This document shows, piece by piece, positions 1 to 64,000 of a stretch of DNA of 64,000 bases. The DNA is from Cladocopium goreaui (Eukaryota > Sar > Dinophyceae > Suessiales > Symbiodiniaceae): contig CAMXCT020000809.1 of the NCBI GenBank assembly GCA_947184155.2, positions 55,116 to 119,115 of the forward strand. Direction: 5' to 3'. A model generated the notes under the pieces. That model was not told the origin of the DNA, did not search any database, and saw nothing but the letters and a program-made list of their open reading frames with translations. Within the stretch, counting starts at the first letter, position 1, and each line of letters begins with the position of its first letter. The translations under genes were made by a program, and so were the position numbers.

Positions 1-112
1 TCAAAAAGATGTTTCAGTACAGGATCTGCAACAAAGAGAAAGCAACGGACAAGCAGAGAGGGAAGGAACAGAGAGAGCTGACACAGGTACGGCCTCTGTG
101 TGTGGCAAAGCC

Positions 113-522
113 ACTCAAAAGGGTCCACATGGAAGCTGGTTTGACGTCAGGTTGTGGGGCCCCTTCTTGGAGGATCCCGGCCGCTCACGGCTCAAAAAAG
201 GGATCCCGGCCGCTCACGGCTCAAAAAAGGGATCCCGGCCGCTCACGGCTCAAAATCTGAAGTCAGGTGCCGCTGGACCCCTTTTTGGAGGATCCAGAAC
301 GCTGGCAACACAAAAAGGGGCCCAGCAGCTAGAAAATGAAAGGCTCGATCATGGAACTCCAAACGAACAGGTTGCGGGGCCCCTTTTTGCCAGAATTGGG
401 CTGCAGGATCCCCAAAAAGGGGTCCAGCAACCTGAAAAATCACACTGATACAAAGCGAACCTGCTGGACCCCTTTTTGCAAGCTTTCGGCGCCAAAAAGA
501 TCCAAAAAGGGGCCCAACAAGC
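113..522. repeat. Cluster of a 13-17 bp motif in alternating orientation
   Basis: The motif GGGYCCCTTTTTG or its complement CAAAAAGGGRCCC recurs at about 113-130 (partial), 153-172, 272-288, 311-330, 374-390, 410-430, 462-480 and 502-522. From 272 onward successive copies alternate in strand, so neighbours could pair as hairpins roughly 40-60 bases apart. Overlapping ORFs exist in several frames but are composed of the repeat itself, and I do not accept them as genes. Confidence 0.7.
172..255. repeat. 29-bp tandem repeat, about 2.9 copies
   Basis: Units start at 172, 201 and 230, each beginning GGATCCCGGCCGCTCACGG and ending in a run of A. The copies are essentially identical, which points to recent tandem duplication. 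Confidence 0.9.
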
Positions 523-672
523 TTTTACAAAAGCGGAAAAAAGCAGCCAAAAGTCTGCACCAAAATTCATTTTTAAAACGGTGCAAAACTCCAAGGACGC
601 CCTTCAGGGACACCAAGCAAATTCCAAAATAAGCTCGGGAACCTTATTCTGAGGGCCCCAGTCTTTGTTTGT

Positions 673-765
673 ACCAACAACAACAACAACAACCACAACC
701 ACAACCACAACCACAACAACCACCACACCAACAGCAACAGCAACAACCACGACCACAACAGCCGG
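673..765. repeat. CAA/CCA trinucleotide-type microsatellite
   Basis: Imperfect repeats of CAA, CCA and CAG, with no Gs on this strand over most of the tract. No gene is associated with it. Confidence 0.85.
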
Positions 766-769
766 CTAA

Positions 770-905
770 ATGCACTCCACGCTCCGCGCTGCACATTCTA
801 AACTCCATGCTTTAGACTTCACTTTACACCAAAAGCTCGACACCCTTGCACCCATCACTCTCCACTCCACGCTCCACACTCCACACTCTACACCTCACAC
901 TGCCA
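770..905. repeat. CTCCAC-rich degenerate short repeat
   Basis: Variants of CTCCACGCTCCAC and CTCCACACTC recur, clearest at 860-895. It is simple-sequence DNA without a convincing ORF. Confidence 0.6.
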
Positions 906-1004
906 CACAAGCACAGCATTCCACATATTCTGAAGCCTCCAGCAAGGACGCGTTTTGAAGTTGCGCTATAAGATCCATGACTATGATTCTGCCTCGCAAC
1001 ACGT

Positions 1005-1440
1005 TCGCTGATTCTCACCTAGCGCCATGCCTGCCACCTTCCGCTTTAGGCGCGGAATCTGCGAGCCGATTAAAAACCCGCATCACTTTCACGTCCGATT
1101 CTTACCAAGCGCTGCACCTGCCAGACAAATTTACACAAATCACATCTTTGCAAGCCTCCTTCAAAGGACACGGACACGCAGGCCATGCAAAAACAACAAC
1201 CACATCTTCCCAAATCCTTCATTTGCAGCTTTCGCTATAGGCACAAGGTGTGCGACCTGATTTTGAAGCACTTGCTTGGCAAGCCCCAGATGAAGCCATA
1301 CAAACGCAGCCACATGGTTCACATCCTGTGAGGAGTGGCTTTTATTGCCCCCTGAGGTCGCGCAGCCCTTGGGTATAGGCACAGAATTTGTAACCCGATT
1401 TGAACACGTTCAGGTCTGATTCTCACCAAGCGCCCCTCCC
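1005..1440. repeat. Diverged interspersed repeat
   Basis: Two motifs recur in degenerate form. GATTCTCACCAAGCGC-like copies lie near 1010, 1098 and 1420. AGGCACAGAATTTGTAACC-like copies lie near 1048, 1240 and 1377. They look like remnants of an old longer tandem repeat. Nothing coding is recognisable from here to 2079. Confidence 0.45.
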
Positions 1441-2079
1441 ATGCAAAATCAAAGTGCACACCTCCAGAACAGCACCTTTCACTGCATTCCGTTAAACACA
1501 GCGAACCCATTTCAAAAGCAACTGCTAAACTTGATTTTCGGACTCCGCACGCTCAGAACATCATGCACTTTGTGCATGCTACGTGGCCATCTTTGAAGTT
1601 TATCAACACAGAAGGCCGTCGAACAATGTTTGGCCGAGGCGCTGGGATGTTGAAGCTTGTCCAACTGTGATTGCTGGATTTCAACACTGTGACTTTGCCG
1701 ATCCAATCCAAGCACATAAAACATATTAAAACATGATGCAACCCTTCATATGTACGACAAGTAGTGGCAATGCTCTTCGTGACATTGGTTACGCTTCTAG
1801 GGCCGTTCCCTGCCCTGAAGCTTCGACAAGCTGTTTTCAGATGCAAAGAGCGCTCGGCCCACGGAGTCTTGATAAGCCAGCCGCGCCTTGGCTCAAACAT
1901 GTCGCAAAGACATTCACGACAAAAATGAGACAGAATGAGAAACCACATTCAAGTGACGCGCATGTTCAACCAATTTTTACATTGCGTTAATCCATCGCCG
2001 TTGGATAAGGTGCCCGAGTGCTAAACAAGTTCTTGCTTAAAGTAAATGCCTCTGTGCTACAGCAGTAGCTCCTTGAATT
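1441..2079. other. No recognisable feature
   Basis: Several short overlapping ORFs exist on both strands, none with a family I recognise. This is the flank into which the copia element was inserted. Confidence 0.5.
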
Positions 2080-2084
2080 CCCCA

Positions 2085-2219
2085 TGCAAAAGCACTGACG
2101 CAGAGTCACACCTTTTTGCGTTTGCGCGGCTTGAGCCACGGTATGTGGTGGATCAGTGATACATCCGGGTCTGTGCTGGATGCATGCTGTGCTGTCATGA
2201 ATTGACATCGGTTTTCACA
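2085..2219 (-). repeat. 3' LTR of the copia element
   Basis: 135 bp, identical to 9563-9697 except for two C/T differences. On the minus strand it starts TGTGAAAACC and ends TTTTGCA. The purine-rich stretch just upstream on the minus strand (around 2220-2235, ending GGG) is the likely polypurine tract. Confidence 0.93.
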
Positions 2220-2527
2220 CCCATGGTCTTTTTACAGACCAAGGATGTCTCGCTGCTATTCTGGTCTTTGTTTCGTGCCCTTGCAATCGCTTTCTTGCTA
2301 GTCTCCTTGTTCATGTCAAAGGCTAGAGTGCCTTTCTGTTGCAAGGTTTCCATCTGTTCGCATTTCATCTTCTTGGTGAGGCAGTCGGCAACCATCGTTT
2401 TGGTTTCCACCCACATGGCTCGGGTGGAGGCATCTTTTGGTACATGGTCACCATAGAGTGGGTCACCGTTTTCTTCACCAAGTTGGCGCCATAGAACTTG
2501 GCGCAAGTAGCTCAGGTCAATGGCCAA
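2195..2527 (-). pseudogene. rnh: copia RNase H, C-terminal fragment
   Basis: The minus-strand frame reads AIDLSYLRQVLW, then WVETKTMVADCLTKKM. The VADCLTKKM segment corresponds to the 'ADxLTK' end of copia RNase H, which is among the most conserved C-terminal marks of the family. About 30 charged residues follow and reach into the 3' LTR edge. Only the final third of RNase H is left. Confidence 0.8.
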
Positions 2528-3474
2528 CCTCTTGCCACCTGCGGTTCCTGTTCCAGCTTGGTGTAGGTGGGCTCGCGGCTGCTGCGGCTCTTGCGGCTGC
2601 TGTGGCTCTTGCGGCTGCTGTGGCTATCGCAGCTTCTTTTTGGCTGCCGCGGCTCTTGCGATGCGGCTCACAGCGGCTGTCTATTGCTCTCCCTGTTGAG
2701 GTCGGGTGATCGTGTTTGTTTGATGGGTGTTGCTGGCAGTTTTGACTTAGATTGTGCTTATCAAAGGGTTTTGGTTTACACATAGGGCCCTTCAGAACAC
2801 ATCCATTGAGAGAATTTATCATTTAAGTATTCTGGACATGTGAGGTCTCTGACATGCCATGTCACACTCTTTTCAGTAACGGTACTTTTCAAGTTTGGGA
2901 TACTTGGTAGTTCAAAGCTTCAGTTCTCCGGCCGAACATGTGCAGGACACTGGACGAGCTGCGCATTCTCCACAGGTGCCTGCCGACTGCTATGCATGTT
3001 TCCATTATAATAAATATTATCTATTGATTGGTGCGGAGAGAAATTCAAAATTCTGATCTAGGCCACGGCCACAGATCAGCTTGATGGCAATTTTGTCTGG
3101 TAGATTGAAGGCAGGCCTTTGTTCTCTCAGATATTCTCATGGGATGATTTTGTTTTTTTTCGTGTCTATATTAAATGAACCTCTTTGTTGATCTTTCCTA
3201 CCTGTCTATTTGGTCCTGGTATTTCTTTCTGGTCTTCATGCCTCTCGCTCGGTAATATCTGACTGAATGTTGACTGCAGTTTGTCTAGCAGGTCTTCGCT
3301 TCTACTTGGCAGCGCGCGCAGCTGTGACAGCGCAGACTCGTCCCTGCTGCGCTGCTTGAGCGGTTAACATCCCAAGATTGATTTAACTGAGAAATGATAA
3401 AACAAATTGTTTCTTCCGGAAAAGAGGACCGCCGCCAATGAGTCAACATAACCTCTGCAACATCGCAGATTGGC
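2528..3474. other. Non-homologous filler replacing the RT palm and most of RNase H
   Basis: Neither strand shows RT or RNase H sequence here. 2577-2640 holds a GGCTCTTGCGGCTGCTGT-type repeat that gives an artefactual poly-alanine ORF on the minus strand. The rest is AT-rich DNA without a recognised feature. It is either a secondary insertion with deletion or a large rearrangement. Confidence 0.6.
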
Positions 3475-4374
3475 TCAGCGGTTGTTCGGCTCTTTGGGTT
3501 TTCGGCTTGTGCATTGCTGTTGCGGTTGAACACCTTCAATGCCATCTTTTGGAAATGATAGGACAAGAGTCCTTGTGATTTTCTCACCCCGGAGGAAGGC
3601 AGCTGTGATGTCGCCTCCCCTCAAACGCCATCGTTTCGAAGCAGAAACGCTCAGCACCAGGGAGAACATAGGTTGACTGCATGTAGGACTGTCAGTCCTT
3701 GCATTTCCCTCAGCTTCCAAATCTCCTCTCACCACAAGTCGTGCCTTGTGGCGGTCAGGCTCCCAAGGTTGGGACTTCAAGGTGTCGACCCAACGCGTAG
3801 GGATGACTTCAGCATCAGGATGGGTCATGAGGTACTTGGCAGCTTCAGTGGGTGACAAAACCGTCACGGCCTTGTTGAAGTTGTTCCAGTTTGCCCATTC
3901 GCGGCTTCTGGCTTCCAACATCTTGGCTTGTCGTGCATCATCTGATTTGTTGTAGTTGAGCTCTTTGGCACGGGCAGTTTCTGACTTCTTGGTCGTGCTG
4001 CGTGCCAGAAAACCCACAAAGGCTCGTGCTTCTGGTCCATCAGATGGAGCAGCCGGCTCATATCTGGGATCACGAGGTGGCGGTGATCGTGATCGTTCAC
4101 GTCGTTGTGCTCGTAGAGGAATGCCATCCACTGCATCAAGTGAGCGATGCAAAGCTTGATTCAAAGGTGTAGATGCTGGGTTTCCCAGTGGTGTGTCCAC
4201 ACGTGTCCGTGGGACAGCTCCCAACTCCGGCTCATCAGTGGAACTGAAAATCTCAGTCGCCTGGTCTGATCCAAGCGTCAAGCCAGGTGGCACAGGGATG
4301 TCGTCCATGGCATCATGGTCGTTGTCCAATTCCTCAGGGATTGGAACATCCACATGTAGATCACGTCCATCCAT
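3475..4374 (-). pseudogene. rt: copia reverse transcriptase, N-terminal part only
   Basis: After a proline/acid-rich connector that includes an SRSPPPRDP segment, the frame carries VIPTRWVDTLK, HKARLVVRGDLE and GGDITAAFLRGEKITRTLVL. These are the fingers and first-aspartate (motif A) region of a Ty1/copia RT. Homology stops after FPKDGIEGV, near 3520. The YxDD motif and the rest of the palm and thumb are absent from the window. The break makes the element incapable of self-replication. Confidence 0.85.
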
Positions 4375-5600
4375 AGGAGCAAACTGTGCGGGCTCTTGTG
4401 GAAGAACAGGACAGGTTCTTCAGGCGCATGGGTTCCCAAGTCAAAGAGGGGAATCTGTTCGATATCTTCAGCATTGTCGATCCCAGGAGCGCCAATCAAG
4501 TCATCGGCGAGGGGATAGTCCATCTCGTCCTCGTCAGGGTCAAGGACTTCACGCCGACGTTTGCGCGATGGGCGCAATTCCAGTGCATGCTTGGCTAAGA
4601 CTTCATTCCCAGTGGCATGTCTGAGAGATTCAATGCCAACTGTCATCGGCACACCACCATGAATGATCCAAAGTGTTGAGCGGCCTTCTTGTCCCAAAAC
4701 TCGGGCAGGCCCATACCAACGTCCATGGCTTGAACGTCCTTTTCGGTAAAAACAAACCAAATTACCAGCCAAGAAGGGACCACGTGTTGGTGTGGTCTTC
4801 CGCAACATAGAAGCCCGCAATCTCTGTGAGGCATCAACAAAGGAAAAGGCTTCTTTTGCAGCTTGTCGAAGTTGCATCTGCCTGGCAAAGGCAGTCTCAC
4901 CATCAAGCACTTCTTGATGTGTGCCCAGGAGACGTTGTGAGTCCTCTGAGGTCAGGGAGTCAACTTCCAGTGGAGCTTGCCTAAAGTCCATTGGCTCGGT
5001 GTGAAGCCGCCATGGTGAATGCGGTTGTTCTTGATAAAGACAGCCTCAGGTAGCAAAAGCTCAAGAGCTCGAAGTCCAGTCAGTTGTCTTGCTTCCACAA
5101 CATGTTGTAAAAGATGTTTGAGGATGCCCCCTTGTCGCTCACCTCGCCCAAGTTGGTGATGAGCTTCAACGCCAATGAAACGCATCTGCACGCCGTGGTA
5201 GGTCAACAGCTCAGAGAAGCGACCACGGTTGTGCAATCCACGGTCAACTATGATTGACTTTGGAGGGCCAGCCCAGTTCAGCCAGACTCGCCGAAAGGCA
5301 TCGGCGCATGCTCTTGATGAGGGAGCTCCACCCTTGTCAGAGACAATCTCAGCGACATGGTAAAGGGTCCCCATGTCAACGATGGAAAGGATGGTGAAGC
5401 GATTGCCCTCAACATCTCTGATCTCAAAGCAGTCCACCGCAATCTCCACATTGAAGCGGTAGTCGCTTGGTGGTCTTGTTGCTGGTCGCGGAGCAGGCTT
5501 TTTGCTGACGTTCGTAGAATTCGTTGCATGGAGGACACAGAAGAATGCCCAGTCATAGTGCGCAACCTTCTCACAGCAACACGGGTAGACATAGGTAACT
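4278..5600 (-). pseudogene. int: copia integrase, frameshifted
   Basis: A pre-integrase segment VRRLRTMTGHSSVSSMQRIL lies near 5560-5600. The core begins at about 5449 with MEIAVDCFEI (first D), followed by KSIIVDRG (second D) and, 34 residues later, the E of LGRGERQGG, which is the DDE triad with normal spacing. YHGVQMRFIG and FTPSQWTLG are typical core landmarks. A frameshift near 4980 leads into the frame 4991-4278, whose GNLVCFYRK...GRWYGPARVLG and VGIESLRHAT match the integrase C-terminal barrel. The enzyme inserts the cDNA copy. All catalytic residues are present, but the reading frame is broken. Confidence 0.88.
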
Positions 5601-5829
5601 GTCGCCAGACAGATCTGCTCTCTTGTAGTTGTTGACTTTCAAGTGCCTCAGCTTGAGGATTTGGAATCTCAAGCTGCTCTGGCAATTCTTCTCGTGGCAG
5701 AAGTCCAATGGCCACATCTTCAGAAGTCTCGATGAGGTCAAGAGTGGGGAAGGGCGTTGGAGCGTCGTCATTCACAAGAATGTCTTCCTCCACAGCCTCA
5801 GCAGGAAAAGCAGATCTCGTGAGGTGATT

Positions 5830-6450
5830 GTCGAGATCGTGCAAGTGACACTCAATGACGTGAGCGCAAAACTCTTCAGTCCAAGCTTGAGCATGCTTGC
5901 ATCTCTTCCCACCTTCCAAAGGTTCATGAAGATGGTCTTTGCTGCATTGGCCAGCCTCTTTTGCAAACTGCGAGGCCAGAGTTCTTGTCGTGGAGGTTGA
6001 AGGCACAAAGATCAACATTGATCTTCTCAAGCGCTTCTCCAGTGATCTGGTCGTAGTGCTCCTCTGAAGGAGCTGGATTCTCAATGAAAACTTGCCGCCC
6101 TCGTTGAAGTCGTGATCTTGCATGACCACACATCCGCTTGATGACAGGGATCCATTTCTTGCGGTCTTCCAAGATCTTGAGCCGGGTGTCATCCGACCGC
6201 GTCATGTTCATGTTTTGCCATGGAGACCAGGGGGCACAAACTGGCGCAAAGGTCAAAAGATATGGATCATCTCGGGCAATGCGCTCATCGGCCGCAGCAC
6301 GTCCAGCAGGAGTTGTGAGGTCAAAGGTTGGGTCATAGATCACGTCAATGGGCTCGCTGGTTGGATATATATCCATAGGCATAGTGTGCAACGCTGGTCA
6401 GCATGGCACATCCAGCGAAGATCTCCATGAGGAAGGTCTTGCAGCCATGT
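5830..6450 (-). pseudogene. Cytosine-C5-methyltransferase-like domain inside the copia polyprotein
   Basis: In two adjoining frames (6653-6345, then 6391-5924) the minus strand encodes FLMEIFAGCAML, then about 60 residues later LLTFAPVCAPWSPWQNMN, then VFIENPAPS. These match in order, by eye, cytosine methyltransferase motif I (FxGxGG), motif IV (PPC) and motif VI (ENV). The PPC proline pair is altered to PVC, so activity is doubtful. Methyltransferase domains in dinoflagellate copia elements have been described in the literature, and I recall similar 'APVCAPWS' and 'ENP' proteins in Symbiodinium gene models. A frameshift lies near 6390. The segment sits between protease and integrase, an unusual position for an extra domain. 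Confidence 0.6.
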
Positions 6451-6499
6451 GGAAGGCAAGGCCACCTTCGCAAGTACTTGGGACAAACTTGATTCCACA

Positions 6500-7560
6500 T
6501 CAGCTTGTCCTTCTTGGTGACTGCATCAATGTTGGCTTTGATCTTGCTGGCTTGCCCTTTGGACATGGCATGCACCTTGAGTTCATCATAGGGAAGGTAT
6601 CCCAAAATGTTTTCCTCAGCAGCAGGGTCTGCACCACAAGCGTGATCATCCACATCGGCAGGGTCTGCACACGAGTGTGATCATCCGCCATCGTGGGATC
6701 TGCACCTGTGGGGTGATCATCTGCCGCCTCGTCCTGAAAATCCAAAGGACGGTCTGCTGATGCTTTGCGAAGTCCAAGTCCAGCAAACCCACCAGGGAGG
6801 AGTCGAAGTCCATAAAGTCCATTGTGGGATACCAGTTGCAAATCTCCACCAAGTGCCTCGCTGTGAGCCATGGCACGGTTGAGGTCCAGCACAGGTCCAA
6901 GTCGACGCTGAGCCTCAAGAGAGAGCAAAAGTGGGGCGTTCAAGTTCGACGCTGTGGAGAGTGCCCTTGGCCAAGGTGCCATCAGTGAGCTCCAAGCATA
7001 GATCCAGAACTCGTGAGCCAGCAGTGGCTGTGATGCCACCAATGCCACGAAAACCACCAGCGCCATCAGGTAGAAGTTGAGGTTCTGCTTGGTTGGTCGC
7101 CTTCAAGTAGCGCTTCAGCCAGTATGCACCATGACAAGTTGTGTTGCAACCAGTGTCCAGCACAGCAATGAGGTCGCCCTCGGAGCCATCAGAAACGTGC
7201 TCAGAGACAGCCATGTAGCCAGTCCTTGTAGAGGTCGTAGACGAAGGAGTTGCAGCATGGTACATGGAGCGCTCGCCAGCAGTGAAGAGCTTGCCGTGGT
7301 TGCCCTCGTACTCGCCAATCTCCACAAAGAGGTTGTAACTGGATCGCATGTCCCTCGAAGACTTGTCGTCGATGATCTCCAGCACCCACTTGCGGTAGTT
7401 GCAGTCCTCGTAGGCCTGGTAGCATGGGTTGTTCTTGTACTTCCCAGCGCCAACATGCAAGACCGCACGTTCCCGCAGCACACGTCGAGTGCCTTGGTGA
7501 GTGACAGGGTCAGCTCGTGCAGGCCTTGGGAAAGCTGACTTGAGGAATGCGCTCGCGCTC
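6500..7560 (-). pseudogene. pr: copia aspartic protease and following spacer, frameshifted
   Basis: The frame running to 6915 contains LIAVLDTGCNTTCHG (near 7145), with the DTG catalytic triad of a retropepsin. About 45 residues on, GIGGITATAGSRVLDLCLEL fits the second half of the fold. A one-base shift near 6930 continues into the frame holding LVSHNGLYGLRLLPGG, which resembles the segment that follows protease in copia polyproteins. An acidic spacer comes next, with repeats of the type ADDHTRVQTLPM (about 6620-6720). The enzyme would cut the Gag-Pol polyprotein. It cannot be made as one chain here. Confidence 0.78.
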
Positions 7561-9497
7561 CAACAAGAGCTGGCAGTCCAAACATCGCAACATTCTGACA
7601 AACTTGTTGGTGCCCCTTGACGTGACACGTTCATGCTGACATACTGTTTGTTGATAGTTGGCAGGCTGAGGACTGAACGGTCCTTCTTCTGGTCGTTCAT
7701 CAGGTCCAGCGGCAGGAACTTGTCGAGGCGTAGAGGAAGACGCCTGCTCAGGACGCATTGCATGTTCAGCCGGTAGAGCTCGTACAGGAAGTGGTGGAAC
7801 TCCAGCAGGTAGAGCTCCACGTTGATTTTCGATCATGCCAAGGCCATCAACATCCATGGGAAGGCTTGGCTGTGCCAAACGTCCAAGAGCTTGTTGCGGC
7901 ATCATCTCTTCCTTCTCGTCGTTGGTCAGTGGCCTCTGTGGAAACAGAAACGGCATCTCATGTACTCGGCCACGCATTTCTCCATGTCCAACTTCTCCAT
8001 GAGATAGGTCGACCCAGTGAGGTCGTGTCTCAGCTGGCACCAGGGACTCATGAGCTGGTACCAAAGCATCTTGTGGAACATGTTCATGAGGAAGAGCATG
8101 TAGAGCAAGTTCATGAGGAGGTCCATGTAGAGCATGTTCATGTTGAGTTCCATGAAGAGCATGTCCATGAGGAGGGCCATGTTGTGCATGTTCATGTTGT
8201 CCTGTCAGAGAGGAAGGTGGAGGTACTGCATGAAAACCTTCACCACGTAGCGCCATGTAGCCATGTGATCCACCAGCAGATGAGGGCTCGTGGACAGCAA
8301 AGTACACCGTGCGTGACTTTGCTGGTGATCCCTTTGATGCCGTAGTGCTCATCTGTGAAGAGCCGCTTGTTGAACCAGGTCGATACTTCCCTTTTCGTGC
8401 ACCTCCCTTGGAGCCAGGGCATTGGCTGTCACCACTCCAGTGTCCGACAGCTCCACATTTTCTGCATGTAGTTCGCGACTTCAAGGAGGCGATCTTGGCT
8501 TTGCGCTCTTCCAAGCTAAGGCTTCCAGAAACTGCAAAGTGCTTGGGGCCAGATCCCTTGCCCTTCTGCGCAGCACCCTTCTTCACGAAATAGGCTTCTT
8601 GCTCAGCTTGAAGCACCTCAGCAGCTGCTTCAGCGCTTTCAGGATCATCAAAATCCACTCCGTCATTCACCATGAATCCGATGTGCTCCTCGATGGGGTC
8701 GATCTCGTCAGACACATAGGGCTCTTCAGGCTCATAGGTCTCCTCAGAAAAGTCCTCGGAGTAGGCCTTGTCGTGCTGTGCTGTCTCATCGGCATAGAAA
8801 GCACCATGCCACTTGCCAGATCCTTTGCGGTTCTGTTGGTATCCATAGAAGGGCTTCTTGTGGACAAAGTTGCGCGACTTCTCACGCTCATGCAGCCTGG
8901 AGTGTTGAGACACCAGTTCATCAGCCACACGGTCGAAGGTGATGTTCCCCTGCAAAGCCGTTCTCACAAGTAGTTGATGGTCAGCCGATATGTTGGCTGA
9001 AGACAGCAGTTGCCCCGCCAGCACAATGTCAGGCAGCTTCATGTCATCCGACGTGTCCACCAGGCAGCGATACCAAGTGCGTCGCCGGAGAATGTAGGAG
9101 GCCATCGTCTCTCCATTCTGCCTGGACAAAATGCCATGAGGTGCCGAGCCAGCAGCATAGAGTTCTCTCGCTTGCTGTGCACGGCGAGGCTTCAGTTCCT
9201 TCTCAAAGGCTGCCAGAAGCTTTTCCACTCCAGCTTCAGGCTTGCTAAGTTCACTGAAGTCCATAGTCTGAGCCACACGTAAGGCAGTGCCACTGAGGCC
9301 CTCAACAAGCCTCAAGGCGAGAGGACCAAGCCTTTCTCCTTGAGCTGCTTGGCCTTCACGATGAACATATATTCAGCCAGTCGCGTTGGCTCACCATTGA
9401 AGCGTGGAATTCCAGCTTTTCCTTCTGTTCCCATCTGCACTGACTCGTCCTCCGCTATGAAGTTCGGCCAGCGCAGAGCATCTAAGAGCGCCGACAT
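7510..9497 (-). pseudogene. gag: copia Gag-like protein with zinc knuckle, frameshifted
   Basis: Translation starts at the ATG at 9497 (MSALLDALRWPNF) with the 'IPRFNGEPTRLAEY' type of Gag start seen in dinoflagellate copia elements. A one-base shift near 9315 moves into the long frame that runs to 7510. That frame holds a zinc knuckle, CRKCGAVGHWSGDSQC (near 8440), which has one or two extra residues before the last cysteine compared with the standard CCHC spacing. It is followed by a His-rich tandem repeat (HEHALHGPP variants, about 8050-8210). Gag would form the particle and bind RNA through the knuckle. The last roughly 20 codons of this frame are out of register with the protease frame that takes over near 7560. 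Confidence 0.8.
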
Positions 9498-9549
9498 GGC
9501 CGACGCACCGGAGTTGCGTTGGCCCTAAAGGCCCTTGGATCCTTTGACA

Positions 9550-9561
9550 GCTCCGCTGCCA
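9550..9561 (-). promoter_or_regulatory. Putative tRNA primer-binding site
   Basis: One base inside the 5' LTR the minus strand reads TGGCAGCGGAGC. It matches 9 of 12 positions of the initiator-methionine-type site TGGTATCAGAGC used by many copia elements. The position is right; the tRNA assignment is an inference. Confidence 0.45.
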
Positions 9562-9562
9562 G

Positions 9563-9697
9563 TGCAAAAGCACTGACGCAGAGTCACACCTTTTTGCGCT
9601 TGCGCGGCTTGAGCCACGGTATGTGGCGGATCAGTGATACATCCGGGTCTGTGCTGGATGCATGCTGTGCTGTCATGAATTGACATCGGTTTTCACA
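9563..9697 (-). repeat. 5' LTR of the copia element
   Basis: 135 bp, 133 of 135 positions identical to the other LTR. The outer flank carries the CCCCA duplication at 9698-9702. Confidence 0.93.
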
Positions 9698-11136
9698 CCC
9701 CACTTGGGTAGTATGCTGTACCTGCCTTTTTCTGAGTTGCACTCTTCCCCAAACAATACAGTGTCACACAAGGGGATTCTTCATTAAGGTTGGGTGGATC
9801 GAAGGTGGACGGATTCTCCTGTTTTGGTGACCCTCACAGCACAAAATTAATGCCTTGATCAACCATTTTTGAAAGATGTCTCGCACGAGAACCGGGCCAG
9901 GAAACCTCTACTGCAGAGGTGCCTTCTACCCTGCGTGCACTGTCCGTTTTTGGAAGCAAGTGCATTCTTAGGGCGCGGTATGTGGCGCACATTGCAGCAG
10001 CGTGGGTCACAAAGGGAGTTGACGCCGTCGTTTTTTGTTCACAATGTGTGTGGGCGGTTTTTTGAAAAGTTGAAGCCGGCCGTTTCATGAGCCAGAAGTC
10101 GTTTTTGGAATCGGTATACCTGGTCGTTTCAAGCTACCGTGTTTTTTGTGGTTTTAATATGATGTAAAGATATGTCGTTGAGGATGTTGCGTTGGGGATG
10201 TTATGTTCAGATGTTAGGTTCAGGTTTCGTCTGCTTTGGAAATTGACAATTTTCACATGTCGTGTTGAGAAAGATGTTGTAAATGTAGGTTTGGAATTAT
10301 GTTCATGTCTTTTGACACGCCTGGCTCTGAGGATGCAATATTTGCGCGTTGCCCTGTGTCTCACCTACGTCTTGTTGCGTCGCGCGTCGTTTCCTTTTGC
10401 CTTACTTTCCAAAGGCTTCGGGTGCTTTGGACTGTGTCCTGGGATTCGCTTAAGGATTGTCGACACTTTTGACGGCGGGAGCCCGAGGCCCTAGATCTCT
10501 TTCGTCTTCACACAACCCATTGGAGTAGAGTGGTCCCACGCTGCCAATGCTCTGAAGGGCCGATTGGAACTCAAAAGATTGACGGCATGTGGAAAGGCCT
10601 TAAACCATATTTGACTGCACCGGAAAAAAAAACAAAGCCTTGAATCTGAGGCTGCTTACATGTATTCATTGCACTCATTTATGTTCCAAAATTGCGCGCG
10701 GCCTGCAAAACGTTGGGCAAACGACATGAACTTGATGAAGGATTTGACCAAAAATGGGCTTAAAACCTGAGTCTTGCACAGATTGCAGAGTTGCAACCCT
10801 TAAAACAGTCACAATACTCCAGAGACCTGGATAAAAAGTGTAACACCCAGGGCTTTCTCACATCTTCAACTTTCCTTTTAGTGGCGCCCGCAATATGTGG
10901 CGATTTTCTGTGACATTCACTCCGAAATCCTCTCTGCCCTTGGCGCATGTCGAGCCGCTCTCGTTGTAGCGAAGTGGTCACTTTGATATCCCTTGCACAA
11001 CGGCTCTACACTTTGCGCGCGTCGGAGCACGCATGTGGTACCTCTCGCCCAACCCTCCTCACCTGCGCACGTCGGATCGCTCTCGTAGTGGTGCGAAACC
11101 CTCCCTGAGTTAATTCAAGATCTGACACCTCCATAA

Positions 11137-11420
11137 GGTCCTTCTATGGCCACCTTGCAAGATTCTCTTAGAGTTCCGCGTGTGAATACCTTGAAGAGGT
11201 CCTGATGAGAAGATCTTGCGGAGATCCTGAAGAAATACTCCTGGAAGGTCCTTCTAGAAAGATTCTCTTCGAGGTCCTTGTATGAAGATCTTGAAGAGAT
11301 TGCGTTAGAGGCGTTTGTAACAAGTTCTCGTGCAGAAAGCTTGAAACATCTTGAAACAACCTGCTAGAAGGCCCTCCTATGTCGATCTTGTGGGATTCTC
11401 TTAGAGGCCCCGGGATGATC
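11137..11420. repeat. Degenerate repeat around AAGGTCCTTCTA...AGATTCTCTT
   Basis: Copies begin near 11137, 11247 and 11370, and AGATCTTGnAGAG variants occur between them. The copies are strongly diverged. Confidence 0.5.
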
Positions 11421-12099
11421 CGGTAGACCTTCTTGCCAGCAGGGTTTGTTCTCCACATCAGCACATGTTCTCCACTCTGTTGGGCCTTTTGCCGAGATAA
11501 TATGAAATAATTGCAAATGATTTGAAGCGACATCTTGAGGCAAGGCGCAAACACATTGAAAGGTTTATTGCTTGTGGTCAACTTTGCCGACCCATCCTTG
11601 GCAGAATTCGAAAAGGCTGGGGGACATGATGAACCCGGGATGGAAAACCATATTCCAGCCACAAACAAAGTAAATGCTAGCACTGTATGCTCCTCCACCG
11701 GCCAGCCATTGAATCACGTTCTGAGATGACCTGATCAGGACCCGGCCTTCAAGAAACCCTGCCTTTCCAATTGATCCCTGAGAGCGCGTGGCCCTCCCAA
11801 TGTCCAGAAATTCTGCCGGGCGCGTCCTCGAGTCAAGTTGAACATGGTTACAGCGCAAGAATTGTGGAACAAAATTATGTTTCAAAGATTCGCCGAGCCG
11901 CGGTATGTTTCAACAGTGTTGATCACAGGGCACGCTTTGACGCTTGCAACTTTGAGGTCGATAGTGTCCTCAGCAATCGAAAGGAATGAAAGTAACCAAA
12001 GCTAAACCTGTTCTTTTTCCCGAGAGCGCCTGAACGTAGGGTTTTTCTAAAAAGGAACTGAGATCTTACGTCTTCACATCTTATATCTTCAGATATTAT

Positions 12100-12174
12100 G
12101 TCTGCTGATCTTCCGTCTGCTGATCTTCCGTCTGCTGATCTTACGTCTGCTGACTTTACGTCTACTGATCTTAC
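12100..12174. repeat. 15-bp tandem repeat, five copies
   Basis: The unit is GTCTGCTGATCTTCC, starting at 12100, 12115, 12130, 12145 and 12160. The later copies change to TTAC and carry single substitutions. A degenerate upstream stretch (12068-12099) has the same flavour. Confidence 0.9.
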
Positions 12175-12373
12175 GTCTGCATCTTCAGACCTTGCACTCT
12201 CTCTCTCTCTCCCTCTCTGTCTGTTTCCTCTCTTCTTCCAATTTCTATTCTCTCTTAAAGCGCGCAGTGGCCACCAGCGATCACGAAAATGCGACAGTTA
12301 TGCACGAAATGCGGTTTTGTCGTCAAAAACTGTGGGAAAATTGCGAGTTTGACTGGCCGCGTGCGAAAGTATC

Positions 12374-12749
12374 TGTGTGTGCGTGTGTGCGTGTGTGCGT
12401 GTGTGTGCGTGTGTGCGTGTGTGCGTGTGTGCGTGTGTGCGTGTGTGCGTGTGTGCGCGTGTGCGCGTGTGCGCGTGTGCGCGTGTGCGCGTGTGCGCGT
12501 GTGCGCGTGTGCACGTGTGCGCGTGTGCGCGTGTGCGCGTGTGCGCGTGTGCGCGTGTGCGCGTGTGCGCGTGTGCGCGTGTGCGCGTGTGCGCGTGTGC
12601 GCATGTGCGCGCTAGGGCGCTCGTGCCGTGCTCCGTGCGCGTGCGCGTGCGCGGTGGGGGTGCGCGTGTGCGTGTGCGTGTGATGTGCGTGTGTGCGTGT
12701 GCGTGTGGTGGTGTGTGTGTGTGCGTGTGCGTGTGTTCAGCAGTGTGTG
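12374..12749. repeat. Alternating GT/GC tract with Z-DNA potential; CA tail of LINE A
   Basis: 12374-12612 is 239 bases of unbroken purine/pyrimidine alternation. It is first GTGTGC-type and then an octamer GTGTGCGC repeated many times. 12613-12749 continues as interrupted GT/GC sequence and runs into T9 at 12750-12758. Read on the minus strand this is A9 followed by CA/CG repeats, the same tail as LINEs C and D. Long Thr-His and Val-Cys ORFs here are artefacts. Confidence 0.9.
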
Positions 12750-12758
12750 TTTTTTTTT

Positions 12759-12974
12759 GGCTGCATACCTTTTCCATTGCTCTCAAGGTCTGTGCCGACC
12801 AGCGTTGCATGGTTGCAACGGTTCCGTTTTGGAAGCAATCTGGCCCCCTACAGTTGACTCTCAGGTGCCGCTCTTGTTTGGAGAAATGAAAAGCATCTTG
12901 GTTCCATCTGATGGGTGATGGATTGCGCATGGGAGAAAATTCAGAATGGTGGCATGAGAATGCCTCACTGATCT
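12759..12974 (-). other. 3' untranslated region of LINE A
   Basis: About 215 bp between the protease stop and the A9 tail. No coding potential, and little similarity to the C and D 3' ends beyond the tail itself. Confidence 0.6.
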
Positions 12975-13960
12975 TCATGTTGGCAGCGGTAGCATGGCAA
13001 GGATCGCTGCGTTGACTGCCGCTGCATCTGGTGTCATATCCAGGTTCCGATAATTCCAGAGCTTCACATGATCAGCACGAGTCAGCCAGTACACAGTGGC
13101 TGTGCGTTTCATCCAGTTTGGAACATCCCACAAAGGCTTGGGAGCTACCCAATCATCAGTGAGAAGCCATTCCGCTGGTGTGACTTGGTTGGCAATTGCT
13201 GGTGCTAGTCTCAGGGCAGCGCGGAAGTGGCCTGCATTGTCCTCTCCCAAATGCGCCGTGAGCGCCACCACTTGGTACTCAATCATCTCACATGTCAGAG
13301 CACTGTCTGAGAAGACAGGTACAAGGCATACCTGGTCTGTTTGAAGCATGCATTCACTTTTGTAAATCCGTTGCTGGCTGTCCTGTGTGCAGCGGTCAAC
13401 ATGGATGCAGAGACAGGTGGGTGCCTGGCAAAGTGCCGTGCACATTGCCATACTGCAAACAGCTGTGTCAGGTCACTGCAACTGGTGTCTGCCAAAAAAG
13501 GTGTGAATTTCAAGCAAATTGGTGTGCTCTTGCAACCCTGATCGCAAATCCTAATGCTGTCATTTTCAGAGATCCGCTTTTCCCAACGCATGTCAAAAGC
13601 ATCAGAGCCCATCTGCACCAACCATGCTGCAACGAATTCAGCTGAGTCCTGTTGTGCAATGCGCTGTGGGCTAACCGCAGGATCTATCAAACCCCAACAG
13701 TGCAAGATCTGCTGAAACCAAACTTCATCACAAAGATTGATGCAGGTAGCAGGGTTGGTGCAAATAAAATCATGCAACATCTGGCACTGTTTTCCCCATG
13801 CTTTCAGGCTCCACGTCATTGTGGACAAGGTAGTCCACAGCAAGGCACTCGTCGTGGCATTGGCAAAACAAATGTTCCCAGGGTTTTCCATGCTCATATG
13901 TGCAAGTCGTTGCAACAAGAGTTCAGGTGTGAGGCATTGGTACCTCTCAGTTGGGTTCAT
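12975..13960 (-). pseudogene. LINE A USP-type (C19) protease, split by one frameshift
   Basis: The Cys box NPGNICFANA lies at about 13860-13890 and the QQD box QQDSAEFVAAWL near 13640, both in the main frame. A frameshift near 13445 moves to the frame 13451-12975. That frame carries LCQAP, HLGEDNAGHFRAAL (His box, near 13225) and a diverged end without the usual YEDG. Family knowledge: USPs are cysteine proteases that remove ubiquitin. The spacing from Cys to His is about 215 residues, compact for the family. Of the four copies this one has the most typical Cys box but the weakest C-terminus. Confidence 0.75.
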
Positions 13961-16510
13961 TCTGTTTTGGGGGCCACTGCTCCCTTCTTCTTGCCTTTGC
14001 CCTTGCCCTTGGTGGGCGACTGAAGCTGCAAGGTCTTCTGCAGGTTCACTGCCAATGGGCTTTGTTGGAGGCTGTGGGGTCGAAGTGATGTCCCCATGAG
14101 CATCCAAATGGCTGAGTGGCTCAGCTCCGTCAGCAATTGCCACGGGCTGTCCATCCTCATACTCACCTGCAATTTCCATGGTGATACGTCCTGCTTCTGC
14201 CCGGCTGGTAGTGCGTGAAACTTCACTACCGTTTGCATCTCCGTCAGGGCCTCCAGCATGTCTGTGCAGATCTGTTGCAGACGGGTCAGGGTGAGTGGCC
14301 GTCGATTGCTGGGCACCAATGCCTTGTGCCCATGGTCCCATTCCAGATATGGGCACGTGAGGTCCTGTAGCAGCACTTGATTGTGCTGGGCAGCCACCAA
14401 GACTTCGGAGCCCGCTGGCGCTGATCCCAGTTGTTGAATCCGACTGAGAAGAGTATTGAAAAGGACCTGAGCCAGGTGCTGCCTCAGCGGCATGGTCCTC
14501 ACCCTCTGGTGTGCCTGCAGGTTCTCCTGGTGTTGTTGTGCCCATTTCTCCGTGGCTTGTAGCAGCAGTTTCAAGCAGCCTTCTTTCCCTTTGTTGGCGA
14601 AAAAGAGAATGAAGGTGTCCTCTCTCTTCATCGCCTGCAGCTCCCTGTCCATTTGGAGAGCCAATTTGGCCATGAGCGTCACCGCCTGTGCCAGTTGGAT
14701 TTTGTCTGATGCTCCGTGCTTTTGGTGCTCGTCTTGGTTGGAGTCGCCTTTTCTTTGGCGCTTGGGATGAGCATTCTGGGACAATTGGAGTGTCCGATCC
14801 AACATGGGCCCCATCGCCTGGAACGCTTGCCAGACTTGGTTCGTGGCGTCGTCCGCTTCTGGCATGGTCATGTCGGCCATTGGCAGCTCGGCTCAAAAGG
14901 ACAGCAGCTTGGATGAGGCAAGGACACTGGGCCTTGAAATGGGCTTGGACCAAAGCAGATCGTTGTGCATCTGTCAGCATGGTTGGGTCATGAGTGTCTT
15001 CTCTGCGCAAATTGATCACTTGATGACAGGCATAGCATTGCACATCATTGTCACAATGGTTCAGAAACTTGGGCAGCAATTGTTGCACCAGAAATTTCAC
15101 CAACGGGATACCACAGTGGTGTGCCTCATACATGTGAAGGGGCAGCTCTGCCACATGGAATACTTCAGCGCAGAGGAGGCAAGTGGACCTCGTGATGGCA
15201 AGGATGTGATCGTCCAGCCAGAGTTCATGCAACAGTCTGGTGGTCAACAGTCGTTCCAGTCGAAATCGTGAGTCTCTATCCAGTTTTGCAGAAAACATCT
15301 GGGCCAGCTCAGCTTCAGTGGGATCATGTGGAAAGAAAATCACATCCCGCAGTCTCATGTGCTGCATAGCTAACTGGCGTAGAGGATTGCATACATGGTT
15401 GGCTCGATGTTGACTGGTGCTGGGGTTGCAGGTGCAACCCACCTGATTGTACAGCAGGGAGACTAAAATGTGTGTCAAACCCTGGGACGCCGACCACAAC
15501 TGCGAGTGGGCTGCAACCAAGTGGCCTGACAAATCAGCCGGTCGTGAGTACCGGCAACTGCAGTTCTGGCATTGTAAAGTCAGCTGTAAACGTGTATGGC
15601 TGTCACGCAACGTGTCCACCAGTTTGCCAGCACTTGTTGCTAGCTCCCAAGCTGGTTGCACTGTCAAGACTTCTGTTGGTAGATCTGGGGCAAATTGTCC
15701 ACATCTGCCTTGGTTTATATGTGACCGCAAGGACTCAAGGTGCTCAAAGACAGCACCGCAGTGGTTGCATGCGGACTGTCCATCCAGACAGTCCCTGGCT
15801 GGGTTGAACCCAGTGCTGGCCAGTCGATGGTCTTGGGCAAGGTGAGCATGTAGGCCCTCTGTGGTCTCATGGAGGGTCCCACAAATGTCGCAAGTCAAGA
15901 TAGACCTGGCAGCTGCAGCAGTGTCCGTCACTTGGCCTCCACCGTGCACCAATAGGAGGGCTAGTTGTGTCCAGACCCTGCACTGATGTGTGTTGCGGAA
16001 CAAAGCATGGCAGTAAGGACATGGTGTGTCCTCTCCGTATTGGTTTGTGAGCTGCTTTCCCTTAGCCGAGGTGTGTGGCCAAAACGTCGGGTGCAGGACC
16101 TTGATGTGCTGATTCAAGTCCTGCATACGGCCAAGGAACTGATCGCACAGGCAGCATCTGGTGGCCAGATATTCGCAGGCTTGTTGTTCCCGTCTCATAT
16201 GATGCCACGTTGGATTGGCCACAATCGTCAAGATTCTGTCACCCCATTCCTGGCTTCTGAGGTTGCTCAAGTCATGCATGGTTTGTCCCCGCACTGGACC
16301 CATCTTGCTTTGGTGCAAACATTGATTGGACCTGTGGTGGGTCCACCTGCAGAGGTGGTGCAGTGTTGGTCCAACACCCTGGTGGTCCTGGTTGCAAGAC
16401 CTGGCAGCCACGCTGGATGTGAACTGTAAATGATCGCCATGTTGTGAAAGTCTGAAAACAATGCTTGCACTGTGGGAGACCATGTAACATGTGGGATGCA
16501 TGAGAAGCAA
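13295..16510 (-). CDS. LINE A zinc-finger array, linker and USP N-terminal half
   Basis: 1071 codons in the main frame. The first roughly 75 codons are upstream of the frameshift junction and probably not native. From about residue 80 come CCLCDQFLGRMQDLNQHI, CPYCHALFRNTHQC, CDICGTLHETTEGLHAHL, CNHCGAVFEHLESLRSHI, CQNCSCRYSRPADLSGHL, a CTCNPST...HVC knuckle, CLLCAEVFHVAELPLHMY and CYACHQVI. That is at least seven C2H2-like or related zinc sites. A Gly/Ser/Pro-rich linker (about 14880-13960) follows, overlapped by ORF2 in the +1 frame. Then comes the protease part with NPGNICFANA and QQDSAEF boxes. The frame is lost near 13445. Confidence 0.85.
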   Translation of the reverse strand: MLLMHPTCYMVSHSASIVFRLSQHGDHLQFTSSVAARSCNQDHQGVGPTLHHLCRWTHHRSNQCLHQSKMGPVRGQTMHDLSNLRSQEWGDRILTIVANPTWHHMRREQQACEYLATRCCLCDQFLGRMQDLNQHIKVLHPTFWPHTSAKGKQLTNQYGEDTPCPYCHALFRNTHQCRVWTQLALLLVHGGGQVTDTAAAARSILTCDICGTLHETTEGLHAHLAQDHRLASTGFNPARDCLDGQSACNHCGAVFEHLESLRSHINQGRCGQFAPDLPTEVLTVQPAWELATSAGKLVDTLRDSHTRLQLTLQCQNCSCRYSRPADLSGHLVAAHSQLWSASQGLTHILVSLLYNQVGCTCNPSTSQHRANHVCNPLRQLAMQHMRLRDVIFFPHDPTEAELAQMFSAKLDRDSRFRLERLLTTRLLHELWLDDHILAITRSTCLLCAEVFHVAELPLHMYEAHHCGIPLVKFLVQQLLPKFLNHCDNDVQCYACHQVINLRREDTHDPTMLTDAQRSALVQAHFKAQCPCLIQAAVLLSRAANGRHDHARSGRRHEPSLASVPGDGAHVGSDTPIVPECSSQAPKKRRLQPRRAPKARSIRQNPTGTGGDAHGQIGSPNGQGAAGDEERGHLHSLFRQQRERRLLETAATSHGEMGTTTPGEPAGTPEGEDHAAEAAPGSGPFQYSSQSDSTTGISASGLRSLGGCPAQSSAATGPHVPISGMGPWAQGIGAQQSTATHPDPSATDLHRHAGGPDGDANGSEVSRTTSRAEAGRITMEIAGEYEDGQPVAIADGAEPLSHLDAHGDITSTPQPPTKPIGSEPAEDLAASVAHQGQGQRQEEGSSGPQNRMNPTERYQCLTPELLLQRLAHMSMENPGNICFANATTSALLWTTLSTMTWSLKAWGKQCQMLHDFICTNPATCINLCDEVWFQQILHCWGLIDPAVSPQRIAQQDSAEFVAAWLVQMGSDAFDMRWEKRISENDSIRICDQGCKSTPICLKFTPFLADTSCSDLTQLFAVWQCARHFARHPPVSASMLTAAHRTASNGFTKVNACFKQTRYALYLSSQTVL
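13957..14880 (-). CDS. LINE A ORF2, overlapping +1-frame helical protein
   Basis: 307 codons in the +1 frame relative to the zinc-finger/USP frame. It starts at ATG 14880 in the context CAATGG and ends with TGA at 13959-13957. No known domain is recognised. The predicted product is mostly helical and charged. Segments such as LRQHLAQVLFNTLLSRIQQL, CPYLEWD, VVKFHALP and SAIWMLMGTSLRP match equivalent positions in the ORF2 proteins of B, C and D. The C-terminus is very basic (KGKGKGKKKG). The stop codon overlaps the first main-frame ATG of the protease as ATGA (13960-13957), which suggests coupled termination and restart. Function unknown; an RNA- or particle-binding role is a guess. Confidence 0.68.
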   Translation of the reverse strand: MADMTMPEADDATNQVWQAFQAMGPMLDRTLQLSQNAHPKRQRKGDSNQDEHQKHGASDKIQLAQAVTLMAKLALQMDRELQAMKREDTFILFFANKGKEGCLKLLLQATEKWAQQHQENLQAHQRVRTMPLRQHLAQVLFNTLLSRIQQLGSAPAGSEVLVAAQHNQVLLQDLTCPYLEWDHGHKALVPSNRRPLTLTRLQQICTDMLEALTEMQTVVKFHALPAGQKQDVSPWKLQVSMRMDSPWQLLTELSHSAIWMLMGTSLRPHSLQQSPLAVNLQKTLQLQSPTKGKGKGKKKGAVAPKTE

Positions 16511-18728
16511 AAAGATTTCTGTTCATGCGCTGTCCATGAGCCTGCGTGCAATGTCTCCTATAAGTGGCTACATTGGTCGTATTAAAGTCACACAGCTGGC
16601 ACTCAAAAACAGGCTCTGGCGGCAGGTCGTGCTCTGGGTCAGGGTGCACTGGGACAGCTTGGCCTGTGTTGTTCTGGACTGCCAGAAACTCTCGTAAATG
16701 GTGCAAGTGACTCCAGTCCAGAGTGTGAACAATATCAATGTCAGGAACTTGCATCAGTCGTTGAGTGACCGACAGCAACTGGCGTTCGACAGTCTGTCCA
16801 AGCCGGGTGAGTGGCAAAACAACCCCTTGTCCAGTGAGCGCTGTCTGGTGGCTCTGTCCAGTACGATATGCATGGTTCCCAATGATCTGCCTGAGCATGC
16901 TATACATGGTTTGCTGTAATTTCTGGGTGCCATGTGCTGTGATGCCAACTGTGCAAATGCTGTAGGTTAAGACAGGATATACGCAAGTGGTCCATAATTG
17001 GAGTCTCTGGTTTTGGGACAAGCCTCGTTTGCCTTTAAGCCAGCGGCTAAGGCGATGGAACGCAAGCTGGGACAATTGAATGCGGTGCATTGTGGTTTGA
17101 TCCTCAAAATTGTTGTAGGACAACACCGTGCCAAGGTATTTGACCTTTCTCTCAACTGGTATCCAAATGATCGGACGATCAGCAGTTTCAAGCTTCAACC
17201 ATTCTTTTCCATCTCGAAAAGCAGTGAGTGTTTGGCGCAATTTTCGGTAGGAGGTGCCAGTCATTGCCACCAACGCAACGCACTTGCTCGAATTGATAGT
17301 CATGCCAAAGTCTTGCAGCAGTTCCAGAGTGGTGTACAATTTGGATAAAAGGTCATGAAATTCAGTGACGGAAAAGAAAACATCGCCCATCTGACCATCA
17401 TCCGCATAGAAATTGATGCATCTCTGAATCCACTGGCAGTCAACTCGTTGGCTGAGAGCTTGCAAAAACAGCAGAACGTAAATGTTCCAAAGCAGGGGAG
17501 CAGCCTTGCATCCCTGTCTCAGGCCGCGCCCAACAGAGATCCCCTCATCAATCCCATGTGAAAACAAATGATATCTGGTATCTTGGTGCCACATGGTCAG
17601 AAGTTGCGCTGCAGGGGCAGGAATACCAAGTTGGAATAGTTTCGAAAACAATTGAAGACGGCTTACCATGTCAAAGGCTCTTTCAATGTCCAAAAAAATA
17701 CCAATACCACCTGCAACTTTATATCGGCAAGCTTTCAACATTCTCTGAAAAGGAGTGGTTCTCTGCATGGCTAACAGGGTTCTAATCTCACGGCAGTGCT
17801 GGGTGACGCGCAGAAGTGCATCTTGTGTGGAGCGCTTGGGCAGGTACGACCAAATAGGCCAAGGTATGATGATGGGCATCAATGCTTGTTGGGCCTGTGA
17901 GGCTAGAAGTCCTACCACTGCTTTGCCCAGTGGCTCTTGGAGAGCCAAAGGGCGCAATGCCCGCGGGTGCACAGGAGGTTTATTAGGTTTAGGGATTAGG
18001 ATCATCCAGCTATCTTTAAACCACGTAGGTATAAAGGGATGGTCACCTATCCACCGAGTCCTAAAAACTTCATAAAGGGCTGACGCAATCTTGGGGGCAA
18101 TTGATTTCCACACAATTGCAGGGGCGCACGGTCGTGCAACCGCTTTGACTGCCGGAATATGCGTCAGCGCATGCATCAGGTCTGCCTGAGTGAAAGGCAG
18201 GTCATGGACAGCCACTCCAGGCGTCTGGAATGTTGTAGGTCCATGCCATGTTTCCTGAATGAAATGACGTAGCATCGCAGTTTCCTCTGGGGGACTGGCA
18301 ATCTGTCCCTGCTGATTTCGGAGTTGCATTCTGCGTACAGGTTGTTTTGGCGAAAACTTGTTTATGATCTGAAAAAGGGAATGTGTGTCATGTTTCAGAG
18401 CGGCCACTGTTGCACTGTCAATGACTTCCTGAAATCTAAGCTGTCGGACACGCCAGGCATGGGTCTTGGCATGCCGTTTCAAAACCAAAAACCTACAGAC
18501 ATGGTGCCAGGCTTTGAACAGGTTTCGAACAGTCACAACAGCAAATTTCGAGTATGCTTTCCTATGTTCCCATTTGTTGAGAATATGGGTTTGGGCAAGC
18601 TTGTCAGGTGCATTTGATGGCTTCTTGTTGTGTGGAAAAAATTGATGGAACCCTCTGCAAGCAATCTGGTGCAAATCTGAAAGAAGTGTTTCATCTGAGC
18701 TCGAGACTTGTTGCAGGCGGTGCAGCAC
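16272..18728 (-). CDS. LINE A reverse transcriptase and first zinc fingers
   Basis: 818 codons. An alpha-helical basic connector comes first, with SPKQPVRRMQLRNQQG (residues about 125-140). RT follows: SWMILIPKPNKPPVHPRALR, GIGIFLDIERAFDMV (motif A), GLRQGCKAAPLLW (motif B) and FYADDGQMG (motif C, YADD at about 17400). The thumb follows, with YLGTVLSYNNFEDQ. The C-terminus has CQLCDFNTTNVATYRRHC and CKHCFQTFTTWRSFTVHI zinc fingers. The active-site residues are intact. The frame is lost after the second finger, near 16280, and the protein resumes in the frame 16510-13295. The ORF alone would give an RT without the rest of the finger array or the USP. Confidence 0.9.
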   Translation of the reverse strand: MLHRLQQVSSSDETLLSDLHQIACRGFHQFFPHNKKPSNAPDKLAQTHILNKWEHRKAYSKFAVVTVRNLFKAWHHVCRFLVLKRHAKTHAWRVRQLRFQEVIDSATVAALKHDTHSLFQIINKFSPKQPVRRMQLRNQQGQIASPPEETAMLRHFIQETWHGPTTFQTPGVAVHDLPFTQADLMHALTHIPAVKAVARPCAPAIVWKSIAPKIASALYEVFRTRWIGDHPFIPTWFKDSWMILIPKPNKPPVHPRALRPLALQEPLGKAVVGLLASQAQQALMPIIIPWPIWSYLPKRSTQDALLRVTQHCREIRTLLAMQRTTPFQRMLKACRYKVAGGIGIFLDIERAFDMVSRLQLFSKLFQLGIPAPAAQLLTMWHQDTRYHLFSHGIDEGISVGRGLRQGCKAAPLLWNIYVLLFLQALSQRVDCQWIQRCINFYADDGQMGDVFFSVTEFHDLLSKLYTTLELLQDFGMTINSSKCVALVAMTGTSYRKLRQTLTAFRDGKEWLKLETADRPIIWIPVERKVKYLGTVLSYNNFEDQTTMHRIQLSQLAFHRLSRWLKGKRGLSQNQRLQLWTTCVYPVLTYSICTVGITAHGTQKLQQTMYSMLRQIIGNHAYRTGQSHQTALTGQGVVLPLTRLGQTVERQLLSVTQRLMQVPDIDIVHTLDWSHLHHLREFLAVQNNTGQAVPVHPDPEHDLPPEPVFECQLCDFNTTNVATYRRHCTQAHGQRMNRNLFASHASHMLHGLPQCKHCFQTFTTWRSFTVHIQRGCQVLQPGPPGCWTNTAPPLQVDPPQVQSMFAPKQDGSSAGTNHA

Positions 18729-20076
18729 ACTGTCACCAATCTCGTCAGCAAGGTTAAGAGTCTCCAGGTGTCAGTGTTCAGTCGAAAGGCCAGGTGGCCC
18801 AGCTTTTTCTGGCCAGGACTGATGGTTTGTGCCGCAGTTGCATGATCTTGAGGAATCCACATCTTACGAAGTAAACCAATCATGGGCACATGTCCAGTGG
18901 TGCCACAAAAAGGGGCATCCCAGGTATATTTGACCTGTTTTGCTACACCATCTGCCATGGTTTTGCGAGTGATGATGAAGTCAATGCGAGAGCTGCAGTC
19001 GTCATGGATGTAGGTGGGACCCAATTCACTATGCCATGTATTAAGTGCAACAAGGCCATGAGTGCGTAAAACAGACATGAATCTACCCTGATCTTCATGT
19101 TGTGCTCCACGTGTCTGGGCCCCGCGCCACCGGTAGTGGCTTGGGCCAGCATGCGATTGATGTTGCATCAGGCTGGTATTGAAATCCCCCAGCAAACATA
19201 GGGTGTTCCGACTGGCAAGGCTCTGGAGCAATGCATCTAATGCGTTCCACCAGGTTGCTCTGTCCTGTCTGCGTTGTGTCGTGTGGGCTTGTGTGTGCTG
19301 GTAGCAACACACCACGTCAATGGACCTGTGCTTGAGCTGAATTTGTACTTGCATCAAACGTCCTGGAATGACAACCCTCCAACGCAGATTCTGTGCAGAG
19401 CAAAGTTGAGTGGAAACAATGCAGAGAATCCCAGAGCCTCTGTGATTGGCTTGTCCTGTGTGGACATGCATCCATCGTCCATCTGTCCATTCACTCTCAA
19501 ATGTCATGCGCGTCTCGCTGATGACAGCAAGCTCAATGTGATTCAGTTCCATCCAAGATCCAAGTTTTCACCTCATCTAATCTGGGTGCAGCCAGACCAC
19601 CTGCATTCCAGTTGAGCAGGCGCAATCGCCTGGAATCTTGGTTCCGCTTGTTACAGGCTTGCAAGGCAGGGGCAAATGAAGGCTCTGCCGGCTTCAAAAT
19701 CTCAGGTGATTGTTGCCTCAAGCATTTGGGGAAATCTTGGGGAGTATATATACCAAGCAAGGCCATAGGTGCATGCCCGTTTATAGGCTCTTTTGATGCT
19801 TCTCTTGGTTACCTGATTCTGTGCAGGGTGCCATGGGATAGCATGGTAGCTGGTTGCTGGTCGCATGTCATGTCGCTTTGCGTCAGCTTTTTCAACTAAG
19901 CCTTCTTGCCAGCTAGTTGACGCTTCAACGTCTCCCATGACTGAGACGTAACCCTCAGTGAAAAATCTCTCACAGCAGCGCATCAGTCGCCAATCAGCTG
20001 CCATCACAGCTGCCAGCGCAGCCGCCATCAGCAGCCATCTCCACAGCCGCTGCAGCAGCCAGGCACCGCAGCGCAA
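18533..20076 (-). pseudogene. LINE A N-terminus and EEP endonuclease, three frames
   Basis: The frame 20076-19702 ends in the basic segment KRSIKRAYKRACTYGLAWY. It corresponds to the KRSYRRAL..HG.TWYKGK segment that precedes the endonuclease in the other copies. The frame then shifts near 19700 and again near 19550. LRLLNWNAGGL (19600-19625) is EEP motif 1. ISETRM gives the catalytic glutamate, LLGDFNTS (about 19180) the D-x-N pair, SRIDFII the next motif and GHVPM the last. These are the landmarks of an APE-type nuclease that nicks target DNA for target-primed reverse transcription. The frame 19552-18533 then continues about 200 bases past the point where the RT frame takes over (near 18650), so the tail of that ORF is out of register. 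Confidence 0.83.
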
Positions 20077-20153
20077 AGCACCAAAGCAACGCTCAGCCGC
20101 AAAGCGCAGTGCAAAAGAGCCGCATTAATGCATGCAAGGGGCACCAACTGTGG

Positions 20154-21058
20154 TCAGTCCTGAGGGATGTCTTCCATGTTCTCAGCTCGATCGTCCATTG
20201 GTGTGATCGTGCTGAAGCTTCGAAAAGCTCGTGGATCTGCTGTCTCCATAGTCCTGACATTGAAAGAAGTTGGACGTGTACACCAGAACATCACACAGTT
20301 GCGCAATACAAACTCTGGAAGAATGTCAACTCTGTCTGGTGGGCGTCCGTCTTCATATAACATCCACTGTGTGTTGTACCGCAGTGCCGCACGATAGTGG
20401 CCAGATAATGGTGAGGATCCAAGGTGAAAAATGATTGCACAAACTGCAAAAAGGTTTCGAAAATCACTGCACCCTCCAGTCCGCTGAAGTACGGAAATCT
20501 GACAGAATTGTGAGTGATCTCAATCTTCTGTTGACACTTTGTGAATGTTTCAGGATTGAAACGGTCAATCATCAGAATCAATTGATACCCCACCTCCTCA
20601 GCTGCTCTGCAAAGACCTCGGGGATTGTGCCACAAATCAATGAGTGATTGAAGCTGGACAGAATCGGCCAGATGATCAACATACGCAAGCTGAATTGGTG
20701 AGAATCTTGATCCTTTTTCGGAAGGCATGGAGGCGTCCCCAGGTGCCAGTCGTTCTGGCATTGTAACCCAGCTGCAGTGGAGAAAGTGAGGCTGCATGAC
20801 ATTGAGCAAATAGGTGGCAAATTCGCAAACATCATGTTGGATTCTGAATGACTCCACTGACCACTCCCCTAAAAGAAGCCACAAAAACGGATCAAATTTG
20901 GGCAGATCCATTGGGATGTGGCCTGCCAAGAAAACGTTTCGAAGCAACTCATATCCATGTACCCACTGTGAAGGGTCATCTCCATTCGAAAGCAAAGTCA
21001 ACCAGGCTATGCAAATCACCACAACATTGGCGAAGCAGGCTGTGCCGGTGCTGTTCAT
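20154..21058 (-). pseudogene. LINE B USP-type (C19) protease, split by one frameshift
   Basis: Cys box at about 21030-21055 and QHD box near 20830 in the main frame. After a frameshift near 20420 the frame ending at 20154 gives LSGHYRAALRYNTQWMLYED (His box plus the acidic residue of the triad), GRPPDRVDILP and LRNCVMFW. The C-terminal lobe is therefore preserved and typical, but in the wrong frame. Confidence 0.82.
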
Positions 21059-22231
21059 GAAGACGGGGATATGGATCACATGGCCTTCATCAGAGTCTTG
21101 GCCAATGGTGTGCGCTCCAAACCCTGAGGGCGGAGACGCACTTGAACAAGTTGCCAAGAACTGTGATAGGCCAGTCTGGCCACTTCGTGCCACAGTTCCG
21201 GCGTATTTCGAAGCGCCACTGTCCAAATCCACGGAAGTGCTTGCTGCGACTCCGTTCCCGTTGGGGGTTTCTTCAAACTGTGAAATCGAAGTGTCACCTT
21301 TAGATCTGCTGCCAATAGTCGCAAGATGTTCTTGAGGCTGCGGCTGACTTCCTGGATGGGCAATCCCTGCTGCTCTGTTGGTTCCAAACATTTGCGCTGA
21401 TGGCTCCAACGCAGGAACGGCATTGTCCTGTCTTGGTCGTCCCGTATCAAATGATACGCTTTGCAATCCTGGAAAAGGTCTTCTGTTGGAGTCGCATCCA
21501 TCAACTTCTGAAGGCGTCGGGCCATTTCCTCCATCATGGTCTGGGCAAGGAGATGTCGGAGTGGAATTGATTTCTCCACCCGCTGGTGCCAAGTGCGGCT
21601 GACATCCATCATCAAAGGTAGGATGCTCCCCTTCCCTGGTGCCAGATGTAACAGGAACTGACTCTCCTGAAGGAGACTGTTGATGGTGTCCTCGTGCTTC
21701 AAGACCAGGCGGCACAGTGTGCCCAGAACCTCCGTCGGCACTGTTGTGGAAGCAGAGCTTGGTCTGCTTTTGCGATCTGTCCTGGGCCTTTTGCCATCTC
21801 TTTGCGCTGGTGCTGCAATGCCCAAATTGGCCATCTGTTCCTTCGTCAACAAATTGCCCCAAATCTTGTTGGCCGCATCGATGCCTTCCGAGGCCTCTGA
21901 TGCCGTATCCATTGATAAGGAAAACTGCCAAGTTCAGGAGGGCCGGACACTGTGCTTGGTGCTCTTTGAGTCCACAAAATTGGCAAGGATCAGCACAGCG
22001 TAAGGCCAACCGATGATAACACATGTGGGTTTGAAATTGTAAAAAGTTGTGCTCAAAATGAAGATGTTTGATCATTTGATGTGTCAGGAAAAATGCTTTG
22101 CCACACAATAGGCATTTGTGTGTGACACTGTCCGCAATCAATGCATCTTCAAGCAACTGCAATCCACATTGTGCTGTCAGTTCAAGCGAAACTCCAAAGG
22201 TGTCTGGGGTGCTGACGTTGAACTGCCACAT
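20291..22231 (-). CDS. LINE B last zinc fingers, linker and USP
   Basis: 646 codons, in frame with the array upstream across one stop. CLLCGKAFFLTHQMIKHL and CQFCGLKEHQAQC are the last two zinc sites. A Gly/Ser/Pro-rich linker (about 21910-21080) carries ORF2 in the +1 frame. The protease follows: STGTACFANVVVICIAW (Cys box, with T in place of the usual N), QHDVCEFATYLL (QQD box, second Q changed to H) and LQSLIDLWHNPRGLCRA. The frame breaks near 20420; the His box lies in the frame 20363-20154. Confidence 0.83.
   Translation of the reverse strand: MWQFNVSTPDTFGVSLELTAQCGLQLLEDALIADSVTHKCLLCGKAFFLTHQMIKHLHFEHNFLQFQTHMCYHRLALRCADPCQFCGLKEHQAQCPALLNLAVFLINGYGIRGLGRHRCGQQDLGQFVDEGTDGQFGHCSTSAKRWQKAQDRSQKQTKLCFHNSADGGSGHTVPPGLEARGHHQQSPSGESVPVTSGTREGEHPTFDDGCQPHLAPAGGEINSTPTSPCPDHDGGNGPTPSEVDGCDSNRRPFPGLQSVSFDTGRPRQDNAVPALEPSAQMFGTNRAAGIAHPGSQPQPQEHLATIGSRSKGDTSISQFEETPNGNGVAASTSVDLDSGASKYAGTVARSGQTGLSQFLATCSSASPPSGFGAHTIGQDSDEGHVIHIPVFMNSTGTACFANVVVICIAWLTLLSNGDDPSQWVHGYELLRNVFLAGHIPMDLPKFDPFLWLLLGEWSVESFRIQHDVCEFATYLLNVMQPHFLHCSWVTMPERLAPGDASMPSEKGSRFSPIQLAYVDHLADSVQLQSLIDLWHNPRGLCRAAEEVGYQLILMIDRFNPETFTKCQQKIEITHNSVRFPYFSGLEGAVIFETFLQFVQSFFTLDPHHYLATIVRHCGTTHSGCYMKTDAHQTELTFFQSLYCATV
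21076..21912 (-). CDS. LINE B ORF2, overlapping +1-frame helical protein
   Basis: 278 codons from ATG 21912 (context CAATGG) to TGA at 21078-21076, +1 relative to the linker frame. The N-terminus DAANKIWGNLLTKEQMANLG is nearly the same as in D. It continues with a basic patch, VLGTLCRLVLKHEDTINSLL, FQDCKAYHLI, TMPFLRWSHQ, VTLRFHSLKKP, LPWIWTVALRNTPELW and SWQLVQVRLRPQG. By eye it is about half identical to the D protein, while the main-frame linker is hardly alignable. No known family. Unlike A, C and D, the stop does not overlap an ATG; the next main-frame ATG is about 20 bases on. Confidence 0.7.
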   Translation of the reverse strand: MDTASEASEGIDAANKIWGNLLTKEQMANLGIAAPAQRDGKRPRTDRKSRPSSASTTVPTEVLGTLCRLVLKHEDTINSLLQESQFLLHLAPGKGSILPLMMDVSRTWHQRVEKSIPLRHLLAQTMMEEMARRLQKLMDATPTEDLFQDCKAYHLIRDDQDRTMPFLRWSHQRKCLEPTEQQGLPIQEVSRSLKNILRLLAADLKVTLRFHSLKKPPTGTESQQALPWIWTVALRNTPELWHEVARLAYHSSWQLVQVRLRPQGLERTPLAKTLMKAM

Positions 22232-22279
22232 CTTCAGGGCATGGCGCTGACGTGTTTCAGCAATCTGTTCCTGAGAGGC

Positions 22280-24724
22280 CTAAGTCAAAGGTTGCAATGC
22301 AGGGCTAGACCATTTCGGGTGCATCAAGAGCATGGCCATCTGTGTGATCATGGGGCACTTCTGAAGGTGTGCATGAGGATCCACACGTAGCTCGTCCTCA
22401 GAGTCCAGATATGACGGCAAAAGCTCGTGACACCAATCACAGCGTTCTTCAGCCAGACTCAAAGATGCATACACCGCACTGAGCTGATGTGTCAAATACT
22501 TCAGCTTGTCAGCAGTGATCTGATGATGCACCACCAGGTGAGCCTGGATGTGGCTCATGTCCACCTGCTCCTGACAGATCAAACATCGGGTAGCCAGCAT
22601 TCCAAGGAGTTCAGAATCCTCCCACAGCAAATGAAAATTGCGTGTCATCAATGCCATGGAAATTCTCTGAAGGGCAGCACAGGGAAGAAGGTCTGCAAGG
22701 AGCGCCATCAATTCCTGGGATGTAAAGGGCCAGGGAATGACAACCTGCCAGTTGAACGACGCTGCAATGATTGCTAACTGCGTCAGCCCAACGCATTCAT
22801 GATGCAAAGTGCCCCACCCAGGCATTGGATTGCAAAAGCATCCCATTTCCATGAACATGCTCCACTGAAACATCTCGGTCAGATAGAGACACTCCTGTAG
22901 GATCACCGGATGCATTGCCATCAGGTGAAGTCTGAGATCCTCAGCATTGGAGCCTGAGTAGCCACAGACCTGGCAGTGCATCGTGAGATGCATCTTCAGC
23001 GCACTCCTGCAGTAGAGGTTGTGTGTGAGGCCCAGCCAAAGCAGCGGTTCAATCTGCTCAACCACACTGAGGATCACATCAGGGGGCTCGGCTACAAGCT
23101 GCGGCATCAGCTGCTGCTCTTGGTCCAGCCTGAGCAGCGCAAACTGCAGGTAGATGTTGCAGATGTGCTTGGAGTGCATAGTTGGTTGACATACACAGCC
23201 ATAGATTGGTTTCCACTGTCTGTCCAACTCAATGGCTCGGTATTCACAGGCGTGCCAAGATGTTGCATGATTTTGTTTGAGGTGTCGATGCAATTCACGT
23301 TTGCTCATGTATTGTTTGCGACACTGTATGCACCTGGTTGACAAGAAGTGCTGTATGTCCTCCTGCTGTAAGAGGTCCTCGCACTTGTTGGCCAACACAG
23401 CCTGGTGAATCAGGCAATGCAGATCAATTTCGTGGGCGGTAACATCTTCGACGGCCTCTTCTGCTCGATGATATCGGCGTTCATGTTGAAGAAGGCCATG
23501 GCGAGTTGTGTACGCCTTTCCACAGTGCTTGCACACCAGGGCTGACTTGTCTTGTGCTGCTTCATGTCCCTCTCGCGTCAACAAAAGTGCCATTTGTCGT
23601 ACGATGTGACACTTGTGATATCGTTTGAAAGAGATGCCGCACAAAGAGCATGGGCTGTCATGTTCAAATCTGGGTAGCAAAATTTCATTGACAGCTTCAT
23701 GACGTTGAAATTCAGATGGATGTTCTCGTTGCCAGTGCATATGGAGGCCCTTGATGGCCAAACTGAAGTATGCACACAGGACACATCTATGATGGAAATA
23801 GGCCAAGAGTTGGGCATCAGCTCCAAGCGCCTGCAGTTGCTGGCCACGTGCATATTGCAGCATCTCTTGGACTCGAACTCGATGTTCAACTTCCTCTATG
23901 TCCTGTTGTGACTCCATGCAAACAAATTGAACATGGTACTGTAGACTATGATGTGTAGCAAATTGCATTTGACATCGGTTGCAAGTTGGAACCCCTCCAA
24001 GTCGGTCCATACTATGAACTGTTCTGAGCGCACCTGATCGGCTGCCATGAACTTCAGTCAGATGCTTCCTCAACTGTGCTAGTGACGCAAGTGGTGTCCA
24101 ACATTCTGGGCACACCATCTGGGTGTCAGACTGATCAACCTCCTTTTGAAGGTGTCTGTGCCGTAGTTGGTACCACGCGGTCGTCAGCACCTGCATTTGT
24201 TTGTCATAGTCCACCATGTGTGCACGTAACAACACATCAGTTGGTCGTAGTTGTTGTCTACGTGTAACATCCCGCACCTGTGCGTCTTGGCAAAATGCCA
24301 CCAATTGCAGCAGCGGATCCGTCAGTCTGTGTTTGCACAAGAAATCTTGATGTGTGGTCTTTGTAAGGTGAGTAGGATCCCGAAATATTCTTCTCAACTG
24401 TTTGAGACATGCAATGTCGATCATTGTGACAGTTTGATGGGTGAATCCTATCGCCATAAGACTATACCTTAGGGTGGTGAATACACATTGTTTCCAAATT
24501 TTGTACTTCTGTTGTCCATTCAATCCCCAGGTTGAGTGCAACCAACGGTGAAGCTGCTGGCCAGTCTTTTCGCTGGCTTTGATCCGAGCCAATGTTGTAG
24601 CACGTTCAAAATTGTGGTAGCAGACTGTGGCACCCAAGTATTGGAAATGTTGAACCAATCGAATATGTGTCATGCGTCCTGAACGTCTGGGAATTCTCAA
24701 GAATGTGCCCTTGGGAGTCCTCAA
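22280..24724 (-). CDS. LINE B RT thumb and zinc-finger array
   Basis: 814 codons, in frame with the RT palm after one stop codon. RT thumb: FQYLGATVCYHNFERATTL and RLRRIFRDPTHLTKTTH-type helices to residue about 200. Then zinc sites: CPECWTPLASLAQLRKHL, CNRCQMQFATHHSLQYHV, CVLCAYFSLAIKGLHMHW, CSLCGISFKRYHKC, CKHCGKAYTTRHGLLQHE, CIQCRKQYMSKRELHRHL, CVCQPTMHSKHIC, CQVCGYSGSNAEDLRLHL, CFCNPMPGWGTLHHEC, CLICQEQVDMSHIQAHL and CDWCHELLPSYL. That makes about eleven sites with a regular spacing of 45-90 residues. A premature TAG at 22282-22280 ends it; the downstream frame is the same. Confidence 0.87.
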   Translation of the reverse strand: MRTPKGTFLRIPRRSGRMTHIRLVQHFQYLGATVCYHNFERATTLARIKASEKTGQQLHRWLHSTWGLNGQQKYKIWKQCVFTTLRYSLMAIGFTHQTVTMIDIACLKQLRRIFRDPTHLTKTTHQDFLCKHRLTDPLLQLVAFCQDAQVRDVTRRQQLRPTDVLLRAHMVDYDKQMQVLTTAWYQLRHRHLQKEVDQSDTQMVCPECWTPLASLAQLRKHLTEVHGSRSGALRTVHSMDRLGGVPTCNRCQMQFATHHSLQYHVQFVCMESQQDIEEVEHRVRVQEMLQYARGQQLQALGADAQLLAYFHHRCVLCAYFSLAIKGLHMHWQREHPSEFQRHEAVNEILLPRFEHDSPCSLCGISFKRYHKCHIVRQMALLLTREGHEAAQDKSALVCKHCGKAYTTRHGLLQHERRYHRAEEAVEDVTAHEIDLHCLIHQAVLANKCEDLLQQEDIQHFLSTRCIQCRKQYMSKRELHRHLKQNHATSWHACEYRAIELDRQWKPIYGCVCQPTMHSKHICNIYLQFALLRLDQEQQLMPQLVAEPPDVILSVVEQIEPLLWLGLTHNLYCRSALKMHLTMHCQVCGYSGSNAEDLRLHLMAMHPVILQECLYLTEMFQWSMFMEMGCFCNPMPGWGTLHHECVGLTQLAIIAASFNWQVVIPWPFTSQELMALLADLLPCAALQRISMALMTRNFHLLWEDSELLGMLATRCLICQEQVDMSHIQAHLVVHHQITADKLKYLTHQLSAVYASLSLAEERCDWCHELLPSYLDSEDELRVDPHAHLQKCPMITQMAMLLMHPKWSSPALQPLT

Positions 24725-24727
24725 GAT

Positions 24728-25522
24728 CTACTGTTTGTAAACTTTGTGAACTGCTGGCCCAACTAAGCGCAACAACGCATAGGTTTTCTCCAGGTTGATT
24801 GTCAATTGAGCTGCTTCAAGTAGATCCAGGGTTGTTCCAACCTTGTGAAGAACATTCCGAAACTGCTCCAGTGAAGTCACAACCTCATGCATGCAGCCAT
24901 CGTCAGCATACAGAGTAATGCATTCGTACAACCATTGGGCATCTGTGTGTTGACAGATGTCAAGGAGTAAATGTGTTGCATACGCCGCCCATAAGGTCGG
25001 AGCAGCTTTACAACCTTGTCTGATGCCCTTCGAAGTTGCCACGTGGCGAGTCTGGCCACGATGTTGAAAAGTGAACTCTGTTTGGCAATAAATGGCATTC
25101 AGAAAATCAGTGAGAACAGTGGGTACTCCAAGATTTGCCAGGCACCTGAATAATCTCCCTCTTGGGACCATGTCAAAGGCCTTCGAGAGGTCCAGTGTGA
25201 CCAGTAGTCCACCTGTCAGGCTGCCAGGTTGTTGTCCCCGTGCAAATTGCTGCAAAGGATAACGTTGAGAATTGCACAGGGTTCGAACAGCATCACAATG
25301 CCTGAAAATTCTGACAAGGGCATCTTCAGTGCTGCGGCCTGGAAGGTACGCGTACTGTGGTACTGCACAGAGTGTTTCTCCTATGGCGTCAAACAAATGA
25401 GAAGACAACGTGCCTAGAAGTGCCTTACCGCAAGGTTCCAACAACGTAATGGGTCTCAGGTCCTGCGGTGCATGAGATCTTCTTGTATGCTTTGGAAGTA
25501 GACATATGTGCCAGTATTCCAT
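24728..25522 (-). CDS. LINE B reverse transcriptase palm
   Basis: 264 codons. HAPQDLRPITLLEPCGKALL, GGLLVTLDLSKAFDMVPRGR (motif A), SKGIRQGCKAAPTLWAAYAT (motif B), TLYADDGCMHEVV (motif C, at about 24900) and LTINLEKTYALL are all intact. The ORF ends in an amber codon after VHKVYKQ. The next codons (from 24727) continue in the same frame, so this is a premature stop and not a natural end. Confidence 0.92.
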   Translation of the reverse strand: MEYWHICLLPKHTRRSHAPQDLRPITLLEPCGKALLGTLSSHLFDAIGETLCAVPQYAYLPGRSTEDALVRIFRHCDAVRTLCNSQRYPLQQFARGQQPGSLTGGLLVTLDLSKAFDMVPRGRLFRCLANLGVPTVLTDFLNAIYCQTEFTFQHRGQTRHVATSKGIRQGCKAAPTLWAAYATHLLLDICQHTDAQWLYECITLYADDGCMHEVVTSLEQFRNVLHKVGTTLDLLEAAQLTINLEKTYALLRLVGPAVHKVYKQ

Positions 25523-27672
25523 TGCCTTGGCAACCCCATCTGTTCACTGCATACACTGAAATACTCCTGTAAGTATCGTGCTATTTCATCAGCTGCAGTG
25601 CGCCAATAGGGTGCAGGCGCAAACCCAGGTGCAAGCGCCTTCAGGGCTGGAAGGTTCTGCAATCCCTGTTGGAGTTCTGTTTCAGTAAAAGGCCAATCAA
25701 ATGGTTTGCACTCCAATTGAGCCTCAGGATCATGGTAGAGTTCAGCAAGCCAATCTCGGATCCTGTCAGCAGCATCAGATGAGTTCAGAAGTTGTCCATC
25801 TGTGTCATGTAGCTGAATGCGTCTGTATGGCTGTTTTGGCGCAAGTTCTCTGATCGCCTGGTACATACGAAAATGATCTTTTGCAGCTTCTGCACGACCT
25901 GCAATGGCGAAGATCTCACGACCCCTCTGTTTTCGGGCATTTGCAGAAGTCATGCGCATCTTCTGTCGGGCTTTTTGTCTGTGATGTACATGAAACCAAG
26001 CCTTGAAGGTGTTCTCCAATGTAGGCTGTCGAAGTGCTCGTAGTTCTCGACTGTGTTCCTGAAATTTCTGAAAAGGAGTGATGTCAAACTGAGATGTGGC
26101 AACACGTTTCCGATGTATTGTTGGTGCTGGAAAAGAGTTCAGGGCATCATGAACATGTTCCAAACGATTACCATCCAAAGGAAGATTGTCAATTGTTGCT
26201 CTGATGTCTTGTTGTAGATCCACCGCTGCATCAGGATGCTGTGTCCACTGTCGATGAAGTGCAAGCCTCTGTGATCTGGTCCAGCCCACGTGGGCATCTG
26301 CAGGATGGGGGTGCCAAACCTTCAACAGAGATGCAATTTGTGGGATGTGGTGAGCCCCAGATAGATAGTTCAGCGGAAAATCTTCAAGATATTGTATATG
26401 TTTGGAGGTCTCATCAGAGTGGCATCGACGACAAACAACAAAATCAATTCTGGAAACCTGATTACCGAAAATGTACGTGGGACCAAGACCAGAGTTCCAA
26501 GTGTTCACAGCAATCAAATCAAATTGTTGGAGAATGTTGTGCATAATGTTGGAGTCTGTGTGATTGGGTCCCCCACAGCGACTCTCATGCCAGAGAAAGG
26601 TGTCCAATCCCACCGCAGTAGAAGTCTTCCGCAGAGAAGTGTTCCGGTCTCCCAGGATTGTCAAATGATTACGTTTCGGAAATCGTGTCAACAACGTTTG
26701 CAGTGCCATCCATAGATGATGTCTGTCATCCATTCGATCCCTTGCATGTATGTGCTGGTATATGTTGATGAAGTCCAAGTCCCTATCACGTCCATGTATG
26801 CGAAAATGAAGAAGGCGGCCTGGAATTACCTCTTGCCAAGACAAATCATGCATAGCGCAGAGATCTTTGGATATCATACAGAGTAGGCCGGCATGACCAG
26901 AGCCAGCCCCACTGTGCAGCACGTAGTAGTGCTCAGTGGTCCATTCGCTTGTATGTCGCCAGTGCGTTTCCTGGAGCATGAGCACGTCCAAACGTTGACA
27001 GTCAATCCACTGTTGTATGTAATCCCATCCCGAGGGAGAAAGTCCACTGCAGTTACAACTGCAGCATGTGAGTCGTTTCCGTTTCAGTTTCCGATTTTGA
27101 GTAATGTTGATTTTCTGTGGCAATTCTTGAGATGATCCAATGAATTTGGTTCCCAATTGTTGTGCAGTGCAAAGTCGTCCCTTATAGAGGGTGAACCCAT
27201 GAGTCTCAGCTCTCTTGAGAGCCCTTCTATAACTGCGTTTCTTAATACAATTTTTAGTTTTGGTTTGGGGAGGCTCGAAAGCGAACTGGAGCTCCTCAAC
27301 ATGTTCTTTTGCAGCATCACCTCGAAGAGGGTCGACTGCTCCCGCGCTGTCCATGTCTACAGCGCAACCCTCACTCCACGGTGCACTGGTCGAAATGGTC
27401 AGAAAAAGTAGGGAAAGAAACCACCAGTTCCAACGCCGTCGAGGGCTGTGCACAGCTCGGAATTGGGACCGAGATGCGGTCGCAGCTGAATCTCCAAACA
27501 AAGAGAAAAAGTACTGCAGTCCGGAAAGTATCACAAAAATCCCAAACAAAATGGTACAAGGCACAAGGGAGTGTCGATTGTATGCAGAGCTAAAGGGCAC
27601 GTTGTCCAGCAGTAGCAAGCACAGCAATCCCGTGATGAACAGAATGGGGAGCACAATATTGCCAAAGATCAA
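25456..27672 (-). CDS. LINE B membrane N-terminus, EEP endonuclease and RT start
   Basis: 738 codons; the frame is open further upstream, so the true start is uncertain. Three hydrophobic segments lie in the first roughly 110 residues: the first 22, about 40-60 (ILFGIFVILSGLQYFF) and about 80-97 (WWFLSLLFLTIS). LLLDNVPFSSA matches LLLDNxPLS in C and D. KKRSYRRALKRAETHGFTLY precedes the nuclease. EEP landmarks are MLQETHW (E), LTILGDRNTS (the usual L is replaced by R), SRIDFVVC and AHHIPQ. Motif 1 is altered (CSCNCSGL for FxWNxxG). ELAPKQPYRRIQLHD leads into RT. The end, after WNTGTYVYFQ, is out of frame; RT continues in 25522-24728. Confidence 0.85.
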   Translation of the reverse strand: MIFGNIVLPILFITGLLCLLLLDNVPFSSAYNRHSLVPCTILFGIFVILSGLQYFFSLFGDSAATASRSQFRAVHSPRRRWNWWFLSLLFLTISTSAPWSEGCAVDMDSAGAVDPLRGDAAKEHVEELQFAFEPPQTKTKNCIKKRSYRRALKRAETHGFTLYKGRLCTAQQLGTKFIGSSQELPQKINITQNRKLKRKRLTCCSCNCSGLSPSGWDYIQQWIDCQRLDVLMLQETHWRHTSEWTTEHYYVLHSGAGSGHAGLLCMISKDLCAMHDLSWQEVIPGRLLHFRIHGRDRDLDFINIYQHIHARDRMDDRHHLWMALQTLLTRFPKRNHLTILGDRNTSLRKTSTAVGLDTFLWHESRCGGPNHTDSNIMHNILQQFDLIAVNTWNSGLGPTYIFGNQVSRIDFVVCRRCHSDETSKHIQYLEDFPLNYLSGAHHIPQIASLLKVWHPHPADAHVGWTRSQRLALHRQWTQHPDAAVDLQQDIRATIDNLPLDGNRLEHVHDALNSFPAPTIHRKRVATSQFDITPFQKFQEHSRELRALRQPTLENTFKAWFHVHHRQKARQKMRMTSANARKQRGREIFAIAGRAEAAKDHFRMYQAIRELAPKQPYRRIQLHDTDGQLLNSSDAADRIRDWLAELYHDPEAQLECKPFDWPFTETELQQGLQNLPALKALAPGFAPAPYWRTAADEIARYLQEYFSVCSEQMGLPRQWNTGTYVYFQSIQEDLMHRRT

Positions 27673-28008
27673 TGTTCCCTGGCCAGGAAAAATCCAAAAG
27701 AAAGTACCAAACAGTATGAACAGGATCTTGTGGAAGTCCGGAGCAAAGAAGAAGCGCTAAGGATCAGAGGATGAAGTCAAAGTTCAGAAGTAGATCACGA
27801 CCCCGCCGCAGCAGCGCTCGCACAGCAGCAGTCACAGCAAAGCACCCACCTGAGTGACAAGCTCAGGGGGCCACCACCGCTGCAGCCAAGATCAAAGGCG
27901 CCGCCGTGCCAGCGAACAACGTACTTGAAACGTGGGCTGAGCTGCTACTAGGTGTCTCTTCGACCCTTGAGCGCGGTCGTCGTGACCGCATAGGAGCTTG
28001 TGGAGCTT
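27673..28008 (-). other. 5' UTR of LINE B
   Basis: GCTGC-rich 5' end between the CA tract and the first clear codons. The frame of the downstream ORF remains open with hydrophobic codons to about 27770, so translation may begin upstream of 27672. Confidence 0.5.
27907..27920 (-). promoter_or_regulatory. 5' conserved motif of LINE B
   Basis: On the minus strand it reads GTTGTTCGCTGGCA, about 100 bases inside the element start. The same motif sits 60-75 bases inside C and D. It is the longest 5' UTR match among the three and may be part of an internal promoter or an RNA element. Confidence 0.5.
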
Positions 28009-28032
28009 GTGTGTGTGTGTGTGTTTTTTTTT
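28009..28032 (-). repeat. A9(CA)n tail of LINE C
   Basis: Plus strand GT repeat 28009-28023 followed by T9 at 28024-28032. Read on the minus strand it is the A9 end of LINE C followed by a short CA tract, after which LINE B begins. Confidence 0.8.
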
Positions 28033-28487
28033 GCTACCCCAACTGCACTCCATGTTCGCGCAGGCAGGCGAGCCCGTTCATCAGCTATTGCTAATGGCCA
28101 CTGAGAAACATCTATTTTGACGTCCGAGATGTTCCCAATGGTCTTACCAAACCCATCTATGTATTGACCCCTAAGGGCATTCAGGTGATCCAAAAATTGT
28201 CCAACACAGATAGTTGTTAGTGCAAGACAACAGATCACCAAGAAACTGAATTGGATGGTGAAAAATGGAAAAATTGAAACAGATGTCCAACGGAAAAACT
28301 ACCTCAGCCGCTGCATGCAATCATTCAGCTGCCGCAAGAGCCGCAATCAGCCGCCAGCATCGCTCAGCGCGCCACAGCAGCCAGCGAGCAAGAAGAAAGC
28401 TCCAGCAGAGCTCAGCGCAACCGCTGCAGAAGAAGCCGCAAAGTGCAGGCAAGAGGCATGCAGTCATTCTTTGAAATTGCAAAGAGA
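28033..28487 (-). other. 3' UTR of LINE C
   Basis: GCTGC/GCGGCT-rich in its first 200 bases, then a region whose last 80 bases resemble the D 3' end: GGGCTxGCCT about 55 bases before the tail and GGGGTAG directly before A9. Confidence 0.6.
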
Positions 28488-29777
28488 TCAATGAGCTGCA
28501 ATTTCTGGCTGGGTGTCCTCAATCTCCATGATGCGCTGGTTCCGTCGCGCTTGGAGCTCTTCACGATCCCTGGCAGAAATTCCATTGACGGGATGAAGCC
28601 AAAACAGTACTATGTTACGAAGGATGGTTTCCGGCAAATCAACATGTTTGTCAGGTAAGCGTCCATCTTCGTATACCATCCATTGGTTTCTGCAGCGAAC
28701 AGCAGCCCTGTAATGTCCAGAGTGTGGGGTGTCCCCCAAATGAAAAATGAATCCACTGATTGCAAACTGAACATATTGAATGTCTGCCGTTTCACCAGCA
28801 AAACAAGGGAAGGTAACAGTATTGGAAAAGACAATCATCTGTGTGCACTTTCGTGCTGGATCTGTGAGGAATCTGCTGATGGAAAGAATGATCGCGCGAC
28901 CCACCTGTGTAGCTGCTCGGCAAATACCTAAGCAATCATGCCATGTGTCAATCAAGCTCTGAAGGGTGCACGTTTGTGAAGGGTTGTGGTCCATGAGCAA
29001 TTGTATCGGTCCAAATGGATGACCTTTTTCATGACAAACACTCGGATCGTTTTCCAGCCCGTCACGCAAGAAGCGTGCAACCCATTCACAATTGATGAAC
29101 TGCGGCATTGTACGCAGCAAAAGCCAATGAGCAAATTCTGCTACATCCTGCTGATGTGCCATATCCTCAATTGTCCACCCATCTGTCAACAACCATAAAA
29201 ATGGCTGAAAATTGAGCAAGTTCACAGGCAATCCACTGATCGCAGTGATTGATCTGAGCATTTCGAAGCCACCAAGGGGCCACCACTGTGGATCCAACGC
29301 ACCTGCAAGGAGAGTGGCCCATGCAAGGCATATCACCACTGCATTTGCGAAACAGATATTGCCCGGATTCATCATGATCCGGATGATCCTCTGGCCAGCT
29401 TCTGTTGAATGCCTTTGGCTAAACTGCTCCTCTCGGTTCCTTGTGGCCTGATTGATGTCCTCACTAACTGCCAAATGGCATGATAGCAGACTCGCCTGAT
29501 CTCGCTCCAAGCCTCCGGCTGATTGCGGGACGAAATGATCCATAGAAATGGAATGGCTTTGTCTGACGTCTCGGTGGGCTTGGTCAGGCCATGAAACCTG
29601 ATGGTCGTAGTGGGGTCTTGGACCAACCGATGGATGTTTTGCACTGCTCGAAGTGCCTCGTCCAGCTTCAAGGTAGCATCCTTCGTTGGCTTCAAAGTCC
29701 GTGCCGACGCATCCCAACGGAGATACGGCATGTTGCCGTCTGAATCGATCAGGTTCAGCTTCTGGCATTCGATCCAT
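28488..29777 (-). CDS. LINE C USP-type (C19) ubiquitin protease, complete
   Basis: The open frame spans 429 codons. The part upstream of 29375 is the low-complexity linker frame, and the protease proper starts at ATG 29375 or 29372. MMNPGNICFANAVVICLAW is the Cys box (C near residue 9 from that start), HQQDVAEFAHWLL the QQD box, HSGHYRAAVRCRNQWMVYED the His box with the acidic third residue, and GRLPDKHVDLPETILRNIVL the final strands. About 295 residues and uninterrupted, it is the best-preserved protease of the four copies. The family role is removal of ubiquitin from proteins. In this element it would act either on host targets or on the element's own ubiquitinated products; that is inference. 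Confidence 0.88.
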   Translation of the reverse strand: MDRMPEAEPDRFRRQHAVSPLGCVGTDFEANEGCYLEAGRGTSSSAKHPSVGPRPHYDHQVSWPDQAHRDVRQSHSISMDHFVPQSAGGLERDQASLLSCHLAVSEDINQATRNREEQFSQRHSTEAGQRIIRIMMNPGNICFANAVVICLAWATLLAGALDPQWWPLGGFEMLRSITAISGLPVNLLNFQPFLWLLTDGWTIEDMAHQQDVAEFAHWLLLRTMPQFINCEWVARFLRDGLENDPSVCHEKGHPFGPIQLLMDHNPSQTCTLQSLIDTWHDCLGICRAATQVGRAIILSISRFLTDPARKCTQMIVFSNTVTFPCFAGETADIQYVQFAISGFIFHLGDTPHSGHYRAAVRCRNQWMVYEDGRLPDKHVDLPETILRNIVLFWLHPVNGISARDREELQARRNQRIMEIEDTQPEIAAH

Positions 29778-30180
29778 TGTGGATCCTTGGGTGTCGCTTT
29801 GGACAAGTTGGTCCGGCGCTCCTCCAGTGCCGAGATCAGCACAACCACCAGGTGGTGTCTCAGAGGCGTGTCCCTGGAGCCCTGGTGCCAGGATTGAGAG
29901 CTGATCCTTGGCCTGGTTGTAGATGTAGAATGAACTGATGATCTTGGAGCAGCTGTTGCAAGCTGTCCTCTGTTCTCAGTGCCAATCTGGCAACCATCGC
30001 CACCAATTCGTCGTAGGTGGGCTTGGTCTGTCGAGGACCTTTGCGACCCATGTCCTTGTTGTCGGTTTTGGGTCTTTTGGCCTGACGACTTCCATCCGTG
30101 CCAAGGCCCAGTGCCTTCATTTGTTCTGTCGACAGAATTGAGCTCCAGATAGCGTTGGCCTGATCCAAGGCCTCCTCCAT
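29372..30180 (-). pseudogene. LINE C ORF2, overlapping +1-frame protein with one frameshift
   Basis: The ATG at 30180 (context GCAATGG) begins MEEALDQANAIWSSILSTEQ, the same start as in B and D. The frame is kept to about 29865, including VAMVARLALRTEDSLQQLL and HQFILHLQPGQGSAL. After a frameshift it continues to TGA at 29374-29372. That stop is embedded in ATGATGA, so the first main-frame ATG of the protease (29375) overlaps it by two bases. Confidence 0.68.
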
Positions 30181-32029
30181 TGCAAAGATAAACTGCCAAA
30201 TGAAACAGTGGGAGGCAGTGATCACCCAGTTGCGCCAAATGTTGCTGCAGTTTGCAAAATTGACATGGAGAAAGGCAACGCAAGTGGAGGCGGTGACTGC
30301 AAAGAAACGTATCAAACTGCCTGAAGTTGTGGGATTGGAGATGCTCAAAGAACTTCCATGGAGTGAAAAATTTCCGGCCACACATCAAACAATGATAGTT
30401 CAATCTGTCAAGAAACGCAGGATCACTCATCATGAAGAATGCACATGCTGCTAACTGCTCGAAAGATTGGCCCAATGCATCAGGATAATCTGAGGGCAGT
30501 GCATTGAACTGCATGAGCTGCAGGAGCATGTCATGACTGCCACGTTCAACCTCGTCAGTGGTGGGCCAAACATCGGGCTGAAAGGGCTTCTTGTACCAAA
30601 CTGGAAAAGACAGGAGCATTGCCACCAGCGCAATGTAATCGCATTCCATCAAATGTTCCGCTGGACATGGAGTGAAATTTTCATCTGCCAAGTCATACGG
30701 AAGCAGAGTTCCACAAAAAGAACACCAGTGATCAAAATGAGTCTGCGCTGCACGGGCTGCCAGCTGTTTGATGATCACTTCCAGGCATCGAAGATCAAAG
30801 TTGTGGGCAACTCTGAGATGGGTCCTTGCGCAGGCCAAGGGTATGACTGTGTCACAGAGGAGGCAGCGTTGAGTGAGAAGCTGATAAACTTCTGTGCTCA
30901 TCATAACATCTTCAAAGCACCTTGAAAGCATCAGCGTCGTGACCTTGGAGAGCACAGGTTCAGTCACCAGGGGTTCCAATACATCCATCAAGTCAACTGC
31001 CCTGTAGTGCCATGGAATGATAATGCTGTTCGCCTCATCGTTGAGCATCAGGGCCAAATTGAAAATCAACGGACAGGTATGCAAGGGTGTGCCATGATTC
31101 ACCGCTGGATTGCACATGCATCCATGAGCAGAGAAAAGCACCCAGGTGAGCATCCGAATCCAGGCTTCTGCTTCAGCGATGGCCTGGCCATGTAGGGCTC
31201 GAAGGTGACCCATCAATTGTGTCGGCGACGTGAAGTTTGATCCACACACCTGACAGTGAAGGGACAACGTCAGCTTCAAGGCAGGGTTGTGGTACAACAG
31301 TCGCAACAGTCCCAGCCATGCCAATTGCCGCACAATCTCCCCAGGTGACAGCAGCAAATCTGGGGGTGTAGTGCCTGCCAACTCAGCATCAGGGCCAGGA
31401 GTGCCAGTCAACCTCAACAGTGCAAATTGCAGCGTCAGCATGCATTGATGTTTCCTGTTGTGAACCTTCGGGTGGCAAAAACAATCCAATCGTCCTTTCA
31501 GTTTCTCTTCAATGATGGTGGCGTCAATCACGGTCTGGTTCCAAAAAGAGGCATGGTGACTTTTAAAGTGTCGTACCAACTCATTCTTTCGTTGAAAGAC
31601 CTTTTGGCAGATGAGACACACCTGCGACAGCAGCTCAGCGATGTGGTCATGGCCCAGCAAATCGCTGCAAGCCTCATTGTCCACTGCCTGCATCACCAGA
31701 CAGTATGCATCCAATTGAGCATCACTGAGTTGTTCTCCAACCTGGATGGCGGAGTGGAAATTCCGAAGATGCTGCTCCAGTCCATGCTTGGTCAAGAAGA
31801 CCTTGTTGCAAATGCGACAAGGGAAGGCCGACGTTGTGCTGGATGTGGTGATCGGTGCAGGTTGTCCATGGTGAGTCATGTACATGGCATATTGTCTGAG
31901 CACAATGCAACAGTGTTCCCTTTGAAAATGGGTTCCGCAGAGTTCACAAGGATTGCTTGTACCCACTTGCCGCAAAAGATAAATCGTTCCATGCACCATG
32001 GTTTCTGAACACCTCATTGTGAGAATCAC
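29372..32029 (-). CDS. LINE C zinc-finger array and linker, running into the ORF2 frame
   Basis: 885 codons. CELCGTHFQREHCC, CRICNKVFLTKHGLEQHL, CLICQKVFQRKNELVRHF, CFCHPKVHNRKHQC, CQVCGSNFTSPTQLMGHL, CMCNPAVNHGTPLHTC, CLLCDTVIPLACARTHL, CSFCGTLLPYDL, CLMCGRKFFTPWKFFEHL and CQFCKLQQHLAQL are the zinc sites, to residue about 615. The main-frame linker then follows to about 29865. There an indel throws the reading into the ORF2 frame, so the last about 165 codons (NLIDSDGNMPYLRW, TTIRFHGLTKP, AIWQLVRTSIRPQG) are the C-terminal half of ORF2 and not linker. USP lies in the other frame (29777-28488). Confidence 0.82.
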   Translation of the reverse strand: MILTMRCSETMVHGTIYLLRQVGTSNPCELCGTHFQREHCCIVLRQYAMYMTHHGQPAPITTSSTTSAFPCRICNKVFLTKHGLEQHLRNFHSAIQVGEQLSDAQLDAYCLVMQAVDNEACSDLLGHDHIAELLSQVCLICQKVFQRKNELVRHFKSHHASFWNQTVIDATIIEEKLKGRLDCFCHPKVHNRKHQCMLTLQFALLRLTGTPGPDAELAGTTPPDLLLSPGEIVRQLAWLGLLRLLYHNPALKLTLSLHCQVCGSNFTSPTQLMGHLRALHGQAIAEAEAWIRMLTWVLFSAHGCMCNPAVNHGTPLHTCPLIFNLALMLNDEANSIIIPWHYRAVDLMDVLEPLVTEPVLSKVTTLMLSRCFEDVMMSTEVYQLLTQRCLLCDTVIPLACARTHLRVAHNFDLRCLEVIIKQLAARAAQTHFDHWCSFCGTLLPYDLADENFTPCPAEHLMECDYIALVAMLLSFPVWYKKPFQPDVWPTTDEVERGSHDMLLQLMQFNALPSDYPDALGQSFEQLAACAFFMMSDPAFLDRLNYHCLMCGRKFFTPWKFFEHLQSHNFRQFDTFLCSHRLHLRCLSPCQFCKLQQHLAQLGDHCLPLFHLAVYLCNGGGLGSGQRYLELNSVDRTNEGTGPWHGWKSSGQKTQNRQQGHGSQRSSTDQAHLRRIGGDGCQIGTENRGQLATAAPRSSVHSTSTTRPRISSQSWHQGSRDTPLRHHLVVVLISALEERRTNLSKATPKDPQWIECQKLNLIDSDGNMPYLRWDASARTLKPTKDATLKLDEALRAVQNIHRLVQDPTTTIRFHGLTKPTETSDKAIPFLWIISSRNQPEAWSEIRRVCYHAIWQLVRTSIRPQGTERSSLAKGIQQKLARGSSGS

Positions 32030-32477
32030 CCCAATGGCGTAGGATCCCTTTGGACGTCAACATGAATTTGCCACACAGAATACATCGGTGAGTGAAATAC
32101 GTGGTAAGCTCTTGTTGTTGACCAAGTGCCACGAAGCTCATTCCCTGCACATAGTGGAGGAACTCACGAACGCGCAATCTATGCTCCAGATCTTCATCTT
32201 CCTTGGGGTCAGCTGTGCAGACATATTGAACATGGTATGTGAATCGATTCCAAGTGGTGAACATCATCCCACAGCGTTGACATGTGGGTAAACCTGCAGT
32301 GGAATCTGATGCCGAACAGGGTCGAAGAAGGCCTGTTCGTTGGCCATGCTCCAGTGTTTGATGCCTGCGCAACAATGCCATGGTTGAAAAGAACAAAGGA
32401 CACTGTGGACAGGCATAAGACGCAAAGTCAGCCTGATGTAGTTGGCCAGAATCTCTGCGGCAGCTGTAGACCTCCAA
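31944..32477 (-). CDS. LINE C first zinc fingers
   Basis: 177 codons. CPQCPLFFSTMALLRRHQ, CQRCGMMFTTWNRFTYHV and CILCGKFMLTSKGILRHW are three C2H2-like fingers in the same order as in B and D. VEHRxRV-type sequence (LEHRLRVREFLHYVQGM) sits between fingers 2 and 3 in all copies. The frame is lost near 32000 and the array continues in 32029-29372. Confidence 0.78.
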   Translation of the reverse strand: MEVYSCRRDSGQLHQADFASYACPQCPLFFSTMALLRRHQTLEHGQRTGLLRPCSASDSTAGLPTCQRCGMMFTTWNRFTYHVQYVCTADPKEDEDLEHRLRVREFLHYVQGMSFVALGQQQELTTYFTHRCILCGKFMLTSKGILRHWGDSHNEVFRNHGAWNDLSFAASGYKQSL

Positions 32478-32920
32478 AATGACCTGTTCAAGCTGTCATC
32501 AACTGGATGGCAAAAGTGAACAATATCATCATCCTGAAGTTTCAATGATCTTTGAGATTCACGCTGATATGCTTGGCGATATTGGTGCAGCAGGCGCAGC
32601 AAAGGATCGGCAATGCCAGTACCGGCTAAGAAGTCGGCATGAGTCAGATGAGTGAGATGTACTGGAGAACGACAAATGCGTCGTAGCTGCTGTAGAAATG
32701 TACGATCCAACATCTGAACTGACTGAAAGGTCAACCCAATGGCTCTGGTGCCGTAAATCAAACAGGGAAAGATACATTGAAACCAAAGTTTAATCTTTTG
32801 ATTCAGACTGAGACCCACTGTCTTGAAAATCCACCGTTGAAGTTGATGAGAAACCTTGATCCCTGCTTGAATCCTGTGGCGCATGGTCAAAAGTTCAAAG
32901 TTTGAGTAACTCAAAACCAC
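32264..32920 (-). CDS. LINE C RT thumb
   Basis: 218 codons. The same frame is open upstream to the break near 33125 and contains LTINSAKTIAILKLHGQG-type codons just after YADD. YLGVVLSYSNFELLTMRHRI is the thumb landmark, and LQQLRRICRSPVHLTHLTHA matches B and D. The frame is lost near 32460; the last roughly 60 codons, after LKLQDDDIVHFCHPV, are out of register. Confidence 0.78.
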   Translation of the reverse strand: MVLSYSNFELLTMRHRIQAGIKVSHQLQRWIFKTVGLSLNQKIKLWFQCIFPCLIYGTRAIGLTFQSVQMLDRTFLQQLRRICRSPVHLTHLTHADFLAGTGIADPLLRLLHQYRQAYQRESQRSLKLQDDDIVHFCHPVDDSLNRSFWRSTAAAEILANYIRLTLRLMPVHSVLCSFQPWHCCAGIKHWSMANEQAFFDPVRHQIPLQVYPHVNAVG

Positions 32921-33105
32921 TCCAAGGTATGGAATTTGTGGGACCAGTCTGATCTGAAAGGGTGTGCCATGCCGACTTGGGATACAAATGAAAGTGCCAT
33001 CTTTTGTCCGTTTGACATAGCGCTTGTAAAGCTTGAACTTGCCCTGCCCATGGAGCTTCAGGATCGCAATTGTTTTGGCACTATTGATGGTCAGGCCGGC
33101 ATCAA

Positions 33106-36100
33106 TCAGCAGGTCAGAAAAGATCCAACCTTGGCAATGGCAGCATGAAGATCAGATGCTGATTCAATGAGACAGTGAAGACAGAAGTCGTCAGCATATG
33201 TGGTGACTACTTCACGAAGCCATTCCCATCCATTCTGTTGTGCCGCTGTTTCCAAGATCCAGGCCGCAAAACACGCCCACAAAATCGGAGCGGCTTTACA
33301 GCCTTGTCGAATGCCGCGTTGTGTGGGCAGTGTGCGGTATTGTCCACGATGCCAAAATGAAAAAGTGGTGCATTCGTAAATCTGTTTGAGTATGTTCAAG
33401 GTGATGGGATCTGCATCCAAAGTTTCCAGAGCGTGAAATAATTTTGACCTCACTACACTGTCGAAGGCCTTTGTGAGGTCAAGGCTCAGTAGAAAGCCAC
33501 CAGCCACGTTTAGGCCTTGTGCAGATTGTGCGGCCCGATGAATGTCATAACGCAATGAAGAAATCAATGTGCGGACATCAGTGCAGTGTTTACGAACCCT
33601 CATGATAGCCTCTTCACTGCCACGCATCGACAGGTAGGCCAGTTGCGGCAGCCTAAACAATCGGGTTGAAACCGTTTGCATCAATCTGGAGGCCAACATC
33701 CCCATCACAGTCTTACCTGAAGGTTCCAGCAGGGCGATCGGTCGAAGTTCCGACTGAGAACGACCTGACTTGCCAGGCTTACAGAGAAATGTCAAAACTC
33801 CTTCACTCCAGCACGTCGGTAACCTATCATATAAACATCTGGATTCCAGAAAAGGTTGAAGATAGGAAGCCGTCATTGAGGCTGCCGCTTGCCAAATTGG
33901 AGCAGGAGCATATTCAGGGGATAGTGCCTTGAATGGTGGAAGTTTTTGCAATCCATCACTCAGTTCATCAGCGGTGAAGGGCCAGGTGAAGTTGTGTGTC
34001 ACAGTGTGCATGTCATCTGCTGAGTACAGCTTTTGATACCAATCACGTAGAACGTCAGCAGATGCTTCAGGGCCCAAAAGGTCGCCTGTGTTGGATCGCA
34101 ATTGGATTCTCTGAAATGGTTGTTTGGGAGCCAATTCACGGATTGCCTGGTAAAATTGAAATGAATCATGTGCACGTTCAGCAGTAGTGGCTTTCTCAAA
34201 AAATTGTTGTAGTCTGAATTTTCTTGCTGCCTTTGACGTCTGGTTCATGCGTTTCCTGGCTACTTGTCGTCGAGCCACATGAAACCACGCCTCAAATAGG
34301 TGAGGGAGCTGAATCTTGGTTGCATGGAAATCTCGTCGTAAACATTGAGTGTGATGTTGAAATGCCTGAAATGGGGTGACGTCGTACTGATGAATCTGTT
34401 GTTTGTGAGGTGGCGCATAACATGACTGATCAAGTTGATTCAAGCACTTGTGCACCTCGTCAAGACGGTCACCATCATGTTCAGGAAGTTTCAGCACCTT
34501 GGATTCAACCTCGTCACGTAAGGCATCTGCATGTGCATCTTGTTGGATCCAGTGCTGATATAGGGCCTTGCGCTGTGCGCGGCTCCATCCCGGTTGTTGT
34601 ACATGTGGGAGAGGAGTCCAGGCCTTCAGCACACTGCCAACGAGAGGAACATGGTTGGCTCCGGTCAGATTCAGAAGGGGAAACGCATGAAGATAATGAA
34701 CATCTCTTGCTGTCTGATCCGTTTGAAGCTTCTTGGTGCAAAGGTAGTCAATTCTGGAAACTTGAGTGCCAAAGGAATATGTAGGTCCCAAAGAAGATTT
34801 CCATGTATTGAGAGTAACCATGTTGTACACCTGAAGAAGGTTGTGTAAATGTTCAGCATCTCTGTGTACCGGGCCCCAATGACGCTTCTCAGCATGGGCA
34901 AAGGTCCCCAGGCCAACTGCAGAACAACGCTTATGCAGTGAAGTGTTCAAATCTCCGGCCAGCAAGAAAGAATTTCTCTTAGGCAATGCATCAAAAAGTT
35001 CATGCAATGTGTTCCAAACATGAGCTCGATCTTCAAAACGATTGACATTGTAGACATATTGATAAACATTGATGATGTCATACCCTCGGTGTAGGCCATG
35101 AAGACGTGTATGAAGAATACGTCCCTTGACAGGTTCACTCCATGAAAGTCCATGTTGTTGTACTAACTTCGTAGCAATCATGGTCAGGAGTCCAGCCTGT
35201 CTCGGTCCTGCACCGGAGTGCATGCAATGATATTGTCCCTGCGTCCATTCACTGGAAAATTGCCAGTGCGTTTCCTGCAGCAAGACAATGTCAAACGATT
35301 GCATCGAGAGCCACTGCTGAAAAAGATCCCAATTGGTTTGAGTCATACTTCCGCAATTCCATGAGAATACATTCAATCGCCCCTTTCTCATTGAGGATGG
35401 TGGAGCATGATTGGCAGTCGTAGGGAATGATGAGGTGGTCGAAGCAGGGTGGGTAGAGCTAGCACCACTGATCAATTTTCCTTTGTACCATGTGTATCCA
35501 TGTGTGGAAATTCTATGAAGAGCTCTGCGATAGCTACGTTTCTGAACAGCATTTCTTTTCAGATTCTTTGGGAAATGGGTTTGGCATGGTTCGAAAACCT
35601 TTCGGGGCTCCACGACATGTTTTTTCGCCGGTGCCTCGTCACCGGCTCTCACGTCACGCATGCCCATGACGGAACCCTCACCCCTCACAGGATCAAGATT
35701 GTAGAAGGCCACAAGCACCAAGACAAAGCAGAGTGCCAGTGATCTGTTGTAGCAACCTCGATGACCCTGTGCTCGGACTTGGGACCGAGAAGCGGTTCTG
35801 TGAATTGATGTCCGGCCACTTGTATGGAGCAATGCAAAAATTGTTGTAATAAGAAGTCCCCCAGTGAAAAGAAAAATCTTCCACCAAATCCAAGGTCCAC
35901 TCAAGGGCTCGTTGTCCAGCAGGAGTGGATAGGATGTAGACGTCCAAACAAATTGCACTGTCTCGAATAGGCTCAAAAATAGGCCAGTGAAAAGCACAAT
36001 GGGAGCCCACCCCATACAAAAATAGTGGGAGCCACCCCAACAAAATGGCCAGCAAAAGATGGAGTCCTTCAGCACAAGGAGGAAGTAGAGGACGACGCTC

Positions 36101-36286
36101 AGCAGCAAAATGAAGAATGGCAGCAGCGCCGCAGCAGCGTCACGTCCAGCAGCGCACAGCAGCAGCCACAAGCAGCGCCGCGCACCGCAACGAACTCTTA
36201 AGGGGCCGTGCCAGCGAACAAGGTAACCAAGAACGGTCGAGTGGCACCCTGCTGGACTCCTCGCCCTTTGAACCGCCAGGGGCTTG

Positions 36287-36317
<31 letters not shown>

Positions 36318-36423
36318 TTGGGTGGGTGTGTGTGTGTGTGTTTGTTTGTGTGTGTGTTTGGGTGTGTGTGTGTGTGTTTTTTTTTACTACCCCTTTAACA
36401 CCTTGTTGCGTGTCAGTAGGCAA
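33106..36423 (-). CDS. LINE C membrane N-terminus, EEP endonuclease and RT
   Basis: 1105 codons. The first about 45 codons translate the CA tract and are not real; the true start is upstream of the first hydrophobic stretch, without an obvious ATG. Four hydrophobic segments: residues about 95-120, 130-158, 172-195 and 215-232. GWAPIVLFTGLF and LLLDNEPLS match D. KRSYRRALHRISTHGYTWYK precedes the nuclease. EEP: VFSWNCGS (about 35356), LLQETHW, LLAGDLNTS, SRIDYL and NHVPLVG, all intact. RT: LTFLCKPGKSGRSQSELRPI, GGFLLSLDLTKAFDSV, TQRGIRQGCKAAPILW and TTYADDFCLH (about 33195). The frame is lost at KVGSFLTC, near 33125. Confidence 0.9.
36209..36222 (-). promoter_or_regulatory. 5' conserved motif of LINE C
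   Basis: CTTGTTCGCTGGCA on the minus strand, followed by CGGC as in B. It lies about 65 bases from the CA-tract boundary. Confidence 0.5.
36285..36383 (-). repeat. A9(CA)n tail of LINE D
   Basis: GT repeats interrupted by GGGTG and TTTG (36285-36374), then T9 at 36375-36383. On the minus strand: end of LINE D, A9, then a 90-base CA-rich tract, then the start of LINE C (GCCCCTGG). Confidence 0.85.
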
Positions 36424-36846
36424 GCCCTCAACAGCATGTTACTGTTGGCCATGGCATCTACGGATTTAGACGTCCGCCGTAGTGCTCATTGTCTTACTCA
36501 AGCTACCATATCCCTAAGGACAACATGGAAAATAAAAACTAAGTCACAGCACCAAAAATTCACAGGTAGTTGTTTGTGAACAGTGCCGGCAAAAGTTGGA
36601 AAAAGGTCACTCAGCCGCTGCTCTCACCAGCTGCAAGGATGGCAAAGTGCCACAACAGCAGCGCAGCAGCCACGTCAGCAGCAAGCGCAAAAGCTTCCGC
36701 AAATCAGCGCCAGCGCAGGGCCGCAAGAGAAATGCTCAGCAGCGCAAGATGAAGGCAGCGGCTTAAATGCATTCAAGTGGCAGGTACAGATACTGAATCC
36801 ATAGGATCGTGACGGTGTCACCATGTCCAAGTGCTGCGCATGAGAG
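36384..36846 (-). other. 3' UTR of LINE D
   Basis: About 460 bp, GCTGC-rich in the part next to the protease stop, then a less biased region ending GGGGTAGT before A9. No coding potential. Confidence 0.6.
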
Positions 36847-39606
36847 TCAAGGCACAGCGCTCGAGGCTTCCAATGTAGGGAATGTGAGATCTCCCGCATC
36901 CATCGTCCTGGCATTGTGAGGGGTCTCACGAACAAGCCATAACAGCATGCAGTTTCTGTGAACAACCTCTGGCAATCGCACAACGCGTTCAGGGACTTTG
37001 GCATCGTCATAAAGCATCCAATGACCCTGATATTTCAATGCTGCACGCCAATGTCCAGTGGTTGTATCTTCTCCCAAATGGTATACCACCCCACAAATGA
37101 CAAAATGTTCCATGTGAATCTCCCCAGCAGAATTGGTAAAGAATGGAAATGAAATGTCACGCTGAAAGTGTACCAGTTGAGTCAATTTCATTGAAGTGTC
37201 ATCTCTGTGTCGGTTGAGTTCCAGCACCAATTGACAGCCATCCTGCGTAGCTGCTCGACAAAGACCTAAGGGGTCGTGCCAGGTCAAAATGAGTGTCTGG
37301 AGGTCACAAACATCTGAAGAAAAATCAGTGAATGGTAAGGTGATCGGAGTGAAAGCAGTCCCTTTTTCCCCGTCCAGCTGATGTGCAAATGGTCCATCTG
37401 TGAAAGCTGGTTTTGTCACCCATGAGCAATCAAGAAATCCAGGTCGTGTGAAGTTGAGTATGTAACTGCAAAAGTCACAAGCGTCCTGTTGCCTTTGCAT
37501 AAATTTCTCAATTGACCAATCCCCTGTGAGAAGCCACTCAAAGGGACCGAAGGTCATCAGGTCCAAGGGAATGGCACTGTTGTGCACCAAACTACGCATC
37601 AAAATGAATCCACCGTTCCAAAGGTCAAATACATAGCCATCCGCCAAAAGCATGAGCCATGCTAAGCATTGTAGCACTGCGTTGGCCGCACAGGCCTTGC
37701 CAGTGGGATTCAAGAGGATGCGGATCACCCCCATCACTTGGCCTTCAACAATTGCTGCGCCAAAGGAGATCTTGTCAGGCTTTGTCCCCGGAGTCTCACC
37801 TGGATGAGCTGCCAAATAGAGTGGTGTGCCAATTTGTCCAACTCGAAGTAGAGCTCTGTGTTGTGACGCAGACTCACCGTCCATAGCCACGGAATGGGCT
37901 GAGAAATTTCCTGCCCCTCCAACGGCTTCCGAAGGGCATGAAAACGTAATGTCACCCGATGATCTGACATCAGCCGAATCATGTTGGAGAGGCTCTGTTT
38001 CACCTGTTGCGCTGGTAAGCCAGGAGCATCCGTTGGTTGAAGTTTCTGGGCCTGATGGTTCCAACGGAGATACGGCATCGTCCTGGGCTGATCCGGGTTG
38101 ATCAAATGATAAGTCACGCAATCCTGAAACAAATCCTCCGTCGGTGCCGCAGCCAGCAGTTTGTCCAGGCGCAACTCCAGAGCCTGTAGCATCGTCTTGG
38201 CCAAAAGGTGTCTGAGCGGCTCCTTCTTCTCCGTCGCATGCCAGGTTTTGCTGGTTTGCATCAACGTTGGCAGGATGCTGCCCTGGCCTGGGGCCATAAA
38301 CACCATGAACTCCGATTCTTGGAGCAAGGTGTTGAGGCCGTCTTCGTGCCTCAACACAAGCCTCGTGAGCGTGCTCAAAAGCTCCGTCGGGATCGTCGTT
38401 GTCGAGGACGAGGATCCCTGTCTGGACAGCTCCTTGTGTTTCTTCTGGTCCTTCTTCTGCCTTTTGGTGCCGGGCTGCTGCTCTGGGGCAATGCCGAGGG
38501 CTTTCAGCTGGTCTGAGGTCAGTAAGTTGCCCCAGATTTTGCTGGCTGAGTCGATCCCCTCGTTTGCCTCGAATGCCAAGTCCATTGGTGAGATACACGG
38601 CAAGGTTGAGCAAGGCAATGCACTGTTTTAAGTGCCGGGAGCAGCCGCAAAACTGACAGATGTCATGGCAGCGCAACGCAAGTCTGTGATAGCACATCAA
38701 GGTTTGCATCTGTAGAAAATTGTGTTCCCGATGCAAATGTTCCTCAAATTTGAGTGCTGTAAAGAAACATTTGTGGCAGCACAAGCATCTGTAGTTCAAA
38801 CTTTCACCCAGCATGGAATCTTGAATCTGCATGAGTCCACATTGAGCAAGCAAATCAACTGTGAGGCCAAAGGTGTCTGAGGACGTCACGTTGTATTGCC
38901 ACAGTCGCAGTTCTTCCTGACGCTGAGCAGCTCGGATAGCCTCATGCGTCGGCCACACAAATGGAACCAGTGCTGGCTTGCTCCACACAGGCATCATCAA
39001 AAGCAGAGCCATCTGAATGACAAAAGGGCAATGCAGCATGTGCTCAAGGGGACACGTCTGAATGTCATAGTCCACTTCATAAGATGGCAGCACTTCATTG
39101 CACCAGTCACAATGCCAGTCAGTAGATTGCAGGGCCGCATAGACCACACCCAATTGCTCAGCAAGATATGTGACACGGTCTGCCGTGATGCGATGAAACA
39201 CAAACAAATGAGCCTTGAGCGTCTTCAATTCCACTTCTTCCTGACAGAGAAGGCAGCGGGTGCGTAGCATCTGAGTCAGTGCTGGATCTTGCCAAAGTTT
39301 GTGAAAATTTCTTGTCATCAAGGCCATTGCAATGCGCTTCATGTCATCATCAGGCAGCAGGACACTCAACAGGTCTGTGAGCTGGGTCGAGGAGAAGGGC
39401 CAAGGTACCACAACCTGCCAGTTGAAAGATGCAGCCAGCAAAGCCAATTGAGTAAGCCCAACACACTCGTGATGCATCGCTCCCCAGCCCGGACCAGGAT
39501 TGCAAAAGCATCCAAGTTCTGCAAACATGCTCCATTGAAACAAATGCTTCAAATTTTGAACCTCTTGCAGCGAAACTGGGTGGACGGCATGAAGATGATG
39601 GTTGAG
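36847..39606 (-). CDS. LINE D last zinc fingers, linker and USP protease
   Basis: In frame after the TAG. The rest of the interrupted finger (LNHHLHAVH) is followed by CFCNPGPGWGAMHHEC, CLLCQEEVELKTLKAHLFVF, CDWCNEVLPSYEVDYDIQTC, CLCCHKCFFTALKFEEHL and CQFCGCSRHLKQC. The low-complexity linker is main frame 38590-37740. The protease begins at ATG 37734 and runs 295 codons: NPTGKACAANAVLQCLAW (Cys box), RQQDACDFCSYILNF, LQTLILTWHDPLGLCRA, TTGHWRAALKYQGHWMLYDD (His box and acidic residue) and ERVVRLPEVVHRNCMLLW. A is unusual directly after the catalytic C, where F or Y is normal. Catalytic C, H and D are all present. Confidence 0.88.
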   Translation of the reverse strand, partial: LNHHLHAVHPVSLQEVQNLKHLFQWSMFAELGCFCNPGPGWGAMHHECVGLTQLALLAASFNWQVVVPWPFSSTQLTDLLSVLLPDDDMKRIAMALMTRNFHKLWQDPALTQMLRTRCLLCQEEVELKTLKAHLFVFHRITADRVTYLAEQLGVVYAALQSTDWHCDWCNEVLPSYEVDYDIQTCPLEHMLHCPFVIQMALLLMMPVWSKPALVPFVWPTHEAIRAAQRQEELRLWQYNVTSSDTFGLTVDLLAQCGLMQIQDSMLGESLNYRCLCCHKCFFTALKFEEHLHREHNFLQMQTLMCYHRLALRCHDICQFCGCSRHLKQCIALLNLAVYLTNGLGIRGKRGDRLSQQNLGQLTDLRPAESPRHCPRAAARHQKAEEGPEETQGAVQTGILVLDNDDPDGAFEHAHEACVEARRRPQHLAPRIGVHGVYGPRPGQHPANVDANQQNLACDGEEGAAQTPFGQDDATGSGVAPGQTAGCGTDGGFVSGLRDLSFDQPGSAQDDAVSPLEPSGPETSTNGCSWLTSATGETEPLQHDSADVRSSGDITFSCPSEAVGGAGNFSAHSVAMDGESASQHRALLRVGQIGTPLYLAAHPGETPGTKPDKISFGAAIVEGQVMGVIRILLNPTGKACAANAVLQCLAWLMLLADGYVFDLWNGGFILMRSLVHNSAIPLDLMTFGPFEWLLTGDWSIEKFMQRQQDACDFCSYILNFTRPGFLDCSWVTKPAFTDGPFAHQLDGEKGTAFTPITLPFTDFSSDVCDLQTLILTWHDPLGLCRAATQDGCQLVLELNRHRDDTSMKLTQLVHFQRDISFPFFTNSAGEIHMEHFVICGVVYHLGEDTTTGHWRAALKYQGHWMLYDDAKVPERVVRLPEVVHRNCMLLWLVRETPHNARTMDAGDLTFPTLEASSAVP
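37734..38585 (-). CDS. LINE D ORF2, overlapping +1-frame helical protein
   Basis: 284 codons from ATG 38585 (context CCAATGG) to TGA at 37736-37734. An upstream in-frame TTG or CTG could extend it by about 11 codons. It begins MDLAFEANEGIDSASKIWGN. A Lys-rich patch (about residues 55-70), STLTRLVLRHEDGLNTLL, FQDCVTYHLINPDQPRTMPY, VTLRFHALRKP, IPWLWTVSLRHNTELYFEL and SIWQLIQVRLRGQS follow. Every one of these has a counterpart in B. The stop overlaps the protease ATG as TGATG. No known family. Being in the +1 frame of a coding region and conserved in four diverged copies is the main evidence that it is real. Confidence 0.75.
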   Translation of the reverse strand: MDLAFEANEGIDSASKIWGNLLTSDQLKALGIAPEQQPGTKRQKKDQKKHKELSRQGSSSSTTTIPTELLSTLTRLVLRHEDGLNTLLQESEFMVFMAPGQGSILPTLMQTSKTWHATEKKEPLRHLLAKTMLQALELRLDKLLAAAPTEDLFQDCVTYHLINPDQPRTMPYLRWNHQAQKLQPTDAPGLPAQQVKQSLSNMIRLMSDHRVTLRFHALRKPLEGQEISQPIPWLWTVSLRHNTELYFELDKLAHHSIWQLIQVRLRGQSLTRSPLAQQLLKAK

Positions 39607-41706
39607 CTAGTCACCAGAGTCAAATCTCTCTCCACAGAGTTGGCACTGAATTGTCAACTGAAGCCGAAGGTCACGCTTCTTGTACAGCAATTTCGAATGC
39701 CCGTGCCAGATAAGCGGCTCTATCTGCTCAGCTATGCCCAGAAGCATGTCAGGAGGTAAGGCCATGACTTGCGGCATCTGTTGACGTTCATGCTCCAGCC
39801 TCAACAGGGTAAACTGTAGAAAAAGAGGACAGATATGTTTGTTGTGCCGCTTGGGATGACAGACGCATCCATATTCAGGTTTGTGTAGTCTGTCAAGGTC
39901 AATGGCTCTCCTTTCACTCTCGTGCCATTCTGAAGCATGGTTGAGTTTGATATGGCGAGAAAGGTCTTGAGGACGCCCAAAGGACTTCTGACACTGAGCG
40001 CACCTGGTGGTCAAGAAGCGCCTCACCGACTCCAGCTGCAGCAGGTCCGGGCAAGAGTTCAGCTCAACTGCCTGGTTGATATGGCAGTACGTCTGAACTG
40101 TTTCAGGGTCAAGTTGGTCACAAGCCTCAATTGCATCATGATAGTCCCGTAGATGTCTTTGAAGGCCATGAGCCGTGGAGTAGCCCTTCCGGCACACAGG
40201 ACATGTCAAGGGTTCACTGTCTGCAGGGCCGGTGTCAAAGCCCATGAAAGTCATCAGCATGGACATCTGTCGAATGAGCATGCACTTGTGATACTGTTTG
40301 AATGGTTCTCCACAAAGAGCACAAGGAGACGTAAGAGGCCATCGAAACAAGAGTTGCTCATTGAGACTCTCATGCCGTCTGAAGACTTCATTATGTGCCG
40401 TTTGGAAATGAAGCAGGAGTCCCTTGGTGGTGTTGCAGAAGAACTTGCAAATACCACATCTGGTGTGAAAGTATGCAGCAAGTTCCACATCCATGGATAG
40501 GGCCTCCAGATTCAGACAGCAAGCATACTGCAGAAGTTCATGTACTCGTACACGATGTTCGACTTCCTCGTCAGGGTCATCAGCCTCCTGTCCAGTGACA
40601 TTGCACACAAATTGAATATGATTTCGAAGTCCATGCCAAGTAGTAAAATGCTGTTTACATCTGATGCATGTTGGAATGCCATTGTCAAAGTCTCGTGTGC
40701 TCACTGGGCGTAGAGGGCCTGATCGTTCATCATGAACAGTCGTCAGGTGCCTCCGCAGTGCACTGAGTGTAGGGTACATCTGGTGACAATGAGGGCATTC
40801 CTGTTGAGTATCAGGCTCCAAGGTTGTCACTGGGTCCAGTCGATTTCGAAGTTGGTCCCATGCTCTGAGCAACACCTGGCAACGTTCAGCATAATCAATT
40901 GGTGCCATTCTGCGCAAAATGTCATGTGAAGCAAGTGTGTCGTCTCTCAGCGCATCACGTTTGGCTGCTTTGCGGCAAAGCTCCAAAAGAAGCACCAGGG
41001 GATCGGCGATGTTGTGTGAAATCAAACATTCATGATGTGTGTTGCGATGCAAGTGCACTGGTTCTCTGTAGAGTCTTCTGAGGTGTTTCATGCATGCAAT
41101 ATCCAAAAGTGCAATCGTAGCGACATTGAACCCTATGGGTATTAAGCTGTATCTCATGCTGGCAAATACACATTGTTTCCAGAGAAGTTGTTTACGGTGA
41201 AAACTGAAACCTTTCTTGGTGAAAATCCAACGGGAAAGCTGTTGGCCGGTTTTGTCCCCTGCCTTGATCCTGGCAAGCATGGTTTGACGTTCAAAATTCG
41301 AGAAGCTGATAGAAGCGCCCAAAAATTGCTGTCGTGCTACCAATCTGATCAGTGTATGTGTGCCATCTTGTCGTGGTACCAAAAGCCATGCACCCCCATT
41401 TTTGCGTCTCTGGATGAAACGTCGTTGGAGTTTGGGAGCCTTCGTTCCCACCAGGCGCAGCATCACTGTGGTTTTCTCAAAATTGATAGTAAAACCATGA
41501 TTTTCCAGGATATCAAAAACCTTCCCCAGTGAACTCAGCAAGCTCAGAAAGTCTTGTTCAGAGTGAATCACCTGATGGAAATTGCAATCGTCAGCAAAAG
41601 TGGTTGTATTGTCTAACATCCAATCTTGTGACGTGGCTGCAGCAATATCATGAAGCAAAAGTGCTGCCTGAGCTGTCCACAAAGCTGGAGCAGCTTTGCA
41701 GCCTTG
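39607..41706 (-). CDS. LINE D second half of RT and zinc-finger array
   Basis: Continues in frame after the TGA. QGCKAAPALWTAQAALLLH (motif B), TTTFADDCNFHQV (motif C as FADD, about 41595), FTINFEKTTVMLRL and FLGASISFSNFERQTMLARI (thumb). Fingers from residue about 280: CPHCHQMYPTLSALRRHL, CIRCKQHFTTWHGLRNHI, CGICKFFCNTTKGLLLHF, CALCGEPFKQYHKC, CPVCRKGYSTAHGLQRHL, CAQCQKSFGRPQDLSRHI, CVCHPKRHNKHIC and CQLCGERFDSGD, where a TAG interrupts the finger before its histidines. Zinc fingers after RT may bind element RNA or target DNA; not shown here. Confidence 0.9.
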   Translation of the reverse strand, partial: QGCKAAPALWTAQAALLLHDIAAATSQDWMLDNTTTFADDCNFHQVIHSEQDFLSLLSSLGKVFDILENHGFTINFEKTTVMLRLVGTKAPKLQRRFIQRRKNGGAWLLVPRQDGTHTLIRLVARQQFLGASISFSNFERQTMLARIKAGDKTGQQLSRWIFTKKGFSFHRKQLLWKQCVFASMRYSLIPIGFNVATIALLDIACMKHLRRLYREPVHLHRNTHHECLISHNIADPLVLLLELCRKAAKRDALRDDTLASHDILRRMAPIDYAERCQVLLRAWDQLRNRLDPVTTLEPDTQQECPHCHQMYPTLSALRRHLTTVHDERSGPLRPVSTRDFDNGIPTCIRCKQHFTTWHGLRNHIQFVCNVTGQEADDPDEEVEHRVRVHELLQYACCLNLEALSMDVELAAYFHTRCGICKFFCNTTKGLLLHFQTAHNEVFRRHESLNEQLLFRWPLTSPCALCGEPFKQYHKCMLIRQMSMLMTFMGFDTGPADSEPLTCPVCRKGYSTAHGLQRHLRDYHDAIEACDQLDPETVQTYCHINQAVELNSCPDLLQLESVRRFLTTRCAQCQKSFGRPQDLSRHIKLNHASEWHESERRAIDLDRLHKPEYGCVCHPKRHNKHICPLFLQFTLLRLEHERQQMPQVMALPPDMLLGIAEQIEPLIWHGHSKLLYKKRDLRLQLTIQCQLCGERFDSGD

Positions 41707-44541
41707 TCAGATGCCACGTGTCGTCCGAAATTCCCTTTGGCAACCTTTGTGTTCAAAAGCAAAACTTGTACTGTTGTAAATGGATTGCAATAGACCCAAC
41801 AGTGAATCATGGACCCCAAAACGCCGCAGACCTGCAAACAACCGTTTCCGACACACTGTGTCGAAAGCCTTTGAAAGATCAAGGCTAAGTAAGAGACCAC
41901 CGCCCAGTTCACCAGGGTGAAGTCCATATGCCTGTTGATGCACTGGGTAGTGATGCATTTCAATCTTGGTCCGGACCGCCCTACAAAAAGTGGCAATACG
42001 AGAAAGAGCCTCATCAGCACCACGCCCAGGCAAGTAAGCAAATTGTGGAAGACCTTGCAGTGTCGGCCAGAGCTGCTCATGTAAATGTTTGGATGCCATA
42101 CCCATGACCGTCTTTCCCGAAGGTTCCAACAGTGCAATCGGCCTGAGGTCTCGAGGGTGGTGATTCTTCTTGGCCGCCTTTGGCAAGAAGCAGAGAAATC
42201 CCTGGCTCCACACGCCTGGCAGGTTGTTATGCTGACTGCGCTGGTTACAGAATGGGTCCAATAGATCAGCTGCTGACGTGGCCACGCACCTCCGAAATGG
42301 TGATGGCGCAAATCTAGGGTCCAGTGCCTTAGACAGTGGCAATTCAGCAAGGCCATGTGCAAGCTCGGTGCATGTAAAAGGCCACTCAAAGGCACAGGCT
42401 GGATCAGGAGGATCATCAGAATGATACAGCTGCTGAAACCAAGCTTGCAAGGTATCAGCCGCCTGTTCAGGATGCATCAGGTCACCAGTCTCGGTTCTCA
42501 AATGGATTTTGCTGAAATTCTGTTTGGGTGCAATGTCACGTATTGCCTGCCACATACGAAATGGATCTCTGGCATGTTCAGCAAGTAGCGCGGCATCATA
42601 CACCTTTTGCAATCGTCGTTTCCGGGCTATTTTGGAAGCCTGTTTCATCATCTTTCTAGCCTTGCTACGTTGTTGTATGTGAAACCAAGCCTTGAAGAAG
42701 GTCTGCAGTCCAGGTGTCCGCAATGCACGCAAGCACATTGTATGAGCCTGGAAGGTTCTAAACGGCGTCACATCAAGTTGATCCAGTAGGGAATCTTTTG
42801 GTTTGTGGGCCGTAGGTCTGAATGAGTTCAAGGTCTCATGCAGGTTGTCAAGCGCATGTTCTGTTGCAGGAATGTTCTCAACTTTTTGTTGAATGTGATC
42901 TTGCAAGAGTCGGACATCTGCTGTTGGATGTTGCCATTGATGACAGAGATCAAGCCTTTGAGATCGTGTCCATCCCATCGGTCTGCTGGAGGTACTGTGA
43001 TGCCAGACCTTCAAAATCGATGTCATCAAGGGTACATGAAATGAGCCTTCTGTGCAAATAAGTGGAAAGTCATGCAAATAAACAACTTGCTTCGATGTAG
43101 CGTCAGCCATATGTTGTCTACAACAGATATAGTCGATACGTGAATGTTGGGCCTGTGAGGGAAACTGATACGTGGGGCCAAGGTCCATTGTCCATGTGTT
43201 CAAAGCCGTCAATGAATATGTTGTCAAAACATTCATGAGGAGGTGAGCATCCGAATGTTGAGGCCCCCTACTTCTGCCCAGGTCCATGGCGTACTGGTCC
43301 AGGCCCACTGCGGCAGAGCGTCGAAGAAGGGAAGTGTTCAGATCCCCCATCAACAGGACAGTGTTGCGCCGAGGCAGGGTATCCAGCACAGTAGAGATCT
43401 GTTGCCATACTTCAGTGCGGTCATCCATACGATGTGGAGAATGAATGTGCTGATAGATGTTGAGAATATCCAAACTGCGATGAGTGCCATGAACTCGAAC
43501 ATGTAAAACTCTACCAGGGATTGGGTCATGCCATGACAAATCATCAGAAGAGCAAAGTTGTTTGGATATCATACACATCAAGCCTGCCGAAGGTCCACCG
43601 CTGCCACTGTGCACGATGTGATAGTGCTGTTGTGTCCATTCCGTCGTAAATGGCCACTTCGTCTCCTGGAGGCAGACCACGGCGATCTGTTGCTGTTGCA
43701 GCCAGAGCTGAAACATGTCCCACTTGTCTGCACCAAGTCCCCCACTATTCCAACAAAAACAGGTAAGCCTGTGTCTAAGCTTCCTTCCTTTGGGGATTGC
43801 ATTCGGTGGAGAAGGTTGAGTATCTTCTATGTCAGTGGTCTGTGTACCCAACTGTTTGGCTGAAAATAATTTGCCCCTCCACCATGTGTATCCATGTTGC
43901 GACGCCCTACGTTGAGCACGCAGAAAACTCCGTTTACCTGTTCCACTTGATCGTCTGGTAGCTTGATTCGGTGCGAACACCACATGGGGCTCCTCTGCAT
44001 GAGCTTTCACGGAGTATGCAAACTCCGTTCCCTCGTTGCGCATGCCCACAACGAAACCCTCACCCCCGGCAGAAGCACTGCAGTGATAGGAAGGCTGTCC
44101 AAACGCCAATGTCAAAGCAATGCAAGCGCTGAGACAATACTTCTGCCCTCGGAATTGGGACCGAGAGGTGGTCGATGTCAGGCGAGTCCGTGATGCTGAA
44201 ATGTCAGGGTGTCGAATTGATGTGGTCAAAAATCCAAGTGGAAAAATTGTATCCCAAATCCAATCAAAACTTAAGGGAGCGTTGTCCAGCAGAAGCTGAA
44301 AGGAGAAACCAAAAAGGAGATGCCACGTCAAATTCAAGTGTCCACAAATAATGATCCACAGGCCAGTGAAAAATATCGTGGGAGCCCACCCCATGCACCA
44401 GGATAGGGAGCCACCCCTACAGATTAAGGCCAGTTCAAGAGAGCAGCAAGATTGTAGAAGGCGCGATGTGGTAGAAGTCGAAAAAGGTTCACGGGATCTG
44501 CAGCGATTCCACCACCAGCGCCGCACAGCAGCACAGCGCAC
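41707..44541 (-). CDS. LINE D membrane N-terminus, EEP endonuclease and first half of RT
   Basis: 944 codons. Hydrophobic segments at about residues 48-64, 70-86 and 135-150; SLSWCMGWAPTIFFTGL and LLLDNAPLS are shared with C. GKRSFLRAQRRASQHGYTWW precedes the nuclease. EEP from residue about 258: CFCWNSGGL (about 43750), LQETKW (E), LLMGDLNTSLL (about 43340), SRIDYICC and FHVPLM, all landmark residues present. DIAPKQNFSKIHLRTETGD connects to RT: FLPKAAKKNHHPRDLRPIAL, GGLLLSLDLSKAFDTVCRKR (motif A) and EFRTTRGI. There a TGA replaces what is CGA (Arg) in the RGIRQGCKAAP motif, a likely C-to-T change at a CpG. Confidence 0.92.
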   Translation of the reverse strand: MRCAAVRRWWWNRCRSREPFSTSTTSRLLQSCCSLELALICRGGSLSWCMGWAPTIFFTGLWIIICGHLNLTWHLLFGFSFQLLLDNAPLSFDWIWDTIFPLGFLTTSIRHPDISASRTRLTSTTSRSQFRGQKYCLSACIALTLAFGQPSYHCSASAGGEGFVVGMRNEGTEFAYSVKAHAEEPHVVFAPNQATRRSSGTGKRSFLRAQRRASQHGYTWWRGKLFSAKQLGTQTTDIEDTQPSPPNAIPKGRKLRHRLTCFCWNSGGLGADKWDMFQLWLQQQQIAVVCLQETKWPFTTEWTQQHYHIVHSGSGGPSAGLMCMISKQLCSSDDLSWHDPIPGRVLHVRVHGTHRSLDILNIYQHIHSPHRMDDRTEVWQQISTVLDTLPRRNTVLLMGDLNTSLLRRSAAVGLDQYAMDLGRSRGPQHSDAHLLMNVLTTYSLTALNTWTMDLGPTYQFPSQAQHSRIDYICCRQHMADATSKQVVYLHDFPLICTEGSFHVPLMTSILKVWHHSTSSRPMGWTRSQRLDLCHQWQHPTADVRLLQDHIQQKVENIPATEHALDNLHETLNSFRPTAHKPKDSLLDQLDVTPFRTFQAHTMCLRALRTPGLQTFFKAWFHIQQRSKARKMMKQASKIARKRRLQKVYDAALLAEHARDPFRMWQAIRDIAPKQNFSKIHLRTETGDLMHPEQAADTLQAWFQQLYHSDDPPDPACAFEWPFTCTELAHGLAELPLSKALDPRFAPSPFRRCVATSAADLLDPFCNQRSQHNNLPGVWSQGFLCFLPKAAKKNHHPRDLRPIALLEPSGKTVMGMASKHLHEQLWPTLQGLPQFAYLPGRGADEALSRIATFCRAVRTKIEMHHYPVHQQAYGLHPGELGGGLLLSLDLSKAFDTVCRKRLFAGLRRFGVHDSLLGLLQSIYNSTSFAFEHKGCQREFRTTRGI

Positions 44542-44661
44542 CGCAAGCGCAGCTGCAGGCCAACAGCAAAGCTCTCAGGATATGCCAGCGAACAAGTAAC
44601 CTTGAACGTCCGGGGGCACCCTCGTTGCTAGGACTCCTCGTCCCTCGAACCACCGGGGGCT
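44542..44661 (-). other. 5' UTR of LINE D with conserved 5' motif
   Basis: CTTGTTCGCTGGCA on the minus strand at 44583-44596. The first bases after the CA tract, GCCCCCGGTGGTTC, and GGCGAGGAGTCC-like sequence match LINE C closely, so the 5' ends of C and D are related and begin at the same point relative to the CA tract. Confidence 0.6.
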
Positions 44662-44877
44662 TGTGTGTGTGTGTGTTTGGGTGTGTGTGTGTGTGTTTGG
44701 GTGTGTTTGGGTGTGTGTGTGTGTGGGTGTGTGGGTGTGTGTGTGGGTGTGTGTGGGTGTGTGTGTGTGGGTGTGTGTGTGTGTGTGTTTGGGTGTGTGT
44801 GTGTGTTTGGGTGTGTGTGTGTGTGTGTTTGGGTGTGTGTGTGTGTGTTTGTGTGTGTGTGTTTGTGTGTGTGTGTG
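44662..44877. repeat. 216-bp GT-rich microsatellite between LINE D and the Penelope-like elements
   Basis: GT repeats with regular GGGTG and TTTG interruptions. It borders the LINE D start on one side and the first Penelope-like terminal repeat on the other. Long ORFs on both strands are repeat artefacts. Confidence 0.9.
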
Positions 44878-45160
44878 TACCATCTGAATAGATGTAAAAC
44901 TGCTTATCTTGCAGGGGGTCACCGGGGTCCCGGGGGGGTCGGTGACCAACTAAGACACCTCCCCGGGACCCGTGTAAACGTACCTGCGGGACTGTGGTGG
45001 TGCACCTGGGCGCATTTAAGTCGCAGCTGGTGGCCACCACAGTCCCATATACATATATATATATATTTTTTTTTTCATTTCTCCTGTTAGGTTTTACTGG
45101 GGTGTTTTTTGCACGTCCGATGCATTCCACATCAACAATTCGATAAGATGTTTCTGAGCA
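44878..45160 (+). repeat. Left terminal repeat (pseudo-LTR) of family 2
   Basis: Nearly identical to 46003-46298. The main differences are the length of the AT run and a T/G change in the AACTAAG loop. It contains the hairpin CATCT-GAAT-AGATG, the pseudoknot-like region 44917-44971, and a 13-bp perfect inverted repeat GGGACTGTGGTGG/CCACCACAGTCCC around 44990-45050. Confidence 0.85.
44917..44971 (+). other. Pseudoknot-like RNA structure, family 2 left repeat
   Basis: Stem 1 GGTCACCG (44917-44924) pairs with CGGTGACC (44940-44947). Stem 2 GGGTCCCGGGG (44925-44935) pairs with CCCCGGGACCC (44961-44971). The joining loop begins AACTAAG here and AACGAAG in the right copy. It has the same topology as family 1 with different stem sequences. 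A second copy lies at about 46041-46096. Confidence 0.7.
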
Positions 45161-46002
45161 AGTGTGTCACTCATACCGTTGTCCGACAAGGTGGTATGAG
45201 CCCTTCGGGGAAAGCCTTTCTAGGCTAAAAATTGACGGTAACACGATGTCTGAATTTACACTTTTGAATTAGTAATTCGTTTAAGTACAGTGAACAGCCA
45301 GCCTTTTCTTCCTTGTCTCACCCGTCGATGTCGTTTGGTTGAACAACTGCCCGCTGTACCAGGGACTCACCATTCGTTTGGATTGACACTGCATAGTTGA
45401 AGGTCGCGACAACAATCTTTCCTTTCTCAAGAGACAGCCATTCCGCAGCCATTTTCACATGAGTTCACAGGCAACAGGACATGCTTTACAGGTGTGGTCA
45501 CTTCTTTCTTTTTTCTCGGTGAGGTTCAATTGTGCACGTAATTCAAGGGTTGAACACGTAAGCTGTCCAGAGGGTTGTGACTTGAACCTGGCCATTGAGC
45601 CTAACGAACTCTGCATGCTACTGTGGATGCATCAATTAACTAGTTCCCCATGGGTCCCTTTTCTCATGTGTTTCTGCGTTCTCCTCCCTTCAGGTAGGTT
45701 GGGTCCTGCGCGTGCCGAGGTAGGCGTAGGTTTTCGCCGTGTTAGGTTGGTTCAGGCGCTTCCGTCCTTCCCCCCCCTCCGCTGGTCTTGTTCCGTTGTC
45801 CGTCGGCCTCCGCTTTTCTTTTCCCTTGCCTTTTCAGGGTTTGCCCGTTTCGGGCCAGGTGTGTCGTGTTGGTGTTCTCTCTGTCCCTCTTCTTTTGCGT
45901 TCCCCTCTTCGCGTCCTGGTTAGGTATTGTTCATTTCATTTTCATTGTCATCTCACTTTCATTTTCATTTCATCTGCCCCGCCGCGGTGGGGCGTGTGTG
46001 TG
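45161..46002 (+). other. Leader and residual internal region of family 2
   Basis: Holds two small hairpins (CCC-TTCG-GGG and AGCC...GGCT, 45200-45226) that are conserved in family 1 at 46803-46828. It also holds a spliced-leader-like TCCGCAGCCATTTT at 45442-45455 and a pyrimidine-rich stretch ending CAG at about 45693. ORFs of about 150 codons occur at 45459-45923 and have no recognised family. Confidence 0.55.
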
Positions 46003-46178
46003 TACCATCTGAATAGATGTAAAACTTCTTATCTTGCAGGGGGTCACCGGGGTCCCGGGGGGGTCGGTGACCAACGAAGACACCTCCCCGGGACCCGTGT
46101 AAACGTACCTGCGGGACTGTGGTGGTGCACCTGGGCGCATTTAAGTCGCAGCTGGTGGCCACCACAGTCCCATATACA

Positions 46179-46209
<31 letters not shown>

Positions 46210-46298
46210 TTTTCATTTCTCCTGTTAGGTTTTACCGGGGTGTTTTTTGCACGTCCGATGCGTTCCACATCAACAATTCGATAAGATGTTTCTGAGCA
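46003..46298 (+). repeat. Right terminal repeat (pseudo-LTR) of family 2
   Basis: Second copy, ending TTTCTGAGCA at 46298, where the family 1 element with its GT run begins. In the left copy the same point continues AGTGTGTCAC, so family 1 appears inserted here, next to a GTGTG sequence. Confidence 0.85.
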
Positions 46299-46311
46299 TG
46301 TGTGTGTGTGT

Positions 46312-46579
46312 GGAACATCTGAAAAGATGTAAAACTTCCTTTGGTTCGATGATGGTTGTTTTTCGTGGTTTTACGCTTTTGAATCATATTTGCAGGGGGA
46401 CGTGGCATACAATCAGGGACCACGTCCAACGAAGCTACCTGATTGTATGGGATACAGAGCCTGATCAGCTCTGCGTACCTGCTTCAATTTTCCACTGTTT
46501 ATGGCGACCGGCTAAGCCAAGTACCGGCATGTCGACTCAATTTTCATTTCTTTCCTGCACTGTTGTCGCAATCTGGAAT
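46312..46579 (+). repeat. Left terminal repeat (pseudo-LTR) of family 1
   Basis: Starts GGAACATCT after a GT run (46299-46311) and ends GCAATCTGGAAT. Contains the hairpin ACATCT-GAAA-AGATGT (46315-46330) and the pseudoknot-like region 46398-46449. Confidence 0.93.
46398..46449 (+). other. Pseudoknot-like RNA structure, family 1 left repeat
   Basis: Stem 1 GGACGTGG (46398-46405) pairs with CCACGTCC (46420-46427). Stem 2 CATACAATCAGG (46406-46417), inside the loop of stem 1, pairs with CCTGATTGTATG (46438-46449). The joining loop is AACGAAGCTA. With no spacer between the two 5' strands, some end pairs must open or the stems are alternatives. A second copy lies in the right repeat, at about 57175-57226. 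Confidence 0.7.
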
Positions 46580-47303
46580 TACTTTCGATCAAGTATGAAT
46601 GGTTCAGCTGCATCAGAACCTTCCTCAGAGCAAGGACGTAGAAAGTTTACTTCGCACTGAAATTCACGCTGGATCAACCAATTTTTCCTGGCAGTTGATA
46701 AGGGATTGTTTTGTGCACGTGAGATGCATTCCACAACAAAATTCGCAATGTTGTTTCTGAGCAAGTGTGTCATTCCTGCTGTATACGTCAAGTTGGCAGG
46801 AACCCTTCGGGGAAAGCCTTTCCAGGCTAACAATTGACAGTAAATCGATGTCTGAATTTACACTTTTGAATTAGTAATTCGTTTAAGTAAAGTGAACTGC
46901 TGGCCTTTTTTCATTGTTTCACATGTCGGTCGAGTGAGTGTTGAACAACTAGCCGCTGTGACTGGCCTCGCCTTTTTGACCGTTGTTTGCATAGCTGGAA
47001 GCCACGACAACAACCTTCCCTTTTCTCAAGAGACAGCCACTCCGTAGCCATTTACATGACATTCGAGGTAACAGGACATCCTTGCAGGTATGGTGTTTTT
47101 TCTTTTATGGTCGTTGGTGAGGTTGAAATTGTGCACGTAATTCAGGGGTTGAACACGTAAGCCGTCCAGAGGGTTGTGACTTGAAAGCCGAGGGCCTTTG
47201 AGCCTTATCACGAATACTGCATGCGTTGTGGATGCATCCAATGTTAGTGTTTTAACTTTATAGTGATCGTCTGACAGTGCTGCCAGACCTGTTATTTTTG
47301 GCC
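46580..47303 (+). other. 5' leader of the family 1 element
   Basis: No ORF. Carries the conserved hairpin pair at 46803-46828 and an AT-rich block identical to family 2 (around 46850-46890). The relict spliced leader at 47041 is followed by CAGGTATGG at 47086. High similarity to 45090-45610 shows that the leader is conserved between families. Confidence 0.6.
47041..47053 (+). other. Relict dinoflagellate spliced-leader sequence
   Basis: TCCGTAGCCATTT equals the first 13 bases of the dinoflagellate trans-spliced leader. The following bases (ACATGACATTCGAG) do not continue the match. It lies 250 bases upstream of ORF a. The homologous position in family 2 (45442) reads TCCGCAGCCATTTT. Confidence 0.6.
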
Positions 47304-49387
47304 ATGTTTCCTGGTCGTTGGCCAAACTTTTCGGAGAACATGTGGAACTGTGGCTGGTCAGCGCCTGCCTTTACTTCACCTCAACTTGCAGCACAATTTG
47401 GTCAATTTTGTGGAGGTGATCTGATGAACCAACAGTCTCATGCTCAGACTCAAGCTCAGTTGGCTCAGTTAAGGGACCAGAATGCACTACTGCATCAACA
47501 ATTGAATTCCCAAGCTCAGACCCATATTCAGCAACTCCAGCAGCTTCTCCCATTCCATCAGCCTTCTCAACCAACCGCATCTCATCAGACTCCTCCATCA
47601 GTACCTGAGCCACCAACGGTGCCACCAGTCCAAACACCTCCTGTTCCAACTCCATCTCAACCCGCTCAACAAGAGCCACACACCACTTTCAATCCAGAAG
47701 AGATGATGCAACAGATGCGCCACACAGTGGAATCCGGCATGCAGGCGTTTATGGAAATGACCAAAGAAAGGTCTAAGAGTCCTCATCCAAGTGTGGTACA
47801 ACTTCCACCAGCGACTCCAGTCGCAGAGTCTCCACCCGTTGTCCCGTTGCGGTACCACTTCCACGGCTTCATTGCCGTTCCAGGTCACGGTCAAAACACA
47901 TTCCGACTCAAGTGGACAAACGTCCAATTTCGATCCCGAGAAGTCCAAAACGTCACAGACGGGATAGCCGTTCCCGCCACCATCGTCGACATTCCCGCTC
48001 ACGTGATGACTACATGTCTCCAAGCCGTCCCCAGTCAGTCACTCTTCGATCCAACTCCCCACGTCATCGTGAAGTACTACATCAGCGAGATGAACATCGT
48101 CGACGTGATGATTATACTTATTCATCCACTATACACATCAACCTCAATCTTGGCATGACCATCACTACGAACAACCTTCAATTTCCGACAAGTCGGACTA
48201 CCATGACTACTCCACCTACCCTGTCCACAGCTCCACAAAAAAGTGGAAGTCCTGGCAGTCTTGGAAAGACCAGTCCAAGTCTCAATATTACACGCATCCC
48301 TCCGGATGGGTCGACTATTCAAAGCCGTACTACAAACATCAATCTTATGATGAACCGCCTTCCAAGTATCCTTCAAAGCCTTTGACGGCATACTCGCTGG
48401 AACAGCACTCCCACAACCAGGGCAATCATCCCAATCGCTCTGGTTCCGCTCAGTCCCGAGCTTCCACTCTTCCACCTGGTCATATTGCCATCAACCTTCA
48501 AGAAGGTTCCAAAGAAGAATGGGCTCGCCAAGTCAAACATGCTCTCACCCATCCCGATCGGATGAGAGCGGCAAATGAACTTGATGCAAAGGAGCTTCCA
48601 CAACCATCCACGAGTATTGTCCAAGAGCACTTTGATGAAGCGATGGAAGAATTGACTAACGTGGACTCGAGAATCCCCACAGACATTGGCAGAAAGGCCA
48701 TACATTTATTGTCGAGTACAGGCATCCTGACAGATTTTGATATTTCCGCATGCTATGTTCGAGAACTTCCGCAAACAGGCATGCTGGCCTTGGTCATGCC
48801 GTTGCCAGAAATGAGCCGGTTTCAAATGCCCCCACCCTTTGGCGGCCAAACCCTCGTCACATGGGCACTTGGCCATGGTACGACCCTCAGTACCTCACAG
48901 TTGATCCTTATGGAGGGCAAGATTCGACCAGCCAACTGGTCTTATCACAAAAATCCACAGCGATGTCACATGCCCACCTTTGGAGCATTCTACATAGGCC
49001 GACAGATTGCCAATGCTGATAAGAACTTCCCATCATGGGCAGAACAAGAACAAGAACGATTCTATGGAGAAGAAAGGAAAAGGCCAGCAAGAGATCACCA
49101 TTGGGGCGATCTATAGAGGATCAGTGGAACATCTTTCACTGCGCGGTGGAGGGAACGAGAAATGTCAGCTCAATGTAGCTAAAAAGGGAATCGTCACCAC
49201 TCCTGAGAAGTACACGATTGCTCACAGCTACCACGTGGGGCTGAAGTTCATCGCGATCAAATGGTCAGACCTCAAGGATGATGACAAACTGGCACGACGC
49301 CCTATTGAACTACGGGACACCGACTCTGAGGACAATGTCAACTATCGAGCCAACGAGGAACGGCATTCAGCCAAACATCGACGTTGA
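47304..49387 (+). pseudogene. ORF a: Gln-rich coiled coil, SR-rich segment and HGT-motif domain, frameshifted
   Basis: Starts at ATG 47304 (MFPGRWPNFSENMW). A Gln-rich coiled-coil region (QLAQLRDQNALLHQQLNSQ, about 47450-47540) and a proline-rich stretch lead to an apparent 8-bp tandem duplication (CCCGTTGT, 47835-47849), where the frame shifts. An SR-type segment follows (RHRRDSRSRHHRRHSRSRDD, about 47945-48010). Further shifts near 48130 and 49060 lead into a C-terminal domain: LGHGTTLSTSQLILMEGKI, PTFGAFYIGRQIANAD, then KGKGQQEITIGAIYRGSVEH and EKYTIAHSYHVGLKFIAIKW. I recall this last pattern from many dinoflagellate gene models. An HGT motif followed by an FG.FY motif resembles ADP-ribosyltransferase folds, but that is a weak inference. 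Confidence 0.55.
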
Positions 49388-49716
49388 GCACTTAAGACAG
49401 CACTCTCAGATCGTGTATCTTTAGCTTTCTTGTCCTAAACAGGATCGTGACTTCTTTTCTAGGGATTTCCTGGACAAACGCATTGGCAAAAATGCTTCAT
49501 TGCAACTGCTGACCTGCCCATTAAACTTGTGTTTCACCCTATTTAACTTTATTTCTTTTCATCAGGTTTGTTTTGTGGCTTTGATGCACATACCAACTTT
49601 GCTTGAAAGGGTCCATGTACCTTACATGTGATGATCCATTTCATTTCATCTTGTCAATCGTTGCAACCACCGCAGCCTTTTTGATCCATCAGTAATTTTG
49701 AATTGCCCACGCCACC
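49388..49716 (+). other. Spacer between ORF a and ORF b with spliced-leader-like sequence
   Basis: No ORF. Pyrimidine-rich stretches end in AG at 49463 and at 49566 (TTTCTTTTCATCAG). At 49670-49683 CCGCAGCCTTTTTG matches 12 of 14 positions of the spliced leader, 30 bases before the ATG of ORF b. Confidence 0.5.
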
Positions 49717-51159
49717 ATGGCAGAGTCTGATCGATCCCGCTCACCAGCACCTGGTCGAAATCGAGCTGAACCTGAGCCTTCTCGCCCTCCTGTACGGCAA
49801 GATCTTCCGTTCTTTCCTCGATGGTGTGGTCCTATGCAATCAGCGATCTGGCACTCTCAACAGATGTTGCGACCTCAGTCCAGACCTCAGTTCCAGCCTC
49901 AGTTCAATATACGCCAGCCGGGACCTTATATGATGACTACATCAACAGATCCATCAGCTTCGATGCCCACATGGCCAAATCCAAGATTTCCACCAACCAA
50001 TCCAAGATTTCCACCTGCACCTCCTTCATCACCACCACCAACACTTGCTTATCCACGTCAATCCAGATCAGTCACTCCACCATGTTCACCTACGATTCCA
50101 TGTGCTCCAACTCAACTGGCTTCGCCCAGCACTCCATCAATCCCGTCGTCACAACCTCGCCACTCCGGCACTCCATTCTCCAAGTCACCAGGGGGACAGA
50201 CAACCACTGATGAAAGTCGTACATATGGCTTCGATCCTAACCCTCACTGGCAAGAAGATCAAGACCACTACGACAATCAGAAGATCAACGGTTTGACCTT
50301 CCCTCGAAGTATTCGACCTTCAGCTTTTACACAAAAGCTAGACATCGAGGGATGCGATCCACTGAAGCTTCCGGTAGCGGCCTTACTATATCAGCAGGCC
50401 AACAACTTCTGGCTTCGGAAGCTGGCTCATGGGCGTGAATTGTACCTGATTCCTACGGGGGACATCGCAGCTGTTGTATTTATGACGGAGCTATTGACCC
50501 AACTACGGAACAAAGGGGTGGATCTTGACAAGGTGTCATCTTGCAAAGCCAGACAGGATGGAAAGTTGCTGGACAAAACCAACAACACCAAGTACGCTGC
50601 TCAACAGATCGCAGACCTGATCCACACTTGGGTTCCTACCCGAATGGCAGACCCTGACACTCAACAGGAACTGACTCAACTCCGGAGTCAACTTGCCCAA
50701 CTGCGACAACAACTCGGGGAAACCCCAGGCGACTCCTCATCTCCGGGCACCACTGGCCCTCCAGCATCCAGCCCTGCTGCTACACCTATCCAAGCTGCTC
50801 TTCTTCGAAGCTCTCAACAATCAGCTCCTCCTGCACCACCGGGCTTTGATCCTTCATCCCTCCTTGTCGGCACCACCAGTGTCAATCCGTGGCTCACTCA
50901 AAACATGCCACCCACTCTTGCAGTCAGAGCCTTCAACAAGTGGTTGAAAGAACTCGCACTTTCCGAGGCAAAACGCAAAGTGCTCACCGACAATATTGCC
51001 AAGACGGAGGAATGGTGGGCCAAGCAACCAGCTGATGCGCTTGAGACTGTGGAACGCGTGGCAGTCATGATGGGAATCCCAGTCAATCTCATGGGAAAAA
51101 ACTATGATGCGTTGAACCTCCTCCGGGCTATGACAGCGGGCATCAGCCTTACCAATTGA
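49717..51159 (+). CDS. ORF b: proline-rich protein with coiled coil, unknown function
   Basis: 480 codons, intact. The ATG at 49717 sits in a good context (GCCACCATGG). N-terminus MAESDRSRSPAPGRN with an SR dipeptide motif, then about 150 residues rich in Pro, Ser and Thr. A folded-looking middle follows (residues about 200-310, containing KLPVAALLYQQANNFWLRKL and LYLIPTGDIAAVVFMTELL), then a short coiled coil (QELTQLRSQLAQLRQQLGE, about 318-336). The C-terminal helical region (AVRAFNKWLKELALSEAKRK, about 405-425) ends in TAGISLTN. It directly precedes the GIY-YIG/RT frame, with only 12 bases between the stop and the next open frame. A Gag-like or RNA-binding role is a reasonable guess from position and composition, no more. 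Confidence 0.65.
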   Translation: MAESDRSRSPAPGRNRAEPEPSRPPVRQDLPFFPRWCGPMQSAIWHSQQMLRPQSRPQFQPQFNIRQPGPYMMTTSTDPSASMPTWPNPRFPPTNPRFPPAPPSSPPPTLAYPRQSRSVTPPCSPTIPCAPTQLASPSTPSIPSSQPRHSGTPFSKSPGGQTTTDESRTYGFDPNPHWQEDQDHYDNQKINGLTFPRSIRPSAFTQKLDIEGCDPLKLPVAALLYQQANNFWLRKLAHGRELYLIPTGDIAAVVFMTELLTQLRNKGVDLDKVSSCKARQDGKLLDKTNNTKYAAQQIADLIHTWVPTRMADPDTQQELTQLRSQLAQLRQQLGETPGDSSSPGTTGPPASSPAATPIQAALLRSSQQSAPPAPPGFDPSSLLVGTTSVNPWLTQNMPPTLAVRAFNKWLKELALSEAKRKVLTDNIAKTEEWWAKQPADALETVERVAVMMGIPVNLMGKNYDALNLLRAMTAGISLTN

Positions 51160-51171
51160 CTAGCTCCGCTC

Positions 51172-53962
51172 TTGCGTCGGAAACTCAAGCACAAGGTGCT
51201 TCAATCCCATTTGCAAATTCTCCATTCGATGATTCTCATTCTTTACATTTTGACTCCCTTCACCATGACTTACAGCATCCATTTATTTCAAGGATTCCGC
51301 ATCATTCAAACTCGAATGATGCTCCTGACAATTCTTCATGGTCACCGACCTAATCCCAAGCTGAAGTCAATTTTGGAAGGGTGTGCGGACCTTCAACACC
51401 TGTGGGGCTCAACGCTACATTCCCACAACCTCTTTTCCAGACAATTCTTCCAACCTCAGAGCGTCTATATTCGTTTCACTCACACCAAATCCATGCAACC
51501 CAAATTCTACGTGGGCTCTGCAATGCACCATATCATGGACAGAGAGTATAGCCGCTCCAGGAAATACCTTCAACTCACCAATGAGAGACTTGTGCAAGCT
51601 GAACTGGCACTTCGTTACTGGCAAGAACACGACAACTTGTATATTTGGGCACCTATTCCAATCTATACAGACAGAAGCGACTACCGCAGCCTGGAAATGG
51701 CACTGATTCAAGAATGGCAACCTCGCCTCAATTATCCTTTCATTTGCCAATTCTTCCACCCAAAGAAGGGTCTTCTCAAAAAACCCCTTCTTAACACCAG
51801 TGCTCAATTTGGCCTTGCGACTCTATGGCGGCGTGCCAAACACAAGTTCGCTCCACAACCGGCACGTCAGGTTTTGACCTCTTCCAGATTCCAAAACCGT
51901 CTGGAACTCTGGACAATCATCCACGCCTTAGGTTCAAATACCAAGGCACGGTTCGAGCAGACAAAGATGCTTAGATCCAATGATGGTGGATTGACCTTAT
52001 GCTACGCTCTTAGACGACTGGCCAACAACACCCAGGAGCCATTCCGTACCCTTTCCCTGAATGCCATCGATGCTTCAATCCAATGGTGGCGTGGGAAACC
52101 AGCACCCAAGGCAACAGCTCTACGGGCCCCATGGTGCCTCGCTCCAGACCTTCAGCAAACGCTGAAGAAGTTTCTGCGACAATGGCACGTCAGGATGCCG
52201 GCTCACCAAGTACCATGTCACACTCCTTCCTTCAAGACGGTCTTCATCAAACATGCGGCAGTCTTGGACATCCTGTGCAATCACAAACAAGCCATTGACG
52301 ACTGGTCGACTACGAGCCCAGCCACATGTTGTTGCAAATCCTGGTCCTGTTACAAGAGTGCGGCACTCAATCCTTCGGACTCTCACTGGGTCCTTTCCGG
52401 CTCTCTTCTTCACTCCCATCTCCAACCAGACCTTGCTGTCATCGCGGAAGGATCCTTGGCCAACAAAGTCTTCCCGTCCAAGAAGGAATTTCATAACCAA
52501 CTGCGTCTTGGCTTGAGGAATTGGACCAAACGAAATGGTCTTCCTTCCATGCCCCAGTCCGATATCACCGACCTCTGTCACCAGCTGTGGCACCAACACT
52601 TGTCACAGATCACAAATCACATCACAAAGCAATCAATTGGACGTCTTCAAGACACCTTTGATGGTGCCATCTTTCACTGTGAGGACAAACATGCTTCCTC
52701 TCTTCGAATATTCTGCCCGTGCATTTATTACGAATCCATTGCGAAGACACCCCAAGACCCTTCCATCTTTGAATCCCTACCCAATGAACCATCCTCAATC
52801 GTGACCTCTCTGGTTGAATCCCTTCAACGCCAACACGGACGTGCATATCCGTGGGCAGTGGGATCGGGTCGCCAGCTCCCATCTGGGTATATTCTGGCCA
52901 AAAGGAAGAAAGACTTGCGCAGCGGAAGGCCGATTATTTCCTTTGTCGACTCCCCATTCAGACCAATGCTCAACATTCTTGCCAGACTCATTTTCCAGCT
53001 TATTCCTACGGCATGTCCAAATCATTTCGCTACTGGTGATGTGTACACTCTGCTCTCGATATTGAGATCGGCGCCTGTCGACGCCGATTTGATTTTGGTC
53101 AATCAAGACTTGGCAGGCTTCTTCACCAGTCAGTATTGATCAAGACAGATTCCTTCGTTCCTGGTTCATGCTCCTAGACTTTCTCCGGCCCAAAATGAAT
53201 GTCTACGATGAGGAGGTCTTCTCTGTCTACCCTGGAAAGTCCAACAATCCAGGAGACATCATCAAAGGCCGTACCTTTCGTCGCCTCAATGTCACTTGGA
53301 AGATTGTCATCGGCGATGTGCCAGATTTGATCAAATCAGCCTTGCATATGCAGACCTTCGCCTTGGGACAACGATGTATCCGTCAACGCCGTGGCAGTCC
53401 CATGGGCAGTCCTCTTTCTCCTGCCCTATGTCTCATGGTCGTCTCCATCAGTGAACAGATTTGGCACAACACCTTCCACCAACTTCTCTCCAATCATCAC
53501 CTGTTCATAAAACATGTCCGCTACGTTGACAATCGCCTCATCTTCGGTGACAAACGCCTGACCTCATTTGATCCATATGAAGTTTTATTGGATGATGGCT
53601 TCTATGGAAAACCTATTATCCTCGAAACTGAGCCAGACCAAGAATTCCTTGGCTTTATGATCGAAACAAAGCCGCTGGAACTGATTTACCAGGGACCAAC
53701 ACAGGTGTCACAAGTTCTCTCACCATTCTCAGCTTCACCTCCTTCGGTCCTACTCAGCGGTTTCCGGTCGAGATGTCACATCGTCATCAAGGGAGCTTTT
53801 CCATCCCTACGTGTCCAACAAGGCTTGTCACAATTAATTCGATTATATGCACGAGCTGGCTTTCCCAATGAGGAACTTCAGGCCATCTCCAACCAACTTT
53901 TGATTCAGCATCAGAACTCGAGTCTTGCTGTCCTCAAAAATTGCTTCTGCAGCTTTTTATAG
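51172..53962 (+). pseudogene. ORF c: GIY-YIG endonuclease plus reverse transcriptase, one 4-bp duplication
   Basis: About 929 codons in two frames; the first roughly 60 codons may not be native and no ATG is evident. GIY-YIG nuclease at about 51460-51750: SVYIRFTHTKSMQPKFYVGS, an R at MDREYSRSRK, and SLEMALIQEWQPRLNYP, giving the Y, YVG, R, E and N landmarks. A Lys/Cys connector follows (TTSPATCCCKSWSCYKS). RT: SGYILAKRKKDLRSGRPIIS and LILVNQDLAGFF (motif A). A duplicated CAGT (53127-53134) then shifts the frame. The second frame (from about 53135) has QRRGSPMGSPLSPALCLMVV (motif B), HVRYVDNRLIF (motif C with N replacing the second D, 53528-53533) and EFLGFMIE. The architecture is Penelope-like with an N-terminal nuclease. 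Confidence 0.82.
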
Positions 53963-54126
53963 GGTTGCTCGTTTCCTTGTGGTCCCGGTGTTGCTCTTCT
54001 CTCTTGTTTCTGGTTTCTTCCTGTCCCTTCTCGTGGTTGTTGGTGTTCTGTTGTCTCTTGCTTCTCTTCTTCAGCTTCTTGGCTCAAGTTCCGCTTTCCT
54101 TTTGCTTCGTCTTCGTTTGAACGCTC
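53963..54126 (+). promoter_or_regulatory. Pyrimidine-rich spacer before ORF d, possible trans-splice acceptor
   Basis: More than 100 bases of C/T-rich sequence end TCTTCTTCAG at 54073. TTGGCTCAAG follows at 54079-54088, the last ten bases of the dinoflagellate spliced leader. It could be a relict of a spliced mRNA or a chance match. Confidence 0.45.
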
Positions 54127-55095
54127 ATGGATCATGCTCAAGGGCGAGCGTTCCATCATCATTTGGCTAGAGCTATTATGCATCTCAACTATCTGGCAGG
54201 GCTCTTGCCTTTCTTCGAGCCCTCCATTGAATATGATGAATCGCCGCCTCCGGCCAATCTCCGTCTTGATCATCCAACAACCAGAGGCCTGCACACTTTT
54301 GTGCCCCGACCGACATCCGAAGGTCCCCCGCCCTTGGTATCACATGGCGGCATCCCTTCCCACATGGTATTGAATCCAGAACTATACCTGCGACCGGCAT
54401 CAACAAGCTCTCCACCAATCAATACATCTATTCTCACCACTGGTACATCTCGACCTGCCAGTCTTATGACGGACCCTGGTCCGAATCCGATTCCTGGGTC
54501 CACAACAACGATTACCTTCCCTACGGCACCAACACGCACTACCACACCTGTTCCAGTGCGATCAAAACAACGGTCATCATCTCTGGTGGACCCACAACCA
54601 AAAAAGAAACAGAAAGGGGAGTCCATTCCTGAGCCTAGACTCGCCCACAATCTTGATGCTGTCCATTCGACATCGTTACCCATTATTTCAGACGCCCGTT
54701 CAGGCGACATGAATTCTGATGACTCCGAGGGTGAGGCTGCGTCAAGAGAGGACATCAGCTACATTCATGGGGGGAAAGCAAGACCCAGAACACCTCCTCT
54801 TACCTTGACTCCCAATCCAAAAGCTCCGCCGTCTCCACAGATGCACATCGTCCATGCTATTCCTGCCGCTACACCTCCTGATCCGGCTCGTCCTTGGACC
54901 CACGCCGATGACCAAGAATTGATTGGCATGAAACAGGACACAAAGTCCAGACCTTCGTGGAAAACGATCGGAGGGAGACTCCATCGCGATCCTCAGCTTT
55001 GCAAGCTACGCTGGGGACTTTTGAAACAGACATCAGAAGTGAATGACCTACCGGGTCCAGTAAACCCACCTCATGAACTTGAGGGTGATGACTGA
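54127..55095 (+). CDS. ORF d: Myb/SANT-like DNA-binding protein
   Basis: 322 codons from ATG 54127. The N-terminal 60 residues have a helix (HHLARAIMHLNYLAGLLPFF). The middle is Pro/Ser/Thr-rich with a nuclear-localisation-like PKKKQKG at residue about 158 and an acidic stretch (NSDDSEGEAASRED). The C-terminus has one Myb/SANT repeat at about residues 257-300: RPWTHADDQELIGMKQ, SWKTIGGRLHRDPQLCKLRW, with three regularly spaced tryptophans. A DNA-binding protein in a retroelement could serve target choice or transcription; neither is shown. Intact, same strand and spacing as its neighbours. Confidence 0.68.
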   Translation: MDHAQGRAFHHHLARAIMHLNYLAGLLPFFEPSIEYDESPPPANLRLDHPTTRGLHTFVPRPTSEGPPPLVSHGGIPSHMVLNPELYLRPASTSSPPINTSILTTGTSRPASLMTDPGPNPIPGSTTTITFPTAPTRTTTPVPVRSKQRSSSLVDPQPKKKQKGESIPEPRLAHNLDAVHSTSLPIISDARSGDMNSDDSEGEAASREDISYIHGGKARPRTPPLTLTPNPKAPPSPQMHIVHAIPAATPPDPARPWTHADDQELIGMKQDTKSRPSWKTIGGRLHRDPQLCKLRWGLLKQTSEVNDLPGPVNPPHELEGDD

Positions 55096-55297
55096 CTCTA
55101 GCATCAATCTTTGCGATGGTAAAAAAAGCGTCATTTGCTGCCTCATTTGGTGCTGTTGGTCCCCATGTTTTTTCCTTTTTTCCTTTTTTCCTTTTTCCTC
55201 TTGCCTTTTCTTCGGGGTTCTCGCCAATGTTGATTTGATTTTTCTTTGGCCTGCGATGAGTGCTCTAACTCTGTGTATCTGTTCATCCACAGCAAGT
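55096..55297 (+). promoter_or_regulatory. Pyrimidine-rich spacer before ORF e, possible trans-splice acceptor
   Basis: TTTTTTCC repeats at 55169-55197 and further C/T-rich sequence end TTCATCCACAG at 55293, five bases before the probable start ATG at 55299. Confidence 0.5.
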
Positions 55298-55298
55298 A

Positions 55299-55912
55299 TG
55301 GCTCATTCATATTCTCATCGACGAACAGCTCCCGAACGCTCCCGCTCACGGGACGACTATATGTGGCAGAACCGTCGCACTCAGCAACATGATTGGCAAC
55401 AAAATCCTCGACCTGAACAACCTCCTCCTGCTCCTCGAGTCCGAAAGGTCTTGGTCATCGTTGACATTGAACAAGTACGTCCACTTATGAACAAAACCCA
55501 TGATGACTCAATGGCCGCTACAACATGTGAGGTCCTCCCTCGCCTCACTCAGGTCGAAGAACGTGCATTGTTCACCTACAATATTCTGCTCAACACACAC
55601 CGGTTGGAAACCTTCACGGTGTACAACCTGTTATATTGCATCAGCCAGCATATCTGGTATACGTGGGATCGATTCTTATCTCCTTCATCTATGGACATCA
55701 GATGGCAAGACGATACTGGAGATACATTTGCTCTCCGCAACGAGGAATACCTCATTACCTATCTGAACGCCTATCGCTCTCACTGGACTGAGGGACAAGA
55801 ACACAGGGAGTTCTTTTCAAATAACATTCATTTCTTTACGTCTCACTTTCAGCCTTATATTATGCGCGTGAGTTGCCATGAGGCTCTTCCAAACCGCAAC
55901 ATGCTTCCTTAA
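55299..55912 (+). CDS. ORF e: SR-motif protein of unknown function
   Basis: About 204 codons from ATG 55299 (MAHSYSHRRTAPERSRSRDD). The frame is open upstream to 55073, but that part translates the pyrimidine spacer and is not believed. The SRSRDDYM motif near the N-terminus is repeated in ORF a (48000 region), which suggests a shared origin or targeting signal. Charged and aromatic residues dominate the rest (VRKVLVIVDIEQVRPLMNK, ERALFTYNILLNTHRLETF, TFALRNEEYLITYLNAYRSH). No family recognised. It would be translated from the same polycistronic RNA as its neighbours, if trans-splicing is used. Confidence 0.6.
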
Positions 55913-56029
55913 ACTTGAAAAGTCTCCTGCATTTAGGGCTGTGGGACTTTCCCGTTTGCAGGTGGTGGTTTTGCCTTTTTGTTGATTTTTACCTGTTAAA
56001 TTCTTTAGCTCTTGGCTCCAGCTGTACCA
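55913..56029 (+). promoter_or_regulatory. Spacer before ORF f with acceptor-like end
   Basis: T-rich, ending TTCTTTAG at 56008. CTCTTGGCTCCAG follows at 56009-56021, similar to TTCTTGGCTCAAG before ORF d. The ATG of ORF f is at 56030. Confidence 0.45.
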
Positions 56030-56968
56030 TGACCAAACGTGATTCCTCATTTGCCGGTATCACGTATCCTTCATCCTCCATGAACAAGCCACGTCGTCTT
56101 TCATGGAGATCTCGCGGTCATGGGCAATCCAGTAGCACTGCTGCTCCTTCGGATCCGTTGCATCCTTCCCGTGGCGACAATGCTCCCCAAGCTGGAATTT
56201 CCCTCTCACCTACCGGATCAGGTGAGTACACACCTCACTATGGGTACTCTTCGGAAAATCTTGCCACACCCATACCATCTCCTGCCGATCATCAAGCTCC
56301 AATTCTCCCTACTCCTACAAGGGAATCATATCCACTCCAGCAAGAGATGGAAGAAGTCCGACGTCAGCTCCATGCATACTATTTTGTCGAAGTCCAATCA
56401 CCTTCAGATGACGACACCCAACCGGCACTTCGCCGACTTATGGTGACGGAAGTGGATCGACGTGGCCACCATCACAATAGGCAGCCGGAATATTTTTTCA
56501 ATGGCATCATCGGCCACATTCGTGCCGGCCAGAATGGCTGGATTGACTCATGGGATCAATCCTCCCAGCTGGCGTCGCTATTTTCAGATTCCGGAGATCT
56601 CTCCGTATGGAAATTGGCGTCCCCGTCAAGATGAAGCTCCAGGAAGCCCTGAATCGTTGCAAGAATCCGGCATGGATGACACCGATTCTCTCATTGCCAA
56701 TGTTGACATCAATCCACCTCCTGTCCAGATCCATCAACTGGCAACGTTCCTCTGGAACATTCTCAACAATGACAGGGAGGCCAACATGGCCATACTCGAA
56801 CGTCTTGAGGATCCTGAAGGAGACCTTTCCCGACACCCAGTTCAGATCTTCTCGGCGGCAGACTTGGCTCATCTTGCCAGCCACTTGGCGGAATCTACAA
56901 GGACTTTGTCAAACCAAGCACGACGCATGGAGGCATTAAATTACCTGATGACGGCCTGTGAGCTTTAG
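56030..56968 (+). pseudogene. ORF f: unknown protein, one frameshift
   Basis: Starts at ATG 56030 (MTKRDSSFAGITYPSSSMNK). Basic, then Ser/Pro-rich to residue about 100. LQQEMEEVRRQLHAYYFVEV (about 102-121) is helical, followed by ALRRLMVTEVDRRGHHHNRQ and FFNGIIGHIRAGQNGWIDSW. The frame shifts near 56600 into the frame ending at 56968, where IHQLATFLWNILNNDREANM, ILERLEDPEGDLSRHPVQIF and LAHLASHLAESTRTLSNQAR complete a helical C-terminus. No family recognised. Confidence 0.55.
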
Positions 56969-57062
56969 GATTAATTCATTTGATGATTCTTCCCTGTATT
57001 TTGAAGCCATTTCCGCTTCAGGGAACGGATAATAGCCTTCACTGCGTGTGAACTTGAAAAAA

Positions 57063-57080
57063 GCCTCGCGGCAGCGAGGC
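57063..57080 (+). terminator. Stem-loop followed by GT run at the element 3' end
   Basis: GCCTCGC-GGCA-GCGAGGC, then GTGTGTGT and the right terminal repeat. The corresponding site in family 2 (45976-45993) is GCCCCGC-CGCG-GTGGGGC, with a T-A pair replaced by C-G. It may be a 3' end or RT-recognition hairpin; the type label is the nearest available. Confidence 0.5.
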
Positions 57081-57088
57081 GTGTGTGT

Positions 57089-57356
57089 GGAACATCTGAA
57101 AAGATGTAAAACTTCCTTTGGTTCGATGATGGTTGTTTTTCGTGGTTTTTCGCTTTGGAATCATATTTGCAGGGGGACGTGGCATACAATCAGGGACCAC
57201 GTCCAACGAAGCTACCTGATTGTATGGGATACAGAGCCTGATCAGCTCTGCGTACCTGCTTCAATTTTCCACTGTTTATGGCGACCGGCTAAGCCAAGTA
57301 CCGGCATGTCGACTCAATTTTCATTTCTTTCCTGCACTGTTGTCGCAATCTGGAAT
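57089..57356 (+). repeat. Right terminal repeat (pseudo-LTR) of family 1
   Basis: 266 of 268 positions are identical to 46312-46579. Preceded by GCCTCGC-GGCA-GCGAGGC (57063-57080) and GTGTGTGT. Confidence 0.93.
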
Positions 57357-60300
57357 CCGCCGACCCCTGCCTAGCTTTGGCCTAGGCGGGGCGGCGCCCG
57401 GGATCACCGTAGGTGTGCAGCATGGCCCCGGTGCCTGCCTTTGTGCTTTTCCATTGCCCCTTCAAAGCTTCAAAAGCTTCAGAAACGATGCCTTGCCATT
57501 GCAGCTCTCGAAGCCCTTTGGAAACACGAACTGTTTCTGTTGGGCTTCGAAGCTGCTATCTGGCACTTCCGAGGCGCCACAACCTGTTTCTATTGTGCTT
57601 CGAAACTGCCATCTGGCACGTTTCCAGCAGCCCTTAAAAGCCTTAAAACCCTCCCAGCAGCTTTGCCATGGGACTTCCCGAGGCCCCAGGAACTGTTTCT
57701 GTTGGCATTCGAAGCTGCTATCTGGCACTTCCGAGGCACCACAACTTTTTATCGGGCTTCGAAACTGCCATCTGGCACGTTTCCAGCACCCCTTAAAAGC
57801 CTTACAACGTTCAAAACTCGCAGCAGCTTTGCCATGGGACGTCCCGAGGCCCCACGACGAGCTGTTTCTGTTGGGCTTCGAAGCTGCTATCTGGCACTTC
57901 CGAGGCGCCGCAACCTGTTTCTAGTGGGCTTCGATGCTGTTTCTGTTGAGCTTCGAAGCTGCTATCTGGCATTTCCGAGGCGCTACAACCTGTTTCTATT
58001 GGGCTTCGAAACTGCCATCTGGCACGTTTCCAGCAGCCCTTAAAAGCCTTAAAACCCTCCCAGCAGCTTTGCCATGGGACTTCCCGAGGCCCCACGAACT
58101 GTTTCTGTTGGGCTTCGAAGCTGCTATCTGGCCCTTCCGAGGCGCCACAACTTTCTATTGGGCTTCGAAACTGCCATCTGGCACGTTTCCAGCACCCCTT
58201 AAAAGCCTTAAAACACTCCCAGCAGCTTTGCCATGGGACTTCCCGAGGCCCCACGAGCTGTTTCTGTTGGGCTTCGAAGCTGCTATCTGTGGCACTTCCG
58301 AGGCGCCGCAACCCGTTTCCATCTGGCACGTTTCCAGCACCCCTTAAAAGCCTTAAAACCCTCCCAACAGCTTTGCCCTGGGACTTCCCGAGGCCCTACG
58401 AACTGTTTCTGTTGGGCTTCGAAGCTGCTATCTGGCCCTTCCGAGGCGCCACAACTTTCTTTTGGGCTTCGAAACTGCCATCTGGCCTTTTCCAGCAGCC
58501 CTTCAACGCCTTAAAACTTGCAAAACCTCTCAGCAGCTTTGCCATGAGACCTCGCAAGGCGCCATGTGCTGTTTCTGTTGGGCTTCGAAGCTGCTATCTG
58601 GCATTTCCGAGGCGCTACAACTTGTTTCTATTGGGCTTCGAAACTGCCATCTGGCACGTTTCCAGCAGCCCTTAAAAGCCTTAAAACCCTGCCAGCAGCG
58701 CCATAACTTTCTATCAGGCTTCGAAACTGCCATCACACACGTTTCCAGCACCCCTTAAAAGCCTTACAGCCCTCCCAGCAGCTTTGCCATGGGACTAGCC
58801 CTTAAAAGCCTTAAAACCCTCCCAGCAGCTTTGCCATGGGACTTCCCGAGGCCCCAGGAACTGTTTCTGTTGGCCTTCGAAGCTGCTATCTGGCACTTCC
58901 GAGGTGCCACAACCTCTTTCTATTGGGCTTCGAAACTGCCATCTGGCACGTTTCCAGCAGCCCTTAAAAGCCTTAAAACCCTCCCAGCAGCTTTGCCGTG
59001 GGACTTCCCGAGGCCCCAGGAACTGTTTCTGTTGGCATTCGAAGCTGCTATCTGGCACTTCCGAGGCACCACAACTTTTTATCGGGCTTCGAAACTGCCA
59101 CCCTCCCAGCAGCTTTGCCATGGTATTCCCCAGGCCCCACGAACTGATTCTGTTGGGCTTCGAAGCTGCTATCTGGCACTTCCGAGGTGCCACAACCTCT
59201 TTCTATTGGGCTTCGAAACTGCCATCTGGCACGTTTCCAGCACCCCTTAAAAGCCTTAAAACCCTCCCAGCAGCTTTGCCATGGGACTTCCCGAGGCCCC
59301 GCGAACTGTTTCTGTTGGCCTTCGAAGCTGCTATCTGGCCCTTCCGAGGCGCCACAACTTTCTATTGGGCTTCGAAACTGCCATCTGGCCTTTTCCAGCA
59401 GCCCTTCAACGCCTTAAAACTTGCAAAACCTCTCAGCAGCTTTCCCGTGAGACCTCGCGAGGCGCCATGTGCTGTTTCTGTTGGGCTTCGAAGCTGCTAT
59501 CTGGCATTTCCGAGGCGCTACAACTTGTTTCTATTGGGCTTCGAAACTGCCATCTGGCACGTTTCCAGCAGCCCTTCTATCTGGCCCTTCCGTGGCGCCA
59601 CAACTTTCTATCGGGCTTCGAAACTGCCACCCTCCCAGCAGCTTTGCCATGGGATTCCCCAGGCCCCACGAACTGTTTCTGTTGGGCTTCGAAGCTGCTA
59701 TCTGGCACTTCCGAGGTGCCACAACCTCTTTCTATTGGGCTTCGAAACTGCCATCTGGCACGTTTCCAGCACCCCTTAAAAGCCTTAAAACCCTCCCAGC
59801 AGCTTTGCCATGGGACTTCCCGAGGCCCCTCGAACTGTTTCTGTTGGCCTTCGAAGCTGCTATCTGGCCCTTCCGAGGCGCCACAACTTTCTATTAGGCT
59901 TCGACACTGCCATCTGGCCTTTTCCAGCACCCCTTGAAAGCCTTACAACGTTCAAAACTTTCCCAGCAGCTTTGCCATGGGACGTCCCGAGGCCCCACGA
60001 CGAGCTGTTTCTGTGGGCTTCGAAGCTGCTATCTGGAACTTCTGAGGTGGTGCAACCTGTTTCTAGTGGGCTTCGAAACTGCCATCTGGCACGTTTCCAG
60101 CACCCCTTAAAAGCCTTAAAACCCTCCCAGCAGCTTTGCCCTGGCACTTCCCGAGGCCCTACGAACTGTTTCTGTTAGGCTTCGAAGTTGCTATCTCGCC
60201 CTTCCGAGGCGCCACAACTTTCTATTGGGCTTCGAAACTGCCATCTGGCCTTTTCCAGCAGCCCTTCAACGCCTTAAAACCTGCAAAACCTCTCAGCAGC

Positions 60301-60400
60301 TTTGCCATGAGACCTCGCGAGGCGCGATGTGCTGTTTCTGTTGGGCTTCGAAGCTGCTATCTGGCATTTCCGAGGCGCTACAACTTTCTACTTGGATGAC
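57357..60400. repeat. Minisatellite array, about 17 units of 145-170 bp
   Basis: Each full unit runs from GCTTTGCCATGGGAC through two similar half-units. The halves are GGGCTTCGAAGCTGCTATC and GGGCTTCGAAACTGCCATC, about 55-60 bp each, and the unit ends CCTTAAAAGCCTTAAAACCC. Unit starts lie near 57661, 57825, 58067, 58226, 58371, 58537, 58779, 58828, 58987, 59111, 59273, 59444, 59642, 59807, 59970, 60137 and 60302. Some units are partial or recombined, for example at 58779-58828 and near 59100. Open frames of up to 291 codons exist on both strands because unit lengths are often multiples of three. The array starts directly after the Penelope-like terminal repeat. Confidence 0.93.
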
Positions 60401-60760
60401 CGGCGTGGTTGCTAAGTAGTTGTTGCCTGTTAGCAAAGATACAGAAGTGACTTGGCAAACTTATAAAGGCACACATATGGCTTGCATAGAAGGCTACTTA
60501 GCGGCGACTTATGAGGTATACATAGGGTGAGATACAGAAGCTTGCTATGTATGCCATGGCATACTTACTAAGTATATTAAATGGCTAAGGGCACACATAC
60601 TAAGTACACCAAGACTGCTTATGTAAGTAATTTAAGTGGCACTGGCGCACTTACTATGTAGGCCATGGCGGACTTACTAACCAGGTTTCGGCTGACTTAC
60701 TAACTAGGCCATTGAAGATTCTTATAGTAGGTAATGGCGGATCTATAAGTGCAGATAGAG
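60401..60760. repeat. Degenerate repeats of ACTTACTAAGTA
   Basis: About nine variants of CTTACTAAGTA or its near palindrome, often next to GGC (for example 60565-60580, 60600-60611, 60648-60660, 60671-60680, 60692-60706). No gene. Confidence 0.55.
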
Positions 60761-61429
60761 GAGGCCGAAGTGGATAATATATAGAGAAAAAAGAATTGAT
60801 TTCTTCTGGGCTGTCAACTTTGAATAATTTTTCACCTCAAACTTCAAATCGGAAACTTGAAACCTCTAAACATGGACTTGGGACGGCCGAACCTAAAGAA
60901 ACAAGAAACTGAGCTATGTTGACCTGCTGAGTCTTCGAAGCTATACTTAGGGTTGCAGACAAAGACATTGAACACAGATGAAACTCAGCTGCATTGTTTT
61001 TTCAAGAGAGCGTCAACAATGCGCATTGCCCAAGAGGAGTCTGCATGCAGAGCCTCCAGGATGGCAACAAATTGAAATCAACCAATGATAGGTGGCTGAT
61101 GGAATGCAACTGCATGCGAGCCTATATAGCCCAGCATGTTTGTTGCACCTTCGTGACAGTTGCAGTGATGTTGATGTCTCCGGATCTTCCTGGCGCGCAA
61201 GGTTTGGGAATGGATCACAAAGCAGGCTGGGCAATGGCACGCTTGTACTCTGGAGGTGACATATAAAAAGCCAACAATAGAAATCCAACTCTGGGGGAAC
61301 CTTGTTGAGACATTACAACGACACCAAAAGACATGAAGCTTTCAGCCTATAATCGAAGGCAGGTTCTCACAAACAGCCTGCAAGATTCTTTTTATCATTG
61401 TCACTCAAGCCGTCATCAGCCAATTTGCG
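60761..61429. other. No recognised feature; 3' flank of the transposase-like gene
   Basis: AT-rich DNA with ORFs under 92 codons. No terminal inverted repeat matching the other side of the downstream gene was found by eye. Confidence 0.5.
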
Positions 61430-63511
61430 CTACCAGCTCGCCCAAGTAGAGCATGCGGCAACTGCAGCCTGATTTTCAGGCATTGGCTTAAAGATGCAAG
61501 TGTCTCGAATGCACTCCAGCCCGAATAGAACTGGATCCAAACCTTCGCAATTGAATATGTTGCTTCCCAACGGCTCCCAAGGTTGAAGGCAGACCCATTC
61601 AGCATCATCTACAGAAGCAAAAAACAAGACTTGGCCTAGCAAAGGGTCATTGAGATCTTCCACATGACAGATCACCACATCATCCTTGAAGACACGGGCT
61701 CCTGGTGCGTAGTAGGCAGAACGAGCCACCTTTGCGACACGGAACGCGCCCAAAGTTCGATACAGCAATTGCTTGGTCGCCATCGGAGCTTCTTGGGGCT
61801 GGCACATGCCGCCGTAGAAGGATTGATCTTGGTCTTCCAGCAGGGAGTCAAGCATGTCGCACGCGGCATCCACCATCACAGATCTCTCCCAGGCGCTCCA
61901 AGTGTTGCAGATCAACTGAGCATGTCGCTTGATCTCTTTGTGTTTCCGTTCGTGGCAAAAACACGACACAAGTGTCCCATGCCGCTGCAACATTCTGCAG
62001 AGATGGAAGCTGTAGTGATGCTTTGGCAAGAACCGTGTATCTTGATATGCATCCTTGAAGGCTGACAAATGTGCCACAACTGCAACCTCCAATGCTCTCG
62101 GGGTTGTCTTGCCCAGTTTGACCTGTTGAAGCAAATCCAAGACATGACACAGTCGAAGATATGAGTCGCACTCAGCACGGATGGCGCGCAAATCCTGTGT
62201 TTGCATTGCTTCAAGGAGAAACAATCTTAATACACTGTAAACTGACAGGCACTCACTCGCCGAGCACTTGATGTCTTCATTCTGATCTCCCTTTGCAAAG
62301 ATTTTTTGTCCTGTGACACCGCGGCTTCTGATAGCTTGCGGCCAGATAAATTTTTGCAGTTCCTCATGTAGATCAGCTTGCGTGATGCCGATTTCCTGGA
62401 GCTTTGCCACGAGGAGGCCAGCCTCCACATTCCAAAGTCCAGCCACACAAAAGCAATGCATCCAGTCAAACATCAGGACGCTCACGGCTTTGATGTCCAG
62501 TTCCGCCGATCGCAAGAGTCCATGTGGGTTGTGGTTGAAGCCAAGAGCCTGGGTCATCTTGCTAAACTTTGCCTTGGACACTGGGCCGTGGGCCTGTTCT
62601 TCAAGGTAATCCAAGATCTTCTTAACGGTGGCATCAGTCTGGGCGTCCACCAGGGAAAGATCTATGGTCGTGCTCGGAACGAATGCATCCTGGTGATGAT
62701 GGAGCTCCGACTTGTGGTCCACCAGATTGCGACATAAGGGACAACATATCGTTCCAGCTGCCCCTTTCATGTCTATCATCTCCTTCAGTGCCACCGCATC
62801 GGCCACAATGACCTCAACAGCAGCGAAGAGCATGGAGCAGTGCCCATCAGCGAACCGCACTTGAATCCCTTCCCGCACATCAATCGGCAAGATGAACTGC
62901 TCGAGGCATCGCCTGAAGTACTCAGACATTTTACCTGGCAGCCTCTTGACATGCTCTGACCGTGCGATGCCTGCCAAGAACCAACACCTCTCAGAGGAAA
63001 GTGCTACTGGTCCAAACTCCTTGATGCTCCAGTATATGACTTGCACCTTTCTCTCAAGCCTGTGAGCCAATACGTTTCCAGGGCTGATCTCATCGGCATA
63101 AGCCAATATACTCAGTGGTCTCTGCCTGGACGGCTTGTTGCGATCGAGAACGTGCCGCATCATCCGCGCAAACTCCGACTCTTGCGCACAGAGGTGGTAC
63201 AGCAAGGGGAGAGGCGCCAGAAACGGAAGCTCAACGCTCTTAGCCTTCATGGCCGGCTTCTTTCCTGTCTTCTTTTGCTCTGGCAGGGTCACGGAATAGG
63301 AAGACAGCAAGCATCCCAGCGGCGTCTGCACCTCCACAGTGGTATCCCTTTGCCTCTTCACCGTCTGCCTGGAGATTGCCGATGGAAACTCTCTGTCTTT
63401 GAGGTCCTTCAGCACGGCTTCCAAGCCACTGCGTGAGATTACGTGGCGTCTACCAAGTCGTCCAACTTCGATCGCCATTGCATGCAATGATGGCTCGTGC
63501 AGGCGTGCCAC
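61430..63511 (-). CDS. Intact transposase-like protein of a dinoflagellate multigene family
   Basis: 693 codons without interruption; the first ATG is at 63511, and one at 63478 is an alternative start. Landmarks: ILAYADEISPGNVLAHRLER (about residues 134-153), VQVIYWSIKEFG, CCPLCRNLVDHKSELHHH, a zinc-binding-like segment (about 257-275), NPHGLL, then SVLMFDWMHCFCVAGLWNVE (about 345-365), and many helices and charged residues to the end. I recall numerous dinoflagellate gene models with the same series (YSDxxxPGN, RKVQxxYW, CCxLC, DWMH). The acidic residues in YADE and FDWMH are placed like the first two acids of a DDE transposase of the CACTA/TNP2 kind, but that assignment is tentative. It is the only full-length intact gene of its size in the window, so it may be recent or domesticated. 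Confidence 0.55.
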   Translation of the reverse strand: MARLHEPSLHAMAIEVGRLGRRHVISRSGLEAVLKDLKDREFPSAISRQTVKRQRDTTVEVQTPLGCLLSSYSVTLPEQKKTGKKPAMKAKSVELPFLAPLPLLYHLCAQESEFARMMRHVLDRNKPSRQRPLSILAYADEISPGNVLAHRLERKVQVIYWSIKEFGPVALSSERCWFLAGIARSEHVKRLPGKMSEYFRRCLEQFILPIDVREGIQVRFADGHCSMLFAAVEVIVADAVALKEMIDMKGAAGTICCPLCRNLVDHKSELHHHQDAFVPSTTIDLSLVDAQTDATVKKILDYLEEQAHGPVSKAKFSKMTQALGFNHNPHGLLRSAELDIKAVSVLMFDWMHCFCVAGLWNVEAGLLVAKLQEIGITQADLHEELQKFIWPQAIRSRGVTGQKIFAKGDQNEDIKCSASECLSVYSVLRLFLLEAMQTQDLRAIRAECDSYLRLCHVLDLLQQVKLGKTTPRALEVAVVAHLSAFKDAYQDTRFLPKHHYSFHLCRMLQRHGTLVSCFCHERKHKEIKRHAQLICNTWSAWERSVMVDAACDMLDSLLEDQDQSFYGGMCQPQEAPMATKQLLYRTLGAFRVAKVARSAYYAPGARVFKDDVVICHVEDLNDPLLGQVLFFASVDDAEWVCLQPWEPLGSNIFNCEGLDPVLFGLECIRDTCIFKPMPENQAAVAACSTWASW

Positions 63512-64000
63512 AAGTCACAGCCTGTTTAAAGCCACCATGCAGGATATGATTTGTTGTTTTGAAAAATAATAAGGGCATGTATTTCGATGCTCATTCCATG
63601 TGATAATTGCCACACAATAGACAGCCACGATGGCAAGAACATGCCTTTCGATTTCGTTACATTATGCATTGCCACATACATACAATATATAGACCTTTCT
63701 ATGGAGCAGGATGGGAAAAAAACCCCTTTCGATAATGATTCCATGTGGTAATTGCCATGCGGTGTAGTATAGAGCAAGATGCATGTGTCTTATACGTTCG
63801 ATCCAAAACATGTGAAAGCATGTTAACACAGTGTTCACACACACAGATTGCTGAAAAAAGCGACGGACGCTTATGGCATCAGCAGGAAACACACTCCATC
63901 GCATGATTTCTTCTTGCATGCTGATGGCATCAACAGGAAACGAACGCTGTCACGTGACTTCATCTCCCTTGGATGATGACAAAACTAGACAGAAAAAGTC
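63512..64000. repeat. 5' flank with two sets of direct repeats
   Basis: ATTCCATGTGATAATTGCCA (63594-63613) recurs as ATTCCATGTGGTAATTGCCA (63739-63758). ATGGCATCAGCAGGAAAC (63873-63890) recurs as ATGGCATCAACAGGAAAC (63923-63940). TTTCGAT precedes several of them. They could be remnants of element termini or a promoter region. No gene. Confidence 0.6.

Follow-up and report, generated by a model that had tools for sequence, protein, structure and literature searches.

The nematode LINEs NeSL and Utopia join a LINE ORF to a ubiquitin/SUMO-type cysteine protease and insert site-specifically; the protease is Ulp1-like in NeSL and in one Utopia LINE, and the related Togen families are specific for (TG)n repeats, which may be compared with the (AC)n repeats described below (PMC4640811, in part). 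SymbioLINE-Dnmt of Symbiodinium is a dinoflagellate LINE (Exo_endo_phos plus RVT_1) that captured a host-type enzyme and is old in its genus, but there the enzyme is a DNA methyltransferase encoded in an upstream ORF (PMC5890265, in part), and the word "ubiquitin" has no occurrence in the main text of that paper. Fusions of ubiquitin-type proteases to proteins of mobile elements are further described for Ginger1, Helitron, and Mutator transposons (OTU or Ulp1 domains), and a single T. vaginalis protein combining transposase_11 with Peptidase C19 is mentioned; these are DNA transposons, not LINEs (PMC2836005, in part). A preliminary description of the locus studied here had named OTU and Ulp1 proteases in some retroelements; for the Ulp1 type, PMC4640811 confirms an occurrence in LINEs, and DNA transposons carry both types (PMC2836005, in part).

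The minus strand of the window that we analyzed, a stretch of 64,000 nucleotides from Cladocopium goreaui, carries four LINE-like elements, named A to D (Table 1). Our preferred reading, to which we give a probability of roughly 55%, is that they belong to a dinoflagellate LINE family living in (AC)n microsatellites, with a large ORF that encodes an EEP endonuclease, a reverse transcriptase (RT), zinc fingers, and a ubiquitin-specific protease (USP) that shields the element's own replication complex. NeSL and Utopia differ in that their protease is Ulp1-like and N-terminal and their endonuclease restriction-like, and a nested ORF such as the one described below goes unmentioned in the accessible part of PMC4640811. 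The preliminary description knew of no USP in a LINE, and we likewise found no report of one, or of a nested ORF of this kind, in our searches of the open-access literature (subscription papers, Repbase, and preprints lay outside this scope). A paper on retrotransposon accessory domains does not mention ubiquitin by term search (PMC6338049), and the accessible part of one on dinoflagellate retrogenes has nothing on USPs in LINEs (PMC12014239).

Four decayed copies with a shared architecture

The EEP domain scores above the Pfam cut-off in B and C and marginally below it in A (23.0 versus 24.5), while RT passes its own in A, B, and C; in D, where the scanned part of RT is interrupted by a stop, it reaches 26.6 versus a cut-off of 29.6. 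Zinc-finger matches pass the cut-off in C and D, with weaker ones in A and B. The EEP of D was assigned through the Pfam scan of P0004, a database protein 96% identical to D in which EEP (44.7 bits), RT (66.8 bits), and UCH (26.0 bits) occur together, and the limits of EEP and RT in D come from the D reference segment. The order described earlier for all four elements, with EEP, RT, and zinc fingers upstream of the protease, stands as an architecture, with some domains below threshold and one EEP assigned by way of P0004. EEP and RVT_1 lie in one ORF, as in APE-type LINEs, and the family profile has L1 ORF2p as its best PDB match. Upstream of EEP, no Pfam domain was above cut-off in the five copies scanned.

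Decay, in the form of frameshifts or internal stops, affects every copy in the window. A and B are frameshifted within the USP, while in C the USP is unbroken and the frameshifts lie elsewhere. D is a single 2,575-codon frame with a TGA and a TAG as internal stops. P0007, a near-identical database protein that differs twice over 1,595 residues, reads Arg at the position of the TGA and terminates at that of the TAG; the TGA is therefore private to the window copy, unlike the TAG.

Better-preserved copies exist elsewhere in the source genome, which we searched over 1,165,616,438 bases. It holds at least 134 UCH profile matches (149 of 301 candidates scored), from which we took the 18 in frames of at least 2,000 residues plus two others. 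Open frames (stop to stop) of 2,071 to 3,020 codons with EEP, RT, zinc fingers, and USP were present at 17 of the 18 long-frame loci; EEP is whole in 16 of these 17, and one copy (L024) has a stop inside it. Three loci (L011, L029, and L030) have no LINE domain, represent other UCH groups, and were left out of the LINE counts.

Table 1. Positions of element features in the window (all on the minus strand)
Element	Feature	Position	Strand	Remark
D	(AC)n tract at 5' end	44662..44878	-	D start ~44658, AAGCCCC
D	Main frame EEP-RT-ZnF-linker-USP	36847..44574	-	Stops TGA (41707), TAG (39607)
D	EEP (APE-type) endonuclease	42940..43809	-	D reference segment; Pfam in P0004
D	Reverse transcriptase	41095..42354	-	D reference segment
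D	Zinc-finger array	38485..40704	-	
D	Nested ORF	37734..38585	-	283 aa, +1 frame relative to main ORF
D	USP domain	36850..37749	-	UCH 31.2 bits
D	3' terminal A9	36377..36385	-	Then (CA)n
D/C	(AC)n tract between D 3' end and C 5' end	36285..36377	-	C start ~36281, AAGCCCC
C	EEP + RT	33106..36438	-	C-terminal part of RT in another frame, 32264-33151
C	Zinc-finger array	29372..32056	-	Frame terminates in C-terminal part of nested ORF
C	Nested ORF	29408..30186	-	Broken into two frames
C	USP domain	28488..29387	-	Unbroken; UCH 27.0 bits
C	3' terminal A9	28024..28032	-	Then (CA)n and 5' end of B
B	EEP region	25456..27756	-	
B	RT + zinc-finger array	22280..25543	-	RT 24728-25543, array 22280-24727; one frame with TAG stops
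B	Nested ORF	21076..21912	-	278 aa
B	USP domain	20235..21088	-	Two frames: Cys part 20447-21088, His part 20235-20450
A	EEP	18533..19567	-	Marginally below Pfam cut-off
A	RT + first zinc finger (weak)	16272..18770	-	
A	Nested ORF	13957..14880	-	307 aa; overlapping main frame (13295-16522) open
A	USP domain	13077..13891	-	Two frames: Cys part 13445-13891, His part 13077-13451
A	3' terminal A9	12750..12758	-	Then (CA)n

Identity of the USP domain

The three boxes on which a C19 protease was first proposed are all found in the elements, and the catalytic Cys and His are, as claimed, kept in 4/4. The Cys box reads NPGNICFAN in A and C, NPTGKACAAN in D, and STGTACFAN in B; the QQD box reads QQDVAEF in C, QQDSAEF in A, QQDACDF in D, and QHDVCEF in B. 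The His box and its acidic residue follow as SGHYRAAVR...YEDG in C, SGHYRAALR...YEDG in B, TGHWRAAL...YDDA in D, and AGHFRAAL...TDDW in A. The suggested comparison with Pfam UCH (PF00443; cut-off 23.9 bits) bore this out for C and D, both above cut-off. The His half of A reached 17.6 bits and B gave no match, the latter because its frame breaks before the His box; only A and B fall short, because their USP frames are broken. UCH is also above cut-off in the database proteins P0004, P0008, P0012, and P0029 to P0031.

Against the PDB, the USP profile finds a sequence match to USP46/12, and the predicted structure has the USP fold that had been anticipated, with USP12/46 as the nearest solved structures (VIA-align; rows differing by a Z of <1 count as tied). 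The model shares with USP12/USP46 (5k16, 6jlq) the complete USP fold, the Cys, QQD, and His boxes, and the DDD motif, but the LINE domain is fused to RT, has 17 to 18% identity in the seven USP12/46 rows, and is about 285 residues long versus about 350 for a USP catalytic domain (PMC10867860, in part). Profile, profile-to-PDB sequence match, and predicted fold together support the assignment of the C-terminal domain as a USP and, with it, the original C19 assignment.

Inheritance of the USP with the RT

RT proteins with a linked UCH domain, which the preliminary description proposed to look for, were found in the database as well as in the 17 genome copies. Single proteins with EEP, RT, and UCH (P0004, P0008, P0012, P0029, and P0030) occur among the 29 database matches of the whole D protein. 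With the USP of D as query, the domain was detected in 16 of these 29 proteins, among them 8 that have no precomputed UCH mark, and P0031 joins them through its Pfam match. Of the remaining 12, P0032 gave no USP match, and the other 11 terminate within the linker or ahead of it. Even the distant P0029 to P0031 (24 to 26% identity) still bear RT and UCH.

RT and USP distances are correlated over 19 taxa (r = 0.968; 0 of 2,000 permutations as high) and within a core of 15 (r = 0.944). The FastTree topologies of the two domains are alike, including the pairs (P0029, P0030) and (P0031, A), and disagree on the placement of P0018 and the order inside B's group. The simplest reading of this congruence is that the USP was acquired once, before the lineages split, and then inherited with the RT, in keeping with the earlier proposal that the domain is ancestral to the family. 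The constraint proposed along with it also emerged: NG86 comparisons of the USP in 7 pairs gave dN of 0.23 to 0.48, dS of 1.7 to 2.9, and ratios of 0.10 to 0.28, which are rough as dS is saturated, and support purifying selection. Most likely, then, a single acquisition in the family ancestor was followed by retention under purifying selection. A search with the USP of D gave two weak IMG/VR matches (L001 and L002); profile scans of IMG/VR and of GTDB contigs confirmed no relative.

A second gene nested in the main frame

All four window elements have a conserved second-frame ORF between the zinc fingers and the USP, in two pieces in C; the first reading of the region, sound on domains and motifs, had missed both this ORF and the (AC)n sites. 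Between B and D, identity is 58.7% in the nested frame, 30.5% in the main frame, and 28.7% in the unused frame, and codon-position differences are 0.39, 0.26, and 0.57. A, B, and D have no main-frame stop over the nested ORF, against 4.3, 10.1, and 9.2 expected under synonymous permutation; zero main-frame stops arose in 0.7% of permutations for A and in 0/5,000 for B and for D.

Protein search found 27 relatives of the nested protein, 19 of which cover at least 93% of the query, and the ORF is recognizable in copies down to about 25% identity. It is present, always in +1 phase, in 17/17 genome copies, a sample picked on the main frame and thus unbiased for the nested frame and biased for the main one. 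The genome holds at least 137 matches to the nested protein (137 of 349 candidates scored), 5 of the 137 with a stop. For a reverse test, 20 of these were taken, spread down the list and stop-free in the nested frame, with the main frame ignored in the choice. The main frame proved stop-free across the nested ORF in 19/20, where permutation expects 5.1 to 11.6 stops, and the third frame in 0/20 (10 to 25 stops). In 15 copies the fetched stretch ends before any main-frame stop, and the frame closes in the nested part in 1 and in the USP in 4; a USP lies downstream in all 20, in the main frame in 19.

In bin means taking in 189 of 190 pairs, nested-frame identity exceeds main-frame identity, which is itself at or below that of the unused frame (single close pairs are 0.01 to 0.04 apart, either way). 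NG86 over 8 pairs gave dN of 0.10 to 0.43, dS of 0.93 to 2.0, and ratios of 0.11 to 0.34 in the nested frame, and dN greater than dS in 8/8 pairs in the main-frame linker. This pattern of identity and dN/dS marks the nested protein as the constrained product. Extra amino acid constraint on the linker is weak in B versus D (30.5% versus a null of 27.4%, 32/3000 as high) and was rejected on the bin means of the 189 pairs, where it is absent; the remaining pair is 98% identical. With both frames open beyond chance and the nested one under selection, the region is an overlapping (dual-coding) gene, a statistically strong case in a cellular mobile element, and the main frame is kept open over it as a bridge from zinc fingers to USP.

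Pfam scans of 24 members (E up to 0.5) gave nothing above cut-off, nor was the ORF1p family (Transposase_22) among the matches. A PDB profile search gave nothing above cut-off and, up to E 1, no chain of L1 ORF1p. The putative protein has no detectable sequence similarity to human LINE-1 ORF1p (2w7a, central RRM domain), the ORF of which lies upstream, whereas the nested ORF sits inside ORF2 in another frame. Its most likely identity, at about even odds, is the element's ORF1p-like RNA-binding partner, and it raises the question of how such a partner is supplied in LINEs without an above-cut-off Pfam domain upstream of EEP, as in the five copies scanned.

Possible roles of the protease

Human ORF2p is ubiquitinated by TRIM41 and then degraded, which suppresses L1 (PMC10716122, in part). 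An RT-tethered USP would strip ubiquitin from the element's own replication complex, comprising ORF2p and the nested ORF1p-like protein, and would stop host E3 ligases and the proteasome from removing it before target-primed reverse transcription ends. We propose such protection from ubiquitin-driven removal tentatively, at somewhat less than even odds. The nested protein would be made from an internal AUG or through a frame switch. It is possible, at similarly less than even odds, that an ORF1p-like RNA-binding gene lies wholly inside ORF2, in the +1 frame between the zinc fingers and the USP, that the USP became joined to the RT by read-through of this gene in a second frame, with one stretch of some 280 codons encoding two proteins, and that one transcript supplies replicase, RNA chaperone, and ubiquitination shield. 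The findings suggest a LINE family that resists or rewires the host ubiquitin system; a deubiquitinase-RT fusion in a LINE would make a ubiquitin arms race between host and non-LTR retrotransposon directly testable through a single catalytic Cys.

Alternatively, the tethered USP might target chromatin or repair proteins of the host where the element integrates (ubiquitinated histones, PCNA, or FANCD2-like factors) and ease target opening or second-strand repair. We regard this as unlikely. Its appeal lies in the deubiquitinase sharing one protein with EEP and zinc fingers, and in the nearest solved structures being USP12/46, enzymes with histone substrates; yet dinoflagellate chromatin is histone-poor, and nearest-structure rank within the USP family, with Z gaps of <1 tied, is a weak substrate guide. 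A link between ubiquitin-type proteases and DNA repair during transposition has been proposed for Ginger/OTU/Ulp1 (PMC2836005, in part).

The USP lies C-terminally in a main frame of 2,071 to 3,020 codons, a position that would suit a protease which, like those of viruses, processes the polyprotein of its own element or a ubiquitin-like fusion. This is decidedly improbable: Pfam scans (E up to 0.01) of P0004, P0008, and P0012 listed no ubiquitin-like family, USPs cleave after ubiquitin C-termini, and we know of no precedent for USP self-processing of polyproteins.

The USP is very probably catalytically active. A non-catalytic domain kept for ubiquitin binding or as a folding module, a very unlikely alternative, would fit the variable third catalytic position (D11 N5 E2 Q1 in 19 sequences) and the missing His in 1 of 22 copies (Cys and Asp 22/22), but in the same 19 sequences Cys, His, and the fourth Asp are invariant (19/19 each), and USP1, 15, 40, and 48 are known to depend on that fourth Asp (PMC10867860, in part). 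Chance adjacency of a host USP gene or pseudogene and decayed LINEs, to which the decay of the window copies and the breaks within the USPs of A and B might point, is effectively out, given the 17 single-frame RT-ZnF-USP fusions, the correlated RT and USP distances, and the USP after the nested ORF in 20/20 copies.

Insertion into (AC)n tracts

The B/A junction has no (AC)n repeat. The 3' ends of A, C, and D (3/4 window copies) read A9 then (CA)n, and the 5' ends of B, C, and D (3/4) read (AC)n then AAGC, with all window junctions in one orientation. A 3' A-run and defined ends at the insertion site are features of LINEs, and insertion into (AC)n with fixed polarity accounts for the head-to-tail LINE array of the window. 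Among the genome copies, the 5' junction recurs in 13/17 and the A-run followed by (CA)n in 8/17, the junctions of the remaining copies being unmatched or beyond the fetched stretch. Insertion into (AC)n tracts may shape coral-symbiont genomes.

A nested reading frame and a head-to-tail array

The four minus-strand LINE elements of the window (A to D) all carry, overlapping the linker between the zinc fingers and the USP domain, a conserved ORF of ~280 codons in the +1 frame, which is broken in the C copy. There is strong evidence that this nested ORF and the main frame that it overlaps represent dual coding. The modeled nested-ORF protein may bear a modest likeness to LINE-1 ORF1p in structure. 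The insertion sites are (AC)n microsatellites, entered in a fixed orientation, and the elements therefore form a head-to-tail array; A, C, and D have A9 at the 3′ end.

Features of the window
Feature	Positions	Strand
Nested ORF, A	13957-14880	minus
Nested ORF, B	21076-21912	minus
Nested ORF, C (broken)	29408-30186	minus
Nested ORF, D	37734-38585	minus
Element ends at (AC)n	12377-12758; 28004-28032; 36281-36385; 44658-44878
Region before EEP, D	about 43809-44394	minus
240-bp unit, two copies	44869-45108; 45994-46233
RT-like ORF (RVT_1 below cutoff), then ORF with Myb DNA-binding domain	53168-55092	plus
RVT_2 reverse transcriptase fragment	3478-4374	minus

Regions upstream of EEP and RT

The N-terminal region before EEP (MGWAP...LLLDNxP...) is alike in D and several database relatives. 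Hydrophobic stretches of 19 residues exceeded the threshold there in six of the seven proteins tested, the exception being the D-like P0007. Three LINE copies elsewhere in the genome (L013, L019, and L026), once oriented, have ~590 to 700 open codons upstream of EEP, containing short FCGGA and GVGS repeats and giving no Pfam match above the cutoff. Related LINE proteins P0030 and P0032 have a Tpt1/KptA RNA 2′-phosphotransferase domain N-terminal of RT, and P0030 also has EEP and UCH.

Other repeats

Both copies of the 240-bp unit (91% identical) lie directly upstream of D. The unit, in which an inverted repeat was seen by eye, is possibly a small nonautonomous element. The RT-like and Myb ORFs perhaps belong to a different LINE type, and the RVT_2 fragment is of Copia type. 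Further repeated UCH groups occur in the C. goreaui genome (L011, L029, L030, and similar places); the loci examined among them lacked LINE domains, and in one such group many copies have two TAG codons within the UCH match.
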